Below, one piece after another: positions 1-64,000 of a stretch of DNA of 64,000 bases. How positions within the stretch are numbered: the first letter of the stretch is position 1; every line of letters begins with the position of its first letter. The DNA is from Corythucha ciliata (Eukaryota > Arthropoda > Insecta > Hemiptera > Tingidae). Below the pieces are notes generated by a model, which saw nothing but the letters and a program-made list of their open reading frames with translations, did no database searches and was not told the origin of the DNA. The stretch covers positions 45,563,189 through 45,627,188 of the forward strand of contig CM075938.1 in NCBI GenBank assembly GCA_038030265.1. Direction: 5' to 3'. Made by a program: the position numbers and the translations under genes.

Positions 1-600
1 TTCCAACATACGAGGTCGAGATTCAAATATCAAAGCCTCGTTTTATCGATCTGTCATCTTTTCCTGCATAAAAAGAGAGTGGAGCGGAGAGAGATGTGAT
101 GCAATTCCAATGCAGTGCACCGCTTTGACAAACGCTTCCGTTCGCTCGTCCCGTGTGGTATCGTCTATACTTCAAAAAGGATCTTCATTTTATTTGAAGA
201 GAGGCTTCGCGCCTAAATAGGTTTGTCGGTTAAAATGGTTCCGTCGCTAAGAAGGGCGAGGCCTTGTTTAATCAATTAGAGGCCTTAACCAAATTTTCTC
301 GTCTTCAATGCGAGGATAATCTGGTTGTTTCATTACTGAAAGAAGTTTGTTAGAAACGTGCAAGTTTCTTATAATGAGGTGGCTCCCTCTTGCTTTTCAT
401 ATTATTTTTGAGAATGTTATGTGATTGTACAGTTGTTCGTAACAGGAGATATTATTACGAAAAAGTTGTCTTCGACAATAACTTAAGTGTAACAAATCGA
501 TCTTTTGCCCCCAACAAAAGCTTAAAGGCTTTTTGTGCTACTCCGTGTATGAAATTTAGTCCACCGCGGTGTAGTTCTAGCCAGTGGACGCTGTCCTAAC
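1..600. other. non-repetitive non-coding DNA
   Basis: No splice-bounded ORF, RNA gene or tandem structure is visible in this stretch. The longest open frame (69 codons) has no coding character. Confidence 0.4.
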
Positions 601-602
601 GG

Positions 603-700
603 CAGGGCCGTTTTAAGTGGGTAGGCAGGGTAGCCGACCGCCTAGGGGCCCCCGGTTTGGGTACAATTACAAAATAATCGTTGAGGAGTTATACCCGGCT
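603..700 (+). mobile_element. hAT-like terminus fragment
   Basis: The stretch begins CAGGGCCGTTTTAAG and continues into a GC-rich GACCGCCTAGGGGCCCCC block. This layout is typical of decayed hAT-superfamily termini in animal genomes. No matching opposite terminus is visible nearby, so only one end is called and the right boundary is arbitrary. Confidence 0.35.
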
Positions 701-779
701 TACTTTTTACAATATTTTGAGGCACTTCTGTTGAAACGATTAAATGGGTGTTCAGAAATGCCGAAGCCCAGAAAATTAT

Positions 780-1260
780 TATTTTATTGGTGAGAAAATC
801 CGGGAAATTGGGGTTTTACAGAGCTAAAATCCGAATAATTTGGTTTTTGTGAAGAATTCAGCCCCACAAAATAGGATTTTCTAACCATGAAAATCTGAAA
901 AATTTGCTTTGAAGGCGCCAGATCCACAAAAACGGGCATTGAAAGATTCAAACATGCAAATGTGAAATTGGCGTATTTGAGCCAAACACCCGAAATGCTC
1001 TTTTGATATAGGCACTGCATCCATGCAATTTGGTTGCTAAAGTAGACCAAACCCGAGGAATCATTTTAAAAGAAGAGAAATCTGCCAAGTTGAGGCTTTT
1101 AAGGGCCAAATCCTGGAAGTTTGAATTTCAAAGGTCTAGCGAAATCGCGTTTTCGAATGAGGAAAACCTCGCGAAATTGTCTTTTGAAGAAGACAAAGAC
1201 ACGAAATTGGCTTATCGGTTTTAAACCAAGAGCCAAACCCATGGAACTTGTTTATCCTTT
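780..1260 (-). repeat. degenerate array, family B (reverse orientation)
   Basis: Imperfect units of about 30-38 bp repeat the pattern 'gag(c)caaaccc-gaaattgg-tttttt'. The same family recurs at 9185, 14650, 19290, 47580 and 49040. Units are strongly diverged, so frames through it are meaningless. Confidence 0.6.
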
Positions 1261-1351
1261 TCAAAAGGCTAATTTTGTGAAGTTGGTACAACGATGTGTC
1301 TGCTCTGTCAACTTTCTGCCAGAGTACTTCAGGGGTGTGTGGGAGAGGATG

Positions 1352-2000
1352 TAGGGCCATAGAGAGAACATTCAGGCCCATAGGGAACTGGGATGGACCT
1401 CAATGGGGCCTTTCATTGCCCTTCCCCGCCCACCACTGCAAAGTCACAGCAAGCTCCAACTATAAAAAACTCTAACCACAGTTGTTAGAACCTCCAACCA
1501 CAGTAACGTCCCAACCACAGACATGCTCCAAACCGTCATAAAGCCACAAAAACCCCACATAAAACCCTAACCACAGCAAAGATCCGACCACAGTCAAGGT
1601 CAAATTTTTAGACCAAATTTGGTTGCCCTAAGTCAAAAATTGCGACCGTGATCGTGCTAACAAGCGGGGGGTCATATATATATCAAATCGAACCAACCTC
1701 GGATTCGTGTTCTAGGGGGTTCGAAAGATCGAACTCATAGCAAGCCCAGCTACTAAAGGCTCTAATCACTGTTAGAACGTCCAACAACAACCACAGTAAC
1801 GTCCCAACCACATCAAAGCTCCAAACCACAGTAAAGCTCCAAACACAAAGAATACTCAACCGCAGCAAAGACCCAACCACAAAAAGCTCCGACCACGATC
1901 ACGAGAGCTTAAATCTCAGTAAAGCTTTCTTTTTCTTGATTTCTGAAATCGGGGTCCGGATAACGGACCCAGTGCCCTCTCTCCTCTATCAACAGGCCTG
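1352..2000 (+). mobile_element. hAT-like minisatellite element, copy A
   Basis: The 5' block (AGGGCCATAGAGAGAACATTC) matches the starts of the copies at 53174 and 54977. The centre is a diverged array of CCAACCACAGTAA/AGCTC-type units of about 17 bp, duplicated around 1430-1590 and 1735-1900. The 3' block (AGTAAAGC, a pyrimidine run, TTCTTGATTTCTGAAATC, then CCAGTGCCCT and CAGGCCTG) also matches the other two copies. An unrelated stretch at about 1600-1735 interrupts the array. Target duplications are not clear for this copy. No protein is encoded. Confidence 0.6.
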
Positions 2001-3020
2001 GATGGGTGAGAGCCACGTTGAGTTCAACCGATGAGACCCTTCGGGCTTGCTTTATCTCCCAAGAGGGCAATGCCGTCACCAGAACTCAGCCTTCTGTCGC
2101 CTTCTTTACAGTTTTTACGTCCCGCCAGCGTACCAGTTGTGGAGGTGTGGCAAGGATCCCCGCGAAATTCGATTTGGAATTGCAATAAAATCGGTCAAGT
2201 AAGCCAAGGAAATTCGGATACAGAAGTTGCAGGGTGGTGAGACTATGCCTACGGTCTCCATCTACTACAAGATTTGCGGCCAATGTTCAAAAAGTGTAAA
2301 CCTGCAATGGGTGCGTGACGATGATCGATGCGCCAGAGTCAAAGGCTGCGAAATTCGATTTTCAAGTAGCCGAATCCACTTTGCCATGCCGTCCAGTTTC
2401 ACAGTCAAGCGAGTCAGTGAGAAAAGTTGTCAATCTTGGTGGATAGTCACTCACAGAAAATGTTTCGGTGGCCGAAAAAACTCCGATTCGTGGTTTCTCG
2501 AGGCAACTTCGTGGTTCTAGGTGAGAAAAAGCACAAATTCATAGGTAGAAGTGAGAAAATGCGTAAATTCGCTGTTAAAATTGAAAAGTTTTGTTCTGAC
2601 AGCGGCCTGTCGGGAAAAGTGCATTTCATTCATGCGACAATCGAGTCAAACCTCATAAGTTAGAACGATATCAACCAACTATGAATGAAATTTAGGCCGG
2701 GATTTTTAATTGCAAGTAACTCCTCTAACAAGAGTCCACCTTCCCATATCGTTCCATTTTTCATTTTCATCATTTTATTGCCCCTCAGTTGGTCTGAAAC
2801 GTGAAAAAGAGTATCACAACCCATATGTGCGACATATGTGTGATGAAGCGCTAGTTCACGATAACATAAAAAACGCTTTGCAACTAAAATTTCGATAAAT
2901 GCGCTAATTCGTGGTTTTTCAATTCAATTTCATGTCCGAAATTGAGAAAAAGGTCAAATTTGCGGATAAAATCACAAAATAGTAAAAAGAAACTTGAATC
3001 ATGATAAAAATCATTGAAAG
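2001..3020. other. non-coding DNA with traces of family A repeats
   Basis: Family A-like units (gtgagaaaaagc / aaattc / taaaattgaaaa) are recognisable at about 2500-2600 and 2900-2990. The remainder has no ORF or structure I can support. Confidence 0.35.
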
Positions 3021-3153
3021 TCTCAGAAATTCCGTTAGGAAAATCCGTTATCAGTTTTTACCGGAGACGTTTTTACGGTTTTTTTTTTACCCATCAGGCA
3101 TTTTCTAAATCCGTCAGATCTGACGGGAAATCCGTCAAATTGACAACGCTGGG
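3021..3153 (+). repeat. dispersed repeat ending TGACAACGCTG, copy 1
   Basis: The stretch from TCAGAAATTC through TTTTCTAAATCCGTCAGATC to TGACAACGCTG aligns by eye with 19066-19174. Both end at ...CAACGCTG. It is an interspersed repeat with no visible coding capacity; the superfamily is not assigned. Confidence 0.5.
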
Positions 3154-3204
3154 TTTACTTTGCTCGAGCTTGGCCTGTCTTCCTTCATCCCCGCGGTGGC
3201 GTCA

Positions 3205-4202
3205 CTAAAATGTGGCCCTAGGCTCATTTGCAACCTGAAAGTTATCACGATCCCAGGGCATCAGCGGGTATGTTTGGTCGAAGAATCGTTTGCTGTAGGT
3301 TGTCTGGTGGGTGGCCGCAATGAATGGCATATAGCTTCCGTTTGATAACGGCTCCATTGCTGAGGTGCTTCGAGTTGGAGAGGAGAACGGAAAACTGGAG
3401 CCGCCAATTTCAATGGTGTTGAGAACTCCGTACTGTCTTTGCCTCATATTTTTAGTTCCAGAAACCTGTTGGTTCAACTAACAAAGCCGCCACAACGCGG
3501 GTTTTCTTTTAAACAAAAAAAAAAAAAAAAAAATGAACGCGATGGTGGCCATAATGGAAAAAGGAAGGGCTGCGGAGGCATTTAAATGGCGAGTCGATGT
3601 TACCGGGTGAAGTCATGAAGTGTAGTTGATGAGACCAAAGGGTTACAATGAAATTTACGGTGGGTTGCCAGAGGCTACTGTTACAACGATAGGCTCTTAT
3701 TTCATAAGTGAGATACATTGGTAGGTCACCCTTCTCCAACCCTCTCCTACCGACTCGCCTTTCAACCAACCGCCGAGCCACCTCACCCCTTCCCCTCGCC
3801 GTTCTTATAGCGAAAGCTCTTGATATCAATGCCTTGTGTTACCCACTTCTGATCCACCCTTGATCCTTTCACACCCTCCGTCCATGGTAGGAAGAAGAGA
3901 CGCGTGAATGCAAAGGCGCTGATGGTTTGGTCCATTGAAGTGTGAGGGAGAAGCTTGTGATCATAAATCACAACGACTTTCCTGCTTTTCTTGGAGCTGA
4001 CTTCCGGGGTCTCCGTGCTAACAATTTTTCCAAGGTAGAAGTTCCTTCCCAAGGGAAGCATATTGGAATTTAACGTACCTATGCCTTTCATCATCTTTTC
4101 TCTTTTTTTCTTCATTATCTTCTTCTCGTATGATATTAATCGTGTAAGTTCGCTGTTTTCTGCATCAATGAAAGAATCGACATTGCCAAAAATATACATC
4201 AT
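3205..4202 (-). pseudogene. possible coding or pseudogene stretch, unidentified
   Basis: Three consecutive minus-strand open frames (4202-3783, 3829-3509, 3477-3205; 139, 106 and 90 codons) cover about 1 kb. The first and last have mixed, protein-like composition, with phrases such as VVVIYDHKLLPHTSMDQT and YMPFIAATHQTTYSKRFFDQ. They lie in different frames. A 19-nt A run at 3515-3533 separates the second from the third and reads as a pyrimidine tract on the minus strand, followed further on by CAACAG, a possible acceptor. I recognise no family and see no convincing donor. It could be exons of a minus-strand gene, a decayed gene copy, or chance. Confidence 0.2.
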
Positions 4203-7200
4203 ATAAAAACGCGTCGTGTGATCTCCATCGTTGGCTCACTATATTTCAAACTTCAAAGTTCTTTCGTAAGTCAGTTGGAAGGCTTTATGACACTTTTCGT
4301 CATGGGCCTTTTTAGTTTGTGAGCAGTGAATAGTAAATTAGTGCACAGTCTGCAGGTTGAAATTAAGAACAATAGAAATGTTTAGAAATAATCTTCTTGG
4401 TATCAAAAGTGAAAGGGAAATCGTGCGAAGGTGTACCTCATGAATTTGAATCATAATAGAAGTGCGTTCCTAGGTCTCTACCTTTATTGTTTGACAACTT
4501 ATTAATAAGGCGACAAGGCTGAAGTAAAGTCCTCGCGAGCTCTTTATTAGCCGTCATTTGATACCAAAAAATGCATTTCACAATTTCGGTCATTAAAAAG
4601 TAGGAAGGAAGCTTAAAGCTGATGTTGCATTTACTTCCGTGGAAAAAAAGGTATGCCTCCTTCTAGCTAAATAAACGCCTCAAAATTAGGCTTAACCCTT
4701 CTTTATTTACTTTTCCGATTTGACTTCCTGAAATACCACTCCTCCGCTCTGCCTTGAACCCAAAGACACGCAGGGATTTTCTGCATTTTACAAGATTCTC
4801 TTTTTATTGTTTCATACTTCTATGAAGGTAGGCACTTCGAGTTAAACGAACCGTGCAACACGTTCTTCAACTTCCATGCTCTGTAGATTCTTAAAATTAC
4901 CTGCCCCTGAGTTGATTGGTGTGTACTTATGTTTAATTGAAACCAAGGTACGAATGTAAGTTTTGTTCTTAAGCCTTGTAGAAGAGGTTAGACAAAGGGG
5001 TTACTACGATTAAGAACGTCCTTAATTTTGGTGAAGAACCGTAGCACAGTCGTGATAAAAATGAGTGATGACTGATGAATGAGTTGAATCAGAATGAGGG
5101 ATGCTTCCACTTCTGAAATAGCGTGGATATGGGGCGATAAATGACAATGACAAATAGCAGAGTTTGTATTGCAACGAAGTCTTGAGAGCCGTCGCATTTC
5201 TTTGTTTTCTTTCTAGGAAAGCTCGCTTATTCCAGAAAATTGTCCGAAAATGCCTCATTCGTGTTTGCTGTGATGGAGGTTTCACCGAAGTTTTAGGCCA
5301 GCTGTTCTTCCAATAACTTTCGAAGGTGAACAGCGATACCCATAACTTGTGGTTTGTGGTAGACTTGCGGGGACTTTTACCTTCTTCACCCCACCCTTTT
5401 GTACACCAATACTATAACATTTCAATAAAACGAGCCACAAGTTGTTAACACTATCCTAGAACTCTGCGTTTCTCCCCCCCCCCCACACCGTTACCAATAA
5501 TATAACAACGTCCCAATCTCACTTCACACTTAAAACACGGGCTTTCCTTCTTCCCCTTCAGCTAACTCATTATCCCTTTCGACGCCTTATCTGATTATAA
5601 AGAGCCCTCTTACTCTCTAAAACTATGAGGACGATATTCCCCTCGCGTGGTACACCACCCATTCACTTCCTCATAACATAACCACACGAGCTGCTCCGAA
5701 ACTTTGTTTTCCCCCGTCTCTCTCGCTTTTAAACTCACCGATGTTACTGACGTTGTACCCCTCCGAAAAGGATGGTGGTTTAAGGGAGAAAATAAACAGG
5801 AGAGAGATTGAGGGGGGGGGGAGAGCGTTTTGAACGACCTTTTTAGAAGCTCGCGCTTAAATTAATATTGGGCCTCGTGGGAAAGTCTTTTGGTTGATGG
5901 ATTTTATGTCTGAAGGGGGTCGCGGGGTTAAAAGGGCGGTGGAAACGATCTAGGATTAACCCTGGCAATTCCAACTTTAAAAGCTCGTCGCTTACAAAGT
6001 GAGTAAGAGGGAAGTTGTTTGGGGGGGGGGGGATGGAGCAGAAACCATTCAAAGGAGCAATGTATAATGTGCGTATAGAAAACAAGGCTCGTGTTTCTCG
6101 TCGAAAGGACCCTTTTTGGCAGGAAATCAATTTTATGTGCTTTCTGCTCGGAAAAATACATTAGTCCGATCTTGTGTGTTGTGTGTAGTGAGAAAAAGGA
6201 ATAAATGTTTTCAAGGAAAAAACAACTGAGTGAGATTTCTTTAGGGATCCGTTCCTCAAATGACGAAGATTGTCCGTATTTCCTCAGGACTCCAGATCTA
6301 TCCCAATCCGTCCAGAAAAATTGTCACTGCGGTTCGTGCAGAAACAAAAATTTTGACTCATAAACTTGTTGTTCGGCCTTATAATTGTATCCTGAGAAAC
6401 CAAATGATTGACTCGGAATGTTGAGCCGAGATTTCGAGGCGCAAAAACTTCTGGTAATCGCTCAGCAATTTAACTATTCATCGTAAGCGTAAGAAAGATA
6501 AACCAGTAAGGTAACTAAGACATTTATCGAAATGCGAACGTCCAAAAATGGGAGGGGGTTGGCTACGATCTTCCTCCGGTCAGTCTTTCTGTAATAAAAA
6601 CTGTCGGCATTCATGAGAGAAGAGGAAAACGTTGAAGAACTAAAAACGTTTTATGTTTAGGGAGACAACCTACAGTTTTTTAGAATAATCTCTTTATCGT
6701 GAGAGAAAAAAAATCTTGTTTTTTTTTTCTCTCTCTCTTTCTTTCTTTTTGAGAAAATAACGGTGTTCCACATAGAACAGTCACTGTCAAGGAGTGGCCG
6801 CCAACTTACTCCCTTTGGCCCCTTGACATTTTCACGCCTCGGAAAAATAATAAAAATTATACCCCGGGCTAGCCCAAGTATATACGTTTTAGACGAGTAA
6901 ATCAAGTCATAGAAAAAGAAGGGAAGGGCTGTCGCTGTCGTCACTCGCGTGGCTTTAAAGGCTGTCCTGGAACAAGTCCAAACCACGAAGAGAAGACTCC
7001 CGCACTCATACCAGCCTCTTTCAAGACCATCATTGTTGAAAGGCCAGGAAGCATTCCTTTTCAGAATGTTTTTTCCCCTCCTTTTAAACGTTTGTCAGCT
7101 CATCTTTTCTTTTTTTCCTCAATTCATTTATATCATTATTATTTATTTTTTAAATCTTTTGATTAAAACAATTCAACTACAGGGAAACCTCTCGACAGAG

Positions 7201-7225
7201 GACAGTACCGCGGACTAGGGATGAG
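4203..7225. other. non-repetitive non-coding DNA
   Basis: About 3 kb with homopolymer and purine/pyrimidine runs (C run near 5465, G runs near 5812 and 6020, A/T-rich tract near 6700-6750). No splice-bounded frame or RNA gene can be supported. It looks like intron or intergenic DNA. Confidence 0.4.
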
Positions 7226-7229
7226 CATC

Positions 7230-7345
7230 GATGTTTTGCATCGACGCCAATAACATCTACAAAAAGCATCGATGTTAAGTTAACATCGAACAGGGGCGTA
7301 GCCAGCCCTTGATCCATCAGGGGTGGGCAGAAGTTGTAGGATGTT
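7230..7345 (+). mobile_element. CATCGATGTT repeats and a hAT-like terminus
   Basis: GCATCGATGTT-like words occur several times at 7226-7288. At 7291 the sequence CAGGGGCGTAGCCAGCCC begins. CAGGGGCGTAGCCAG is a very common hAT-type left end in animal genomes. The partner end is not found in the window. Confidence 0.4.
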
Positions 7346-7688
7346 CTAGAGGTCGATCAAACGGGCTGTAGATAGCGCTCTTATTATTCATCTCAAGGTT
7401 TGTACATGGGGAGGGTTAGTTTAAATTTAACAGGCTTCAGTGTGTTTGTTTATTGAATTTATCCAAGGAAGTGCTGGTATTTCAGAAGTTTTTACTTCTA
7501 GTGATTATTTTAGGCCAAAAATGGACCACTATTATGCGAACTCTGCTAAAAGTAACACCGGGAAAACGATCGGTTGAATAATCTTATCAAAACAGACTAC
7601 TCTGCATGAAATAAATTAAATGAACGTGACATCTTCCGGACGATGATGGAAGGGTATAGCCCAACACGGTTCGAGTTTCGAGAAAATA

Positions 7689-7766
7689 TGGGCTCCCCGG
7701 TGGGATTTGAACCCGCAACCTCTGGATTACTACTCCAGCACGCTACCAATTACGCCACGGTGACGC
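7689..7766 (-). tRNA. tRNA-Thr(AGT)-like SINE head, left arm
   Basis: On the minus strand the A box TGGCGTAATTGG, a CTGGA/TCCAG anticodon stem with loop GTAGTAA (anticodon AGT) and the B box GGTTCAAATCC are clear. The acceptor strands do not pair, so this is a SINE head or pseudo-tRNA, not a functional gene. Confidence 0.55.
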
Positions 7767-7802
7767 CTTTGGAAGTCGTACTGCGAGGGATCAGCTAAGC
7801 CG

Positions 7803-7863
7803 AACCCGTAGCGTGCTGGACTAGTAATCCAGAGGTTGCGGGTTCAAATCCCGCCGGGGAGCC
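7803..7863 (+). tRNA. tRNA-Thr(AGT)-like SINE head, right arm (5' incomplete)
   Basis: CTGGA-CTAGTAA-TCCAG forms an intact anticodon arm with anticodon AGT. GCGGG-TTCAAAT-CCCGC forms a perfect T arm, followed by CGGGGAGC-CCA. The acceptor 5' strand and most of the D arm are replaced by the linker, so it cannot fold as a tRNA. Confidence 0.55.
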
Positions 7864-8004
7864 CATTTTTTTCTCGAAACTCGAATCGTGTTGGGCTATG
7901 CCCTTCCATCGTCGTCCGGAAGATATCACTTTCATTTAACTTATTTAATTAAATACCGGCGACGACATCTTTCTTCATCTATCTATGAACTAGTCTACTC
8001 TGCA

Positions 8005-9180
8005 TCAAAAACTGCCGATTTTATCCCCCAAGTGGCGATTTTACTAAAAAAACATACGGTTTCTCGCAAAAGCCGCGTACGTGTTACTTCACCCTCCACC
8101 CAATCCACGCACACACGCCACTGAAGATGTCTTTAGAAAACTGGCTATTTTAACCTAAATCTTTTCAGTTTCATTTTTAAAAATCAATATTTTACACCCG
8201 AAACGACAGTTTCCCCCAAAATAGATATTTTACTCTGAAACTGACAATGTCACACTGCAATAAAGTTTTCACACAAAACGAATGATTTTAAGACAAAACC
8301 TGGAAAACGGGCGATTTCACCACAAAACTGACGAATTCTTCCCAAATGTGACGATTTTATATCAATGTAGACGATTTCATACCAAAGCTGACTTGTTGCC
8401 CCACAACTAAAGACGTCACTACAAAACTGGCGATTTTATTCCAAATCCAAATTTCACGGTTTAACATCAGAAATGATGTTTTACTCCGAAGTAGATTATT
8501 TTACCTCAAAACTGACGATAATCCAAACCTGAAGCGTTCTTCTCGATATTTCTCCACAAAAACCGGCAATTTTGCCCAAAAGACTGACTGTTTTAATCGC
8601 GAAACTTACGATTTCATCCCAAAAACTTACCTAAACAGACGATTTTACACCTTAAAACTAGCAGTTCTTCCCCTCCAAATTATTTTACGTCAAAAATGGT
8701 TATTCGTAAAAACTGACAATATCACAGCAAGACTGGTGTTATTCCGTAAACAGATTAGTTTTTTTCCCTCAAAAATATGATTTTATCCTGAAACTGGAGG
8801 TTTTACCTCAAAACCGGCAGTTGTACCATGACGAGTTTTAACATAAATTTAAAGTTTTTACCCTAACTGTCCCGGAAACTGAAAACTGATGTTTTCACTG
8901 CAGAACTGGCGATTTCACCTTGAAAACAAATTTAGTGGATTTACCCCGAATCTGGCGATTTTAGCTCAAAATGGCTATTTAATCGCGAGATAGGCCAGGG
9001 GTTGACCGCATGAGTCCAAAGTTCTGTTTATCCTTAAGCTGAGCTTAAGAGTTTATACTCGAATCCAAATTTGCATACAAAAACGTTTACAACGCTTAAA
9101 CGGACATTGTCGATTCGGCCCTTAAGCGCCAAAATGGCACAGAAATGGAGATGGGCCAAAAACTGGCAATTTTACCAGTT
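8005..9180 (+). repeat. degenerate array, family D
   Basis: Dozens of imperfect 20-30 bp units follow 'AAAACTGACGATTTTACCCC'. Unit length and sequence vary strongly, which indicates an old array. It begins right after the SINE and runs to the family B block at 9185. Confidence 0.65.
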
Positions 9181-9184
9181 TATT

Positions 9185-9660
9185 ATTATTATTTTATTTT
9201 TGAAGAGGGTGGAAATGCAAAATTTGCGTTTTTGTGGGCAAAACCGATGAAATTGTTTTTTGGGGGAGAGCCAAACCCGCAAATTGGTTTTTCATATGCC
9301 AACCATGCGAAATTATCTTCATGAAATGAGCAAGACCCGTGAATAATAATGGTTTTTTTTGGGGCTATGGGACACTTAAGCTCTTCAAAGTGAGCAAACA
9401 CCGTGTAAGTTTTAATTTTGAAGACGTGAAACCCGTAAAGTTGGCTTTTTTATTAAGCCAACTCCACGAAATGGTTTTTTGAAGTGCCAAATCCGCAAAA
9501 TTTGAAATTTTGAACCTCGCGAAATTGGTCTTTTTAGTGGATCAACCCAGCGAAATTTGCTGTTCAGGGACTCAATCTTGCGAAACTCGATTGTTGAATG
9601 TGAAACCCGTGTGAGATTGGGTTCTGTGAGTGCCGAGAGTCTATGAAACTTGGGGTTTAC
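9185..9660 (-). repeat. degenerate array, family B (reverse orientation)
   Basis: Units of roughly 30-38 bp have the pattern 'gccaaacccgcaaattggttttt'. The array abuts family D on the left and, after a hAT-like end, family A on the right. Confidence 0.6.
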
Positions 9661-9661
9661 A

Positions 9662-9700
9662 GCAGTGGCGGACCTACCCCTGGTGGCCCTAGGTGGAAAG
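9662..9700 (+). mobile_element. hAT-like terminus fragment
   Basis: CAGTGGCGGACCTACCCCTG is a typical hAT-type end. It sits at the edge of the array, and no partner terminus is seen. Confidence 0.35.
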
Positions 9701-9759
9701 TCTCTAAAATCTAAATAAACGAGGAATATCATTTTTATACGTTTCGTTAAATAACGTAT

Positions 9760-10395
9760 TTTTCTCAATTTAAGCCACGAAGTTGCCTACCGAAACACCG
9801 TGGGTTGGAGTTTTCCAATTTTGTTTTAGATGCAAATGAGCGCCATTTCTCAGTTTCAGCCGCTAATTATTAGCGCATTTTTTTAATTTCATCAGCGAAT
9901 TAGCACATTTTCTCATTTAGCTGCGAACTTGAGCGCTTTTAATTATAATTATATTAGCCTCAAATCAGAGTTTATCGTCATTTTAATTGCAAATCAGCAC
10001 TTTTTCCAAATTTTAGCCACGAATTTGCGCTTTTTCTCAATTTAAGCCACGAAGTTGCCTTAAAAATCCTTGAGGCATCGAAATAAATTAACATTCTCTC
10101 AGTTTGAGAATGACTGCTCTTTCTTAATTTTTATCCATGAATTAGTCATTTTGCTCAATTTTATCCGCGAATTAGCGTTTTTCTCTATTTTAGCAGCGAA
10201 GTGGCGTTTTTTTTTGTTTTGCCCGCTAATTTACGCTTTTCTCTTTTTTACCAATGAATTTGCCTTTTTCTTCTCTATTTTACTCGGGGCTTTTTACTTT
10301 AATTCTTGCTGTTTATCAATTTTAGCAGCTAATTAGCGCACTTTTAAAATTCTATCCGCGAATTAACATTTTTATAAACTAGTCTTTCTCTCTAA
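9760..10395 (-). repeat. degenerate array, family A (reverse orientation)
   Basis: Units of about 31 bp follow 'TTTCTCAATTTTAGCCGCGA' plus ATTAGCG. This is the most abundant array family in the window, also at 13820, 18660, 25640, 27075, 33250 and 61925. Confidence 0.7.
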
Positions 10396-10402
10396 AGTGG
10401 GT

Positions 10403-10750
10403 CAGGGGCCACACACGATCAAACATGCTTGACAAATATGTTTTGCTAGGTTCGCTTGTCAAGCATGTTTGACGTTTGACCTCACACCCACACGTTCAAA
10501 CCCGTCGTCAAGCTTCAACTTCAATTTTACAGACGAAATACCCTCTTTTCTTGATGGTTTGAAGGTTTGGTGGTTTTAAACTCACAGACACGATCAAATC
10601 TGTTTGTCAAACCTCATGTTTGCGAGCAAATTTTCTGGCAGCGACTGATAACCGTCAAACGTGATGTAAACCTTCAAACACCGTCAAACCTGCTTGTCAA
10701 GCGAGGTTGGCAAACCATTCTTGTCAAGCATGTTTGATCGTGTCTGGCCC
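10403..10750. mobile_element. TIR (MITE-like) element with internal CAAACATG repeats
   Basis: The left end GGGCCACACACGATCAAACA plus TGCTTGACAA is matched by the inverted right end TTGTCAAGCA plus TGTTTGATCGTGTCTGGCCC. The inverted repeat is about 30 bp with one clear mismatch. TGTCAAGCATGTTTGA-like words recur about seven times inside. The CAGGGGCC start resembles hAT termini. No target duplication is clear, and the element lies within a family A array that resumes to its right. Confidence 0.7.
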
Positions 10751-10869
10751 GCTTAATTTTACCCACGAATTAGCGTTACGTTTTTCTTATAATTCGACCC
10801 AGGAGTTAAAGCTCTTTCAATTTCAATAGCGAATGAGCGTCTTTTTCGAAGTGAGCGGCGCGGCGGCTG

Positions 10870-11244
10870 CGATGTTTCTAGGCAAATTAGCCGATAGAAA
10901 CAAGGGAATTTCATGATTATGCTGTAAATTTGGTGATGAATTTGGATTTTTTGTCTCAAGGCCCTGTTCACAAACTATATTTGCTATGCGTCTGTGTCGT
11001 CTAATGTAATCTATCAAAATGTTTCATTTTTGGAGGGATTTTAGAGGAGTTTAATTAATGAAAATGTTTGTATTTCATTATTCAAAATGTCGTAGCAAAG
11101 AAATAAAACTAATCGTAAGACAGGCTTTGGTTCTTTGTTTTTACTTTGAAGTCGGATATTATTTTCATCATTGCAATGAAGTAATGGAATTTTCCGAGGT
11201 GACAAAAATTGTTTAATATCAATGATGAAATAAATTAAAAGAAC

Positions 11245-11292
<48 letters not shown>

Positions 11293-11782
11293 GAGAAATG
11301 GAATGAAATGGTGTGTTTTAGTCTGGGCAAGAAGAGGTTATTAGCGTAAATTTACTCAAGAAATTCGCCTCACGTACAAAACCTTTTTCTACGGTCTTAA
11401 AAATCTGGAGCGTATAGCGTATTTTCCACTGCCTCTCGATTTAAGTGGGCTTCTAGACTCTCCCTTAATATTTTTTTTGTACCCCACTTCATTCTCTTTG
11501 GCAGTTGAAGAAATAACCAATTATGTGAAAGATAAGCGTCAGGAAATATTTATCTTTTATTGAAAAAAAAAATTTTTTTTGTGGTTGATAATATGATAAA
11601 AATGATTCATTGGCAGGGTCGATTTGATTTACTGCTGGGGCCTAATTTGTCAGCGTTTCACGGGACTAAATTACAAATTTTGGGGTTCTGGAGTTGAATC
11701 TTCGTCTCACGAATTTAGTCTTATCTCGCGGATGTTCGAGGCTTAAAAGGAGGAAAATGGTCGTGGGTTTATCACTCCAACT
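10870..11782. other. non-repetitive non-coding DNA
   Basis: No gene is supported. A 44-nt poly(A) run (11248-11291) follows a short AT-rich stretch and could be the tail of a decayed retroposon, but no recognisable body precedes it. Confidence 0.35.
11248..11291 (+). repeat. poly(A) run of 44
   Basis: An uninterrupted A homopolymer, one of the two longest homopolymers in the window. Confidence 0.95.
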
Positions 11783-11935
11783 AAGGCCCATTTTCACCAA
11801 CAAAATTCATCTCGTTTAAAGTTGATCGTGATTAGTTGCCAATAGCGACCCATATGAATTTTGATACAAGTGTTTACATTGTAATCGTGATTAGTTGTTG
11901 ATCTTGGTTTAAGAAGTTGGTGAAATCGGGCCTTA
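11783..11935. mobile_element. short TIR MITE (AAGGCCC...GGGCCTT)
   Basis: The left end AAGGCCCATTTTCACCAAC and right end GTTGGTGAAATCGGGCCTT form an 18-19 bp imperfect terminal inverted repeat around about 115 bp without coding capacity. ATCGTGATTAGTTG occurs twice inside. Length and ends fit a MITE. Confidence 0.65.
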
Positions 11936-13745
11936 ATCATTTGATTCCATTGTGGTTTACACTATTCAGAAAACAGATGGGTTGTATTATACCCTATGGC
12001 AAACAAGAATTAGAGGTTGAATTTACCCCCCAAGTGAACGAAGTGATGATTGGTTGAAATGGAAGCGAGAAGGCGTTCAATTTAATTTTCCTATCCCGGC
12101 GAGGCGTGTTTCGATCGTTTTGTGCTATTGTGCCCGTATGTATGTGATTGAATCATGAAAGAAGACTAGAAATTCACTTATCATTCACTCATGAAAGGGT
12201 TTTCCGCCCTTGAATATAGATAAGATGCTTTGCGTGGATAGTACTCATAACTTTTCTTGAGCGCATTTTCCAAATTTTGAAGAGATGAAAATCGCTGACT
12301 GCGTTAAATGAACATTCAACAATTTTTCACGAGTTTCCTTTATTTTTGTAAAATAAATAAAAACGAATAATTTTAGGAATGGTAAAACTATTTCTTATAC
12401 AAATAAAATACGAAGAACGTGTTACATAGGTCTTGGAAAAATATCTTATTGAATTTTCCTCGCTTTATACAAAGAAAGGAAATCGTACCTCTTCAGTACA
12501 TGTTTTATGGACCACTTAGACTTTGGAAGTGGTTACGCGATACCCTCGGGAGTAATGATAAGCTCGTCTAGCCCCAGCGTGAAAATAAACCACACGTGCT
12601 TCTCAGCAATTTTGATGGGAACAGAGGAAAAATGCTTTTTAAGGCTAAAAGTAGTCTCTAGGAAAAAAAGAGCGAAAAAAATGAAAATAACTCAACCTCT
12701 TAATTTCATAATCCTCGTTTTTTTCGAGCTGGCCGTTTTCTAAACTATTTTTTAATGAAGCCGTTGCGCTGACGACACGAGCAATTAAGCGCGAAATTTG
12801 ACGAAATGACCATCCCATGTGTTGAGCTTGAATAGTGAAAAGAGAAAGTAAAATAACTAGTCAAGTTTTCAAAATTATTTCAGACATCCCTCTATACGTG
12901 TTAGTTTCGCGCTTTCCCTCTTTTTTTTGCCACCCTATAGCCCTAGCCAGTATAGCCACAGCAGCAGTAGGCCCTATAAGCTGTTTAAGTGGTCATTTCC
13001 TTTTTCCCGGTATTACCTTTCTAGGTAAATTACTATCCAAATAGTCAACAAAGTGGTGTGTAGAAGTAGAGGAGAGTCGGAGGGAGAAATCGTGTAGGGA
13101 TTATACGCCAGCAGAACACGCTAATTGGATATTAAATTGAATTTTCAGGGCTCACGCCCTGTGTCGCCCTAACCCTTCTATACACTCACACACCTTTCTC
13201 CTACTCCTCCCACCACCTGTGCATTTTATCCGATTTCGGTGAATTATAACGCTAATTTCTATCCAATATCGATTAAAGGTGGTGTTCAGGGGGAGAAAGA
13301 GCGTGGTGGTGAGAGAAAGAAAGCTGTAGAGATTTAAATTTCAATGTTCGCCGCATCCCAACGCAAAAGAGACCTTACAAGAGATTTTTGAGCGAGATTT
13401 TACAAAGCGCTAATTGCAAAATCAAACCATACAGAGATACGTGAATTGTTCGGGAGAATCATGGCTTAACATAAGTAGATTGGTGAAAACGTTCAAAATT
13501 GCGTAAATGGTTTAAAAAAATAATTTAAGCGAAGCTCAGTGGTATAGAGAGGGAGATTGCTCCAGGGAACGATTACTCTCGCGTGTTGTGCATTTTAGGC
13601 TGCGCATGTGAGCTTCGGATTTTCGGATTTCCCGTGTAATAAATCCTCTTGGTGGTTCTCTTGGCATCGCATTACCAAAATTCCCCAGGGATGATTTTAG
13701 GCCATTATTTTCCAAATTGTTTTGCTTTGTAGACAACTCTTAATT
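11936..13745. other. non-coding DNA with a possible ratchet splice site
   Basis: No convincing exon. At 13021-13030 the sequence CTAG|GTAAAT follows the pyrimidine-rich TCATTTCCTTTTTCCCGGTA. This AG|GTAAAT junction has the form of a recursive-splicing site on the plus strand. Confidence 0.35.
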
Positions 13746-13819
13746 TTCAAGCACAGCAGACCGTTGCTATGCACACCCCCCTCACACCCTCAAGGAGCCG
13801 TCGTGTCGCCAGTGGCCCC

Positions 13820-14650
13820 TGTTGGGAGAAAAACGGTAATTCGCGGCTAAAACTGAGAAGCATGCTAATTTTAGAAAAAGTGCTCATTACAGCACCAAAA
13901 ATCATGACAAAAAAGTGAAAATTCGCTACAACTGGGAAAACTGGCTCATTCACGGCTAAAAGTGCAAAAAACTGCTTATAGTTCGCACACAAAATTAAGA
14001 TAAACCGGTAGCTTACGTCTGGAATTAAAAAGAATTGCAAATTTGCAGCTAAAATTGAGATGAAGCACTAACTCATGGCTAAAAGAAGAAGAAAAACTAA
14101 CTAATTTGCCGCTAAAATGGGGAAAAAGCTCTAATTCACCTATCAAAAGTAAGAAAAAGCGTTTACTCGCGACAAAAGTTAAGAAAAACAGTAGCTTGAG
14201 ACTTAATTGGAGAAAAAACGCTAATTTGCGACTACAGGTGCAACAAGTTGCAAAGTCGCAGCTAGAAATAGGAAAAACTTTAATTCGAGCGGCCCCAATT
14301 TAGAAGAAGTACGAATTTGCAGCTAAAATGTAGAAAAAGGGCTAATTCATGGCTAAATGTGAAAAGAAAAAGAAGTAAAACTACTCGTGGCTAAAAGAAA
14401 GAAAAGGCTCTAATTTGCCGATACAAAATGAGCTAATTTACGGCCAAAGTTGAGAAAGACGCTAATTTGTGGATTAATATGTGAAAAAGCGCTCATTCGC
14501 AGGTAAAATTGAGAACATTTTGAAAACCTTTGATTCGTGGATAATGTTGAGACAAAACGGAAATACGCGCCTGAAAGTGAAAAAAAATTGAAAATTTGTT
14601 GCTTCTGATTTGAAAAACGTTAATTCGCGGCTAAAATTGTGAGAGAGAAA
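13820..14650 (+). repeat. degenerate array, family A
   Basis: Units of about 31 bp follow 'GCTAATTCGCGGCTAAAATT' plus GAGAAAAA. Orientation is opposite to the blocks at 9760 and 61925. Confidence 0.7.
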
Positions 14651-15250
14651 AAAAAGGGGGGTCTCATGGAGATTTCCAATTTCATGGAGAAATTGTTTTC
14701 TTGGTGTGCCAACTTGATGCTTTCATAGCGGGTGAAATTGATTTTTTTAGTGAGAAAAGCCCACTGAATGTGTTTTTTTAGGGAGTGAAACCCTCAAAAA
14801 TGCCTTATGTGAGCAAAACCTCCGAAATGGCTTGGTTTAGTGAGAAAATCTTAACGAAATTGCTATTTCAAGTCAGAGAACCCTGCGAATTGCTTTTATG
14901 GCACGAGAAATGGCCTCACTAGCAAGTGAACTTGATTTATTTTTTTTAACGAGAAAACTCCACGAACTAGTTCTTTTTAATTGCGTAACCGAGTCAATGG
15001 TTTTTTGTGTAAAAAACCCTCGAAATTGATTTTTTCAGTGAGCGAAACCCGTTTGTTTTTTTAGTGACCGATATTCCCGAAATTGATTTTCGAGTGAGCA
15101 AAAGCAGCAAAATTGGTTTTGGATTATCCTTTTGTAGTATTGAGTAAAACCATCGAAATTACTTTTTTCGTGAGGAAATTCAGTGAAAAGTGCTTTTCAG
15201 TGCGGAAAACTCGCAGATTTCCACAGCGAGCCAACCAACTCGGGTTCTAT
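14650..15250 (-). repeat. degenerate array, family B (reverse orientation)
   Basis: Units follow 'gagaaaaccc-cgaaattg-tttttt-agt' with strong drift. The array directly abuts family A on the left and the TIR element at 15255 on the right. Confidence 0.6.
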
Positions 15251-15254
15251 AAAA

Positions 15255-16049
15255 GCCTGTACACACGGAGACTTTTCTGTCATGACATCCATGCCATGGC
15301 AGAAAAGTCTTCGTGTGAACACGAAAAAGGTAAGACATTTGATGTTATACCATATATGTCATAACAAATTTTGATAATTCCACGGTGACATCTTTCTAGA
15401 CAGAAATGTCTAGTAACCTTCCCTTTTACCCCAACTTTCATGCTCAAGCCGAAGGGTAGGGAATAGGGATTATTAAAACCGTGGAAGTGAGCTTGTTAAC
15501 TTGTTGATGCTGTTGAGCGATCTGTTGTTTCAATGTTCAAGTGAAGTTTGGAAAAAAAATGGATTGGATTCGTGAGACAGTAGCTCTGTTCGTTGACTGT
15601 TTCCAGTATTGCAAATAAAACAGAATAAACAAAACACACCAATTTGATTGGTTAAAATCACGCTTCCCCATGACAACTGCCAATTTTACTGTACTGGCAG
15701 CAGCCACCGAACAAAGCTAGTAATGGCATCACTCATCATAGAGTATGAGTTGCGTGAGTGCCTTTACCTGTACTAAACAAGTTTGTAATAAAACAGCTAG
15801 ATGTACCTATTCATTAAATTGCATTAAGAATTTCACGAAACAGCTACTCTTATACCGTCTATTTGTTCATCCTAATCTTTTATTTTGGACAGTCTTTATT
15901 GTGAAGAGCAGAAGTGGCTGCCGTGGTGCCAGCTACCGCTTTCAACACCACCAAATAAATTGGAATGATGAAATTGTCCTAGTAGGAAACACGATTTTAG
16001 CAAACTACTCCACCAAAACTATTGAACTTTGGAGTACACGAGGAGCGGA

Positions 16050-16120
<71 letters not shown>

Positions 16121-16398
16121 AGGTCTGCACTTCAATTCCGAACGAAAGAAAATGGTATTGGGGATTTCGTTCTGAAAAGAATAGTTGAAATTAAAAACAA
16201 AGTGAACACAAGAACTAGAAAATAATGAGACAATTCATTCTATTCATTCACTGAATTCGAGATTACCAACAGGCTACCATGTCATGACATAAATGTCCTC
16301 GTGTGAACACAAGGGGCTTGACAGAAATGGCGTACAATATCTTGCTTCGAGATGTTATGACTTGTGTTATGACATTTCTGTCTCCGTGTGTACAGGGC
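15255..16398. mobile_element. TIR element with hairpin-forming ends (possible TTAA target)
   Basis: The left end GCCTGTACACACGGAGAC is matched by the inverted right end GTCTCCGTGTGTACAGGGC, which is followed by TTAA. Just inside the left end, ACACGGAGACTTTTCTG pairs with CAGAAAAGTCTTCGTGT to form a hairpin. GTCATGACAT and TCGTGTGAACAC words recur at both ends. The right TTAA suggests a piggyBac-type target, but the left flank is TAAAA, so this is tentative. The interior has no transposase-like frame, so the element is non-autonomous. It carries a 63-nt T run. Confidence 0.65.
16053..16115 (+). repeat. poly(T) run of 63
   Basis: An uninterrupted T homopolymer inside the TIR element. It makes any open frame across it artefactual. 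Confidence 0.95.
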
Positions 16399-16445
16399 TT
16401 AAGAGCCAAATCCCCTCTCGCCATCCACCCATAGATTCGCCACTG
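16399..16445 (-). mobile_element. hAT-like terminus fragment (minus)
   Basis: On the minus strand CAGTGGCGAATCTATGGGTG starts at 16445. It has the CAGTGGCG form of hAT-type ends and runs toward the TIR element. No second end is seen. Confidence 0.3.
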
Positions 16446-16465
16446 CGGTGGAAGGAAACTACAGA

Positions 16466-16685
16466 CCGCGCGCCGAAAGAATGCCCCTGAGAAAAGAATT
16501 GTGACACTTGTATTACAGTCTCAAAAACATTCGGCCCTTCGATGACGGGCAGGGTTCCTCTTACCCCAGGTTGATGGTCGGCCTCCTTGCTCCGTGGGCG
16601 CTCATCTTTTTCAGAAAAGGCAGTATATCTGACGAGGGGGTGGTTGGAGGGAAGTTTTCGTCAGGGGCATTCTTTCGGCGCGCGG
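16466..16685. mobile_element. 220-bp MITE with perfect 25-bp TIRs
   Basis: CCGCGCGCCGAAAGAATGCC plus CCTGA at the left is exactly inverted at the right (TCAGG plus GGCATTCTTTCGGCGCGCGG). The interior has no coding character. Perfect TIRs suggest recent activity. The GC-rich CGCGCGCC terminus is unlike the other MITEs here. No target duplication is obvious. Confidence 0.75.
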
Positions 16686-16689
16686 ATAG

Positions 16690-18655
16690 TAACTAACATT
16701 AACACGGACGCACACGGAGTGAACGACGAATTTCACAGACGCGACTACAACTCCAAGCATCACTATTGTACACTTGGCCCGAGGACGAGGCTCCTCCTTA
16801 TTTTGAAGGCGCTAGACTACGTACTGTGTGCAACTGACTCACGCGTGCGGTATATTTATGCTACAAAGCTGAATTTCTCATGCTTTTAATGAGAAATAGG
16901 TAGATCACGGGGTGATCACATGGTCATGGGTAGATCACGTATAATTTTGAACAATCAACAAATAAACAACGGTCATTTAACCCTGCGAAGTTGACCTTTT
17001 CCAATTTTATACTTCGATTTTTCGAACGGGATGGAAATGGCCTCTCTGTTATGAGTATAAAATGTTTATTGGTCGGGTATATGTGAGTCTTTGAATGAGT
17101 TTTTTTCTTCTTTCAAAAGCTGTTTCTACTGATAGTGAGGAACAAGATGTTGGTAAAGCGGCCCTTGAGTGTTTTTATCGCGTGTTATTCCCTAGATGAA
17201 GAATAAATTTGAGGGGGAGGGGTCATTAAATTTAAAACATTTATGCCTTTTTTTTGAATTGCCCGTATACATAAAAACCATAATTTAAACTTATTAAACC
17301 GTTGTTTTTATAGTAGCAAAGATAGTGGTCCTTTCTCCTCTCTCCTTGTGTGTTTTTCTCTTTTTTTCTTAATAACTGATTAATTTTCGTATTCTAGACT
17401 AAATTTACGTTTCTCCCTCAGAATGTTTGATGCAAAAGGAAAGCGAATAAAGTGATGCTGTGCTAGTCGTCTTGTTGGGATGAGGAGGGGGGTAGTAATC
17501 TTGTTTTCCAAGGAATATTAAGTTGTTTATTATAGTTACAAACACTTCGAAGCTCTTGACAACTTATGTGCCTTTAAAGTATACAAGAGGGGGCGGGCTG
17601 GAGGCGTCTTGTCTTACAAACTCCACTCCTACCAATCGAGTGTGACATTCTGAGAGTAAATCGCGTCAAGTAATTTGATGGTGGCGAGGGGCGGCTTTTA
17701 AATTCCTTGTAAGCTTTGGTGTATTGTTTTGATTAGCTTGAGAGTTGCTCCCAAAGAAGGTGCGAATACAATACACGTACCAACTCTATAAGGTCATTCT
17801 GAACTCAAGAGCTCTGGTTTCGGTCACGGCTTCGTTTCAAATATAGGTAATAGTGAAGAACATTATCATTAATTTGATTTGGATTTTTTTGTAGTGGATT
17901 AGTTATTGCGAAATACACTTTTACATCAGGGGAAGCTTTTACTCAGTGGTACGTTGGGGCTGGGGTACATGACGCCCAATACAAAGCTCCTTTGCCTACA
18001 TGCCTACATGTACATATAAATGAATGCTCCTATTTTGGGATTTTTTTTTCTCAGTGTTTCTGATTTTATCCGGATGGTTTATGAGTTTTTCAAACAACGG
18101 ACAATCGCATAATGCAGCCAGCACTGGACAAAACGCTCCCTAGAGGGTTGGTCACCACCCCTTAGTAATAGGGGCAAAAATAAGTGTTTCTCTTTATCGT
18201 TGGTTTTGACCGACTGTCTTAACTCCGAGTGATGTCAGCTTGCTTCGATGGCCACTTTTCGAAGTGTGGCGATCTCAGGCGGGCGTGATCTATGAGTCCC
18301 TCAGACATTGGTCTATTGCAGAATGCTGCCACACGTATAGGAGGACAAAAATGAGCGATTTTTAAAGGCCAGCTGTATCCGTCACAGTTCGCCTTAATGC
18401 AATGAGAAGCGGACGGACGGAAATTCGTCGGGGAAATTCGTGGGGCCCATGAAAGTGAGCCAAAGCAATACGGTGAAGCGCGGTGGAATAATTTGGGAGA
18501 ACCCGTTCAACAGCTCGTCTGTTCGAAAATCTGTTTTCATTTTTCAGATTGCTGCGGGTATAGCAAACGTTTGGTCGTAAACAGGTAGTTAGGCCCCATA
18601 TATTTACCGACCGGTTAAATTCTAACTTATGATTTACATGAAATTGCGATTTACT
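16690..18655. other. non-repetitive non-coding DNA
   Basis: About 2 kb with no supported exon. A loosely similar ~45-bp pair occurs at about 18075-18120 and 18290-18335 (TATGAGT...AATGC(A/T)GCCA). An acceptor-like TTTCTCCCTCAG near 17410-17420 is not followed by a usable frame and donor. Confidence 0.35.
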
Positions 18656-18659
18656 CCAG

Positions 18660-18900
18660 AGCATCGAAATTGAGATAAAGCGCTAATTCACGGCAAAAAT
18701 ATAAATAAAAACGCAAATTTGCGGCTAAAAATAAGATAAAGCTCTAAGTCTGTGCTGAAATTGAGAAAATCCACTTCAGGCAAAAGTAAGAAAAAGTGCC
18801 AATGCTTGCCCATTTTATAAAACAATCGTAAATTTGTGGTATCTCGATGAAAACACAGTAATAAAATTCACAAAAAATCACTAATTTGCGGTTTGCGAAA
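18660..18900 (+). repeat. degenerate array, family A
   Basis: Units such as 'GCTAATTCACGGCAAAAAT' and 'GCAAATTTGCGGCTAAAAA' fit the family A pattern. Confidence 0.6.
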
Positions 18901-19065
18901 GCTCATGAAGTTTCATTTCTACCCAATGTCCTCGTAATGTGGTTGAGTTCCCCCTCTTTTATTGAAACCACGACCTCTATTCTCTACTAATTGTGATATA
19001 AGTTATTAAAATATAGAATTATAATCATACACATTTTAAATTATATATATATTACAAATTATTGA

Positions 19066-19174
19066 GTGGTTCAGAAATTCTGTTACAAAACCCCGTTCGA
19101 CAGTTTTTTTCCTGTCAGCCATTTTCGAAATCTGTCAGATTTGACGGAAAATCCATCAAACTGGCAACGCTGTA
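19066..19174 (+). repeat. dispersed repeat ending TGGCAACGCTG, copy 2
   Basis: This is the counterpart of 3021-3153. Both share TTCAGAAATTC, the TTTTC...AAATC(C/T)GTCAGAT segment and a ...CAACGCTG end. Confidence 0.5.
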
Positions 19175-19289
19175 GATACCATACTAAGCTGAAGGGGTAC
19201 CATACTGTCTTCTCCTACTTAGGGCTTATACACGCGCGTTTAAATTTCGCATGTCTTCGCGGAAAGTAGGCAAGCTCATTTTTCTGACT

Positions 19290-19860
19290 TTAACGACTCT
19301 AGAGAAATAAACAATTTAGCGGATGTTGCTGACCAAAAATCCAACTAAGCAGATTTGCTTCATCGAAAACCCAATTTCTCTGATTCGCCTCACGAAAAGC
19401 CACATTTTGGCGATTGTGTGGCTCACTAAAACACTATTTTCGTGGGGCTGGCTCATTATAAACCCAATTTCGTATAATTGTCGACTTAAATTCAGTTTTT
19501 GCGGCTCTGGCGCACTATAAAACCAATTTCGTGGGTTTTGGTCTCTAAAACCTCGCATTTTCGCAGTTTCACTGGCTAAAAACGCGGGTCGGGCTCACTG
19601 AAAAAACAATTTCACGAATTTCGCTTGCTCAACCCCCCAATACCACATGTTTTCCTCAATCAAAAGAACCTACCCTAGTTCTTGGATGCCGTACCATCAA
19701 ATACCATTTTGGAGATTCCAGCTCACTAAAATGCTATTTTCGCAGTCCTGGCTGATTAAAATTCAATTTTTCTGGATTTTGATTGTTAAAAATTTGTTTT
19801 TCTCGCTAATTTTGTTCTCTAGAACGCCAATTTAGCGCACTCGCTGGATTACTAAACATA
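19290..19860 (+). repeat. degenerate array, family B
   Basis: Units of about 35-40 bp follow 'GCTCACTAAAACACCAATTT' plus CGCGGATTT. The array ends at the SINE at 19861. Confidence 0.65.
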
Positions 19861-20075
19861 CCCAGCACGCTGCTAATTGCTCCGCGCTGATGCCTTCGGC
19901 AGTCGTACTGCGAGGGATCAGCTAAGCTGACCTCCACCCACGGGGTTCAAATCCCGCCGGGGGTCCCATTTTTTCTCGAAACTCAAATCGTGTTGGGCTG
20001 TACCCTCCCTGCGTCGTCCGGAAGGATACTGATTTTTGGTTAAAATACCGGCGACGACATCTATCGAGCTAAATC
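19861..20075 (+). mobile_element. inverted tRNA-derived SINE, copy 2
   Basis: This copy shows the same order as copy 1 in shorter form: CCAGCACGCTGCTAATTGC (antisense tRNA piece), the linker GTCGTACTGCGAGGGATCAG, a sense T arm with B box GGGGTTCAAATCCCGCC, then TTTTTTCTCGAAACTC, GTGTTGGGCTG and ATACCGGCGACGACATCT. The anticodon arm is lost. The shared antisense-linker-sense head shows the inverted layout is a property of the family. Confidence 0.65.
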
Positions 20076-20087
20076 AATAAAGTTCCT

Positions 20088-22061
20088 ACGAGTACTGACA
20101 GTCGCCAATCGCTATGTTTGGTCCCCCCTCCATATGCGGATCAAATATATTTGATATCTCTCATTCGCTTCCGCGGTCGTGCAGGTTACGCTCACCAGCT
20201 AATCACAATCCCTCCCCTCTCTAAATAGTTCGAGAGCTAGCGACCGTCCCATTCAACCGGAAGAACATAGTCACTATAGGTGTGCAAAATGATGGCTATT
20301 GACCCCCTATTTCCGAGTCCAGAAGTCTGTCATTAAAGTCCGTAATTTGGGACATGAATTTAACCAGAAGAACATAGTCAAGAAAATAGTCTCATTCGAA
20401 AGGTTTTATGGAGCTGATTACGAATAAGATCGTCTGCCGCCGTCTGCCTGGGGCATTTGCCCTCTGTGGCTCGCCAAACTCACGTAATTCGGTAAAGTTT
20501 GATTAACCGGAAGAACATAGTCCTGAAACCGGTCTCATTCGATAGGTTTTATGGAGTTGATTACAAATATAATCGTTTGCTGGCGTCTGCCCGGAGCATT
20601 TGCCCTCTGTGGGCAGTTAACTCCTTAAATCAAGGATATTAATTAACCGGAAGTACTAAGCCCGGAAAATGATCTTTTGCGACACGTTTCATGTGGCTGA
20701 ATACGAAACTGTTCGTCTGCCGGTGTCTGCGTGGGGCAGTTGCCCTTAGTGACCAGTCAAACTGCACCGGAGGAAAATGATTAACCGGAAGAACATAGTC
20801 CTGAAACTAGTCTCATTCGAGAGGTTTTATGGAGATGATTACAAATATAATCGTCTCGCGCCGTCTGCCTGGGTCATTTGCCCTTTGTGGCTCGCCAAAC
20901 TCTCGAAATTTGGAAATTTTTAATTAACCGAAAGAACACAGTCCTGAAACTGGTCTTATTCGATAGATTTTATGGAGATAAAAACCTTTCGAATGAGATT
21001 AGTTTCAGGACTATGTTCTTCCGGTTAATCATTATCCCTCTGAGCAGTTTGACCGGCCACCGAGGGCAAATGCACCAGGCTGACGTCGCCAGACGATTAT
21101 TTGTATTTGTAATCATTCCCATAAATTCTATCGAATAAGACCAGTTTCAGGACTGTGTTATTCCGGTTAATTAAAATTTCCCAAATTATGTGAGTTTAGC
21201 GAGCCACAGACACCAGGACACCAGCAGACTATAATTTTCGTATTCAGCCACATAAAACTAGAATCAAAAGACTATTTTCCGGATTGAGTTCTTCCGGTTA
21301 ATTAATATCCCTGATTTAGGGAGTTTGACTGGCCACTGAGAGCAAATGCCCCAGGCAGTAGGCGGCAGACCATCATATTCGCAATCAGCTGTATTAAACT
21401 TTTCGAATGAGTCTAGTTTCACGACTATATTCTTCGGGTTGATCATTTTCCCTCTGTGGAGTTTGATTGGTCATTGAGGGCAAGTGCCCCAGGCAGACGC
21501 CGGTAGGCGATCATTTTCGTATTCAGCCACATGAAAATATTCAGCGTAAGACAATATTCCGGGCTTAGTTTTTCCGGTTAATCAATATCCCTGATTTAGG
21601 GAGTTTGACTGGCCACCAAGGGCGAATGCCCGAGGCAGACGATTATATTTGTAATAATCTCCGTAGATCCTTTCGAATAAGACCAGTTTCAGGACTATGT
21701 TCTTCCGGTTAATTCAAGTTTACTGAATTTCGTGAGTTTGGCGAGCCACTGAGGGCAAATGCCCCAGGCAGACGGCGGCAGATGATCATATTCGTAATTA
21801 GCTCCATAAAACCTTTCGAATGAGACTAGTTTCAGGACTATGTGCTTGTGGTTAAATTCATGCCCCAAATTAAGGACTTTAATTTGCTGTAGGATCCTTA
21901 GGCCCCAGATACAGCATGGCAGACTTCCGGACTCGTATATAGGGGGGTCAAATGCCATCATTTTGCATACCTTTCGTGACTATGTTCTTCCGGTTGAATG
22001 GGACTGTCGCCAGCTCTCGTTCTAAAAGGACCACATTATGGCGGATATTGTCAGTACTAGT
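20088..22061. mobile_element. foldback element built from ~140-bp units
   Basis: Plus-orientation copies of ACCGGAAGAACATAGTC start near 20257, 20358, 20504, 20645, 20781 and 20922. Inverted copies (GACTATGTTCTTCCGGTT) occur near 21003, 21147, 21284, 21422, 21563, 21690, 21838 and 21978. Spacing is about 136-148 bp, with a few shorter. The switch of orientation is near 20980, so the whole is one palindrome with a left arm of about 890 bp and a right arm of about 1080 bp. The outermost parts are also inverted (AGTACTGACA at 20091 and TGTCAGTACT near 22050). Long inverted arms made of tandem subrepeats are the hallmark of foldback transposons. No transposase frame is present. Confidence 0.8.
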
Positions 22062-22510
22062 GTGTAACTGTAGGTTGTCTAATAATATGTTATAACGCCA
22101 TGTTACGCCAGCTCATTGTAGACCCCCAGGGCTGATGAGAACCGAGAGGGCTTAATGGTTATACTGAGGGATGTTGCAGCTTGGTGCTGCGCCCTTTATT
22201 TTTCAATAATAAACGAGTCTCCAGTCCCCCCGTTTTGCCATCACGGTTCACAGGCCTGTGAGTTCCTGACAAGGAATTGATTTTCCCCAGGAAGGAACGG
22301 TCCAGTTAAAGGGGCTTAATCTTCTCTGGTTCCGAGCCTAGAGGGAGTCCCAGGTGTCTAAAAATTCCAGTTTAACGTCGTATCACCTTCTGCGGAAAAA
22401 TAGCCAGTTTCTTCACTCTCGTCCCAGTGTCCCAGTGGTTGTTCATGAATCGTAACGAGCCATGCCAAGAGAAGGCATTTAGGTAGTTGATGAGGCGATG
22501 AGAGGAACTC
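22062..22510. other. non-coding DNA
   Basis: No ORF or repeat is recognised between the foldback element and the MITE at 22511. Confidence 0.3.
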
Positions 22511-22738
22511 AAGCTATGTCTCCACTTGTGCCTTTTCGCGTGCGCCAGAGGCATGCGTCATAGCGCACGGTGTGTTGAACGTGAGCAATGCGCTATTGCA
22601 CGCCTCAAAAAGCTGGAAGGATATCAGAAATTGCGTGCACAACTTAGACGCATGCGTTGTTCAAAGTTGAAGCGCAAGTTGAAAAGGCGTGTTGAATTGA
22701 AAGAGGAAGACAAAAGCGCACAAGTGGAGACATAGCTT
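22511..22738. mobile_element. 228-bp MITE, copy 1 (AAGCTATGTCTCC family)
   Basis: The left end AAGCTATGTCTCCACTTGTG plus C is exactly inverted at the right end (G plus CACAAGTGGAGACATAGCTT), a perfect 21-bp TIR. The whole unit recurs at 55203-55428. A Lys/Arg-rich open frame inside is a by-product of the sequence. Superfamily and target duplication are not resolved. Confidence 0.8.
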
Positions 22739-24544
22739 AACGCGTCCACTCCATGAAAATCACTCAATCAAGCGGGATGAACGTTCACAGCTCACTCTTC
22801 CTACCCTCACCATCGCAATCATCGCTTCGGGGCGCTAAATTCAAGTAAGCAAGTTGCCCCCCCTCCCCTGAGTAACAGTTTAATCGTCACAGACACAGAA
22901 GCGGCTTTATTTATTTCTTAACTTCAATAGTTGACTTGCTTGTCTATTTCAAACTCCTACGCGTCATTAACCCTGTTTTTTTTTTGTTTTTTTTTTCCTG
23001 TTCCAGGTAAATTTACTTCTTGCCCTTACCTTAAAGTTTACGGTGTCTCACGCTCAGTAAGTCTTAAAAGTAATTTCCAGCAATGATTAGTTTCTTGCAA
23101 ACCCAATAAATCGTTAGTTTTCTTTTGACTCCCTCTCCTCGAGGTAAATTTGCAGATAAATAATATTTTATTGTTTGCAGGCCGCACGTATAGGAATAAT
23201 AAAAAATTGAGCTAAAAGAAAAGCAATATTATTTGATAAAGTTTGACATTTTTGTAATTGGGAGAAGGAATAAACGGAAAAAAATTCCTTCAACATCCCA
23301 GTATTTTTTGAAGTCGAGAAATGACCTTAAGTTGACATTGTGTAATGCCATATTGAGTTTGTGTCCCTATGTGTGTTGTAGTCTTTTCTCAAATGTAATT
23401 CCATTAACCTTTTTCCTCTGCATGCAGACGGTGGGGGAGAGGAACAGGAGAAAATTTTCTATTTTGTATCCCCTTTGTATACTATAGCTACGTTGTACGG
23501 AGGCGCTTTAACTTGGAAAACCACTATCTTATCCTTTTCATCACTTTAACAAGAGACCAAAGCGGGGTTAAACTTATTAAACTACAGGGTGGCTTGCTCG
23601 TTTCGTCCCGTTTAGCCTTTTGTGTTTGTGGATACGTTGAATCCAAATTTTCCGTCGGCGTCCAGCGCGAACCGACCCAGTTTTTTGTACAAAAGAATCA
23701 GTGTGTGATGGTTGGAAGTGTGTGGGGGAGGGGAAAAAGAAAAAAAGGAATTGGACGAAAACGTTTCTTTCCTTTTAACCAATATCAACTGTTTGCCATC
23801 GGAAACTTTTCCGATCCCACCCTCGCCACCATCATCTTCCAAAAGTGGAAGGTGGTTTTGCTTAGCTGAGCTTTAAGTAAAGTTTAAGTATACGTTGGTG
23901 TGGTGTTGGTATAGTGGTTGGGGGGGGGGGATGGTGCTGCTTCTTGGGTTCTTGTCAAGGGGAAGGCTCTCCTACTTTAAAACTTTCTTTTGTCTGCTCT
24001 TGAAGCATTCCTATTCTTTTAATTTCCTCCTTCCTTATTTATTCTCATTTAGTTTTCACTGCACTCTTTTAATTTGTTAACTCCTCCGACGGACGCGGGT
24101 TACCGCGCTGAGTTTTGTCCGTTGAAAAACGACTGAACAGCTTGTCTGCTTCCTTTTTCCACAATAAGGTCTTAAGCCTTAGCCTGATAACCGCAATGTT
24201 CATTACGGGCGATCTAATCGGGCTAAACTTTTTTTCTTTTATAACTTTTTTATGTTTCGTATCCTTGACTCCCTTATTGAAGTAAGCGTGAGCTAACTTA
24301 AAATCTTACTATTGGGACTTTCACTTTAAAAAACGAGCATGAATTCCTCTCGCACATTCACGCCGGGATCTTCTTCTTATTTAGATGCTGAGTCAGGATA
24401 AAATAAAGTAGGCAGATTTTTTTTTTTAAAGCGTTTTCTTATTGCCAAATATTTAGCCTCTTGCCCCCTTTTTCCCCTTCTCACCACCAATGGAAGATTT
24501 CACCAGACTCCTTAGCTGAATTGCTCTGACGATGAGACTTTATT
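22739..24544. other. intron-like non-coding DNA
   Basis: This contains the exon-like island 23007-23056 and a second AG|GTAAAT junction at 23142-23149 after the pyrimidine tract TTTTGACTCCCTCTCCTCG. The remainder shows no supported exon. Confidence 0.35.
23007..23056 (+). CDS. candidate 50-nt exon or recursive-splicing exon
   Basis: A very strong acceptor (a T-rich tract of more than 30 nt ending CCTGTTCCAG) is followed immediately by GTAAATTTAC. The island ends 50 nt later at CACGCTCA|GTAAGT, a near-consensus donor. In the frame that ends in phase 0 it reads KFTSCPYLKVYGVSRS, plausible protein I cannot assign. Because the island itself starts with GTAAAT, the acceptor AG and this GT form a ratchet site, the arrangement described for recursive splicing of long introns. 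Either reading puts a plus-strand transcription unit here. Its phase does not join directly to the exon at 44981, so another exon would be needed between them. Confidence 0.35.
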
Positions 24545-25983
24545 AGGCACGAACGGACGGGATATTTCTACTTTTTGAGAGAAGAACTACTTTTATGATG
24601 TCATACTTTTTTTCTTTTTACGTAATGACCTTTATACGCTGAAACGTTTCCTAATTTATCAAAACACGTTAATTGCATAGTCTGATGTTTACATTTTTTT
24701 TTTCCTGCACGTTTCTGTTTTGAGGAATAAAAAGGATCGTGGAAAAAACTAAGTAAGCCTAGAAATATGATGCGATTAGCGTCTCATATTTTTAAATATC
24801 CATTAAATAGAGTGCGTTTCGAATTCATAATGTAGTAATTAATATGTTTATTTATTAACAAAATTTCTCGATTACAACTTGGTTAAAAATATCTACCCAA
24901 ACATTAATAAATCTTACAGTGATTCGTTATTTAGCCTTGGACGTGTGATTCAGACGTTCCGACGGATGCTGTTTAACAATCGTTCCTTAATATCAACTGT
25001 GACTGTCTAAAAAGATACTGAATCGGGCTGATTAATTATTCCACCCGGCAGATTCTCGCTGAGAATCTCGTACCATTTTTGGCCCAGATGCCAGAGGCGT
25101 TTTTACCGTTTCTGTAGGGGGTAAGGATTCTGGGATTAGTCAGCTATTAGCATCAGTCAGCTTTTTAACCTTTTATTGTTTTCATTCACTCAGGGTAGAG
25201 CTGAAGGTAAATTTTCACATTGTACATTTTCCGTCATTCACTTTGGGCCGAGTTGGCCGTATTGTTATTGGTTCCAGCTGTCGCGGAGAACCGTGCAACT
25301 TGGACATAGGCGACTCTGCTAGGGAGTCTAGGCCAAAGATGGGGTAAAGGCCAGGTATTAAAGGCCGGCGACTTAATTCCACACTGGCCACATATCTTAA
25401 GGAGATCCGCAGCAGAGAGGACATGGGCGGTGGTTTCCTCCCAGTAGCCTCATGGGCAAGTCGGCGATTAGGGGTTAAACTGGTACCGGTCTTTAGCCCG
25501 CACCGGAATGGGGAATACGGTCCGAGCTGTGAATTATTCCGGTCCGTTCCGGTTTTCCAACCCCTTCTTCTTTCGTTATTTCATATTTTTCCACCCTTGA
25601 TGTTCGATTTCTACTAATCATCATCAGTTGGTGAAACGGGGGGGTGGTGGGCGACTAAAATTGGGAAAAACCGTTAATTCTCGGATGCAACTGAGAAACA
25701 ACGCAATCGAGGAAGAAATTGATACAAATAGGTAATTCGCGAATACAATTTTCCGCAATTTTTTTGACAGAAAAAAAAACTATAATTGAGGCTAAAAGTG
25801 CGAGAGAGCGAAAAAAAGAGTTGATTCGAAGCTAAAACTTCCTGACCTGGATTGAGAAAAAATCGCTAATTAGCTGCTCATGTCAAGAAAAAGCGCTAAT
25901 TTGCAGCTAAAATCGTAAAAAGTGCTTATCACTGATGAACTTTTGGCAAGGAGCGATAATTTCAGGTTTTAGACTTTTAAAAA
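24545..25983. repeat. tandem duplication, copy 1 (1439 bp)
   Basis: This segment starts AGGCACGAACGGACGGGAT and repeats directly as 25984-27438 with only scattered substitutions and small indels. It includes an AT-rich non-coding part, a GC-rich part around 25240-25560 and a family A array from about 25640. The open frame at 25423-25617 exists in both copies but has no recognised domain. Confidence 0.85.
25640..25983 (+). repeat. degenerate array, family A (in duplication copy 1)
   Basis: Units such as 'AAAAATCGCTAATTAGCTGC' and 'GCGCTAATTTGCAGCTAAAA' belong to family A. The equivalent block lies at 27075-27480 in copy 2. Confidence 0.55.
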
Positions 25984-27438
25984 AGGCACGAACGGACGGG
26001 ATATTTCTACTTTTTGAGAGAAGAACTACTTTTATGATGTCATACTTTTTTTCTTTTTACGTAATGACCTTTATACGCTGAAACGTTTCCTAATTTATCA
26101 AAACACGTTAATTGCATAGTCTGATGTTTACATTTTTTTTTCCTGCACGTTTCTGTTTTGAGGAATAAAAAGGATCGTGGAAAAAACTAAGTAAGCCTAG
26201 AAATATGATGCGATTAGCGTCTCATATTTTTAAATATCCATTAAATAGAGTGCGTTTCGAATTCATAATGTAGTAATTAATATGTTTATTTATTAACAAA
26301 ATTTCTCGATTACAACTTGGTTAAAAATATCTACCCAAACATTAATAAATCTTACAGTGATTCGTTATTTAGCCTTGGACGTGTGATTCAGACGTTCCGA
26401 CGGATGCTGTTTAACAATCGTTCCTTAAGATCAACTGTGACTGTCTAAAAAGTTACTGAATCGGGCTGATTAATTATTCCACCCGGCAGATTCTCGCTGA
26501 GAATCTCGTGCCATTTTTGGCCCAGATGCCAGAGGCGTTTTTACCGTTTCTTTAGGGGGTAAGGATTCTGGGATTAGTCAGCTATTAGCATCAGTCAGCT
26601 TTTTAACCTTTTATTGCTTTCATTCACACACAGTAGAGCTGAAGGTAAATTTTCACATTGTACATTTTCCGTCATTCACTTTGGGCCGAGTTGGCCATAT
26701 TGTTATTGGTTCCAGCTGTCGCGGAGAACCGTGCAGCTTGGACAGCTCCAAATGACAAGGGCGACTCTGGTGGGGAGTCTAGGCCAAAGATGGGGTAAAG
26801 GCCAGGTTTTAAAGGCCGGCGACTTAATTCCTCACTGGCCACATATCTTAAGGAGATCCGCAGCAGAGAGGACATGGGCGGTGGTTTCCTCCCAGTAGCC
26901 TCATGGGCAAGTCGGCGATTAGGGGTTAAACTGGTACCGGTCTTTAGCCCGCACCGGAATGGGGAATACGGTCCGAGCTGTGAATTATTCCGGTCCGTTC
27001 CGGTTTTCCAACCCCTTCTTCTTTTGTTGTTTCATATTTTTCCACCCTTAATGTTCGATTTCTACTAATCATCATCAGTTGGTGAAACGGGGGGGTGGTG
27101 GGCGACTAAAATTGAGAAAAACCGTTAATTCTCGGATGCAACTGAGAAACAACGCAATCGAGGAAGAAGTTGATACAAATCGGTAATTCGCGAATACAAT
27201 TTTCCGCAATTTTTTTGACAGAAAAAAAAACTATAATTTGAGGCTAAAAGTGTGAGAGAGCGAAAAAAAGAGTTGATTCGAAGCTAAAACTTCCTGACCT
27301 GGATTGAGAAAAAATCGCTAATTAGCTGCTCATGTCAAGAAAAGCGCTAATTTGCAGCTAACATCGATAAAAAGTGCTTATTCACTGATGAACTTTTGGC
27401 AAGGAGCGATAATTTCAGGTTTTAGACTTTTAAAAAAG
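25984..27438. repeat. tandem duplication, copy 2 (1455 bp)
   Basis: This is the second copy of 24545-25983. It differs mainly by about 16 extra bases near 26743-26760 (GCTCCAAATGACAAG region) and scattered point changes. The junctions carry short A-rich microhomology (TTTTAAAAAAGG), suggesting a recent duplication by misalignment or end joining. Confidence 0.85.
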
Positions 27439-27490
27439 CGCGCATTCGTGGTTGAAATTGAAAAAAAACGCTAATTCACAGCTAAAATTG
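27075..27490 (+). repeat. degenerate array, family A (in and beyond duplication copy 2)
   Basis: The array continues past the duplication end (27438) with further family A units, for example ACGCTAATTCACAGCTAAAA. The duplicated segment was therefore excised from within a longer array. Confidence 0.55.
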
Positions 27491-29345
27491 GCCCTCATAA
27501 AACGAACTCTGTTAAAACCGCAACAAGCAATTTTAACCTCCCATGAAGTTGACAGCAGCTGCCGTAGTGATATATTTCCCAGTCGTTCATTTCTATTGTC
27601 CGCCTTTCGAATTCGTTTCCCGTCGTTTGAATTCGTTGTCTGTCGTTCAATTCAAATCTTTTTTCTGTCGTTGAATGGATATTCTGTCGCAAACAAGCAG
27701 CCGAACATCATCCGACTCCCTTGAATGCTGAGCCTCGATTCGAGTGGACCTTGATGAGCCAGTCTACTGATGAGACCAATAGAATCGACCACATCTTCAT
27801 GATAGTGTAAAACGCCAAATTCTGGAGGTTATGGTGGACACTTCGTGGCGTCATGGCGGTAATCGGCTGCCTAGATCAGTTATAGGCATTGTTCAAGAGA
27901 TTCGTAAGCGCGCTTCGTCTTCCCTCCTTGACAAGGGGATTCCGGTCCGGCCACCAATTCCGCGGGATTGTCTCGTCATTTAACATTTTTGTGGATTTCG
28001 CTAGCTAAGACACCAATTTTGCGTATTTCGCTCGCTAGGACACCAATTTTCGATAGTAGGGTCCAGTTTTTGACGGGCTAATTTGTATGTTGGTCCCGTG
28101 GGACCAAAGTCGGCTACGGCGCCAAAAAATATCACTTTCGGGGAGGGGGGGGATAGTCATTTTTTGCACACAGAAAATTAATAATGTACTATAGGGACTC
28201 ATCTCCAAATTGCCTTATTATTGCAACCAAAATGCTCAAAGCTACTCATCCTTGGATAGGCACCGCCTTCGCCCCTGTATTGGGTCTCTTTATTTTTCGA
28301 AGGAAAGGCTAAGAACTTTCGAGGCAGGGAAACTCGCAATTTTGTCTCAGAAACTAACCATTCAAGCAAACAACTGGGAATTTCGCAGTCCAAAATCTGA
28401 ATTTTTTTTCTATAAAACGTGTACATATTATGTCAGTCCAGAATCCGAAAAGTGTGATGATTTAACTCCTAAAAACGGAATCTTCGACGAATTTCCAATG
28501 CAACCATACCTCACCATATTTGAAACGTATCTGTGGTTACATTGGGTGACCACATATCACTCGGGCAAACTAATTATTTGGTCCCAGAAACTAATTGCCC
28601 CTGGAAGCGGATTATTTTTGTGCAAAAACTGATTAATTTCCTTCAAATGTTGACATTTCCTACATTGAAGCACACTTCAATAATTATTATAAACTGCCTC
28701 AAAATCCTGCTATTATTTGGGTTAAAACTGTCAATTTTGCCGCTTAAACTGGCTATTTAGCCCCCGAAACCGTTTGATTGAACATTATTCGTCTCTTACT
28801 CCCCAAAATTGATTAGTTTACTTTGATACTTGGTCTGTGCCTTCCCCACCCCCCACTACCTCAGCAAGTGGATCGGAAATAGTCAAACATCCTGGCCCAC
28901 AGACAACTTTGTGACACTGCAGAATATTCAGTCGAGAAATAGGTTTTTAGTCCTTTGAATTGTCGCGCAGGAAAGCTTGGGCTTGAGAAACTAATTATTA
29001 GGCCACGAAGCTTGACAGTTTCCTTCTAGAAATGCACTTGGACCAAAATTATATCACCGTTAAATCGCTTCGTTCGCTTGACGGACTGCGACTATTTGCG
29101 CCCGAAATATCGCCATATACTGAGTTCGTGCCTTGCAATTTACGAAAATCGCGGATTGGTACCCTGAAAATATCACGCCCTTGACCGCCCAGGCGCCCAC
29201 GAAATGACCATATCGACCGATTATTCTGGAAACTGCTTTTTCCACGGAAGCATTCTCTCATGTCAGCAACACTTTAAAGATAATTAAATTTTCTTCGATA
29301 GCCTAGGTAAGATTGTTGTGTTTACCACATCTTGATAGATTATAT
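27491..29345. other. non-coding DNA with family B and D traces
   Basis: A small GTCGTT(C/T)(A/G)AATTC repeat occurs at about 27575-27680. Family B units (GATTTCGCTAGCTAAGACAC) occur at 27970-28060. Family D-like units (GAAACTAATTAT...CCC) occur at about 28340-28800. No exon is supported. Confidence 0.4.
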
Positions 29346-29473
29346 TGTTGCAAGCTCCCCCCCCCCCACCTTTGACGATTATTGATTCATGTCAGTTGTT
29401 TTACAAAAAATAATAAAAACATGGTTTTGATCGTTCTCAAGTAATACTACAGTACTTTCATACGATTAAAACA
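29346..29473 (+). repeat. 5' LTR (128 bp) of the decayed Ty3 element
   Basis: It starts TGTTGCAAGCTCC and ends CATACGATTAAAACA, matching 31509-31769 once the MITE there is removed. The next bases, TGGCGCAG, are the primer binding site. Confidence 0.75.
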
Positions 29474-29546
29474 TGGCGCAGTTGTTCCTCAGCGTAGTAC
29501 TGTTCTGAGGCCTATAATCGACCTTTTAAGCTAAAAAAACGAGTTC

Positions 29547-30167
29547 AACTGGTGCCCTGCACAGCAACAAGAATACAACCACATTAAAGAAGCTTTACTC
29601 CGTTCGCCTCATCTGGCGTACTACAATGTAAAACTCCCCACACGCGTTTCTGCTGACACATCTAAACAAGGAATCGGAGGCGTACTCCTCCAAAAACAAA
29701 TTGACGGTCAGTGGAAACCCGTATTTTACATTTCCAGAACACTCACCGAAACAGAGCAAAATTACTCGAACATTGAACGAGAAGGCCTGGGAGTGGCCTG
29801 GTGTTGTGACAAGCTGAAAGAGTTCATCATTGGAAAGTGTATCGAAATAGAGACTGACCACAAGCCACTCGTGAAAATATTCACAACAAAACACCCAGAC
29901 GACCTGACACCACGCCTTCAGAGACTCAGAATACGTATGATGCGATACTCGTACACAATGACATACATCCCCGGCAAGCATATGGCTCCAGCTGATTGCC
30001 TATCAAGAAGTCCTGTACAAGAAAAAGAAAACTATGATTTAAATGATGATGTAGACGCATTCGTTCGTAGCATAATCGAGTCCATTGAGACAACAGGCGC
30101 CTGTTCTATAACTTTTAACTGTCACTATCACTGGCTCTTTCCACCCGTCCTCCCCATCAACATGTGA
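29547..30167 (+). pseudogene. Ty3 RNase H remnant
   Basis: An open frame from about 29547 encodes the end of an RT/RNase H region. VSADTSKQGIGGVLLQ supplies the first catalytic Asp, YSNIEREGLGVAW the Glu and IETDHKPL the next Asp. TYIPGKHMAPADCLSRSP is the conserved RNase H tail just before the integrase linker of Ty3/Gypsy elements. There is no reverse transcriptase upstream: the frame starts about 75 bp after the primer site. The domain looks intact, but without RT, Gag and protease it cannot act alone. The frame ends at 30167, short of the integrase pieces. Confidence 0.8.
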
Positions 30168-30318
30168 TTCAATTCGTGGCGGAAAAGGATATTCCTAGGA
30201 ACACTGAAATCTTACAGAACAGGCTCCCAGATGTCATTCAAAAAATCAAAACTGCACAAACAAATGATTCGTTGCTAACCAAAATTAAAGTTTTTGTTGC
30301 GGACGGCTGGCCACACAA

Positions 30319-30573
30319 ATGAAAAAAATGATGACGAAAGAAATGTTGCATTTTTACTCCGTTAAGGATGAAATTACTCAAGTATCAGGTTTATTGATGC
30401 GTGGATCTCGATTGATTATCCCTAGTTCCCTCAAGGAAGAAATGTTACACCGCATCCACGTCGGTCACCTCGGCGTGAATAAAAGTCAATGGCGGGCTAG
30501 ACAAACATTGTGGTGGCCTGGGATGTCAATCGAAATCACTGAAAGGATCGAAAAATGTCCCATCTGCATCTAG
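30319..30573 (+). pseudogene. Ty3 integrase zinc-domain remnant
   Basis: The frame contains the HHCC domain: HRIHVGHLGVNK gives the His pair, then WWPGM, then EKCPICI gives the Cys pair. This N-terminal integrase domain stabilises the enzyme. A stop follows at once, and part of the region up to the first catalytic Asp of the core is deleted or rearranged. Confidence 0.75.
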
Positions 30574-30584
30574 TATGGCTCTCT

Positions 30585-30940
30585 TCAAGCTGGATGGACG
30601 TTGGTTCATCACTATAACCGACCGATTTTCTCGGTTTTCGAAATAGCGACTCTGAACACTCACGGCGTCTGAAGTAATCGAAAGATGCAAATCTACGTTT
30701 TCAAGACTCAGTATTCCGGAAATTCTTTACACAGACAGCGGCTCGCAATTCGGAGTGCATAAGAATAGCGAATTTTCCCATTTCGCTAAATCGTACAATT
30801 TTATCTGTCGTGCTTCAAGTCCACATCATCATCAAAGCAATGGTTCAGCCGAAGCGGCTGTAAAAATAGCTAAATCAATTCTGAAGAAGAACAAGGAGGA
30901 TCCTTACCTTGCTCTACTCGCATACGCAATTCACCTTTAG
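30585..30940 (+). pseudogene. Ty3 integrase core remnant
   Basis: ILYTDSGSQFG (second catalytic Asp) and SSPHHHQSNGSAEAAVKIAK (third catalytic residue, Glu) are recognisable in two frames. The stretch near 30600-30650 is a diverged version of the region after the first Asp. It runs into a stop at 30940. The integrase is clearly non-functional. Confidence 0.7.
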
Positions 30941-31074
30941 GAAACGGTTACAGCCTTCGAGACAACCTACTGGCTCTTCCGCAACACCTTACAGTTCATC
31001 CCCTTCCTCGCCTTAAGGAGAGAGAAGATCAGTATAGAAAGCGGTACAAAGACAACCGACACCGTGTACAGGAG

Positions 31075-31500
31075 TTGGAACCACTTATTTGTTTGGATGT
31101 TTGGATTTCGGATTTGAAAAGACCCAGAACAATACTCAAGATAGCAGATGAACCTCGGTCTTACATCACACAGACGGATAAAGGAACAACAGTCCGCAGG
31201 AACCGGTTTCATCTACAACCCTTCATCTCGCCGAAGCAAAAATCTGTTCCTGTTCCTCTCACGACTTCAGCTCTCAACCCACACGTCTCAACCCCGCCAG
31301 CCAAACAAAGAGTTGATGACACGCTCGTGCCATCTTCCTCTCGACGTCGGACCCAAGAAGAAACCTCCATTCCACAGGTTCAAGAAAATTCCTCCACGTC
31401 CCCATCAACATCGACTGCACAACCTGCATTGCATCCCCCGTCATTAAAAACCACGATATCAGGACGACCTGTCGTGGCTCCGGAAAAACTCGATCTTTGA
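31075..31500 (+). pseudogene. Ty3 integrase C-terminal tail remnant
   Basis: SYITQTDKGTTVRRNRFHLQ matches the usual end of Gypsy integrases, where a short beta domain is followed by a basic RRNRxHL motif. A Ser/Pro-rich tail then ends in SGRPVVAPEKLDL, also typical. The frame stops eight bases before the 3' LTR. Confidence 0.65.
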
Positions 31501-31508
31501 AGACGGGA

Positions 31509-31769
31509 TGTTGCATGCTTTCCCCCCCACCATTAACCATTATTAATTCATGTCAGTTGTTTTACAAAAAAATAATAAAAACATTGGGTCCGTTGTAAAA
31601 CTACAACAACATTAATTGTGATTAATCCTTCTGTCTTATTTTACATGTGTTGAAAACAAAACCTCATCAAGTGCTGAGCAATTTTTTGAGTTTTACAACG
31701 GGGTCCATTGTTTTAATTTTTGATTGTTCTCAACTAATACTACAGAAGAACTTTCATACGATTAAAACA
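31509..31769 (+). repeat. 3' LTR of the decayed Ty3 element, split by a MITE
   Basis: TGTTGCATGC at 31509 follows the purine tract GAAGACGGGA. Removing the insertion at 31582-31710 leaves about 132 bp matching the 5' LTR. Flanks TATAT (left) and TATTA (right) are only a weak target-duplication candidate. Confidence 0.75.
31582..31710 (+). mobile_element. 129-bp MITE, copy 1 (GTCCGTTGTAAAACT family)
   Basis: ATTGGGTCCGTTGTAAAACT at the left is inverted at the right (AGTTTTACAACGGGGTCCAT). It interrupts the 3' LTR at a point defined by the intact 5' LTR, so its insertion postdates the retrotransposon. A second copy in opposite orientation lies at 31961-32088. Confidence 0.8.
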
Positions 31770-31960
31770 TATTACCAAAACGCTAGAAAATGGGCAGTTC
31801 CGTTTAGTTCGAGAGTTTAAATAGCAATGCTATCCCGTCATTCATCCGTAACCTACGCGAAAATTAATTGATTATTATTGTAGCGTTCCCTCTGTTAATT
31901 TTGAGTCGAAAGTGAATATTTATTTGGTACGGAGAGTGTTAACTTCTTACCAGTTCCAAA

Positions 31961-32088
31961 AATGGCTCCGTTGTAAAATTCAAAAAATTGCTCGGCACTT
32001 GATGAGGTTTTGTTTTCAACACATGTAAAATAAGAGGGAAAGATTAATCGCAATTAATCGTGTTATAGTTTTACTACGAGCCCAATGT
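31961..32088 (-). mobile_element. 128-bp MITE, copy 2 (inverted)
   Basis: The reverse complement matches 31582-31710 across its whole length, including the core TTATTTTACATGTGTTGAAA. Its TIRs have drifted more (GGCTCCGTTGTAAAATT; GTTTTACTACGAGCCC), so it is probably the older of the two. Confidence 0.75.
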
Positions 32089-33245
32089 CAGAGTATACCC
32101 CATCCCTTTGAAAAACCGTCTGTTTCCGGAACGAACAGAATAACTTCAATTAAAACAGACGCGTTCGTTTTCATCTATCTTAATCCTCCACCCTCCACCC
32201 CTGTTTATTTACCAATCTTGTCTTGTAATCCGTCTTACGTCTGAAGTTTTACGTTTACTGAAGTTTACGTCTCCCCTCTAGCAGTTAAATACTGACCTCT
32301 AAAGTGGAGGCAATTAACAATCCTTACTTTCAAGTGCGGAGGGGTGGTCGAGGGAACGCGGGATGGAACGAACGAATTTTCGATTGTGACGAGGAAGAGT
32401 TCAGGATAGAGTTTATTTTTAGCGGACGGATCTGATTGGACACAAAATTGGTAGTGGGTGAAGTCAGGGGTTGGGGGTGCTGGGATAGAGTGGAACCAGA
32501 GCCTCATCTCGCGATTTCACTCTCCCTCTCTTCCCGTTACTTTCCCCCCGCGTAATTACGTTAAAGCTACCGTCGAGAGCAATTTACTGGAACTGCTGTG
32601 ATTGATAAAAAGCGTTTATGAAATATTGGGCAAGGCAATAGGGTGTTATAGACCCCCCCCCTCACATAACTCACACAGAATCGGGTTACGGAAGGGCGGA
32701 GGTTGAAAAAAGGGGCCGTATAGTTGAAATAATGGAACGAGAAAATGATTGAAGGGTGGAGGAGGCGGTAATTTCTCTCTTGCTCCTATAAGAATTTCGA
32801 ACATCCATCCTGGGTAATCAATCAGTATATTCAGCCAAAGAAAAAATAAGTTGAAGATCTTGTTTCGAGTCAGGAAAGCAGGCGTTGAAACTCTCATTAA
32901 TAAATTTTAACCTAAGCTATTTCCCACTCATTAACTTTATTGGTAGACTTCCGCAATTGATCGAGCGTATTGTCCATTTGTGCTATCATTCACCACGTCG
33001 AGGGACTGTGAAATAACGTTTCCTTGATGTGTTTGTGACGAGAAGATCATCCAGCACTAATGCTTTCAGCCTGGCAATTTTTTACAATAATTTGGGGTTC
33101 CCTATGCACCTGCCAAAATCTGCCGTCAGTGCCTCTCAGAGTGGCCGAAAATGAAACGCTTTGCTTTGTCCTTGGTGTTGGTCGATTTTCTGGCTCCGAA
33201 TTTCTCCTACCGGGGTCGTGCTTGCGCTCTGCGCTGGTTTAGGTA
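32089..33245. other. non-repetitive non-coding DNA
   Basis: No supported exon. An AG|GTAAATTG word at 33241 follows only a weakly pyrimidine-rich stretch and is not called as a ratchet site. Confidence 0.35.
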
Positions 33246-33249
33246 AATT

Positions 33250-33790
33250 GTACTGCTGAACTTGAAAAAAAAAACAAAAAACGCCAAGCTAAAGTTAAAA
33301 AAAAAAAGCAAATTCACCGTGCCAGTGTGCAACTTTGCGCATATAATTGGGGAAAAACGCTGATTTGATATGCTGGAAACTTCATTGCTAAAATTGATAA
33401 AAGTGCTGGTTCGTGGGTTATGCAATCAACTTCGTGGCAGAAATGAAGAAAACAACGTCAATTCGCGGTTTCTACGGTGGCAACTTTGCGTCCGAAATTG
33501 AGAAAAAACGTGGATTCGTGGCTTCTAGAGGCTAAAATTGGATTGGGCGCTAAAGCGGTGTTCTTAGGGGTAATCCGCGGTTAAAATTGGGGAAAAGCGC
33601 TCAATCACATCTAAAATTGCAAATGAAGAAATGTAATGAAGAAAAAAAATGAAGTACAAGAAGCGCTCTTTTTGCGGCCTATTGAGGCCATTTCACGGCT
33701 CAAACTGTGCTGTTCGTGGAGCAAGACCGAGGATAACGTTGAGCAAAAGAGCTCATTCGCTTCTAAAACGCTGAAAAAAGTGCTCATTGG
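33250..33790 (+). repeat. degenerate array, family A
   Basis: Units such as 'AAATTGAGAAAAAACGTGGA' plus TTCGTGGC and 'GCGGTTAAAATTGGGGAAAA' belong to family A. The block changes gradually into family C. Confidence 0.55.
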
Positions 33791-34776
33791 CTTTTAGAAA
33801 TTGACGAAAAGCGCCAATTCGTGATGGTTTATCGATGCAACGTCCAGGCCAAAATTAAGACAGAAGCGCTGATGTGATGTTATTGGGGCAAGTCCGCGGC
33901 TTGAATTGAGCAATAAAGCCAAATCCTGGTGGTGACTCCGTGCTGAAAGCTTAGCCATTTTTTGGTGAAGGTAGCTGCACAAAAGCAAATGCTCAGTTTA
34001 GCAATTTTCAGACCGAGAAACGAGAATTGCCTGCACGAGTATGCCGTTTGTAGGGTTTGAACAACCAGTTCTGCTATTTTTAGGGCCCGAATCGTCAATA
34101 TACATATGTAGACATTATCAAGGCGCGAAGGCTCAGGTTGACTAGTTTTAACGCGTTAATGGCCGGTTTTGTCTTTTTCAGGATAGGAATCATCTGTATA
34201 GGCCATTTCAAAGCGCAGACCGTCAGTTTAGGCAATTTATATAGACCACAGCATACAGAGTAATTTTTGTCAATGTTAGGGCGTGAATAGCCAGTTTGGC
34301 TATTTTTACAGCGCAGTATGACCATTTCCAGGGTTGTGAATAGTCAGTGTGATATTTTCTGGGCACGAATCGTCAATTTTGCCATTTTAGAGTCCGGACG
34401 GTCAGTTATGTTGGTTTAAAAGCGGGCATTGCCAGTTTGTTAATTTTTAGAGCGGACATTGCCAATTTATACATTTTCCAGGTGCGATTGGTCATTTTAG
34501 CCATTTTCAGGGCAGTATAATCGTCTGTTAAGGTATTTTCAATGCGCAAATTGTCAGTTTATCTTTTCTAAATAGAGTCGGTTTTGCCATTTGTAGGCTT
34601 GAATAGTATGTCAAGCCCAGGAGAGAACGGTCAGCCTGGCAATTTTTGCTGTTAGAGTAGGAATCTCGCGTTGGGGAATTTTCAGGGTGCAAATTGTAAG
34701 TAAATCCATTTTTAGGGCTCTTAAAGTCAGTTTGTACATTTTCAGAGCGGGAATAGCCAGTTTTGCTATTTTTAGC
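33791..34776 (+). repeat. degenerate array, family C
   Basis: Units of about 31-38 bp follow 'GCCATTTTTAGGGCGCGAAT' plus AGTCAGTTT. The intact Ty3 element at 34777 is inserted in this array, which resumes at 41680. Confidence 0.65.
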
Positions 34777-35324
34777 TGTGACGAACAGACTAAAACTCTT
34801 CCGAAATCCCGGAGACGAACCCAAAGGGACCGGGCAAAGGAGGAAAAAGGGCCGAAACGGACGTGTTTTAAACAAATTATTTAATATGATAATCAAAATT
34901 TTGAGGGAATTATTACATCTACAATTTGGGGGGTCAACAGGAATTTTTATGAAAGATTAAATGAATAAAGATAACTTATGAAACTCACCAGATATGGAAA
35001 GGGTGGTAGGAGACGCTCTCGCTTCGGGAGATCGGAAAAGAATAATTCTCACTTTTTATTTCTCTAAAAAGGAAGGAAAAAAAGAGGGGAGAAAAAGGAG
35101 GAATAAAATTTATTATATTTCTTGGCCGTCAGCACCTTCTTCTTTTTTGTTGCGTCGTCAACGGGACTTATGATCGGGGACCGCCTTCATTCGGTCGCAG
35201 GGCATGACCCTTTTAAGGCAGGGTATTTGGGAGACACAGAGATCCTTTCGGCGCCTTTAGCTGGACTTCCCAGCTAACCGAAAGGTCCCGTATTTGTGCT
35301 CCCATCACCTCCTTATTTGTGACA
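34777..35324 (-). repeat. 3' LTR of the intact Ty3 element (548 bp)
   Basis: On the minus strand it starts TGTCACAAATAAGG and ends TTCGTCACA. It matches 41108-41676 almost base for base. Confidence 0.95.
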
Positions 35325-35808
35325 GGTGTCACAACTTCCCCCCTCCGCTGATTTGCGAAGCAAATGGGGGCGTGAGTGCAAAACTCGAAATTTTTGGGTA
35401 ATAAATGAGACTGGGGAATGCTGCGGAATAGGGTCGCTGACGGCGGAAAATCGTATTGGATTGGGGCTTTCGAACTGGATATAAGGCGGATGGTGAGTTT
35501 GTGATGATTACTGGGGGAGAATGATTTCTTTTATGAATACAGTACTGAAATGACTAGGGTGAGTGACATATTTATGTACATCGAGTTCGAGAAATGTGGT
35601 GCGGTGAGTCGTAGCAATGACGAGCGTTGGTGTGCGAAGACAGATGATGGCATGACGGGATGAAATAATGGCGGGTACGTCGCCCTTGCAATTTCGAAGT
35701 TTCGGAGGTGTACGGTTGATAGACGGCTTCGTCTTGATGTTGGGGACAAGGAGCGTACGATTGGCTCACGAAGGCATAAGTTAGGTGAGTTTACGGTCGT
35801 TCTGCAAG
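35325..35808 (-). other. Ty3 3' untranslated region, no env
   Basis: Between the integrase stop and the 3' LTR only short frames occur, none with a signal peptide or membrane segment. Confidence 0.6.
35335..35348 (-). promoter_or_regulatory. polypurine tract of the Ty3 element
   Basis: The minus strand reads CGGAGGGGGGAAG, followed by TTGTGACACC and then the LTR start. A G-rich purine tract at this place primes plus-strand DNA synthesis in LTR elements. The ten-base gap to the LTR is unusual. Confidence 0.6.
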
Positions 35809-36387
35809 TTAAGAGAGAGCAGTATCTAGGCTTGGATTCATATGCTTGTTCTTTTGATGGTGGTACGCACCGGGTGTGGGCGCCGCCAACGTACGAGCCT
35901 TGGAATTTTGCCTTTGAGGCGTCCTAGCCGTTGCACGCTGGGCGGCTACGGACGAGACGATCTGGTTCTGGATAGTCGTATTATCCGAAGGGGTAACTTG
36001 GTACAACTTGAGTTGAGATACGTGGGCAGATTTGACATCAAGGGGATCGTTTGGATTTTGAACTGTGTAGGATACTGGTGAGTTTATTTTAATTGTTTTG
36101 TAGGGATCTGAATACCTGTAACTCAGCTTTTTTGTGATTTTCTTCAACTTGTTGGACAAGATATACTGTTTTAGTAAAACTAGGTCACCGATGTCAAACT
36201 TGACGGCGGAATGCGTTTTATTATAATTGCGGGCTAACTTATTTTGGGTGAGGAGGAGATTATGGTATGCTTGGTGTAGCATTTGTTCGTAGGTGGCCGT
36301 GCCATTATGGTTTTGATCAAGGTCTATATCCCATTGAAGATGGATAGGGCTCAAGGGTTGACGGCCCAGGAAAAGTTGGGATGGCAC
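35809..36387 (-). CDS. Ty3 integrase C-terminal region (frame-shifted continuation)
   Basis: This frame continues the integrase of the next entry after a one-base shift near 36385. Its first residues, SQLFLGRQPLSPIHLQW, align with the expected sequence after the core domain (P-x-x-L-x-x-G-R). KLSYRYSDPYKTIKINSPVS followed by VKSAHVSQLKLYQ is the GPY/F-like C-terminal module that binds DNA or chromatin. The last ~60 residues are Thr/Ala/Gln-rich with no recognised domain. Since the two frames join cleanly, the shift is either a recent mutation or a base-calling error in a CCC run. Confidence 0.8.
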   Translation of the reverse strand: MPSQLFLGRQPLSPIHLQWDIDLDQNHNGTATYEQMLHQAYHNLLLTQNKLARNYNKTHSAVKFDIGDLVLLKQYILSNKLKKITKKLSYRYSDPYKTIKINSPVSYTVQNPNDPLDVKSAHVSQLKLYQVTPSDNTTIQNQIVSSVAAQRATARTPQRQNSKARTLAAPTPGAYHHQKNKHMNPSLDTALS

Positions 36388-38608
36388 CAGTGGATGAGTG
36401 GACGACGGAATTTAAGGTTAATTGGATGGACGGTATTTTTGTGTCCCAATCGCGTTGGTTTTCGGCGTGATAGGTGACTAGAGTTGTTTTAAGGGTGCGG
36501 ATTTGTCGTTCTGCGAGCGATGCGTTGGGGTAGTAACGGATCATATACAATGGTTTGATTCCACGAGTAAAAAGAAAATTCCGGTAAATTTGGGAACGGA
36601 AAATGCTCGCGCGATCAGAGCATAGGATGGAACAAAAACCGAAATACTTGAAAATGGAGTTGTCTAGGACCTTGATTATTTCAGAGGATGTGGCGGAACG
36701 AAGAGGGAAAATAAGGGTGAATTTTGAAAAGGCGTCTACTAGGATAAGAATATACTGGTGGCCAAAACGAGAACGAGGTAAAGGACCAGCTGTATCGATG
36801 AAAATTTTTTCCGTAGGGTATTTGGGAATAGTAGAAGATAATTCACCGGCGGGACGGCGTTGTATTGGTTTGGCCCGCTGACAGGGGAGACACTGATGAA
36901 TGGCTTTTGTGATGTATTCGCGGACTTGAGGCCAGTGGAAAAGCGACTGAATGGATTGAATTGTCTTTGAGATGCCTAGGTGACAGCCAAATTCGCTTTC
37001 GTGGAAATGTTTGAATATTACCTGGTACAGAGATGAGGGAACGACTACTTTTGGTTTCGATGAGTGGGACGGGGCATGTACTAATTTCTTGTTTTGTATT
37101 TTGTAGTGGCCAGTGTGGGTTTTGTTCTTGATGTCACTAATAATTTGTGAAAGTTGAGGATCAGACGTTTGGTGGGACCACAGGTCGGTGAAAATTTCCG
37201 GGAAATGTGCCAGGACGAAGAGGTTGTCTTGATAGTCTTCTTTTGTTGTCGGAACGGAAATGAGGCATAAGGAGAGAGGAGTAGTTTGTTCCACTGGATC
37301 GGCCGGTTCGATCGGATTCCTGCTGAGGTAATCGGCGATTGAGTTCATTTTGCCTGGGAGGTGGTGAGGAGTGTAACGGAAATTCGTAAGTTTTAGCATT
37401 GTGCGCAGGACACGGGGCTTTGTTTTTGCGGACGTCGACATAAATGTTAAAGCGGCGTTGTCCGTGTAGAGGTCAAAATGACGATCCTCTAAGTAAGTTC
37501 GAAATTTCAGCATGCCGAATTGGATTGCTAAGAGTTCTTGTTCATACACTGAATATCGCGTCTCTCGATCATTGAATTTTTTGCTTGCGTAAGCTATAGG
37601 GACGAAGGCTTGATGGTCATCTTTTTGAGTGAGGACCGCAGACATGCCTAATTTTGATGCATCGGTAAATAGGGCGAATTTTCTATTGAAATCTGGGAGG
37701 GACAATATGGGGGGAGTTGTCAATCTTTCGCGAATTTCTCGCCATGCCATTTCACAATTTGGGGACCAGTGGAATGGTACTTCTTTCTTTTTCAAATTAT
37801 TAAGAGGGGCTGAAAGGGTGGCTAGGTCTGGAATGAAACGCGCGAATAACTGAATGGCTCCCAGAAAACTGGAAACCTGTTTGAGGTTGGTAGGTCTGGG
37901 GATGTCTAGAAGTGCTTGTATGCGATCATTAGAAATACTAATGTGCCCACGTGAAATGACGTGGCCTAAGTATGATACTTGGGTCTGGGCTAATTTAATT
38001 TTGGAGGGGTTGATTGTTAAATTGGCGGATCGGAGGCGCTGGAGGACCAAATGGATATGCTTGATATGTTCCGTTTTTGTTTGGGAGAATATTAAGACGT
38101 CGTCTAAATAATTGAATACGAATTTGTACTTGAATTTACCCAAAACTTCATTCACCAGGAAAGAGAGGAGCTGGCCTCCTGTCGCCAAGCCGAAGGGAAT
38201 GGCGGTATATGAGTAAGTGCCAAAGGGAGTTGAAAATGCAGTGAAGCGTTGGGAGTCTGGGTGAACGGGGATTTGATGGTAAGCTTTACTGAGGTCGAGA
38301 ATTGAGAAATATCGGGCGTTTTGCAAGTGGAGGAAAGCTTCGTCAATTGTGGGTAGGGGGTAATCGATAAATTGGATGTTTTTGTTTACTGCCCTGTAGT
38401 CGCAAACGAGGCGCCACTTGGGGTGATTTGCATCATCAGATTCCTTTTTGACGAGAAAACAAGGAGACGCATAAGGGACTTGACATTTTTCTATGATGCC
38501 GTTTTGGAGGAGTTCATCAATGTGGGTCTTCAAAATTTTCAATTTATCGGGATTAACATGATAACTCTTGGCAGTTCTGGGCCACTGGGGGGTTAGGCTG
38601 GAGCTCAA
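36317..38608 (-). CDS. Ty3 Pol: reverse transcriptase, RNase H, integrase
   Basis: A 763-codon frame copies the element's RNA into DNA, degrades the RNA and integrates the product. The RT has FSILDLSKAYHQI (Asp near residue 105) and FNYLDD (residues 165-170, the catalytic pair). RNase H has FTDASKLGMSAVL (Asp316), VYEQELLAI (Glu357) and YTDNAAL (Asp383). Integrase has the HHCC domain (His534/His536/His543, Cys573 and Cys576), then FIDTAGP (Asp605), CSDRASIF (Asp665) and SLAERQIRTLK (Glu700). All catalytic residues are kept. The first codon of the open frame is TTG, not ATG, so Pol is made as a fusion from upstream. Frame breaks lie on both sides: near 38595 toward protease and near 36385 within integrase. 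The unusual FGLATGGQLLSF segment sits where most Gypsy RTs have an N/S-P-A-S/T-F motif. Confidence 0.95.
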   Translation of the reverse strand: MSSSLTPQWPRTAKSYHVNPDKLKILKTHIDELLQNGIIEKCQVPYASPCFLVKKESDDANHPKWRLVCDYRAVNKNIQFIDYPLPTIDEAFLHLQNARYFSILDLSKAYHQIPVHPDSQRFTAFSTPFGTYSYTAIPFGLATGGQLLSFLVNEVLGKFKYKFVFNYLDDVLIFSQTKTEHIKHIHLVLQRLRSANLTINPSKIKLAQTQVSYLGHVISRGHISISNDRIQALLDIPRPTNLKQVSSFLGAIQLFARFIPDLATLSAPLNNLKKKEVPFHWSPNCEMAWREIRERLTTPPILSLPDFNRKFALFTDASKLGMSAVLTQKDDHQAFVPIAYASKKFNDRETRYSVYEQELLAIQFGMLKFRTYLEDRHFDLYTDNAALTFMSTSAKTKPRVLRTMLKLTNFRYTPHHLPGKMNSIADYLSRNPIEPADPVEQTTPLSLCLISVPTTKEDYQDNLFVLAHFPEIFTDLWSHQTSDPQLSQIISDIKNKTHTGHYKIQNKKLVHAPSHSSKPKVVVPSSLYQVIFKHFHESEFGCHLGISKTIQSIQSLFHWPQVREYITKAIHQCLPCQRAKPIQRRPAGELSSTIPKYPTEKIFIDTAGPLPRSRFGHQYILILVDAFSKFTLIFPLRSATSSEIIKVLDNSIFKYFGFCSILCSDRASIFRSQIYRNFLFTRGIKPLYMIRYYPNASLAERQIRTLKTTLVTYHAENQRDWDTKIPSIQLTLNSVVHSSTGAIPTFPGPSTLEPYPSSMGYRP

Positions 38609-38760
38609 TTTTGTAACTAATGAGGTCGGTACGTCCGAGACTGGTCGTGAGAACGTCGGGATATTGGGTAACGTAATATTGAAGTAGGTCTGGGTCGTTT
38701 GGCAAAGTTTCCGGGGTGTGAATGGAATTTAATATGCTAAATTGTGGCTTGTGGGATAGC

Positions 38761-39183
38761 CTACGGGTTTCCTGGAGTGGGGTTAAAAATTTTAATTTTC
38801 TTACGTTTGTTATATTCGAAATGGCAATAATTACGGGATGAATTCAAAATGAGCCGGGCCGACCTGAGGAAGTCGGTTCCTAGAATGAGGTCTACACTTA
38901 AATTGGGGACAATTAAGAAGGTGTGTTGGAAAGTTTTTCCTGCCATATTAAATTGTAGGGAAATTTCTTTGGTTATCTGCAGAGAGGAAGAGTCTGCAAG
39001 TTGGACGTGAAAAGGTTGTTTCAATTCAGCAGGGCACAGAGAAGGAAAATTGGTGGTTAAAAGGGACGAATTAACGAAACTCCTCGTCACACCGGAGTCG
39101 AGAAGAGTGAGGCATCGGATTTTGTTGTTAATACGAGTGAATACTTTACTTGAAGCAGAAGGGTTTATGCGACAAAGAATGAT
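38761..39183 (-). CDS. Ty3 aspartic protease
   Basis: The catalytic motif LLDSGVTRSFV has its DSG at 39099-39091. LILGTDFLRS further on is the conserved second motif of retroviral-type proteases. The enzyme would dimerise and cut the Gag-Pol precursor. Its frame is -1 relative to Gag and is already open across the Gag stop at 39165, so Gag-Pol is probably made by -1 ribosomal frameshifting, as is usual in this group. The frame hits a stop at 38761. One base away, a third frame continues with LQETRRLSHKPQF to about 38595, so a break in the T run near 38790 separates protease from RT. Confidence 0.85.
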   Translation of the reverse strand: MILCRINPSASSKVFTRINNKIRCLTLLDSGVTRSFVNSSLLTTNFPSLCPAELKQPFHVQLADSSSLQITKEISLQFNMAGKTFQHTFLIVPNLSVDLILGTDFLRSARLILNSSRNYCHFEYNKRKKIKIFNPTPGNP

Positions 39184-40778
39184 GGAAGGGGGGTCTCTGT
39201 GTCCTGTGGTCTTAGTTTTTTTCGTTCGTATAGGACTTTACTACTTTGATTTTTTGGGGTCTTTGCCTTATTATTTTGGGACGTTTGTGTGTTATGGGGA
39301 GAAGTCGGAGCGGTGGAACGGTGGTTGGGAGGTGTAATTGATCGTGGGCTGTATATTGGTATTGGATTGGGCTGATTTTGAGTACTGGGGCGGGACTGGA
39401 AATATGACAGTTCCTGTCTAGGATGCGAGTACCGTTGTGACTGACGTGAACTGTAAGTCGGTGAACGTTCCGGGGATGGAGACACATAGGGAGGAGGTCG
39501 GTATTCTCTGTCGAAGAGTGAGGGGGGTTTGGAGTACTGTTTGTAACTTGGGGGTGAATTATTGTGATTTGTTTTGTTGGGTGCATAATTAGAGTATTGG
39601 TACGTGAAGGGACGAAAGGTGGTATTGTATGTTGTTTTGTGGGGGACGGGTGAGTAATTTAGTTCCAAGCTTTCAATTTGGGAGACGAAAATTTCAAGTG
39701 ACGAAAAATCTGTTGGGGGAGGAATGTGAAAATAATTAGATTTAGTCGTCAGATTTGCTTGGTGAAGTATTATTTCTATTACTTCTTGCTCTGTGTGAGT
39801 TTCGAGGATTGCCGCAATATTTTTGATATTCTGTGCAAATGTGCGGAAGGGCTCATTTTGTTGGCCAAATAAATACTTCATCTGAATTTGAATTTTGTTT
39901 TTTGTATTTATGAGTTTCGAGAAGAAACTATCTCGTACTGCTTTGAATATTAATTCATTGGACGTAAAAATTATGCGTTTCAGGAAATCTGATTTCTGTA
40001 AAATGGCCAGGTTCATCATTGCTGAGGGGAAGTATTGGTGTGATAGGTTTTCCAATTCTTGAATGGCTAAAAAAAAATCCGTAACGGAGTCAAGGTTGGA
40101 CGTTTGGAGCTTTTTAATTTCTTGGATTGCAGTATTGAGAAATTTGGGTAATTTTGACGTGAAATCAATTTTTGAGGGGGTCGCGGCTTCCTCGTGAGAG
40201 GCCATTGGGAAGGGGTCTTCTCTCTGCGGTGGTGGTTGCTCGGAGTCGGAAGAGGGAGCGCCCGAAAGAGGGGCGGAAGTCCTAGAAGAGGGGTCGGTGG
40301 TCTGTGGGGGCGGCTGTGTTTTGGCCGAGGTCTGGGGGGTAGGGGGTGGTGGTTGTGTCGTAAGTGGGAGGCCTGATTGCTTTAATAAAATTTGCAAAAT
40401 TTGGGCATTTTGAGTCTGTAGCGCCAGGATTTGCTCAGACTGGTGGGAATGAACTTGCTGCATTGCTTTGGTCAATTCGCTAATTGCTTGTAACTCTCGG
40501 GATTGTTGAGTTATTATCTTCTTTTGGTCATCGTGGGACTCGGTCAGCTTTTTGACTTGCGTGTATATAACGTTCATTGAACGATTGACCTTGAGTATAG
40601 GGTCTTCACAACATGTGTTGACGAACGTTGCCCTACGCTCTTGGTTTAATTTTTTGAAGTTAATTAACGTGATATTAGAATCTTTTTCGCACAACTTTTT
40701 TGAACAATTTGAGCATACGATAGCGTTGGATAGTGGGAAAGTATTTGAACACTCAGCACATTGAAATTGCTCGGACAT
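39165..40778 (-). CDS. Ty3 Gag with N-terminal zinc-binding motif
   Basis: The frame is open from 40874, but that codon is TTG; the first ATG is at 40778 and gives 537 residues. The N-terminus carries C-x2-C-x11-C-x2-C-x4-C (Cys 7, 10, 22, 25, 30), a zinc-ribbon or PHD-like pattern, followed by a CC pair. A Gln-rich probable coiled coil (about residues 70-140) and a Pro/Ser/Thr-rich linker follow, then a helical region that should be the capsid. The C-terminus is Tyr/Pro/Ser/Arg-rich and basic, and has no CCHC zinc knuckle. RNA binding may rest on the basic tail. The frame ends at 39165, overlapping protease. Confidence 0.85.
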   Translation of the reverse strand: MSEQFQCAECSNTFPLSNAIVCSNCSKKLCEKDSNITLINFKKLNQERRATFVNTCCEDPILKVNRSMNVIYTQVKKLTESHDDQKKIITQQSRELQAISELTKAMQQVHSHQSEQILALQTQNAQILQILLKQSGLPLTTQPPPPTPQTSAKTQPPPQTTDPSSRTSAPLSGAPSSDSEQPPPQREDPFPMASHEEAATPSKIDFTSKLPKFLNTAIQEIKKLQTSNLDSVTDFFLAIQELENLSHQYFPSAMMNLAILQKSDFLKRIIFTSNELIFKAVRDSFFSKLINTKNKIQIQMKYLFGQQNEPFRTFAQNIKNIAAILETHTEQEVIEIILHQANLTTKSNYFHIPPPTDFSSLEIFVSQIESLELNYSPVPHKTTYNTTFRPFTYQYSNYAPNKTNHNNSPPSYKQYSKPPSLFDREYRPPPYVSPSPERSPTYSSRQSQRYSHPRQELSYFQSRPSTQNQPNPIPIYSPRSITPPNHRSTAPTSPHNTQTSQNNKAKTPKNQSSKVLYERKKLRPQDTETPLPSFFVA

Positions 40779-41084
40779 TTTCTGTGGAGGGCTTTTTTGT
40801 ACAGTGTAATGAAGGAGCAGAGAATGGAGGAATATGAAAAATGTAGATGGGTGGTGGAGTGGGGTTTTGAGCAAATAGGTGAATCTTAGTTGGGAACTTC
40901 GCGGGCGGTGTGATGTGCTGACAAATGGATATTAAATAAAAAGGAGAGAAAAGAGATTTTTATATATACATATATTCCCGACGGGGTACGGGGGTGGGGG
41001 GGCAAGTTAGAGGGATCCAACTAATTTGGAAAAGGAACCGTATGAGGGTTATTTGTTAAACAGGGAGGGATTTATGGAGGATTT

Positions 41085-41102
41085 AAAATTTCGACTGCGC
41101 CA
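41085..41102 (-). promoter_or_regulatory. primer binding site of the Ty3 element
   Basis: Five bases after the 5' LTR the minus strand reads TGGCGCAGTCGAAATTTT. TGGCGCAGTCG resembles the tRNA-Ser-type primer sites of some insect Ty3/Gypsy elements. It would pair with a tRNA 3' end to prime reverse transcription. Confidence 0.65.
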
Positions 41103-41107
41103 TAATC

Positions 41108-41676
41108 TGTGACGAACAGACTAAAACTCTTCCGAAATCCCGGAGACGAACCCAAAGGGACCGGGCAAAGGAGGAAAAAGGGCCGAAACGGACGTGTTTT
41201 AAACAAATTATTTAATATGATAATCAAAATTTTGAGGGAATTATTACATCTACAATTTGGGGGGTCAACAGGAATTTTTATGAAAGATTAAAAGAATAAA
41301 GATAACTTATGAAACTCACCAGATATGGAAAGGGTGGTAGGAGACGCTCTCGCTTCGGGAGATCGGAAAAGAATAATTCTCACTTTTTATTTCTCTAAAA
41401 AGGAAGGAAAAAAAGGGGGGAGAAAAAGGAGGAATAAAATTTATTATATTTCTTGGCCGTCAGCACCTTCTTCTTTTTTGTTGCGTCGTCAACGGGACTT
41501 ATGATCCCGGGACTTATGATGATGGTCGGGGACCGCCTTCATTCGGTCACAGGGCATGACCCTTTTAAGGCAGGGTATTTGGGAGACACAGAGATCCTTT
41601 CGGCGCCTTTAGCTGGACTTCCCAGCTAACCGAAAGGTCCCGTATTTGTGCTCCCATCACCTCCTTATTTGTGACA
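41108..41676 (-). repeat. 5' LTR of the intact Ty3 element (569 bp)
   Basis: It matches 34777-35324 except for a 21-bp insertion near 41505-41526 that partly repeats GGGACTTATGAT, and about three substitutions by eye. Confidence 0.95.
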
Positions 41677-41679
41677 TGG

Positions 41680-41872
41680 GTCTCATAGCGTACAAAAAAA
41701 TAGCCAGTACCTACCTTTTTGCTATTTTCGAGGCGCAAATCGCCGGTTTTGCCATTTTTAGGGTTCAAATGCCGCGAATGGTTGGTTTTGGCCCTTCTTG
41801 GTGCGAGAATGATTGGTTTGGCCATTCTTGGTGCGAGAATGGTCGGTATGGCTATTCTTGGTGCGCGAATAG
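41680..41872 (+). repeat. array, family C (homogeneous 30-bp variant)
   Basis: Units such as 'GGCCATTCTTGGTGCGAGAA' plus TGGTCGGTTT are 30 bp and nearly identical, unlike most arrays here. The same variant resumes at 43129 on the far side of the LINE. Confidence 0.7.
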
Positions 41873-43128
41873 TTTTTTTTTTTTGCTATCGCTGCTAGGC
41901 ATTACAACGTCAATATAATATTTTAAAACAAATTGAAAAAATCGTTTAAACTATGCAGGACTTTGTTGCCTAGAATATTTTTTAATTTTCTCTTGAACTG
42001 TGTGAGAGGCAAATGTTAAAATTCTTGAGGCAGGGTATTGTACAGTTTAGTCGCCATTCTGAGGAAACTTTTGGAGGTTTTGGCCAGTTGGAAGGACCCT
42101 GTAGCTAAGAGTTGATTCCCTCTGGTCTCATACGAGTGGACGTCACTGAAAGGCAAGCCGTCACCAATATGTGCAAGGCACAGGCACTCATAATGCCATG
42201 ATCCTTAAACGCATCCCTACAGGAGTGTCGAGGCCTCAGTCCGCTCAGAATCCGAACTGCTCTTTTCCGCAACGTGAAAACCTTGCCAACGTCCACAGAA
42301 TCACCCCAGAGCAGAGTTCCACAAACAACGTGGCAGTGGAAAAATGCAAAATATGTCTGGACAAGCGCGTCGTTGGTCACAGAAAGTTTGATACGTCGAA
42401 GAAAGAGCAAAGCTTTGGACAATTTTTTTGACATCGATTGAATGTGAGGTTTCCATCCCAGTGAAGAATCGATCGTCAAACCGAGCATTTTCACCGACGA
42501 TTGAGAGCAAGCCGGTTTGGAAAGAGAGAAGTCAATGGGCTGTGTTTTTTGGGTCAGACAAAGCCGGTTGTTTCGGCGCCATTCCTCCACCAGAGCGACA
42601 CTGTTTTCCTTGTATTCACAGCTCGGCATCAGGACGGAAGGTATCATCCGCGTATAGAACGGGAGTTAGTCCATAACCAAAGAAGAAGAACGGAAGGTCA
42701 TTAATAAAAATAATAAAAAGTATCGGCACCAAAACTGAGCCCTGTGGCACACCGAACAAGACATGGCACGCGTCTGAGACCTTATCATTAAATAAGACAC
42801 TCTGGAGCTGGTGGTCGAGGTAGGATACGAGTAGATCCAACGTTGAGTCCGAAGTTGAGTCCAAACCATAGAATTTGAGTTTGCTGATGAGTCAAACGCT
42901 TTGGACAAATCAAAAAAAGCCGCACTCGGGCGCTTTTTCCCTTAGCCTTGTCACCTGACCCCACCAATCGTCCCAAGACCAGGCCTGAGCCCAAACTGCT
43001 GGAAGCTTCCAGGTAATCGACAAGCTGATTATTTAGGATGATCTCAAAAACCTTTGAGACGCCCGTCATGCACCAACGCAATTAAACGGTAGTTACATGG
43101 CTCGCTTGGAGTCGAGCATTCCGGTAAA
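41873..43128 (-). mobile_element. 5'-truncated LINE inserted in the family C array
   Basis: A T run at 41873-41884 is the complement of a poly(A) tail at the 3' end. The body encodes a reverse transcriptase on the minus strand, and the 5' end is lost near 43128. The same 30-bp array variant flanks both sides. Such 5' truncation is typical of target-primed reverse transcription. Confidence 0.8.
42105..43081 (-). pseudogene. LINE reverse transcriptase fragment (broken)
   Basis: In order on the minus strand: TGVSKVFEIILNNQLVDYLE (RT palm entry, 43081-42788), a decayed SKAFD motif, FGVPQGSVLVPILFIIFIND (conserved PQGS block), LYADDT (catalytic pair) and then, after a frame change near 42640, MLGLTIDSSLGWKPHI with KKLSKALLFLRRIK (thumb). 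RAVRILSGLRPRHSCRDAF follows, a C-terminal motif common to Jockey/CR1-type LINEs. Several shifts and stops break it. The endonuclease and ORF1 are absent. Exact clade cannot be decided by eye. Confidence 0.85.
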
Positions 43129-43550
43129 GTTTGGCCATTCTTGGTGCGGGAATGGTCGGTTTGGCTATTCTTGGTGCGGGAATGGTCGGCTTGGCCATTC
43201 TTGATGCGTGAATAGTTGGTTTGGCCATTCTTGGTGCGTGAATGGTCGGTTTGGCCTTGGGGTCGATGTCGACACGACAGGAATCGTCAGTTTAGGCTTT
43301 TCATAGGAACGAATAGTCAGTTTAGCCGTATTTAGGGTGAAAATAGTCCGTGAAGTTAATGGGCGTATTGTCAGTTTAGCCTTTTTTATGGCACAATTAG
43401 TAAGTTGAGCAATATTCAAGACGGAAATCGTCAGTTTTATCATTTTGGGGTGCGAATATAGCCATCCTAGACGTGTGGGCATAGCTAATTTAGCTATTTT
43501 TAGGCAGCGAATGGCTGTCAAGCTATATTTAATGGAGGGAAGCACACAGT
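43129..43550 (+). repeat. array, family C
   Basis: It begins with the homogeneous 30-bp variant (TTGGCCATTCTTGGTGCGGG plus AATGGTCGG) and decays rightward into ordinary family C units. Confidence 0.7.
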
Positions 43551-44980
43551 TTCTGAAATTCTCCCTTAAGGAACGCGTGAATCCGCGCCTGGCTCAGTGG
43601 TATGAATACTTGATTTAGTTAGGCTTAAATAGTGAACTTTTTGAACCAAGCAAATCCGTTTTTTTTCTTTCTTTCTTTTTTTCTTGTTTCTTTTGTTTTT
43701 TTGTTGTTGTTCTTTTGATTTTTTAAAGTTATTCATTTTATCTATATACTTCCATCTATCTATTTCTTAACTGTGCTGGGCTGAAGTACTCTGGGAGGGA
43801 TTCTGACCCCAAACCCCTTCCCATGAGCACGCCACTGATTGGGATGCTCGCTCAATAGGCGCGAATTTCACTTGATATAAATGACCCAAATCATCAAGTG
43901 TCCTGAATTATTCAAAACAAGCGGTGGTTTTCAGCCTGATCTGGTTAGTCCGATGTATGCGCTAATACGAGGCGTGCGTTTATCCGTTTGGTGTTGACTC
44001 ATCAACGCGATTTGGGTGGGTCTTACAGCTTGTGTAATCGAACAGTCTCGCGCTGCAGTCTCACCCTTCTTCTGTACATTTCCAGTATTCCTGGTAGTCA
44101 ACTCGATTGTTTCATTTCTCCCACAATGAAATTTTATTTTACGGAACTTCCTAAAAAACGGCCAGCTTGCTCCTACGGCCCGGCCCCCGAGTGTCGATAT
44201 ACCGCTGCTCTTTCTTTATTTTTGCGCACTGTTCATCCCACCGGATGAGCTAGATCAGATTTTTGTTTTCCGTTCTAATAAATATATCTTTCCTAAACAT
44301 TTTCCCCGAGTATTGATTGACTCGTGAATCTCGCACACAATGCTTTCCTCCCACGCATGCCAGCCCATGCACTCCATTTCGCGGAACTGTGGAATGGATA
44401 TGGGTTCTCAATATGCTTGGTACCGCCAATCGATTTGTATTTATGTGCCATTCTTTTGAAAACCTAACTTTCGACTGAAAACATTTCCTCCCCATACTCC
44501 AAGGTTCTCCTGTACATATTTGAAACCAACCTCGAAGGTTGGACTACAGTCCAGGACTACACAAACATATGAAACGGAGGGCCCGTTTTTTTGTGTTTTT
44601 TTTCTGCGTGTTCTTTTTTCTCCTTCATCGCCAGAATGATCTGCAAAATCCAATTTTAAGCTTAATCAAAGCAAACTTTTACTGTTTTAGTATAAGAGCG
44701 TTAAATTAAGCTTGTGCATTATCATCACATGAACAAGAATTTAGTAGTCCTTGGGCAGGTAATTTATATAGAAAGTCAGAGAGAGAGAGAGAGACGAAAA
44801 AGAAGCCTCAGGTCAAATCTATTTTCATTTTATTATACGATCAAAGCTCTAGTCCGGCATTTCTCGCGCGAGTGCTCTTTAAACAGAAAAGCCAGCCTGC
44901 TATTAGGCCTTTTCCCTGTTTTTTTTTTTTTTTTTGCCCCGTTCATCGTAACATCTGGTCTATCTTTTCTACGTGTCCAG
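43551..44980. other. non-coding DNA with a hAT-like end
   Basis: On the minus strand CAGTGGCGTGCTCATGGGAA begins at 43837, another CAGTGGCG hAT-type end, continuing to about 43780. A T-rich tract lies at 43660-43740. The remainder appears to be intron upstream of the exon at 44981. Confidence 0.4.
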
Positions 44981-45189
44981 TGTGTCGAGTGCATCTTCCG
45001 CCCCCACCACCACCGCCCGAACCCTTTAACAATGGCAGCAATGCCTGGCTCGCCAATCTAATTCAACGCATGAATCTTTTTCTAATGACTCTGGCTATTT
45101 TACTTGTTGAAAATAAGGAAGGGAGTGAATGTCGTGGCTGTATAGCCATCATTAAACTGTTGCTCGTCATGCTTCGTAATGGGCCGAAC
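44981..45189 (+). CDS. probable internal exon of an unidentified gene (209 nt)
   Basis: The acceptor is a pyrimidine-rich tract ending TATCTTTTCTACGTGTCCAG and the donor is CCGAAC|GTAAAA. The frame starts with two bases of a split codon and runs 69 codons in phase 0: a poly-Pro stretch (PPPPPPP), then NAWLANLIQRMNLFLMTLAI, LLVENKEGSECRGC and IAIIKLLLVMLRNGPN. The two hydrophobic segments could be amphipathic helices of a helical-repeat protein or membrane segments. It ends in phase 0, which matches the start of the next candidate exon at 47266. I do not recognise the family. Confidence 0.55.
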
Positions 45190-47265
45190 GTAAAAAAACG
45201 CGTTTTGTTATTTGTATAGAATAGAGCGGCGAAAATGTAAATATCGCATGAGTGATCTTTTATTTTACCGAGAAGATAAACAGAAGTGGCAACTGAAATA
45301 AAGGAAAAATATTTTCCCATATTTACTGCATTAGCGATGTGACAATATTTGCTGGGGATATAGTGCTTCGGCACGTCTATGAATATTAATAGTATTATTA
45401 TCAAAATTGATTCTTCCAATGTGGGGCTTTTATATTCCCTGACGACTCCTTCATCTTTTCGACGATTCATTTGTTTTATCATCGTATTGCATTATCATAA
45501 ATATGAAATGGGGCAAACGAGTATAGAAAGTAAAATAGTCACAAGGACAACGAGGACCCTGTCATAATAATGAACCAGCATTTCTGTCCGCAATTCCCAC
45601 TTCCCAGCTGCTTGTATATTCATAAATGGCAGAAGAAGTCAACTAGAAGCTGTGACTTTATGGCTTAATGAAGAGACTGTATAAATTGCGCACTATTCCT
45701 CCTAAAAGAAAAGAAGAAAAACAAAACATTCTTCAACCCTTTGGATTTACCAATTGTGGGCTACCTATCCTTCCAATCCTCTTGAGGGGTGTTTCCCTCC
45801 TTCCCCACCATCACTTATTCTGTCTTGTGTTTTTCTTGTTTTATCTACCCTCGCACCACCTTATTTTTTTCCCTGTGTGGATTAGGGAATGTGTTGCCTG
45901 TGAACGGGGAAGGATTGCCTCTGTGGGTCCCTTCGGGGAAACAGCGAGTGAAAAAGGACGAAGAAATAAGAAGAAAAAAAAATAATTGTAGAAACCTTTT
46001 TCTTCTTTCACTGGCCAGAATTCTCCAGAACGCTCTGAGGCAACAAGAAAAGTTCCCACACTCTTGACTTAGAAATCAACTGACATGAGAGTCGGACTAA
46101 TACATCTTTACTGCGAAATAGAGTGAAATTGTTAGCTCGCACCGAAAGACTTTATAAACAAATCACGCGCGTATGTGTGAAAATGCTTGTTATAGTTGAA
46201 GTGGGGCGTCAGACACGGGCCAATTTGTATAAAGCGAGAAACAGACCTCATTGTTATATCTGGAGTTTTGGTTTCCCGGGGAAGTGCTGAAGAGGTAAAG
46301 AGCGAAGAGAAAAGCTTTTTGACGTTTTAACTCTTTAAATTAGACAAATTTACTTGAACCCTTGACTGGTAAAACAGGGAGAAATCGGATATAGCTGAAG
46401 GATGCAATGGAAATAGAATGGTAAACCTTTCCCGTCCATTAGTCCTTGTTGCTTCCAATACTTTTTTTTTGTCTCCCCTCCCTCCATTTGCTCTGACATA
46501 AGTAGGTTCCATCCGATGAGGCAAAAAAAGGGCGAAGGGCTATTGAATTCTATTCTCAGTTGTTGATTGTCGACGGGAACTGAAATAAAAATTCATCAGT
46601 CATTTGCCCTTCTTTTTTCTTCAAACACTTTTGTTCCTCTAGATTCCATAAATAATAAAAACCTGTTCCATAAAAACTTCCTGATGGTGCACATTGGCAT
46701 TGCAGTAAATCTCAGGACTATTTGTCGTTCAATATTCACGTTGGTTTTTGAGTATGAAAGAAATCTTCTTTTGTTTGCATAAATTCACCGTAGTAAAAAT
46801 GTTTTCCTCACGGAAGGCACACGAACGTACACGATCGGACTATACTAAAGTGTTTTACAGGGTGACTGGTACTTTGGTTACTGAGTTCCAGATGGAAGTA
46901 TCCACGTTAGTGAATAAGGGGAAGGGTGATAGAAAACAGGTAGACATACACTCAGATAGCTGACAAGTTTGTGATTTAACGAGAAAACCCCGCCCTTTTT
47001 GCCAGGGATAGTTCCACGGGCAAACGGTCCACAGCACAGCACCACAATTTTAGTGGCCAAGGCTGAAATGCAATAATTTTGGCAGAGAGATCGTTTCCTT
47101 TAAACAAATTGTATTATTACGTAGGAGTACAAACATGTTTACTTATAACCTCAAAATAAGAATTTGTGCTATATCGTAAAAATAACACCAAAGGCGACAG
47201 TATCCATTAGCGTTATAACAACTTCCTTACCGCTCGTGTTATTTTTTTTTTTTTTTCAACACCAG
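45190..47265 (+). other. probable intron between candidate exons
   Basis: About 2.1 kb with no further splice-bounded frame. It starts GTAAAA and ends in a 15-nt T run followed by CAACACCAG. Confidence 0.4.
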
Positions 47266-47475
47266 CTCGTGGTTGACTCTCAAAGTGGACCCGTGAGGTC
47301 CACGCCCTACATCATGGTCCTTTCTTGGATTTCACGGTTGGTGAAATTGCGTGAAAATTCGTGCAATCCCTGCTGTACACTGGCCAAAACGCCGGATTCA
47401 CTGCAAAACCTTCTCAATAGCTCTTACGATCAAGTTATCGCATTCCAAGTGCCAAAAAAACAACAACAAGACAAG
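47266..47475 (+). CDS. probable internal exon of an unidentified gene (210 nt)
   Basis: This is the best exon candidate in the window. The acceptor is a T run plus CAACACCAG, and the donor is GACAAG|GTAATG. The frame is exactly 70 codons in phase 0 at both ends. It reads LVVDSQSGPVRSTPYIMVLS, WISRLVKLRENSCNPCC, TLAKTPDSLQNLL and NSSYDQVIAFQVPKKQQQDK. The composition is protein-like and free of low complexity until the Gln/Lys end. Skipping it would keep frame, so it could be alternatively spliced. No known domain is recognised. Confidence 0.6.
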
Positions 47476-47486
47476 GTAATGGGGTC

Positions 47487-47560
47487 CATAGGCGTAGCCA
47501 TAGTGGGCAGTCGCCCTCCCCTGGACTTATTGGGGCAACTGCCCACCCCGATATAAGTTA
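47487..47560 (+). mobile_element. hAT-like terminus fragment
   Basis: CCATAGGCGTAGCCATAGTG followed by GGGCAGTCGCCCTCCCCTGG and CAACTGCCCACCCC resembles the GGCGTAGCCA...GGGCAGCTGCCCC ends of hAT-type elements seen at 7291 and 54757. It lies 11 bp after the exon donor. Confidence 0.4.
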
Positions 47561-47579
47561 AAATCCAACAGAGTGACCA

Positions 47580-48800
47580 CTTTTTGTTTCGCAGCAATGA
47601 ACCACTTCCTTGGATTTCGCACACTATAAAACACCAAACACCAATTTCACGCCCACTGCTTTTTATACGTGCTAAACCCCCAATTCCGCGGGATGGGTTT
47701 TGCTCAGTGAAAAATCATTTTAGCAGCTCTGTCTAAAAAAAAAAATCAATTTCTCATTTTTTGATACACAATACACAAATTGTCCTGATTTTTCTTTCCA
47801 GTAAATTGACCATTTTCCCGGATCTGGTTCGGTGAACAATAAATTTCTCGGTTTTCGCTATTTAGAAAAACCATTCTGCGGATTTTTCATAACAAACAAA
47901 AATGCGCGTCAGGCTCACAAAAGAAATTTTGCGGGGTGCCCAAATTCATAGACCATTTTCACTGATTTGGTTCACTAAAAAACCAATTTCTTGGAGTTCA
48001 CTCCCTAAAATGTTTTGGGCCTAAAAAAAAAAAACAATATTTCCCTGGATCTCGCGATCTCTCTGTCTGAAAAACAACAAAATTCTGCATATTTTCCCCA
48101 GATTTTCACTTGTTAGGTTCCTAGAAATAAAATTCGCTTGTTTTTTGTTCCTGGCAAACCAATTTCGCTGGGTGATTTAATTCCGAGACTGATTTTTCTG
48201 ATTTTTCGCTCTAAAACCCAATTTTTTCAGGTTTGACCGACTAAAACACCAATTTAACGGATTTCGCTGGCTACAAAGCGAATTTTGCGGATTTTTCTTT
48301 CAAAAGAAATACTTTTTCCGGATCGGGCGCTCTGAATAATAAATTACTTGGATTTTGCTCACTGAAAAACCAATTTCTGGAATATCTGTTGCTAGCAAAC
48401 CAATTTCTACGAGGGCCAAATTAAGAGACCGATTACGCTGACTTTGCGCTCTAAAAATTGAGTTTAGCTGGTTTGACGCACTAAATGCCATATTTTGCGG
48501 ATTTCGCTCACTAAAAAAAAAAGAACAATTTCGAGGATTTTGCGCGCTGTCAAACTATTTTTGCGGGTGCGGTCTCAGTAAAAATATACATTTTCGGTGG
48601 TACACTCGCTAAAAATCAATTTTTGCGGGCCTTGCTCTCTATCTTTAAAAAAAGAATTTTCGAGAGCTCACCTAGACGCAATTTTGTGGGTTCCGGCTTG
48701 CTGCAAACCCCGGAGGAGTTTCCTATTTCCGAAACGTTGCAATTGCGTTGATTTTGCACACATATGGACCCATTTCGTGATTCTGGCTCATTAAAAACGC
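47580..48800 (+). repeat. degenerate array, family B
   Basis: Units of about 35-40 bp follow 'CGGATTTCGCTCACTAAAAA' plus CCAATTT. This is one of the longest family B blocks and lies within the presumed intron. Confidence 0.7.
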
Positions 48801-49039
48801 CAATTTCCCGGGTTGTGATCGCTATAGCGAACCGCATTATCGCCCGCATTGCGTGGTGAGCTGGAACATGGCGCACACTCGGCAGGCGTTCCTGGCGGTG
48901 TGCGTACCACGTAGTCCGGATGCGAAATGCACGCGGCTGGATCCGGGGAATTAGAGTGACCAAATGTGAAAGTCGTTTTCGAGGACGCCTGGTTAGAAAA
49001 GTTGGGCAATAGTAGGATCCCTAAATACAAGTTAACAAC
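48801..49039. other. non-repetitive GC-richer segment
   Basis: CGAACCGCATTATCGCCCGC through CGTAGTCCGGATGCGAAATG is clearly more GC-rich than its surroundings and separates two family B blocks of opposite orientation. No gene is recognised. Confidence 0.3.
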
Positions 49040-49865
49040 GACTAATCATTGATCAGTTTGACATTAAAGATGTCCGCGTTACAGTCAGGAAATCAGTTTT
49101 GAAAGAACAAAAACTACGTAACCGAGGTTTGAAAGATACAAAACTATTAAATGATGGTTTTTGAATGAGCCAACTCGGCGAATTAGATTTTGAAAGACCC
49201 AAAGCCCGCAAAACTTAAGTTTGTGAAAGCCAAAATGACAAAATTTTGTGTTTGGTCGAGCCAAATCCATGAATTTGCTGTTTGCATGAATTGATGAAAT
49301 TTAGGTTTGAAATACTCCAAAATCGGGAATTTGAATTTTCAAAGAGCCAAATTCGTTTTATGAATCAGCAAAACGTGCGAAACTGATTTCATAGAGATCT
49401 AAAGCATCAAAATTTTGGTTTTAAACGCATGATACTCAGCGAAATTGGGGTACGAAATAACAAAAATTAGAGGAATTTGCTTTTTAAGGTTTCAAAATGG
49501 AATCGTTTGTTCGTGGAAGAGTGAAAAGCTCCATCCAAAATGTTAATTGATCGCGCCAAAATTATAAAATTGTTTTTATTCGTTCGTTTTTTGTGAAATT
49601 AGTTTTTTAATTAAGCAATCCTGCAAAACTGATTATGTAAAGGGGGAAAAAACCTAGAAATTTGGTTTTTGAATAGGGGAAAATCCAGAAATTGGGTTTC
49701 AAAGGACCCAAGTCCATTAAATTGGGTTCTGAAAGAGTGAAAGTCCGTAAAATTGGTTTCTGAAGGAGAAAATTCCACGAAATGAGCAAAACCCCGAAAT
49801 TGGGACTTGAACGAGATGAATCCACAAAATTTAGATTTGAATGAGTGAAAATTAGTGACATTGAC
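49040..49865 (-). repeat. degenerate array, family B (reverse orientation)
   Basis: Units follow 'GAAATTGGGTTTGAAAGAGC' plus CAAATCC. Orientation is opposite to the block at 47580, so the two form a large diverged inverted pair. Confidence 0.6.
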
Positions 49866-51274
49866 GTTTGGAAGAGTCAAAATGGCGAAATGTTGTTGCC
49901 AAACGCCCGCGGCTGGTTTTAAATCAGACTGTGAGTCTTATTTTGTGGTTCGTCGGTCCAATGTTTTCATGGGTAGTGGGGTGAATTTTGGACTTTTGTG
50001 TGAAATGGTGGCATGGCGACGGTGTGTGAAAGAGTTTCAGTGGCCGAAATCCCTATTTTGTTCGCAGAATGGACTTCAATTTCCGGAGGAAAGTGACAGG
50101 AGGATCGAAAATCCGGAATAGAAGGCCTCAAATCTACAGTTTTCCAGCAGAGATTTCATTTTTGACGGATAGTGACTGTTTCGGTGCAAATTCAGTTTCT
50201 GTTGACCGTAAATTGACGATTTCCAGTTCTGCATTTCCGAACTGCAGTTGGTGTATGTGAAATTTTCTCCAGTGAACCCACTCACCCCAAGACCATGGGC
50301 TGACTTCGCCCCTGCAAGGTACTCTGTTTCGTCCAAATTTGGCAATTTCAGCTAAAATTTAAATGAGTTCTGAGGTTATTTTAGGCAGCACCATTCTTGG
50401 GTTAATAATTACATATTCCTTTTCTTTAACCACCTACGGCGAAATGCCTAATTTTTTTTGCCTGCGTCGAGGCTCCGAAGCTCTTCTTTGGATTTCCGGG
50501 GTTATAATCGAATCCGCGACCACCGTCCCCGGAAAAATTCCTGCGACCCCAAAAAATGGTCCAGAGTGGTCCAGTCATCATCTTAAAGGTGTTGTTCACT
50601 ACAGACTCATGTAGACATTGTTTACTGAGTTTCTGCAGTGTTGGGCAGTGCAGGGTATTTTGGGCAGAGTAAACGTTTGAAATGATACTATCTTTAAACT
50701 TGAAAGTTTTCTCAATGCCACGAGTCCACACTTCTTCACCATCTCCTTTGATTGCGTCTTTTTCTTTACGACCAACTTTTATTATAAGACTGTTGAAATT
50801 ATTAGCAGCGAGGAAGACTCTCAAACAGAACTCTAGCTTCACCCTTTCCACAGTTTGCGCCGGCTATGAATATAAATACGTCTGTTATCTCCTCTCATCC
50901 ACTCTCCCTCTCGTGCACCTTTTCGACCACAGGGATTAATTCAAAACTTTACGTATAGCGTGTGCGCTGGCTCGGGGAGGATGGAACTTATTATGCAGTT
51001 CGGTGTGACAGAGGGGAATTTATTGGGAAGTTTTTTTTTGTTTTTTGTTTTTTTTTGTATGTGTGATACGGGAAAATAAATAATGTTATTCGACGCCTTC
51101 AAACGATATTCTGTCACTTTTTATTCTTGATATCGCGTCCCGATATCGTGAACGTCTGTGAAATTTCACACTGGGCCCTGAAGTTAATGTGGGAACACTA
51201 GCTCATGGTCTATCAGCTCTCCTCCTAAACAGTGAACGGGTGATGATAAATATGGTGGTAATCATTGTTTCTAG
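49866..51274. other. intron-like non-coding DNA
   Basis: A family-B-like fringe extends to about 50350. A 141-codon minus frame at 50426-50851 has no recognised domain. The segment ends in the acceptor TAATCATTGTTTCTAG of the exon at 51275. Confidence 0.35.
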
Positions 51275-51340
51275 GTGGCAGTCACTAGCAACATATCACT
51301 CGAAAGGATTTTCAATCTCTTCAGACATGTGTTTGCCCTG
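51275..51340 (+). CDS. candidate internal exon of an unidentified gene (66 nt)
   Basis: The acceptor is ATCATTGTTTCTAG and the donor is GCCCTG|GTGCGT. The frame has 22 codons in phase 0 at both ends: VAVTSNISLERIFNLFRHVF then AL, compatible with an amphipathic helix. It joins without a frame change to the exon at 47266 on the left and the one at 52297 on the right. It is short, so the call rests mostly on phase agreement and splice sites. Confidence 0.4.
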
Positions 51341-52296
51341 GTGCGTGTTTTTCCTTGGAATTCTAGAATACGTGGAACTTGGATGGAAGCTTTGTAGTAA
51401 TCATTACTCATTAAAGTAGGAGGGTTGTGAAGTTTGGAGAACGGTGTTTTTCCTCTCAATTTGATTTGTGATTCTTGCTAAAGGGATGTGATTTAAAGCA
51501 TGAAATAACACAAGAAAGTTTATCTTCTTGTGACAAAGATTTTAATTAATAGGAGAGCTCAGGCATAAGTTAAATTTATCTCTTTACATCGTCTTTTGTA
51601 GAACAACCTCCTCTTATATTATTTTCCCCGTTTCGGAGCAAAAAAAAAAAAAAAACGTCTTCATTTCTCGCTGAAAGATAGTCCCCCTTTCTCCTACACT
51701 CCCGCGGGCACCACTCACTATCTTTCCACAACCATCAAGCAGCCCACACACCCCTATACAAGCAGTCACGCACGCATTCCCTCTTTTTTTGGGAAAATTT
51801 TTTCCCGACTTGGATTCCTCTCGCCACCAACACGTCAACGTCTGCAGTAGTCCCATAGTACGATTCTTGGCTCGAGTTCAACAATTTTTAATATCTCGAC
51901 TTTAACGAGTTGTTAGGAGTGGTCTCACGTGGCTTTATTAAAGACCGCAGTTACTCACGATCCTCGACTTTTTTCTTTTTTTAAAGAAAGGTTTTGAACA
52001 TTAAAAGTTTCCCATGCTTCCATGTACTTATTGGATCGGAGGACCAAACGTATTGTCGTCTTAACGAAGTCGTTTAACGAGCAGAAAACGGCGGTTTTAG
52101 TTGATGAGGAAACAAGGAAGGATTGTAAATTGAGGAAGTTTTTCGTATTCATTTGTCGTAGAGGGCGTTTTGTCTTCTCCCGCCTGGGTAAAAATCAGCC
52201 GATTATTTGTAGAAACTTGCCTTAGACTTAGATGAAGCGTATTCTCTCTTTCATCCACTAACTAATGTTAATTATGTTTGTCTATTTTTGTTGCAG

Positions 52297-52340
52297 GTGA
52301 GTTTTTCGAGTACGGTTTCACAGTTATACCAGTGGCAGGG
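52297..52340 (+). CDS. candidate 44-nt exon or recursive-splicing exon
   Basis: The acceptor TCTATTTTTGTTGCAG is followed immediately by GTGAGTTTTT, so the junction AG|GTGAGT is a perfect ratchet-type site. A strong donor GGG|GTAAGT follows 44 nt later. Read in phase 0 from the previous candidate exon, it gives VSFSSTVSQLYQWQG with a split last codon. In another frame it reads EFFEYGFTVIPVAG. As a recursive-splicing site it would be used to remove the long intron stepwise; as a microexon it would add 14-15 residues. Confidence 0.4.
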
Positions 52341-52354
52341 GTAAGTTTCTTTAA

Positions 52355-52430
52355 GGCTCCTTTCACATCAGTAGGAAAGACGCCGACGTGTGTTTCAACG
52401 TCTTTTTTCTCCTACTGACGTGAAAGGGGC
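52355..52430. repeat. 76-bp near-palindrome
   Basis: GGCTCCTTTCACATCAGTAG is inverted as CTACTGACGTGAAAGGGGC, with GACG/CGTC also paired near the loop. It lies 14 bp after the donor at 52341 and could be a very short foldback or MITE. Confidence 0.6.
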
Positions 52431-53173
52431 ATACGGCATACATAATTACGATTGTTATTTACGACGGCTGCGATGGGCATTCTGTTCAAGAATCTGACTG
52501 TTATACTCTGGAAATGACCACATTTTCCATTGGCCGCGGATATCATCAAAGTTGTGGTCCCGGCGCGGTTCGAGTTACCCTAGCGATCAGGTTCGAATGT
52601 GGCCATTACCTCCTTATTCCTGAACGTTCCTTGAAACAAGTAAAAAGTGGTGTTTTTAGTATGCAATTACTTACAATCAAAACAGTTTGAAATTGTTCCT
52701 TGACCTCTGAAGACGAACGTTCATAAATACTGCTCTTAGGGCCTTTCAAGAATCGTGAAGTATAGAAATCATAAATATCGTTTGGTAGGAACCCTTAAAT
52801 GTTGATCCAGAACCCTCATTAATGGGCATTCAGCCACAGGAATTGGATTTTCCTGTTAAAAATATCGATTCCCAGGGCATAAAATACCTAATTCGTAAGT
52901 CTTAAATCAGTGGGTAATTGCCCGCTATGAAGACGCTCTCTGAGTACACACATGCGTAAAGTTGAACTGTTCGTAAACAATAACACATAATGCGCGGTTC
53001 TCAACTTTTTCACGGTCGAAAACTCGTAAGTGCAACGAAGAGCCTCCATGCCCGAGGACCATGGTTGATCGCCTTGGAGTCAAGAAATTGACCGAAATGG
53101 CAACGCTCCTTTGTCGCCACTTTTAAGGGCAATGACAGCCCCCTTTGGTGCATTTTGATCGGGACCTAACTAC
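52431..53173. other. non-repetitive non-coding DNA
   Basis: No gene or repeat is recognised between the small palindrome and the hAT-like element. Confidence 0.3.
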
Positions 53174-53786
53174 CAGGACCGTGGAGAGAATATTCGAGCC
53201 CAGGAACAAAACTCATCAATGAGGCCCTTAACACAGTACAATGATCCCATAAGGCCAACCAAAGCCATGGTTCAACCTCAGTGACGCTGTAATTACAGTA
53301 GAATCTCCAACGACAGCAACGTCTCAAGCACATTGAAGGCCCAGCCACAGCCACAGAAAAGGTCCAACCACTGCAAAAGTCTAACCACAGCAAAGGTCCA
53401 ACCACAAGCAAGCTCAAACCACAGCAAAGGCCCAACTAGTGCAAAGGTCCAACCACAACCAAGCTCAAACCACGGCAAAGGCCCAACCATTGCAGAAGTC
53501 CAACCACAGCAAAGGTCCAACCACAGCAAAGGTCTCAACCACAGCAAAGGTCCAACCACTGCAAAGGTCCAACCATAGCAAAGGTCTAACCACAGCTAAG
53601 CCCCCAACCACAGTAAAAGCTCCAAACACAAAGAAGACCCAACCATTGCAAATCTCCAACCACAGTTGAGCTCCCAGTAAAGCTTTACCTTTTTTTCTTC
53701 CTTTTCTTGATTTTTGAAATCCGGGCCCCCAAGGAAAACCAGGCCCGGGGATAAAGGAGCCAGTGCCCTTCCCCTTGACAGGCCTG
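53174..53786 (+). mobile_element. hAT-like minisatellite element, copy B
   Basis: It begins CAGGACCGTGGAGAGAATAT and ends CCCCTTGACAGGCCTG, with conserved blocks as in copy C. The centre (about 53290-53665) is a 17-bp array, 'CCAACCACAGCAAAGGT', more homogeneous than in copies A and C. The flanking octamers CTAACTAC and CCGACTGC agree at only five of eight positions, a possible decayed target duplication. Open frames across the array (Gln/Ser/Asn or Trp/Leu-rich) are repeat artefacts. Confidence 0.7.
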
Positions 53787-54425
53787 CCGACTGCATTTCT
53801 CAATTATTGAGTATAGGCTGAGGGACTCGCAGGGGCGGCTTAATGAAACAAAAATGTGACGTTCCTGACGAAGGTCATGGGCCACGTTCACGCTCCCCTG
53901 GAAATCGCCCCCCCCCCCCCAGGTTGAGAATCATTGATTTAGTATCTACGACCAAGCACTCAAGCCTATGAATATATTCGACTGTAATTTCTTCGTATTT
54001 AGTACGGAAGCCTTTAGTTGTTTCCGTTTTTGTTCTTTGCCCCCCTCATTATGAATCCCGCTCTTCATAAATTGACTATAGCGCTGTTCAGTCTTCAACC
54101 GCAGCCGTCCGTGGCAGCACCGCAGCCTTCCGTGACACCTGTTCTTCGTAGTGGACTGTGCGGCGTCAGTTTTCCTTCTTTTCGACATCCGCATCGTTCG
54201 AATTTTTTATGTATAGAGAGCAACAGACGATAGCAAATTTTCTGGCTGCAATTTAGTTTTACTGCCATGTTCCCCTATAGGGAATGGAAGTATGGTGTTC
54301 ATGAAAAACCTCGGAAAGGTTTAAAAAAAGTGGTTTTCGGCATGCCGTCGGTCTGTCTTTGTACGGTGTAATACCTGACCAGGAAAACCGGTAATTTTCT
54401 AAAAGTGTCCGTGTAGCCATTTTTA
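53787..54425. other. non-coding DNA
   Basis: A C run lies at about 53908-53920. A short internal duplication (CCGCAGCC(G/T)TCCGTG) lies near 54100. No exon is supported. Confidence 0.3.
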
Positions 54426-54756
54426 GTCCGCGATTAGTCAGTTTGACCAATTTACGGACGCGAATAGTCAGTCACGCCATTTTTTAGGCGCAGGTACTGA
54501 CTTGTGGCCATTTTCAATACATGCATCGTCAGTTTGGCGATTTTTAGTGCTCTAATGGTCATTATAAGAGGTTGTCATTTTAAGAGCATTTCGCAGAGCA
54601 GTCGTCAGTTTAGGCACTTGAAAGGCGCGTATCGTCTGTATAACTGTTTTTACAGCGCATTGAGTCAGTTTCTTTAATTTTTGGGCGCGAAATGCCTTTC
54701 AAGTGAATTTATGAGCGTAAATTGTCAGTAAAGCCATCTTATTGGCACAAATGTCC
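54426..54756 (+). repeat. degenerate array, family C
   Basis: Units follow 'GCGCGAATAGTCAGTTTGGC' plus CATTTTTAG. Confidence 0.6.
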
Positions 54757-54830
54757 TGCACGTGGGCGTCTCCAAGGGGGGCAATGAAGGGCAGCTGCCC
54801 CTCCCTGGAGAGTGGAAAAATCCAAAAGAG
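54757..54830 (+). mobile_element. hAT-like terminus fragment
   Basis: GGGCGTCTCCAAGGGGGGCA and GGGCAGCTGCCCCTCCCTGG match the style of the fragments at 7291 and 47487. Confidence 0.35.
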
Positions 54831-54976
54831 GAGCCAGAATGCACAGGAAAGAAGAAACAAGTTAATCACTTGAAACTAGTTGTATGCGTTGTTGTAAATT
54901 CTAAATAGGGAGTTCTGCCCCTTTTATTTCTAATTCATGTGATTACGAAAGGATTTGGGATTTGTGTGCGTAATTG

Positions 54977-55970
54977 CAGGGTCGTGGAGGGAATATTCGG
55001 GCTCGAGTATGATACTCAATGGAGCCCTTTCAAAGCACCCCCCCCCCCCCGCTCAACAGTTTTGGTGTCTTGCTATTAGTTGACTTATATTTTAAACCCC
55101 AAAAAAGTCCCACCCACAGAAACTCTCAAGACCATAGCAAAACTCCAAAATAAAGCAGAGTTCCAAACCACTGCAAAGTTGCAACCACAACGATGCCCCA
55201 AAAGCTATGTCTCCACTTGTGCCTTTTCGCGTGCGTCAGAAGCATGCGTCATAGCGCATGGTGAGTTGAACGTGAGGAATGCGCTATTGCATGCCTCAAA
55301 AAGCTGGAAGGATATCAGAAATTGTGTGCATAGCTCAGACACATGCGTTGTTGAAAGATGAAGTGAAAGTTGAAAAGGCGTGTTGAATTGAAAGAGGAAG
55401 ACGAAAGCGCACAAGTGGAGGCATAGATAAACAGAGCTAAGCTTCAGCCATTTCAAAGTAACAAAACCAGCATCACCGTAAAAGACTGACCTCAGAAAAC
55501 TTCCAAACAGAAAAAGCTCCTACCACAGTAATGCCAAAACCACGGAAAAACTCCAAACAAAGGCAAAGCTCCGAACCACAGCAAAGCTCCAAACCACAGC
55601 AAAGCCCCAAACCGCAGTAGTAAAACTCTATCTACGAAAAAGGCCCAACCACAAAAAGCTCTAACCACAGTAAAGCCCAAACCACAACAAAGCCCCAACC
55701 AAAGTAAAGTTCCAGCCACGGTTAAGCTTCAACCACGGCGCATCAAAGCTCAAAAATTGGCCTACCACCACGAAAAGCTCCAACCATGAAGAAGGCCAAA
55801 CCACAGCAAAGCTCCTATACCTCAGTAGACCATCACCCACCGTAAAGCGTTCCTTTTTTTCTTATTTTTCTTGTCTTTCCTGCATGATTTCCGAAATCCG
55901 GGCCTCCAAGGAAGGCCGGCCTCGAGGGCAACAGAGCCAGGCTCCCCCCTCCCTTATCACGACTGGCCTG
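54977..55970 (+). mobile_element. hAT-like minisatellite element, copy C, with 8-bp target duplication
   Basis: The element runs from CAGGGTCGTGGAGGGAATAT to ATCACGACTGGCCTG and is bounded on both sides by CGTAATTG (54969-54976 and 55971-55978), an exact 8-bp target duplication. Eight-base duplications and CAGGG-type ends are hallmarks of hAT transposons. The ends are weakly inverted (CAGG...TCGTG). The interior is a diverged CCACAGCAAAGCTCCAA array with no transposase. The 228-bp-type MITE at 55203-55428 is nested in it. Confidence 0.8.
55203..55428. mobile_element. 226-bp MITE, copy 2 (nested)
   Basis: This is a full-length relative of 22511-22738 in the same orientation, about 32.7 kb away. 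Its left TIR is intact (AAGCTATGTCTCCACTTGTG) and the right TIR has changes (CAAGTGGAGGCATAGATA). It inserted into the hAT-like copy C. Confidence 0.8.
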
Positions 55971-56089
55971 CGTAATTGTGAAAGAATTTAGAGGAGTTGG
56001 GCCCCTTCCGACAATGAATCCTAGCTGCCCTGCCCTGACTCAATGGCTGGTGACGCCTTTGAGCCGGCAGTTCAACAATTTTTTCAATT

Positions 56090-56535
56090 TACAGCCAAGG
56101 CCAGTTTAGCCGCTATTAAGGTGCATTTAGTTATTTTTGCCTTTTCTATGGCGTGCGTAGCTAGTTTGACAATGTTTAGGGCCTAATTGGTCAGAATGGA
56201 TATTTTTATGGCATAAATAGTGGCCATGACTAATTCTGGGAAGCGTATCGCGTTTAATGGGCGTTAAAATAGTGATTTTCTCCATACTTAGTGCGTTAAT
56301 AGACCGTCAATCCATTTATAGGGCACGATTGGTCAGTTTGGCTATTCTATTTTTATGGCGTGAATTGCCAGTTTTCTATTTATACATTATACGGCACATA
56401 TTTTATCGCCACATTTAGCGATTTTGAAAGCGCTCATAGCCAGTATAACCATTTTCGGACGCTAATAGCCAGTTTTGGCAAGTTTAGGGTTTATATTGTC
56501 ATTTTTAACATTTCTAGTAGACCAAAAAAAGTCGA
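56090..56535 (+). repeat. degenerate array, family C
   Basis: Units such as 'GGGCACGATTGGTCAGTTTG' plus GCTATT continue the family C pattern with strong drift. Confidence 0.55.
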
Positions 56536-56927
56536 AATAACACAAAATTTTACTTCAATACCTAAACACTGTTTGTCTTTGTTTTAGTCTTGTCCTTGTA
56601 TTTTTCTTTTGCCTTTTTTTAAAATTATTAGGAAACTTCGGTTTATTTTGGCGTACCTATGCTTCTGACGAATCCTTTCAGTAGCTCAGTTTGTATCACG
56701 AAGAAAATTACCCCCTTACCATCTCTTCATCTTCGATAGCTGGTACTCGCAAAGATGGTTGCGTTACTTTTGTTTCAGCGTATTTGTCCTCTTTCCATTT
56801 TGATTGACATTACTGTGCTCAACTGTTGACAGCGACAATGTAGTCAATAATGTCTATTCACTCCCAATATAGCAAGCATGATCCTTTTATCTGTTTGGAC
56901 AGCTATGACTTGTGGAGGCAGTGTGTT
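56536..56927. other. non-coding DNA
   Basis: An acceptor-like CGAATCCTTTCAG near 56680 is followed by a frame that meets a stop within 20 codons and has no donor. Confidence 0.3.
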
Positions 56928-57122
56928 TTAGATTACGCATGCATGAAACTGTAGCCGTAGGAGCCTACATTGTCTGTCTTCCCTCGTTGAGGTGCGTCAA
57001 AAACGAACCGGTTTCGGCTGCTCGCCATCTTCAGCGCCTGGAAGTACAACTGAAAGACAGTTTCGGTTCAGACAATGTAGGCTCGTACGGCTTCAGATTT
57101 GTGCATGCATTACCTATCTAAC
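56928..57122. mobile_element. 195-bp TIR element
   Basis: GTAGCCGTAGGAGCCTACAT plus TGTCTG is inverted as CAGACA plus ATGTAGGCTCGTACGGCTTC. ATGCATG words and TTAGAT/ATCTAA at the ends extend the inverted repeat to about 50 bp. The centre contains GAACCGGTTTCGGCTGCTCG then CCATCTTCAG, a phrase resembling one I recall from arthropod interspersed repeats. Confidence 0.65.
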
Positions 57123-60100
57123 CCTCGTAGTTTAAGCGATATCTTACTAACAATATCGAGTTTTAGATTTTTAAAGTTTGGCGAGCGTTGGAGGCGCATA
57201 GAGTGGTTTTAATTAAGTGTGGAACTCCTCTGTACCGTGCGTCCAACAAGTCAGGATGAACATCCCACCTCTTTTTGGTCACTGAATTTGCTGGACGCCT
57301 TTGTGTGTGGACATTAAATTTTTAGTTGCGTTTGTTCCTCAAAACAACGGTTGTACCGTCAATTTTTTAAAAAATGTCGTTGTTTTAATTTATCAATCAC
57401 GTTATCGTTAAACGAAAAAATTTGTTCGCGAGATTATTGTGTTTCCATATCAAATTCGACATTTAAAAAAAATACTAATAATCTAGTGATAAAAATTGGC
57501 GTGCATATTGAATTAAAAGCTCGTAGCATTTTTGAGATAATGAAAATAAAAATGTTCGTATGTTTGCTTCTGAAATGAAGCCCGGCCTTCCTTATAGGGT
57601 TAATTGCGTGGCCTTGTAGTGGTTGAAGCGTTTTCCCCCAATAAAACCCTGGACAGAGCGTAAAAACAAGGCATGTTTCAACAAACGCCTTTTAATTTGC
57701 ATTCTAAATAGTGGAAAATATCGTGTGTTCATTCATCGGGTTGTTTAATAAGGTTTAGCCTTTTTAGGATTTAGGTACTTGTTAAAAGAGCGGAAGAGCT
57801 TAGGGTTTAAAATAACGAACCGTACATTGAGAATAATCCTAAAATCACGTATTGTATTATTCTTTTCATCCGTGTTTTTGGTCATTTCGTGTTTATACAT
57901 GGTTGTGCGTATTTATACACAGACGCTGCAAATTCAGCAGGTCTTATTCCTGGCCCAAGTTTCTCTCTCATTCTTTAGATCTTGCATAAAATTTAGTTAC
58001 AAGTGATTTCTGGAGAATCGAAAGGCAAAAGGTTCCTTCATCCAACTTGTCTTTCATGTTCTCGGTACTTTATTAGGGCCGTGTTTAAATATTGACTTTG
58101 AAATATCCGCTTTAAGAGACGATTAAATCCAAGGAAACACAAACGGAATGAGGGGGGAAGGGCTGGGGGCAGTAAACGGAATAGTAAAGGTAAAGGAGTC
58201 AAAACAATTATCGTGCTCCCTTAATTGCTTTGTCTCTCAAAACAGTAATATTCTCTGTGACGTGCGTCATCCAATATCGACATCAATTGAGTTGATTATC
58301 GAACTGTTTCTCTTAAATTATTTACGATTTCCCGCTAGCGTTCTTATTTTTTGTTCTTTATTTTAATGTTTTTTAGCTTGTCTAGCTTCGTTTATGCCTC
58401 ATATCTTGAAGGCGTATTATTAAGTTTTAGACAAATTCTCCCGGGTTCGTCAGAGCAAAATAAAGTACAATGTATAAGGAGGCATAACTACATAAATGTG
58501 GATTGTCTCTTGTTGTCAAACAATCCTCATCGTTTCAGAAGCTCGCAATTTATTGCTTCTAACGAAACATCTCTTTATCGTTCTTGTGATTACTTCTCGC
58601 TAGTTTCACAAATTCTTGTTTAAGTATACTTCAACGATCCCTCTCCCCTTTCCGTTAACTAAGTTGTTTCATCATTTAGACGCACGTTTCAGCATTTGAT
58701 GAGCAGTTAGCTATCTAGTGTGGGGGAATGAGGGGTAAAACTTGTGTTTTGTGGTTCTGTTTATAGTATATCTACGTATAGGAAGATGGTGCCAAGCGAT
58801 TTGCGTCTGACTGTACGAACGTTCAGTATACACGGATGGCTTTAATAAACCATCCGTTGTGAACAATTTTGAGGCCTGTTCGTTGTCTTATCGTATTTTC
58901 TCAGCCATTTCAAGCGCTTCAGGGGAGGGAAAAGAGTAAAGTGAATTCATCGGGCTTAAATGCACGAATACGTGACTAAATAACTCATTAATCATTAATC
59001 ACGAAACCAAGCAAGTAGAAATAAAAGAATGAAGAAAATCGGATGAGCCATGAAGATTACGCTTATTGAAGGTCCTTTCACCCTGTCCCTCTCCCACCCA
59101 TATAAATCCGAAACCATCCCTCTTTTAACTCGCATCTCAAAAGCCTCAAGTTATACCTCCGTCCTTGCCATTCTCTCACGCGCATCTCCCGGATAAGAAA
59201 TCCACTTGTTTCTTTCTTCGAATTCTCCTTAAGACCTTTTTACACTCTCAAGAGGTTTACCCCTCCCCCCCCCTTCAACACCGTGGGTCAAGATCGAATA
59301 GTCCACTTGAGTTGTTGGCTGGTTGGTTTTCCTATAGAGAGAAACCAGTGAGACGTGATTTCAGCCTGACACTTGTCCCACTTACCCGCCCCCTACTCCT
59401 GAAGCTTATTAACATCCTATTTTTTTCAAGCTCATCACACTTTCGATTTTTTTTTTCTATTACCTAATATTTTATTACTCCAAGCCGCGGATCATTACCG
59501 TATTTGGTAACACCGCGACCAATCATCGCATTTAAAGCTTTAAATAAAAAATGATCTTCAACGTTTTTGCCGATGGAACCTTCATCGAGTAAAAAAAAAG
59601 CAACAACAAAAACGTTGAACATCACTGTCAGGAATAACCGAGAAATTTCAAAAGCTTCGTCTTACCATCACCTAAATATAAGCTCAATCAAACACCGCAA
59701 AAGGCTCGCTATTACCTGCACAGTAGTTGAAAGAGTGTCCTGTCAGTTGCAACAAATCCCCTTTTAGATCAAATTTTCTAGAACAGAACAAAAAGCTTCG
59801 CCTCGTGAACAGCAAAAACATCAACTTTAGAAATTTCAATTAAGAAGCAAGCGCATCTCATTAATTAACTTGTTTTAGACGAATGAAATTCTATTGTTGA
59901 ACATCCTTTGGCTCAGTAGGTTAAGAACCAAGAGAAATCGATTTCTATTAATAAAAAAAAAAAAAAGATTGAAACTATTTTAAGCCCCCCTCCCCTCTCC
60001 GTCCAATCTTCCTCCTTGCCCGCTGTTCTTTTGTTTCAAAAAGGAAATGAAGCGAATAGAACAAAACTGAAACCAGCGAAGGATCTTAACAAAGATCCTT

Positions 60101-60370
60101 TATCACTTCAATAGATACTCGCCTTAGTGAACTTTAAATTTATCAATGACTTGGTTGAAAAGTTGAATAAATCAGACAAGGGCCTGATAAGGAAGGACGT
60201 AAAGAACTTTTCTATGTTTAAAACAGAAAAATGATAATTGTAATCATAACGGTGAAAAGTTCCGTGGATAAGTACCGTGGAAAAGCGGGAAATTTTTTTT
60301 CGAATCGATCAATTGGAATTGTTTGGAAAGACCAGAGAGGAATAGCAGGAAGTAAAAAATGGCGTTGGAA
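57123..60370. other. non-repetitive non-coding DNA
   Basis: About 3.2 kb, AT-rich, with C runs near 59265. I see no splice-bounded frame, RNA gene or repeat array. It looks like intron or intergenic DNA. Confidence 0.35.
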
Positions 60371-61055
60371 ATAAGGCATTCCAAGTAATTAAAAATTATT
60401 TGAGTAGTACATTAGGTTTTTATTTATGGCCGACTAGTTTCGGAGTAGCAGCACTCCATTTTTGAGGCCGAAACAACTAACAAGGAGACATCATAACAAT
60501 CAGTAAGAATTCTCAACAATTATTAAAATCTAGCTTAATGTTTACTCACATCTCTTTGTCAAACGTCTCACTCAAAATTCCTAAAAATCCTGGCGACGAA
60601 TGTACAAGGAAACTTGTTTCTGTACAAAATGATTTAAACCCTTTTTTTAATCTTTCAAGACGTAGAGCTACTCCCCCTCAACCCACTCCCATATCTGCTT
60701 TTCCCACCGCTGCCCTTATACATTGCCAAAACGTTCTTATACGGTTCTACCCCAACACTATCCAACTGAAAATTGACAGTTTTTCCCCCCAAATTTATGT
60801 GTAATTTCTCTAAGACTTTTAATTTTTCGCAGTTGTTCTCCCGATCCAATATACTAACGTCTTTAAAATTAAAAATATGCCCGGTTTTGTTATGATGTTC
60901 ACTAAGCCCAGTATTATTTTTTCTATATGAAAATGGAGTGCTGCTACTCCGAAACTAGTCGGCCATAATTAAAAACCGAATGTACTACTCAAATAATTTT
61001 TAATTACTTGCAATTAATAACATTCAAGAAACTCTTAAAAATAAGGCATTCCATT
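60371..61055 (-). mobile_element. Penelope-like element fragment with inverted ends
   Basis: Segments of about 85 bp at 60385-60470 and 60933-61018 are inverted copies of each other (TACTCAAATAATTTTTAATT and TAGTCGGCCATAA parts). The tract between encodes the tail of a Penelope-like endonuclease on the minus strand. AAATAAGGCATTCCA occurs just outside both ends (near 60370 and 61040), a likely 15-bp target duplication. A 5'-truncated copy with an inverted terminal segment is a common product of Penelope transposition. Confidence 0.75.
60655..60932 (-). pseudogene. Penelope-like GIY-YIG endonuclease C-terminal fragment
   Basis: The minus frame reads NTGLSEHHNKTGHIFNFKDV followed by SILDRENNCEKLKVLEKLHI. 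The pattern (G)LSEH-x-x-x-T-GH-x-F-x-F-x-x-V-x-IL(D)-x-E-x-x-x-x-x-x-x-x-E-x-x-x-I is the conserved tail of the GIY-YIG endonuclease joined to Penelope-type reverse transcriptases, which nicks the target DNA. The reverse transcriptase and the GIY-YIG start are absent: the frame begins right at the inverted end segment. A short tail without recognised motifs (VNFQLDSVGVEPYKN) follows before the stop. Confidence 0.75.
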
Positions 61056-61753
61056 TTACGCGTCCTCCTGAACTTTTTGAAACTTGGAAGAAAAATCAAG
61101 TCGCTGCTAAAATTAATCGGTGATCCGCCAAGTTCCGGTATACGGATCTTTTATGTGAAATTTGGAGCTTTGTTCGGTCGGATTTAGTAGTACCCTAGCG
61201 CCCCCCTCCCCGGTGGCCCCGATGCCCTGGTCATTTGGCTAGAAAAGGCCTCAACAGCGTTGAGAGACCTACCGCTCGAGTTGCTATAATTGCTATACCG
61301 TCAAGATGAACATGGACCCATGGACAGCGCTCTCTCATTCGCTCTAGTTGAAACTCCTCCTCCCTCTTTTGAAACCAAAGTGGTTTCAAAGATTAGATAA
61401 ATTTATCAAGGTGTACTTTTCAAGCCGTGGTCCCATGGGAAAGGTTAAGGTAAAGTAGTCAGAAGGGCTCATCTCGCGAGGGCGAGGTCCATGTTTAACT
61501 TGACGAGCTATAGGTTGGGCTATTTCTGAGGCTAGCTGTTGAGGTGAAGCACAAAACCTTAATTTCTGTAAACGCGAGTATTATAACGATACCCCCCCTC
61601 CCTCTCTGCTGGTATAATGACCTCCCTGAGTCAACAGACAAACAATAGCTTGAAGTATGAGAAAGAAAACAGAAGATTCGCGGGAATCCCAAGGGATGGC
61701 TTCAGTTAACGCACCCCCCCCCCCCATGACGGGAACGACTGTTTCTGCGCAGT
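61056..61753. other. non-coding DNA
   Basis: No gene is recognised. The stretch ends in C-rich runs (61590-61610 and 61713-61727) before a tRNA-like piece. Confidence 0.3.
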
Positions 61754-61835
61754 GGCAGCCTTATAGTGTAATGGGCAATAGCTGGATTCGAACCCAGGCC
61801 CGATGGGTTGCGAAGCGAGCATTGTATCCATCTTG
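61754..61835 (-). tRNA. tRNA-like repeat, copy 1
   Basis: The minus strand shows ATGGATACAATGCTCGCTTC then CCTGGGTTCGAATCCAGC, a perfect B box (GGTTCGAATCC) in a T-arm hairpin, then TATTGCCCATTACACTATAA. The acceptor stem does not pair. It matches 63383-63475 until GGCTGC, where homology stops. It is best read as a tRNA-derived SINE or pseudo-tRNA. Confidence 0.55.
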
Positions 61836-61924
61836 TATAGATCTAGTATTTTATCTTTGGAAGGGTTCCACCATAAATCTGATTTAGGTACTAATTCTTT
61901 TTCTTCTGAGTTTTGAGCCACACA

Positions 61925-63650
61925 ATCGCTGCGAATAGGCGTTTTTTTTTCAATTTTTGTCGCGAATTACTTCACAATTTTATCCGCGAATTACCGCGTT
62001 TCCTCGTTTTTAGGCGTGAATTAGCAGATTTTCCTACATTGATCCGCTATTTATCGGTTTTCCCAGTTTCAGCAGCGACAGAGTGTCAACTTAAGCCACG
62101 AATTTTCTCAATTTTAACAGCGAATGAGCTCTTTATCTAAATATGTGATTTTTAGTATTTTTCTTCATCATGCGGATTAGCGTTTTATCTCCATTTCCGC
62201 GTTTCCTCAATTTTAGCCTAGAATTAGCGGATTTCTTCAAATTGTTCCGCGAATTAGCGCATTTCCTCAAATTGTTTTTTTGTTTTGTTTTTATTTTAGC
62301 TGGGAATTATTTCTGAACTTTAGCCGTGAATCACCTGCCTTGATTCACCCTCGAATCACTGCTTTCACCCGATTTCATCTCTGAAATTGAGAATTTTCAC
62401 AACACCCATGAATTAGCGCTTTTCTCCATTTTAGCACTTTTTATTTGCTTAAAACAATGTGCCGTGAATTAGCGCTATTTTTTTTTATCCGCGAATTATT
62501 TTCCCAGTTTTAGCGGCGGATTATTTCTTAATTTTGTGTAGCCGTGAATCACCGTATTCCTCAATCTTAGCTGTAAATTAGCGCGCTATCTCAAATTGAT
62601 CCGCGAATTAGCTGAAATTCTCCATTTTTAGCGATTAATATGCGTTTTTTGCCAATACTATGTCCACAATTTTCAGATTTCTCTCCATTTTTGCTGCGAA
62701 TGAGCGTTTTGAATTAATTGTTGATGGCAATTAGCGTTTTGTCTCAGTTGTATAGCCCAGAATTAGGGGGTTTCATGGTTTTATCACATGTATCCATGAA
62801 TTAGCGTTTTGCTTCAATTCTCCTTAGCCCAGTTTTTCTCTACTTTTAGCCGTGAATTAGCACTATTTCTCAAATTGATCCGTCTTTCGCCACTCTTTAG
62901 TTGAGCATTTTATTTAAATTTTAGGCGGGACTCAGATTATTTCCGTTTTAGCCGCGAGGTGGTTTTATTAACGTTAGCCGTGAATTAGCGATTTTTTCAC
63001 TTATATCCATGTGAATTAGCTCATTTTCTCAATTTCAGTCATAGACACTAATTTATAAGAGCATTTTCTTTTCTATTTTTTAGCTGCGAATTTATGCTTT
63101 TTCTTGATATTAGACGAATTTGCCTTCAGAAACCGCAAAGTTTAACTTTTCCTCAATTGTAACCTAAAATTAACGCTCTTAACCATTATTAGTCGTGGAT
63201 TGGCGCTATTTCTCTTTCAGTCGCGTATTACAGTTTTTCACTTTTTTGACGCGAATTTTCATTCCATGCCATACCCTGAGAATCCATTAGCTGTGCACTT
63301 CACACCGTACTACGCGGGCGTTCCGGTCGATACGCGTTTTGTCATACGCACACCGCCGCGCCGTGAACGCCCACATGAAGCCGCAGCCTTATAGTGTAAT
63401 AGGCAATAGCTGGATTCGAACCCAGGCCCGCTGGGTTGCGAAGCGAGCATTGTATCCATTACATCATCGAGACGCGCTTTTTTTTTAAACTTTGATTTTG
63501 CGCTCTTTCTTAATTTTAATCGTGGACTGGCCTCAAGAGCATTACACCAGCGATTTTTGTAAATTTCATCGCAAATCATTGATTTTTTCTTAATTTGAGT
63601 CTTGAAGTTGCTTCGAAAAACGCAATTACTCAATTTCAGCAACGAATATA
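61925..63650 (-). repeat. degenerate array, family A (reverse orientation)
   Basis: This is the longest array in the window. Units of about 31 bp follow 'CTCAATTTTAGCCGTGAATT' plus AGCG. A tRNA-like repeat is embedded at 63383-63475. Confidence 0.75.
63383..63475 (-). tRNA. tRNA-like repeat, copy 2
   Basis: This is nearly identical to 61754-61835 over the shared part and longer at the 5' side (GCGTCTCGATGATGTAATGG). B box GGTTCGAATCC is intact; the acceptor and anticodon stems are poor. It sits in the family A array. Confidence 0.55.
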
Positions 63651-64000
63651 CATGTTAGTGTATTGTCCGCCGCAAGCGCGCGGCGTAAGCGAGCCGAGAG
63701 AGTTTATGGGTCGATTTTGGGGCAAATAGCCGCATTTGCGTATGTAAATGAGGCCCTGGTGACCTTGGTTTCTCTGAATTCCTCGATGAAAAATTAAAAC
63801 TTAACCACTCGTCCATGAACAATCTATAATTGTGAATGAACAAAATAATTGTTAGATGCCAACACACAATAATTATTGTTGTTCGGCAACGTTATTAATT
63901 CGTCGGATTTGTTTAACGAGATAGAATTCATTTTGACTGATTTCTGACGGGATTTTGAGCTTGACTTAACGGGAAAAACAGAATGCCAGTTGGCAACAAT
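63651..64000. other. non-coding DNA
   Basis: CAAGCGCGCGGCGTAAGCGA is an isolated GC-rich word. The end (TTGACTTAACGGG...GCCAGTTGGCAACAAT) resembles the end of the dispersed repeat at 3021 and 19066 but runs out of the window. Confidence 0.3.

Follow-up and report, generated by a model that had tools for sequence, protein, structure and literature searches.

Decayed, dispersed arrays of short tandem repeats in a 64-kb window of the Corythucha ciliata genome

Dispersed minisatellite arrays are an already known kind of repeat. In Drosophila, the arms of the FB element carry repeats with lengths of 10, 20, and 31 bp. Here, we describe arrays of 17- to 30-bp units in a window of 64,000 bp (the whole stretch of DNA analysed), which we consider to be probably relics of dispersed minisatellite families that decayed mostly by ordinary mutation in place. 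No title or abstract opening among the literature matches listed described these repeats. Among the closest described systems is Cg_HINE, a Helentron-type element of the Pacific oyster with satellite-like arrays, consensus monomers of 138–181 bp, and a within-cluster diversity of 8.5–21% (PMC7492417).

Repeat families in the window

A joint wraparound profile search at 25 bits found five families, with units of 30 bp (A, B, and C), 20 bp (D), and 17 bp (E), whose 39 segments covered 13,467 of the 64,000 bp (Table 1): 15 segments and 4,559 bp for A, 10 and 4,053 for B, 7 and 2,217 for C, 3 and 1,250 for D, and 4 and 1,388 for E. Families A–D had been proposed in an earlier sequence-only reading as ~30-bp arrays filling more than 10 kb; they were recovered at or near the places where it had seen them, on both strands and far above chance, and measured 12,079 bp, with the ~30-bp period holding for A, B, and C and replaced by 20 bp in D. 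Family E is an additional family without significant likeness to A–D. The real profiles found 0–2 segments in each of eight dinucleotide shuffles, and profiles retrained on eight shuffles found 0–1 segments (69 and 72 bp, at 38 and 36 bits); with fewer than 40 bits each, 8 of the 39 real segments are individually not secure. Profiles built from one array recovered all remaining arrays of at least 60 bits (7/7 in A, 6/6 in B, 4/4 in C, and 3/3 in E). Independently of any profile, lag 30 was the top autocorrelation in many 300-bp windows (37–51% identity), as were lag 20 at 8.1–9.0 kb and lag 17 at 53.3–53.9 and 55.5–56.0 kb.

Tandem Repeats Finder (match 2, mismatch 5, indel 7) picked up parts of several arrays, which amount to some 840 bp out of the A–D total of 12,079 bp, and far more array sequence under looser scoring. 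If the window is representative of the genome, decayed minisatellite would account for about one fifth of the whole, most of it overlooked by standard tandem-repeat searches. Weak hits beyond the called arrays at 16 bits showed only a modest surplus over expectation (A 32 vs 17.3, B 32 vs 19.5, C 21 vs 15.8, D 26 vs 12.7, and E 13 vs 11.7), and decayed array as the bulk of the window was therefore rejected.

The units stand head to tail with a common consensus above chance, as in dispersed minisatellite arrays, and arrays of the same family occur at several separate places within the 64-kb window, which supports the earlier description of them as drifted arrays of old repeat families. The blocks are not all independent: two A arrays (25651–25954 and 27102–27490) are parts of one tandem duplication, and a single C array broken by two insertions apparently accounts for the pieces at 34038, 41717, and 43128. 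An apparent grading of A into C near 33790 was not borne out: at 25 bits, A(+) stops at 33823 and C(+) begins at 33985; at 12 bits, weak C pieces (12–18 bits) lie on both strands within and beyond the A array there; and the likeness between A and C is in opposite orientation, yet both arrays are on the forward strand. B does lie next to A or D as had been noticed, with gaps of 84–195 bp rather than direct contact. Among 25 hand-merged labels, there were 7 A–B adjacencies (p = 0.10) and 3 C–E adjacencies (p = 0.045).

Beyond the literature, no match was found for a 701-base piece of a 143-bp satellite in phages, for exact short patterns of A, E, and a 231-bp repeat (the array families being covered as exact A and E patterns only) or the Gypsy pol frame in viral contigs, or for the 231-bp repeat in prokaryote genome contigs.

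Table 1. Repeat arrays and associated elements, by position in the window
Feature	Positions	Strand	Evidence
B array (subfamily B2), ~15 units	742–1213	-	174 bits; variant columns in common with 49088 array
E array (17 bp), copy 1 of TE-like frame	1445–1926	+	profile search, flank comparison
A array remnants (2503–2587, 2877–2914, 2925–2982)	2503–2982	+	71, 31, 43 bits
D array, 20-bp period, ~48 units	8006–8995	+	292 bits; lag 20
B array (B1)	9191–9658	-	184 bits
A array, ~20 units; majority equals family consensus at 30/30 columns	9745–10373	-	276 bits
A remnant, past palindromic stretch 10406–10750	10752–10860	-	38 bits
A array, ~25 units; majority equals family consensus at 30/30 columns	13812–14647	+	40, 394 bits
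B array (B1), 84 bp from A array	14732–15220	-	155, 53 bits
A array	18666–18839	+	110 bits
B array (B1), ending at tRNA-like foldback element	19305–19837	+	252 bits
A array, copy 1 of tandem duplication (24535–25985 / 25971–27438)	25651–25954	+	111 bits
A array, copy 2 of the same duplication	27102–27490	+	173 bits
B remnant	27953–28049	+	77 bits
D remnant	28724–28830	+	44 bits
C remnant	29090–29174	-	43 bits
A array, most decayed (63% match in 33480–33823)	33243–33823	+	35, 98 bits
C array, left of Gypsy element	33985–34775	+	32, 368 bits
Ty3/Gypsy LTR element; LTRs 34776–35333, 41107–41685	34776–41685	-	LTR pair comparison
C array continuation with locally re-expanded variant C'	41717–41879	+	99 bits; TRF 41776–41874 (85% matches)
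C array continuation past second insertion; C' copies 43129–43256	43128–43552	+	228 bits; TRF 88% matches
B array (B1), ~37 units	47600–48824	+	26, 425 bits
B array (B2), inverted next to B1 array, other subfamily	49088–49891	-	277 bits
D remnant	50074–50226	-	39 bits
E array, TE-like frame copy 2	53251–53674	+	418 bits
C array	54402–54753	+	177 bits
E array, copy 3 first part, then 231-bp repeat (also at 22511–22741)	55095–55201	+	
E array, copy 3 second part	55474–55848	+	287 bits
C array	56099–56517	+	162 bits
A array, longest, ~44 units	61928–63263	-	376 bits
A remnants	63549–63647	-	40, 27 bits

Decay of the units

Units match their own consensus at 63–81% of positions, and units from different arrays are unlike at 44–48% of positions in A, B, and C. 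The sharing of off-consensus bases between neighbours, minus that between units of different arrays, was −0.005 ± 0.013 in A and 0.004 ± 0.017 in B (6 arrays each). Because a unit resembles its neighbours, on average, no more than it resembles members of different arrays, A and B appear to have decayed mostly independently, unit by unit; the greater likeness within than between arrays that marks concerted evolution was not found on average in these two families. Simulated A arrays with the observed match (~0.67) gave a neighbour excess of 0.001 without unit duplication, and of 0.014, 0.044 ± 0.019, and 0.061 at 0.1, 0.2, and 0.4 duplications per unit, respectively; on this simulation, A underwent at most about 0.1–0.2 duplications per unit since dispersal. 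Arrays were scanned singly in this final simulation, which replaced a first one without indels or an alignment step that overstated sensitivity and a second one with too little divergence (match 0.84); in an earlier scan of arrays joined by random spacers, alignments were suspected to bridge the spacers and lower the simulated match.

Single arrays lean either way. Neighbour sharing exceeded other-array sharing in the C array at 43128 (0.608 vs 0.438), the A array at 61928 (0.470 vs 0.416), and the B2 array at 49088 (0.470 vs 0.412), and fell below it in the A array at 33480 (0.345 vs 0.384) and the B array at 19305 (0.352 vs 0.411); in A, B, C, and E, sharing at distances above 3 within an array surpassed that between arrays by 0.02–0.05. 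The array majority differed from the family consensus, which was built from the very arrays compared with it, at 0–2 columns in 20 of the 23 arrays of six or more units. All comparisons come from one 64-kb window.

Two younger events serve for comparison. In the tandem duplication, the copied A array changed at the same rate as its flank (5/303 vs 21/1146 substitutions). A Gypsy element apparently inserted into a C array and serves as a time marker, since it sits within decayed array with LTRs that differ by 6 mismatches in 558 positions plus 1 gap event. The transition share was 0.41–0.50 in the arrays vs 15/32 in the duplication plus LTR pair; like the equal rate of array and flank, this is in keeping with neutral decay. 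Indel events per mismatch were 0.11–0.20 vs 8 per 32 in these young pairs.

We hypothesize that every array began as a block of similar units, brought in or amplified as such and already differing at some columns, and that mutation biased from G/C to A/T would then have worn the units to their present match. With less confidence, non-autonomous DNA transposons may have carried the blocks to their various places as cargo. In the main, the repeats are probably fossils of repeats that spread long ago, although part of the core is less decayed than expected. The near-independent decay of ~450 units in the window could inform on mutation spectrum and relative dating, and such scarcely homogenised arrays provide a counter-example to the usual view of satellite turnover.

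Kinship, core, and carriage of the arrays

A–D had been suggested to share one ancestor. The profiles of C and D do resemble each other (score 16.75, equalled by 0/300 dinucleotide-shuffled profiles), and the scores of the other pairs were equalled by 9/300 (A–B), 14/300 (A–C), 14/300 (A–D), 26/300 (B–C), and 18/300 (B–D) shuffles. The dinucleotide null (A–C z 1.9) replaced a free permutation of columns (A–C z 4.1), which breaks A/T runs. Since the marginal A–B, A–C, and A–D values are not significant over 20 comparisons, a single ancestor of all four is unproven; judged from the profiles, common ancestry appears clear for C and D only. That one old satellite diversified into all four families is nevertheless a possibility, if a doubtful one: a profile from a single C array yields four matches to A arrays, spread over three loci (25–33 bits), and one to the D array (37 bits), all in the expected orientation, but a B-trained profile matches one A array both ways (26 and 32 bits), as composition would give. 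The master repeats would comprise A, B with subfamilies B1 and B2, and C with D, not clearly one lineage. The B2 array at 49088 is off the family consensus at columns 22 (T 19, C 4) and 24 (C 17, A 5), where the array at 47695 keeps it.

The core described earlier as preserved is so in its A/T part (AATT in A, AATTT in B, and AAT in C) and not in CGCG. The CGCG columns were no better matched than other G/C columns, and the observed difference was reached by 79/100, 72/100, and 98/100 neutral simulations in A, B, and C, respectively; neither comparison gave a sign of selection on CGCG. The A/T core exceeded other A/T columns by 0.096 in A (simulated 0.002 ± 0.025), 0.173 in B (0.030 ± 0.021), and 0.097 in C (−0.033 ± 0.034), mean surpluses reached by 0/100 neutral simulations in each family; with the median, 5/100 reached it in B, and 1/100 once columns below 0.6 were dropped. 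The surplus was positive in 6/6 A arrays (two being duplicates), 6/6 B arrays, and 3/4 C arrays. Non-core A/T columns were also more spread than simulated (0/100 in each of A, B, and C). Uniform neutral decay from identical founders is therefore too simple. Because the non-core columns are uneven, the better-kept A/T core may reflect variation among the founders or an effect of mutation context; weak constraint is a further possible cause.

A/T tracts in the consensus units are spaced by about 10 bp (dinucleotide-shuffle p = 0.0195 in A, 0.0705 in B, 0.0875 in C, and 0.016 in D), which points weakly to phased DNA, another earlier suggestion. Lag-10 self-likeness was found in A (p = 0.048) and not in B, C, or D, and decamer ancestry of the units was rejected because the signal is confined to A; RNA-type folding of consensus trimers was unexceptional (z −1.7 to 1.3). 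Weak selection retaining part of the core, such as a helically phased A/T tract or a bound site, is in our view unlikely: the A/T surplus and tract spacing agree with it, but CGCG lacks such an effect, the unevenness of the non-core columns leads back to founder variation or context-dependent mutation, the duplicated array changed at the flank rate (on few events), and the indel frequency of the arrays compared with the young pairs also speaks against it.

Evidence for a carrier comes from E. Four of the six same-side flank pairs scored 24–44 vs a null maximum of 20 (1,404 shuffled pairs); the left flanks of copies 1 and 2 scored 19, and the right flanks of copies 1 and 3 were not among the matches listed. 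The E arrays thus partly share left and right flanks in the manner of HINE-like transposon-borne arrays, and the most direct reading of the three copies is that they would be transposon cargo. The same may apply, with less confidence, to A–D, whose flanks are too old to show it. Among the best 45 A–D flank pairs (overlapping DNA aside), those scoring above 20 gave no family frame, flanks at ~50% identity being undetectable: D8006/B19305 (94) shares a tRNA foldback, A61928/A63549 (75) a 77-bp tRNA-like repeat, and A2503/B19305 (47) a 69-bp repeat at 84%; C43128/C56099 scored 25 (T-rich), 33243 or 33985 with A63549 scored 21, and adjacent A arrays paired in inverted orientation scored 25–50. No recognised transposon end was found at any A–D array in the window, and no target-site duplication was established. 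The terminus-like motif GGGGCAATTGCCCC had 11 matches vs 2.07 expected, 8 of them inside a palindromic satellite at 20.4–21.8 kb, and GTGGCGTAGCCAGG had 1 vs 1.61 expected.

A fuller scenario, which we regard as speculative and rather improbable, is that a mobile carrier, active in a single burst or a few, seeded a probably holocentric (hemipteran) genome with very many short arrays whose 20- and 30-bp units are helically phased and which were hardly homogenised afterwards; the units would act as approximately independent clocks, weak constraint would slow the decay of the AATT tract of the core, and elsewhere in the genome the carrier would persist, as would master arrays of greater homogeneity.

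That the arrays derive from foldback (FB/Galileo-like) transposons, whose arms consist of short tandem repeats, is very unlikely. Two long B arrays do face each other (47600–48824 and 49088–49891), and FB arms have 10-, 20-, and 31-bp repeats, but the facing arrays are B1 and B2 (differing at columns 22 and 24) rather than two inverted arms of one repeat, the ground on which foldback arms were rejected here, and there is no other close facing pair of large same-family arrays among the 39 segments. Likewise very unlikely is ordinary satellite turnover by unequal exchange inside each array, which fits the local re-expansion of C' (41776–41874 and 43129–43256, 85–88% matches) and the neighbour likeness in C at 43128 and, more weakly, A at 61928, but not the lack of average neighbour likeness in A and B, given the excess that 0.2 duplications per unit would already yield.

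Relation to described systems

The preferred reading, decayed relics of dispersed minisatellite families, finds partial parallels in several systems. FB arms resemble these arrays in repeat length and differ in their inverted-arm structure, which was not seen here. The Tetris foldback element of Drosophila virilis is similar in that transposon-internal tandem repeats (TIR-220) build satellite-like arrays, but its ~220-bp repeats lie in inverted arms, whereas the facing B arrays belong to different subfamilies (PMC4079207). Cg_HINE shares short dispersed tandem arrays, several monomer families, and shared flanks, with E the resembling family, and exceptionally has two families consecutively, which we count as a likeness; the likeness concerns the arrays and flanks, and monomers of 138–181 bp contrast with our 17- to 30-bp units and their 44–48% between-array difference in A, B, and C (PMC7492417). 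Dispersed satellite DNA, including that of holocentric species, likewise forms short arrays along chromosome arms that are often associated with transposons; compared with such satellites generally, the arrays described here stand apart in their very short units, strong decay, and, in A and B, little homogenisation (PMC10048060).

Probable decayed minisatellite families

Short tandem arrays were identified by searching with wraparound profiles, for which the motifs of the sequence-only reading served as seeds, at periods of 30 bp (families A, B, and C) and 20 bp (D), together with an extra 17-bp motif (E), and the five profiles were trained jointly on both strands. The resulting consensus units were AATTCGCGGCTAAAATTGAGAAAAAgCGCT (A), CCAATTTCGCGGaTTTgGCTCacTAAAAAa (B), CCATTTTTAGGGCGCGAATaGTCAGTTTaG (C), AAAACTGACGATTTTACCcC (D), and AACCACAGcAAAGcTCC (E). 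The window held 39 segments scoring at least 25 bits, which totaled 13,467 bp (A, 4,559; B, 4,053; C, 2,217; D, 1,250; E, 1,388), compared with 0–2 segments in eight dinucleotide shuffles of the window searched with the same profiles and 0–1 with retraining. Training on a single array recovered all other arrays scoring 60 bits or more for A (7/7), B (6/6), C (4/4), and E (3/3), while shuffled controls (10 per profile) gave 0–1 matches each; this recovery test was not fully blind, because the seeds were picked after inspecting several arrays, and D fell outside it as no second D array reached 60 bits. The proposal that A–D are real repeat families was borne out by the shuffles and, for A, B, and C, by the single-array recovery, and the A–E arrays are best read as decayed, dispersed minisatellites, a known kind of repeat.

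On average, units of A and B decayed nearly independently of one another. Unit statistics were taken from ~450 units in the 25 segments of at least 60 bits (the 14 weaker segments being excluded), and units matched their consensus at 63–76% in A–D and 71–81% in E. Identity between A units was 0.543 for neighbors vs 0.543 for different arrays, and the sharing of off-consensus bases between units at most three apart, minus that with other arrays, was −0.005 ± 0.013 in A (6 arrays), 0.004 ± 0.017 in B (6 arrays), and 0.036 ± 0.046 in C (4 arrays). Single arrays, named here by family and start position, went either way (C 43128, +0.17; A 61928, +0.05; B 49088, +0.06; B 19305, −0.06; A 33480, −0.04), and sharing within an array at distances above three exceeded that with other arrays by 0.02–0.05 in A, B, C, and E. 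When A arrays were simulated with indels, at a match of 0.67 vs the observed 0.70, the sharing excess was 0.001, 0.014, 0.044, and 0.061 at 0, 0.1, 0.2, and 0.4 duplications per unit, respectively; set against the observed excess, these values limit A turnover since dispersal to at most about 0.1–0.2 duplications per unit. Among 23 arrays with at least six units, the majority sequence differed from the family consensus at 0–2 columns in 20, and the most divergent were C 41717, a short re-expanded array (7 columns), B 742 (4), and B 49088 (3). Variant columns common to the minus-strand arrays B 742 and B 49088 mark a B2 subfamily, and the B 14732 majority had one strongly different column as well.

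Kinship among families and the proposed core

A common ancestor had been suggested for A–D, and in comparisons against 300 dinucleotide-shuffled profiles each this held clearly only for C and D, in opposite orientation (0/300 shuffles reached the score), which by eye have ~14 bp in common (AATCGTCAGTTTTG). The pairs A–B (+, 9/300), A–C (−, 14/300), A–D (−, 14/300), B–D (−, 18/300), and B–C (−, 26/300) were weak, and E showed no significant likeness to A–D, with at least 30/300 shuffles reaching the score in every comparison. Kinship of A and C is plausible, because a one-array C profile matched A arrays at 10120, 13924, 61985, and 63179 (25–33 bits), all in the expected orientation. A one-array C profile also matched the D array at 8595 (37 bits), and the B profile gave matches in both orientations to the A array near 10 kb. 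The 10-bp power of consensus A/T content was higher than in dinucleotide shuffles (p = 0.0195 in A, 0.0705 in B, 0.0875 in C, and 0.016 in D), which hints that founder units carried tracts in helical phase.

The stretch AATTT...CGCG(A/G)ATT had been put forward as a preserved core of A, B, and C, and its two parts behaved differently. Match at CpG sites (those holding the CGCG core, plus one further CpG in A), other G/C sites, and A/T sites was 63.1%, 61.6%, and 75.1% in A; 57.8%, 59.8%, and 72.2% in B; 63.2%, 70.7%, and 72.8% in C; and 60.0%, 60.6%, and 73.8% in D, so the CGCG part was no better kept than other G/C. In contrast, the A/T part exceeded other A/T columns by 0.096 in A (AATT), 0.173 in B (AATTT), and 0.097 in C (AAT), compared with 0.002 ± 0.025, 0.030 ± 0.021, and −0.033 ± 0.034 in neutral simulations matched to the data in divergence, indels, and base spectrum (0/100 reaching the mean excess in each). 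Relative to the median of other columns, 0, 5, and 0 of 100 simulations reached the excess in A, B, and C, respectively, and 0, 1, and 0 when columns below 0.6 were dropped. Non-core A/T columns were also more widely spread than simulated in all three families (0/100 each), and columns B 21 (0.43) and C 19 (0.37) looked polymorphic. Given these uneven A/T columns and the better-kept AATT, non-uniform founders, context-dependent mutation, or weak constraint on the AATT tract could each explain the pattern. CpG observed/expected was 1.10 in arrays vs 0.95 elsewhere in the window, and transitions made up 0.55–0.65 of changes at CpG vs 0.40–0.52 at other G/C sites (A, B, C).

Neighboring elements and age order

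Features of the window associated with the arrays
Feature	Positions	Strand	Remarks
E arrays, 17 bp	1445-1926, 53251-53674, 55095-55848		Three copies with partly common flanks
Foldback element with tRNA-like arms	7606-7949 and 19836-20065		Adjoins D and B array
Tandem duplication, ~1.45 kb	24535-25985 / 25971-27438		96.9% identity (BLAST); contains A array
Ty3/Gypsy element	34776-41685	-	Near-identical LTRs; long open frames

The Ty3/Gypsy element carries protease and pol frames (Pfam) plus a frame of 588 aa, possibly gag. An alignment of its two LTRs shows 6 mismatches in 558 bases and a single gap event (95.3% by BLAST including the gap), and the element is probably a young insertion. C repeats flank it on both sides, with about 30 bp of other sequence before they resume on the right. 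When the flanks were joined with 4–6 bases trimmed, the C score spanned the joint (111.1–115.9 bits vs 102.7 and 57.5 apart), and when joined untrimmed it did not; such scores are compatible with, though not proof of, insertion into a pre-existing C array. As near-identical LTRs lie within an interrupted, decayed C array, the arrays look far older than the insertion. A second insertion, with poly-T on one side, separates copies of C′, a locally re-expanded C variant, at 41879 and 43128. For a Gypsy RNase H fragment at 29535-30167, 80% of the length aligned at 67% identity with a protein from Nesidiocoris tenuis, a mirid bug, and insects were among the few named matches of the large Gypsy pol; the host is likely, though not certainly, hemipteran.

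Mismatches in the tandem duplication fell at 5/303 array bases vs 21/1,146 flank bases, with four gap events in the array and three in the flank; one breakpoint adjoins the A array. The tRNA-like foldback element contains two Rfam tRNA matches (7692-7764 and 7805-7858). Other structures in the window included a 1.8-kb palindrome (20226-22024, 74% identity) containing ~143-bp tandem repeats, further foldback-type stretches of varied identity (10406-10750, 15258-15321, 31581-32088, and 60378-61014), a short repeat adjoining an A and a B array (3083-3151 / 19104-19172, 84% over 69 bp), and a 77-bp pair, tRNA-like by eye and 97% identical, with one member ahead of the longest A array region and the other inside it (61755-61831 / 63383-63459). 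A 231-bp repeat with inverted-looking ends (22511-22741 and 55202-55432, 92% identity) has one copy inside an E array.

Array flanks and comparison with known elements

Same-side flanks of the E arrays scored 24, 25, 31, and 44 in four of six pairs, compared with a null maximum of 20 over 1,404 shuffled pairs; one remaining pair scored 19, and the other was absent among the best 45 pairs listed. The left flanks have in common a block around GAGRGAAYATTC and TCAATG, and the right flanks TGATTT and GAAATC. No common flank frame was seen for A–D, for which flanks as aged as the arrays would be ~50% identical and beyond the reach of flank comparison. By analogy, the A–D arrays may have been dispersed as transposon cargo. 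The A–E families are absent from the repeats described in the available part of the N. tenuis genome paper, which covers mapped repeats and the holocentric chromosomes of Hemiptera. The E frame looks like a non-autonomous transposon that carries a minisatellite at its center, similar to oyster elements (PMC7492417) and Tetris (PMC4079207).
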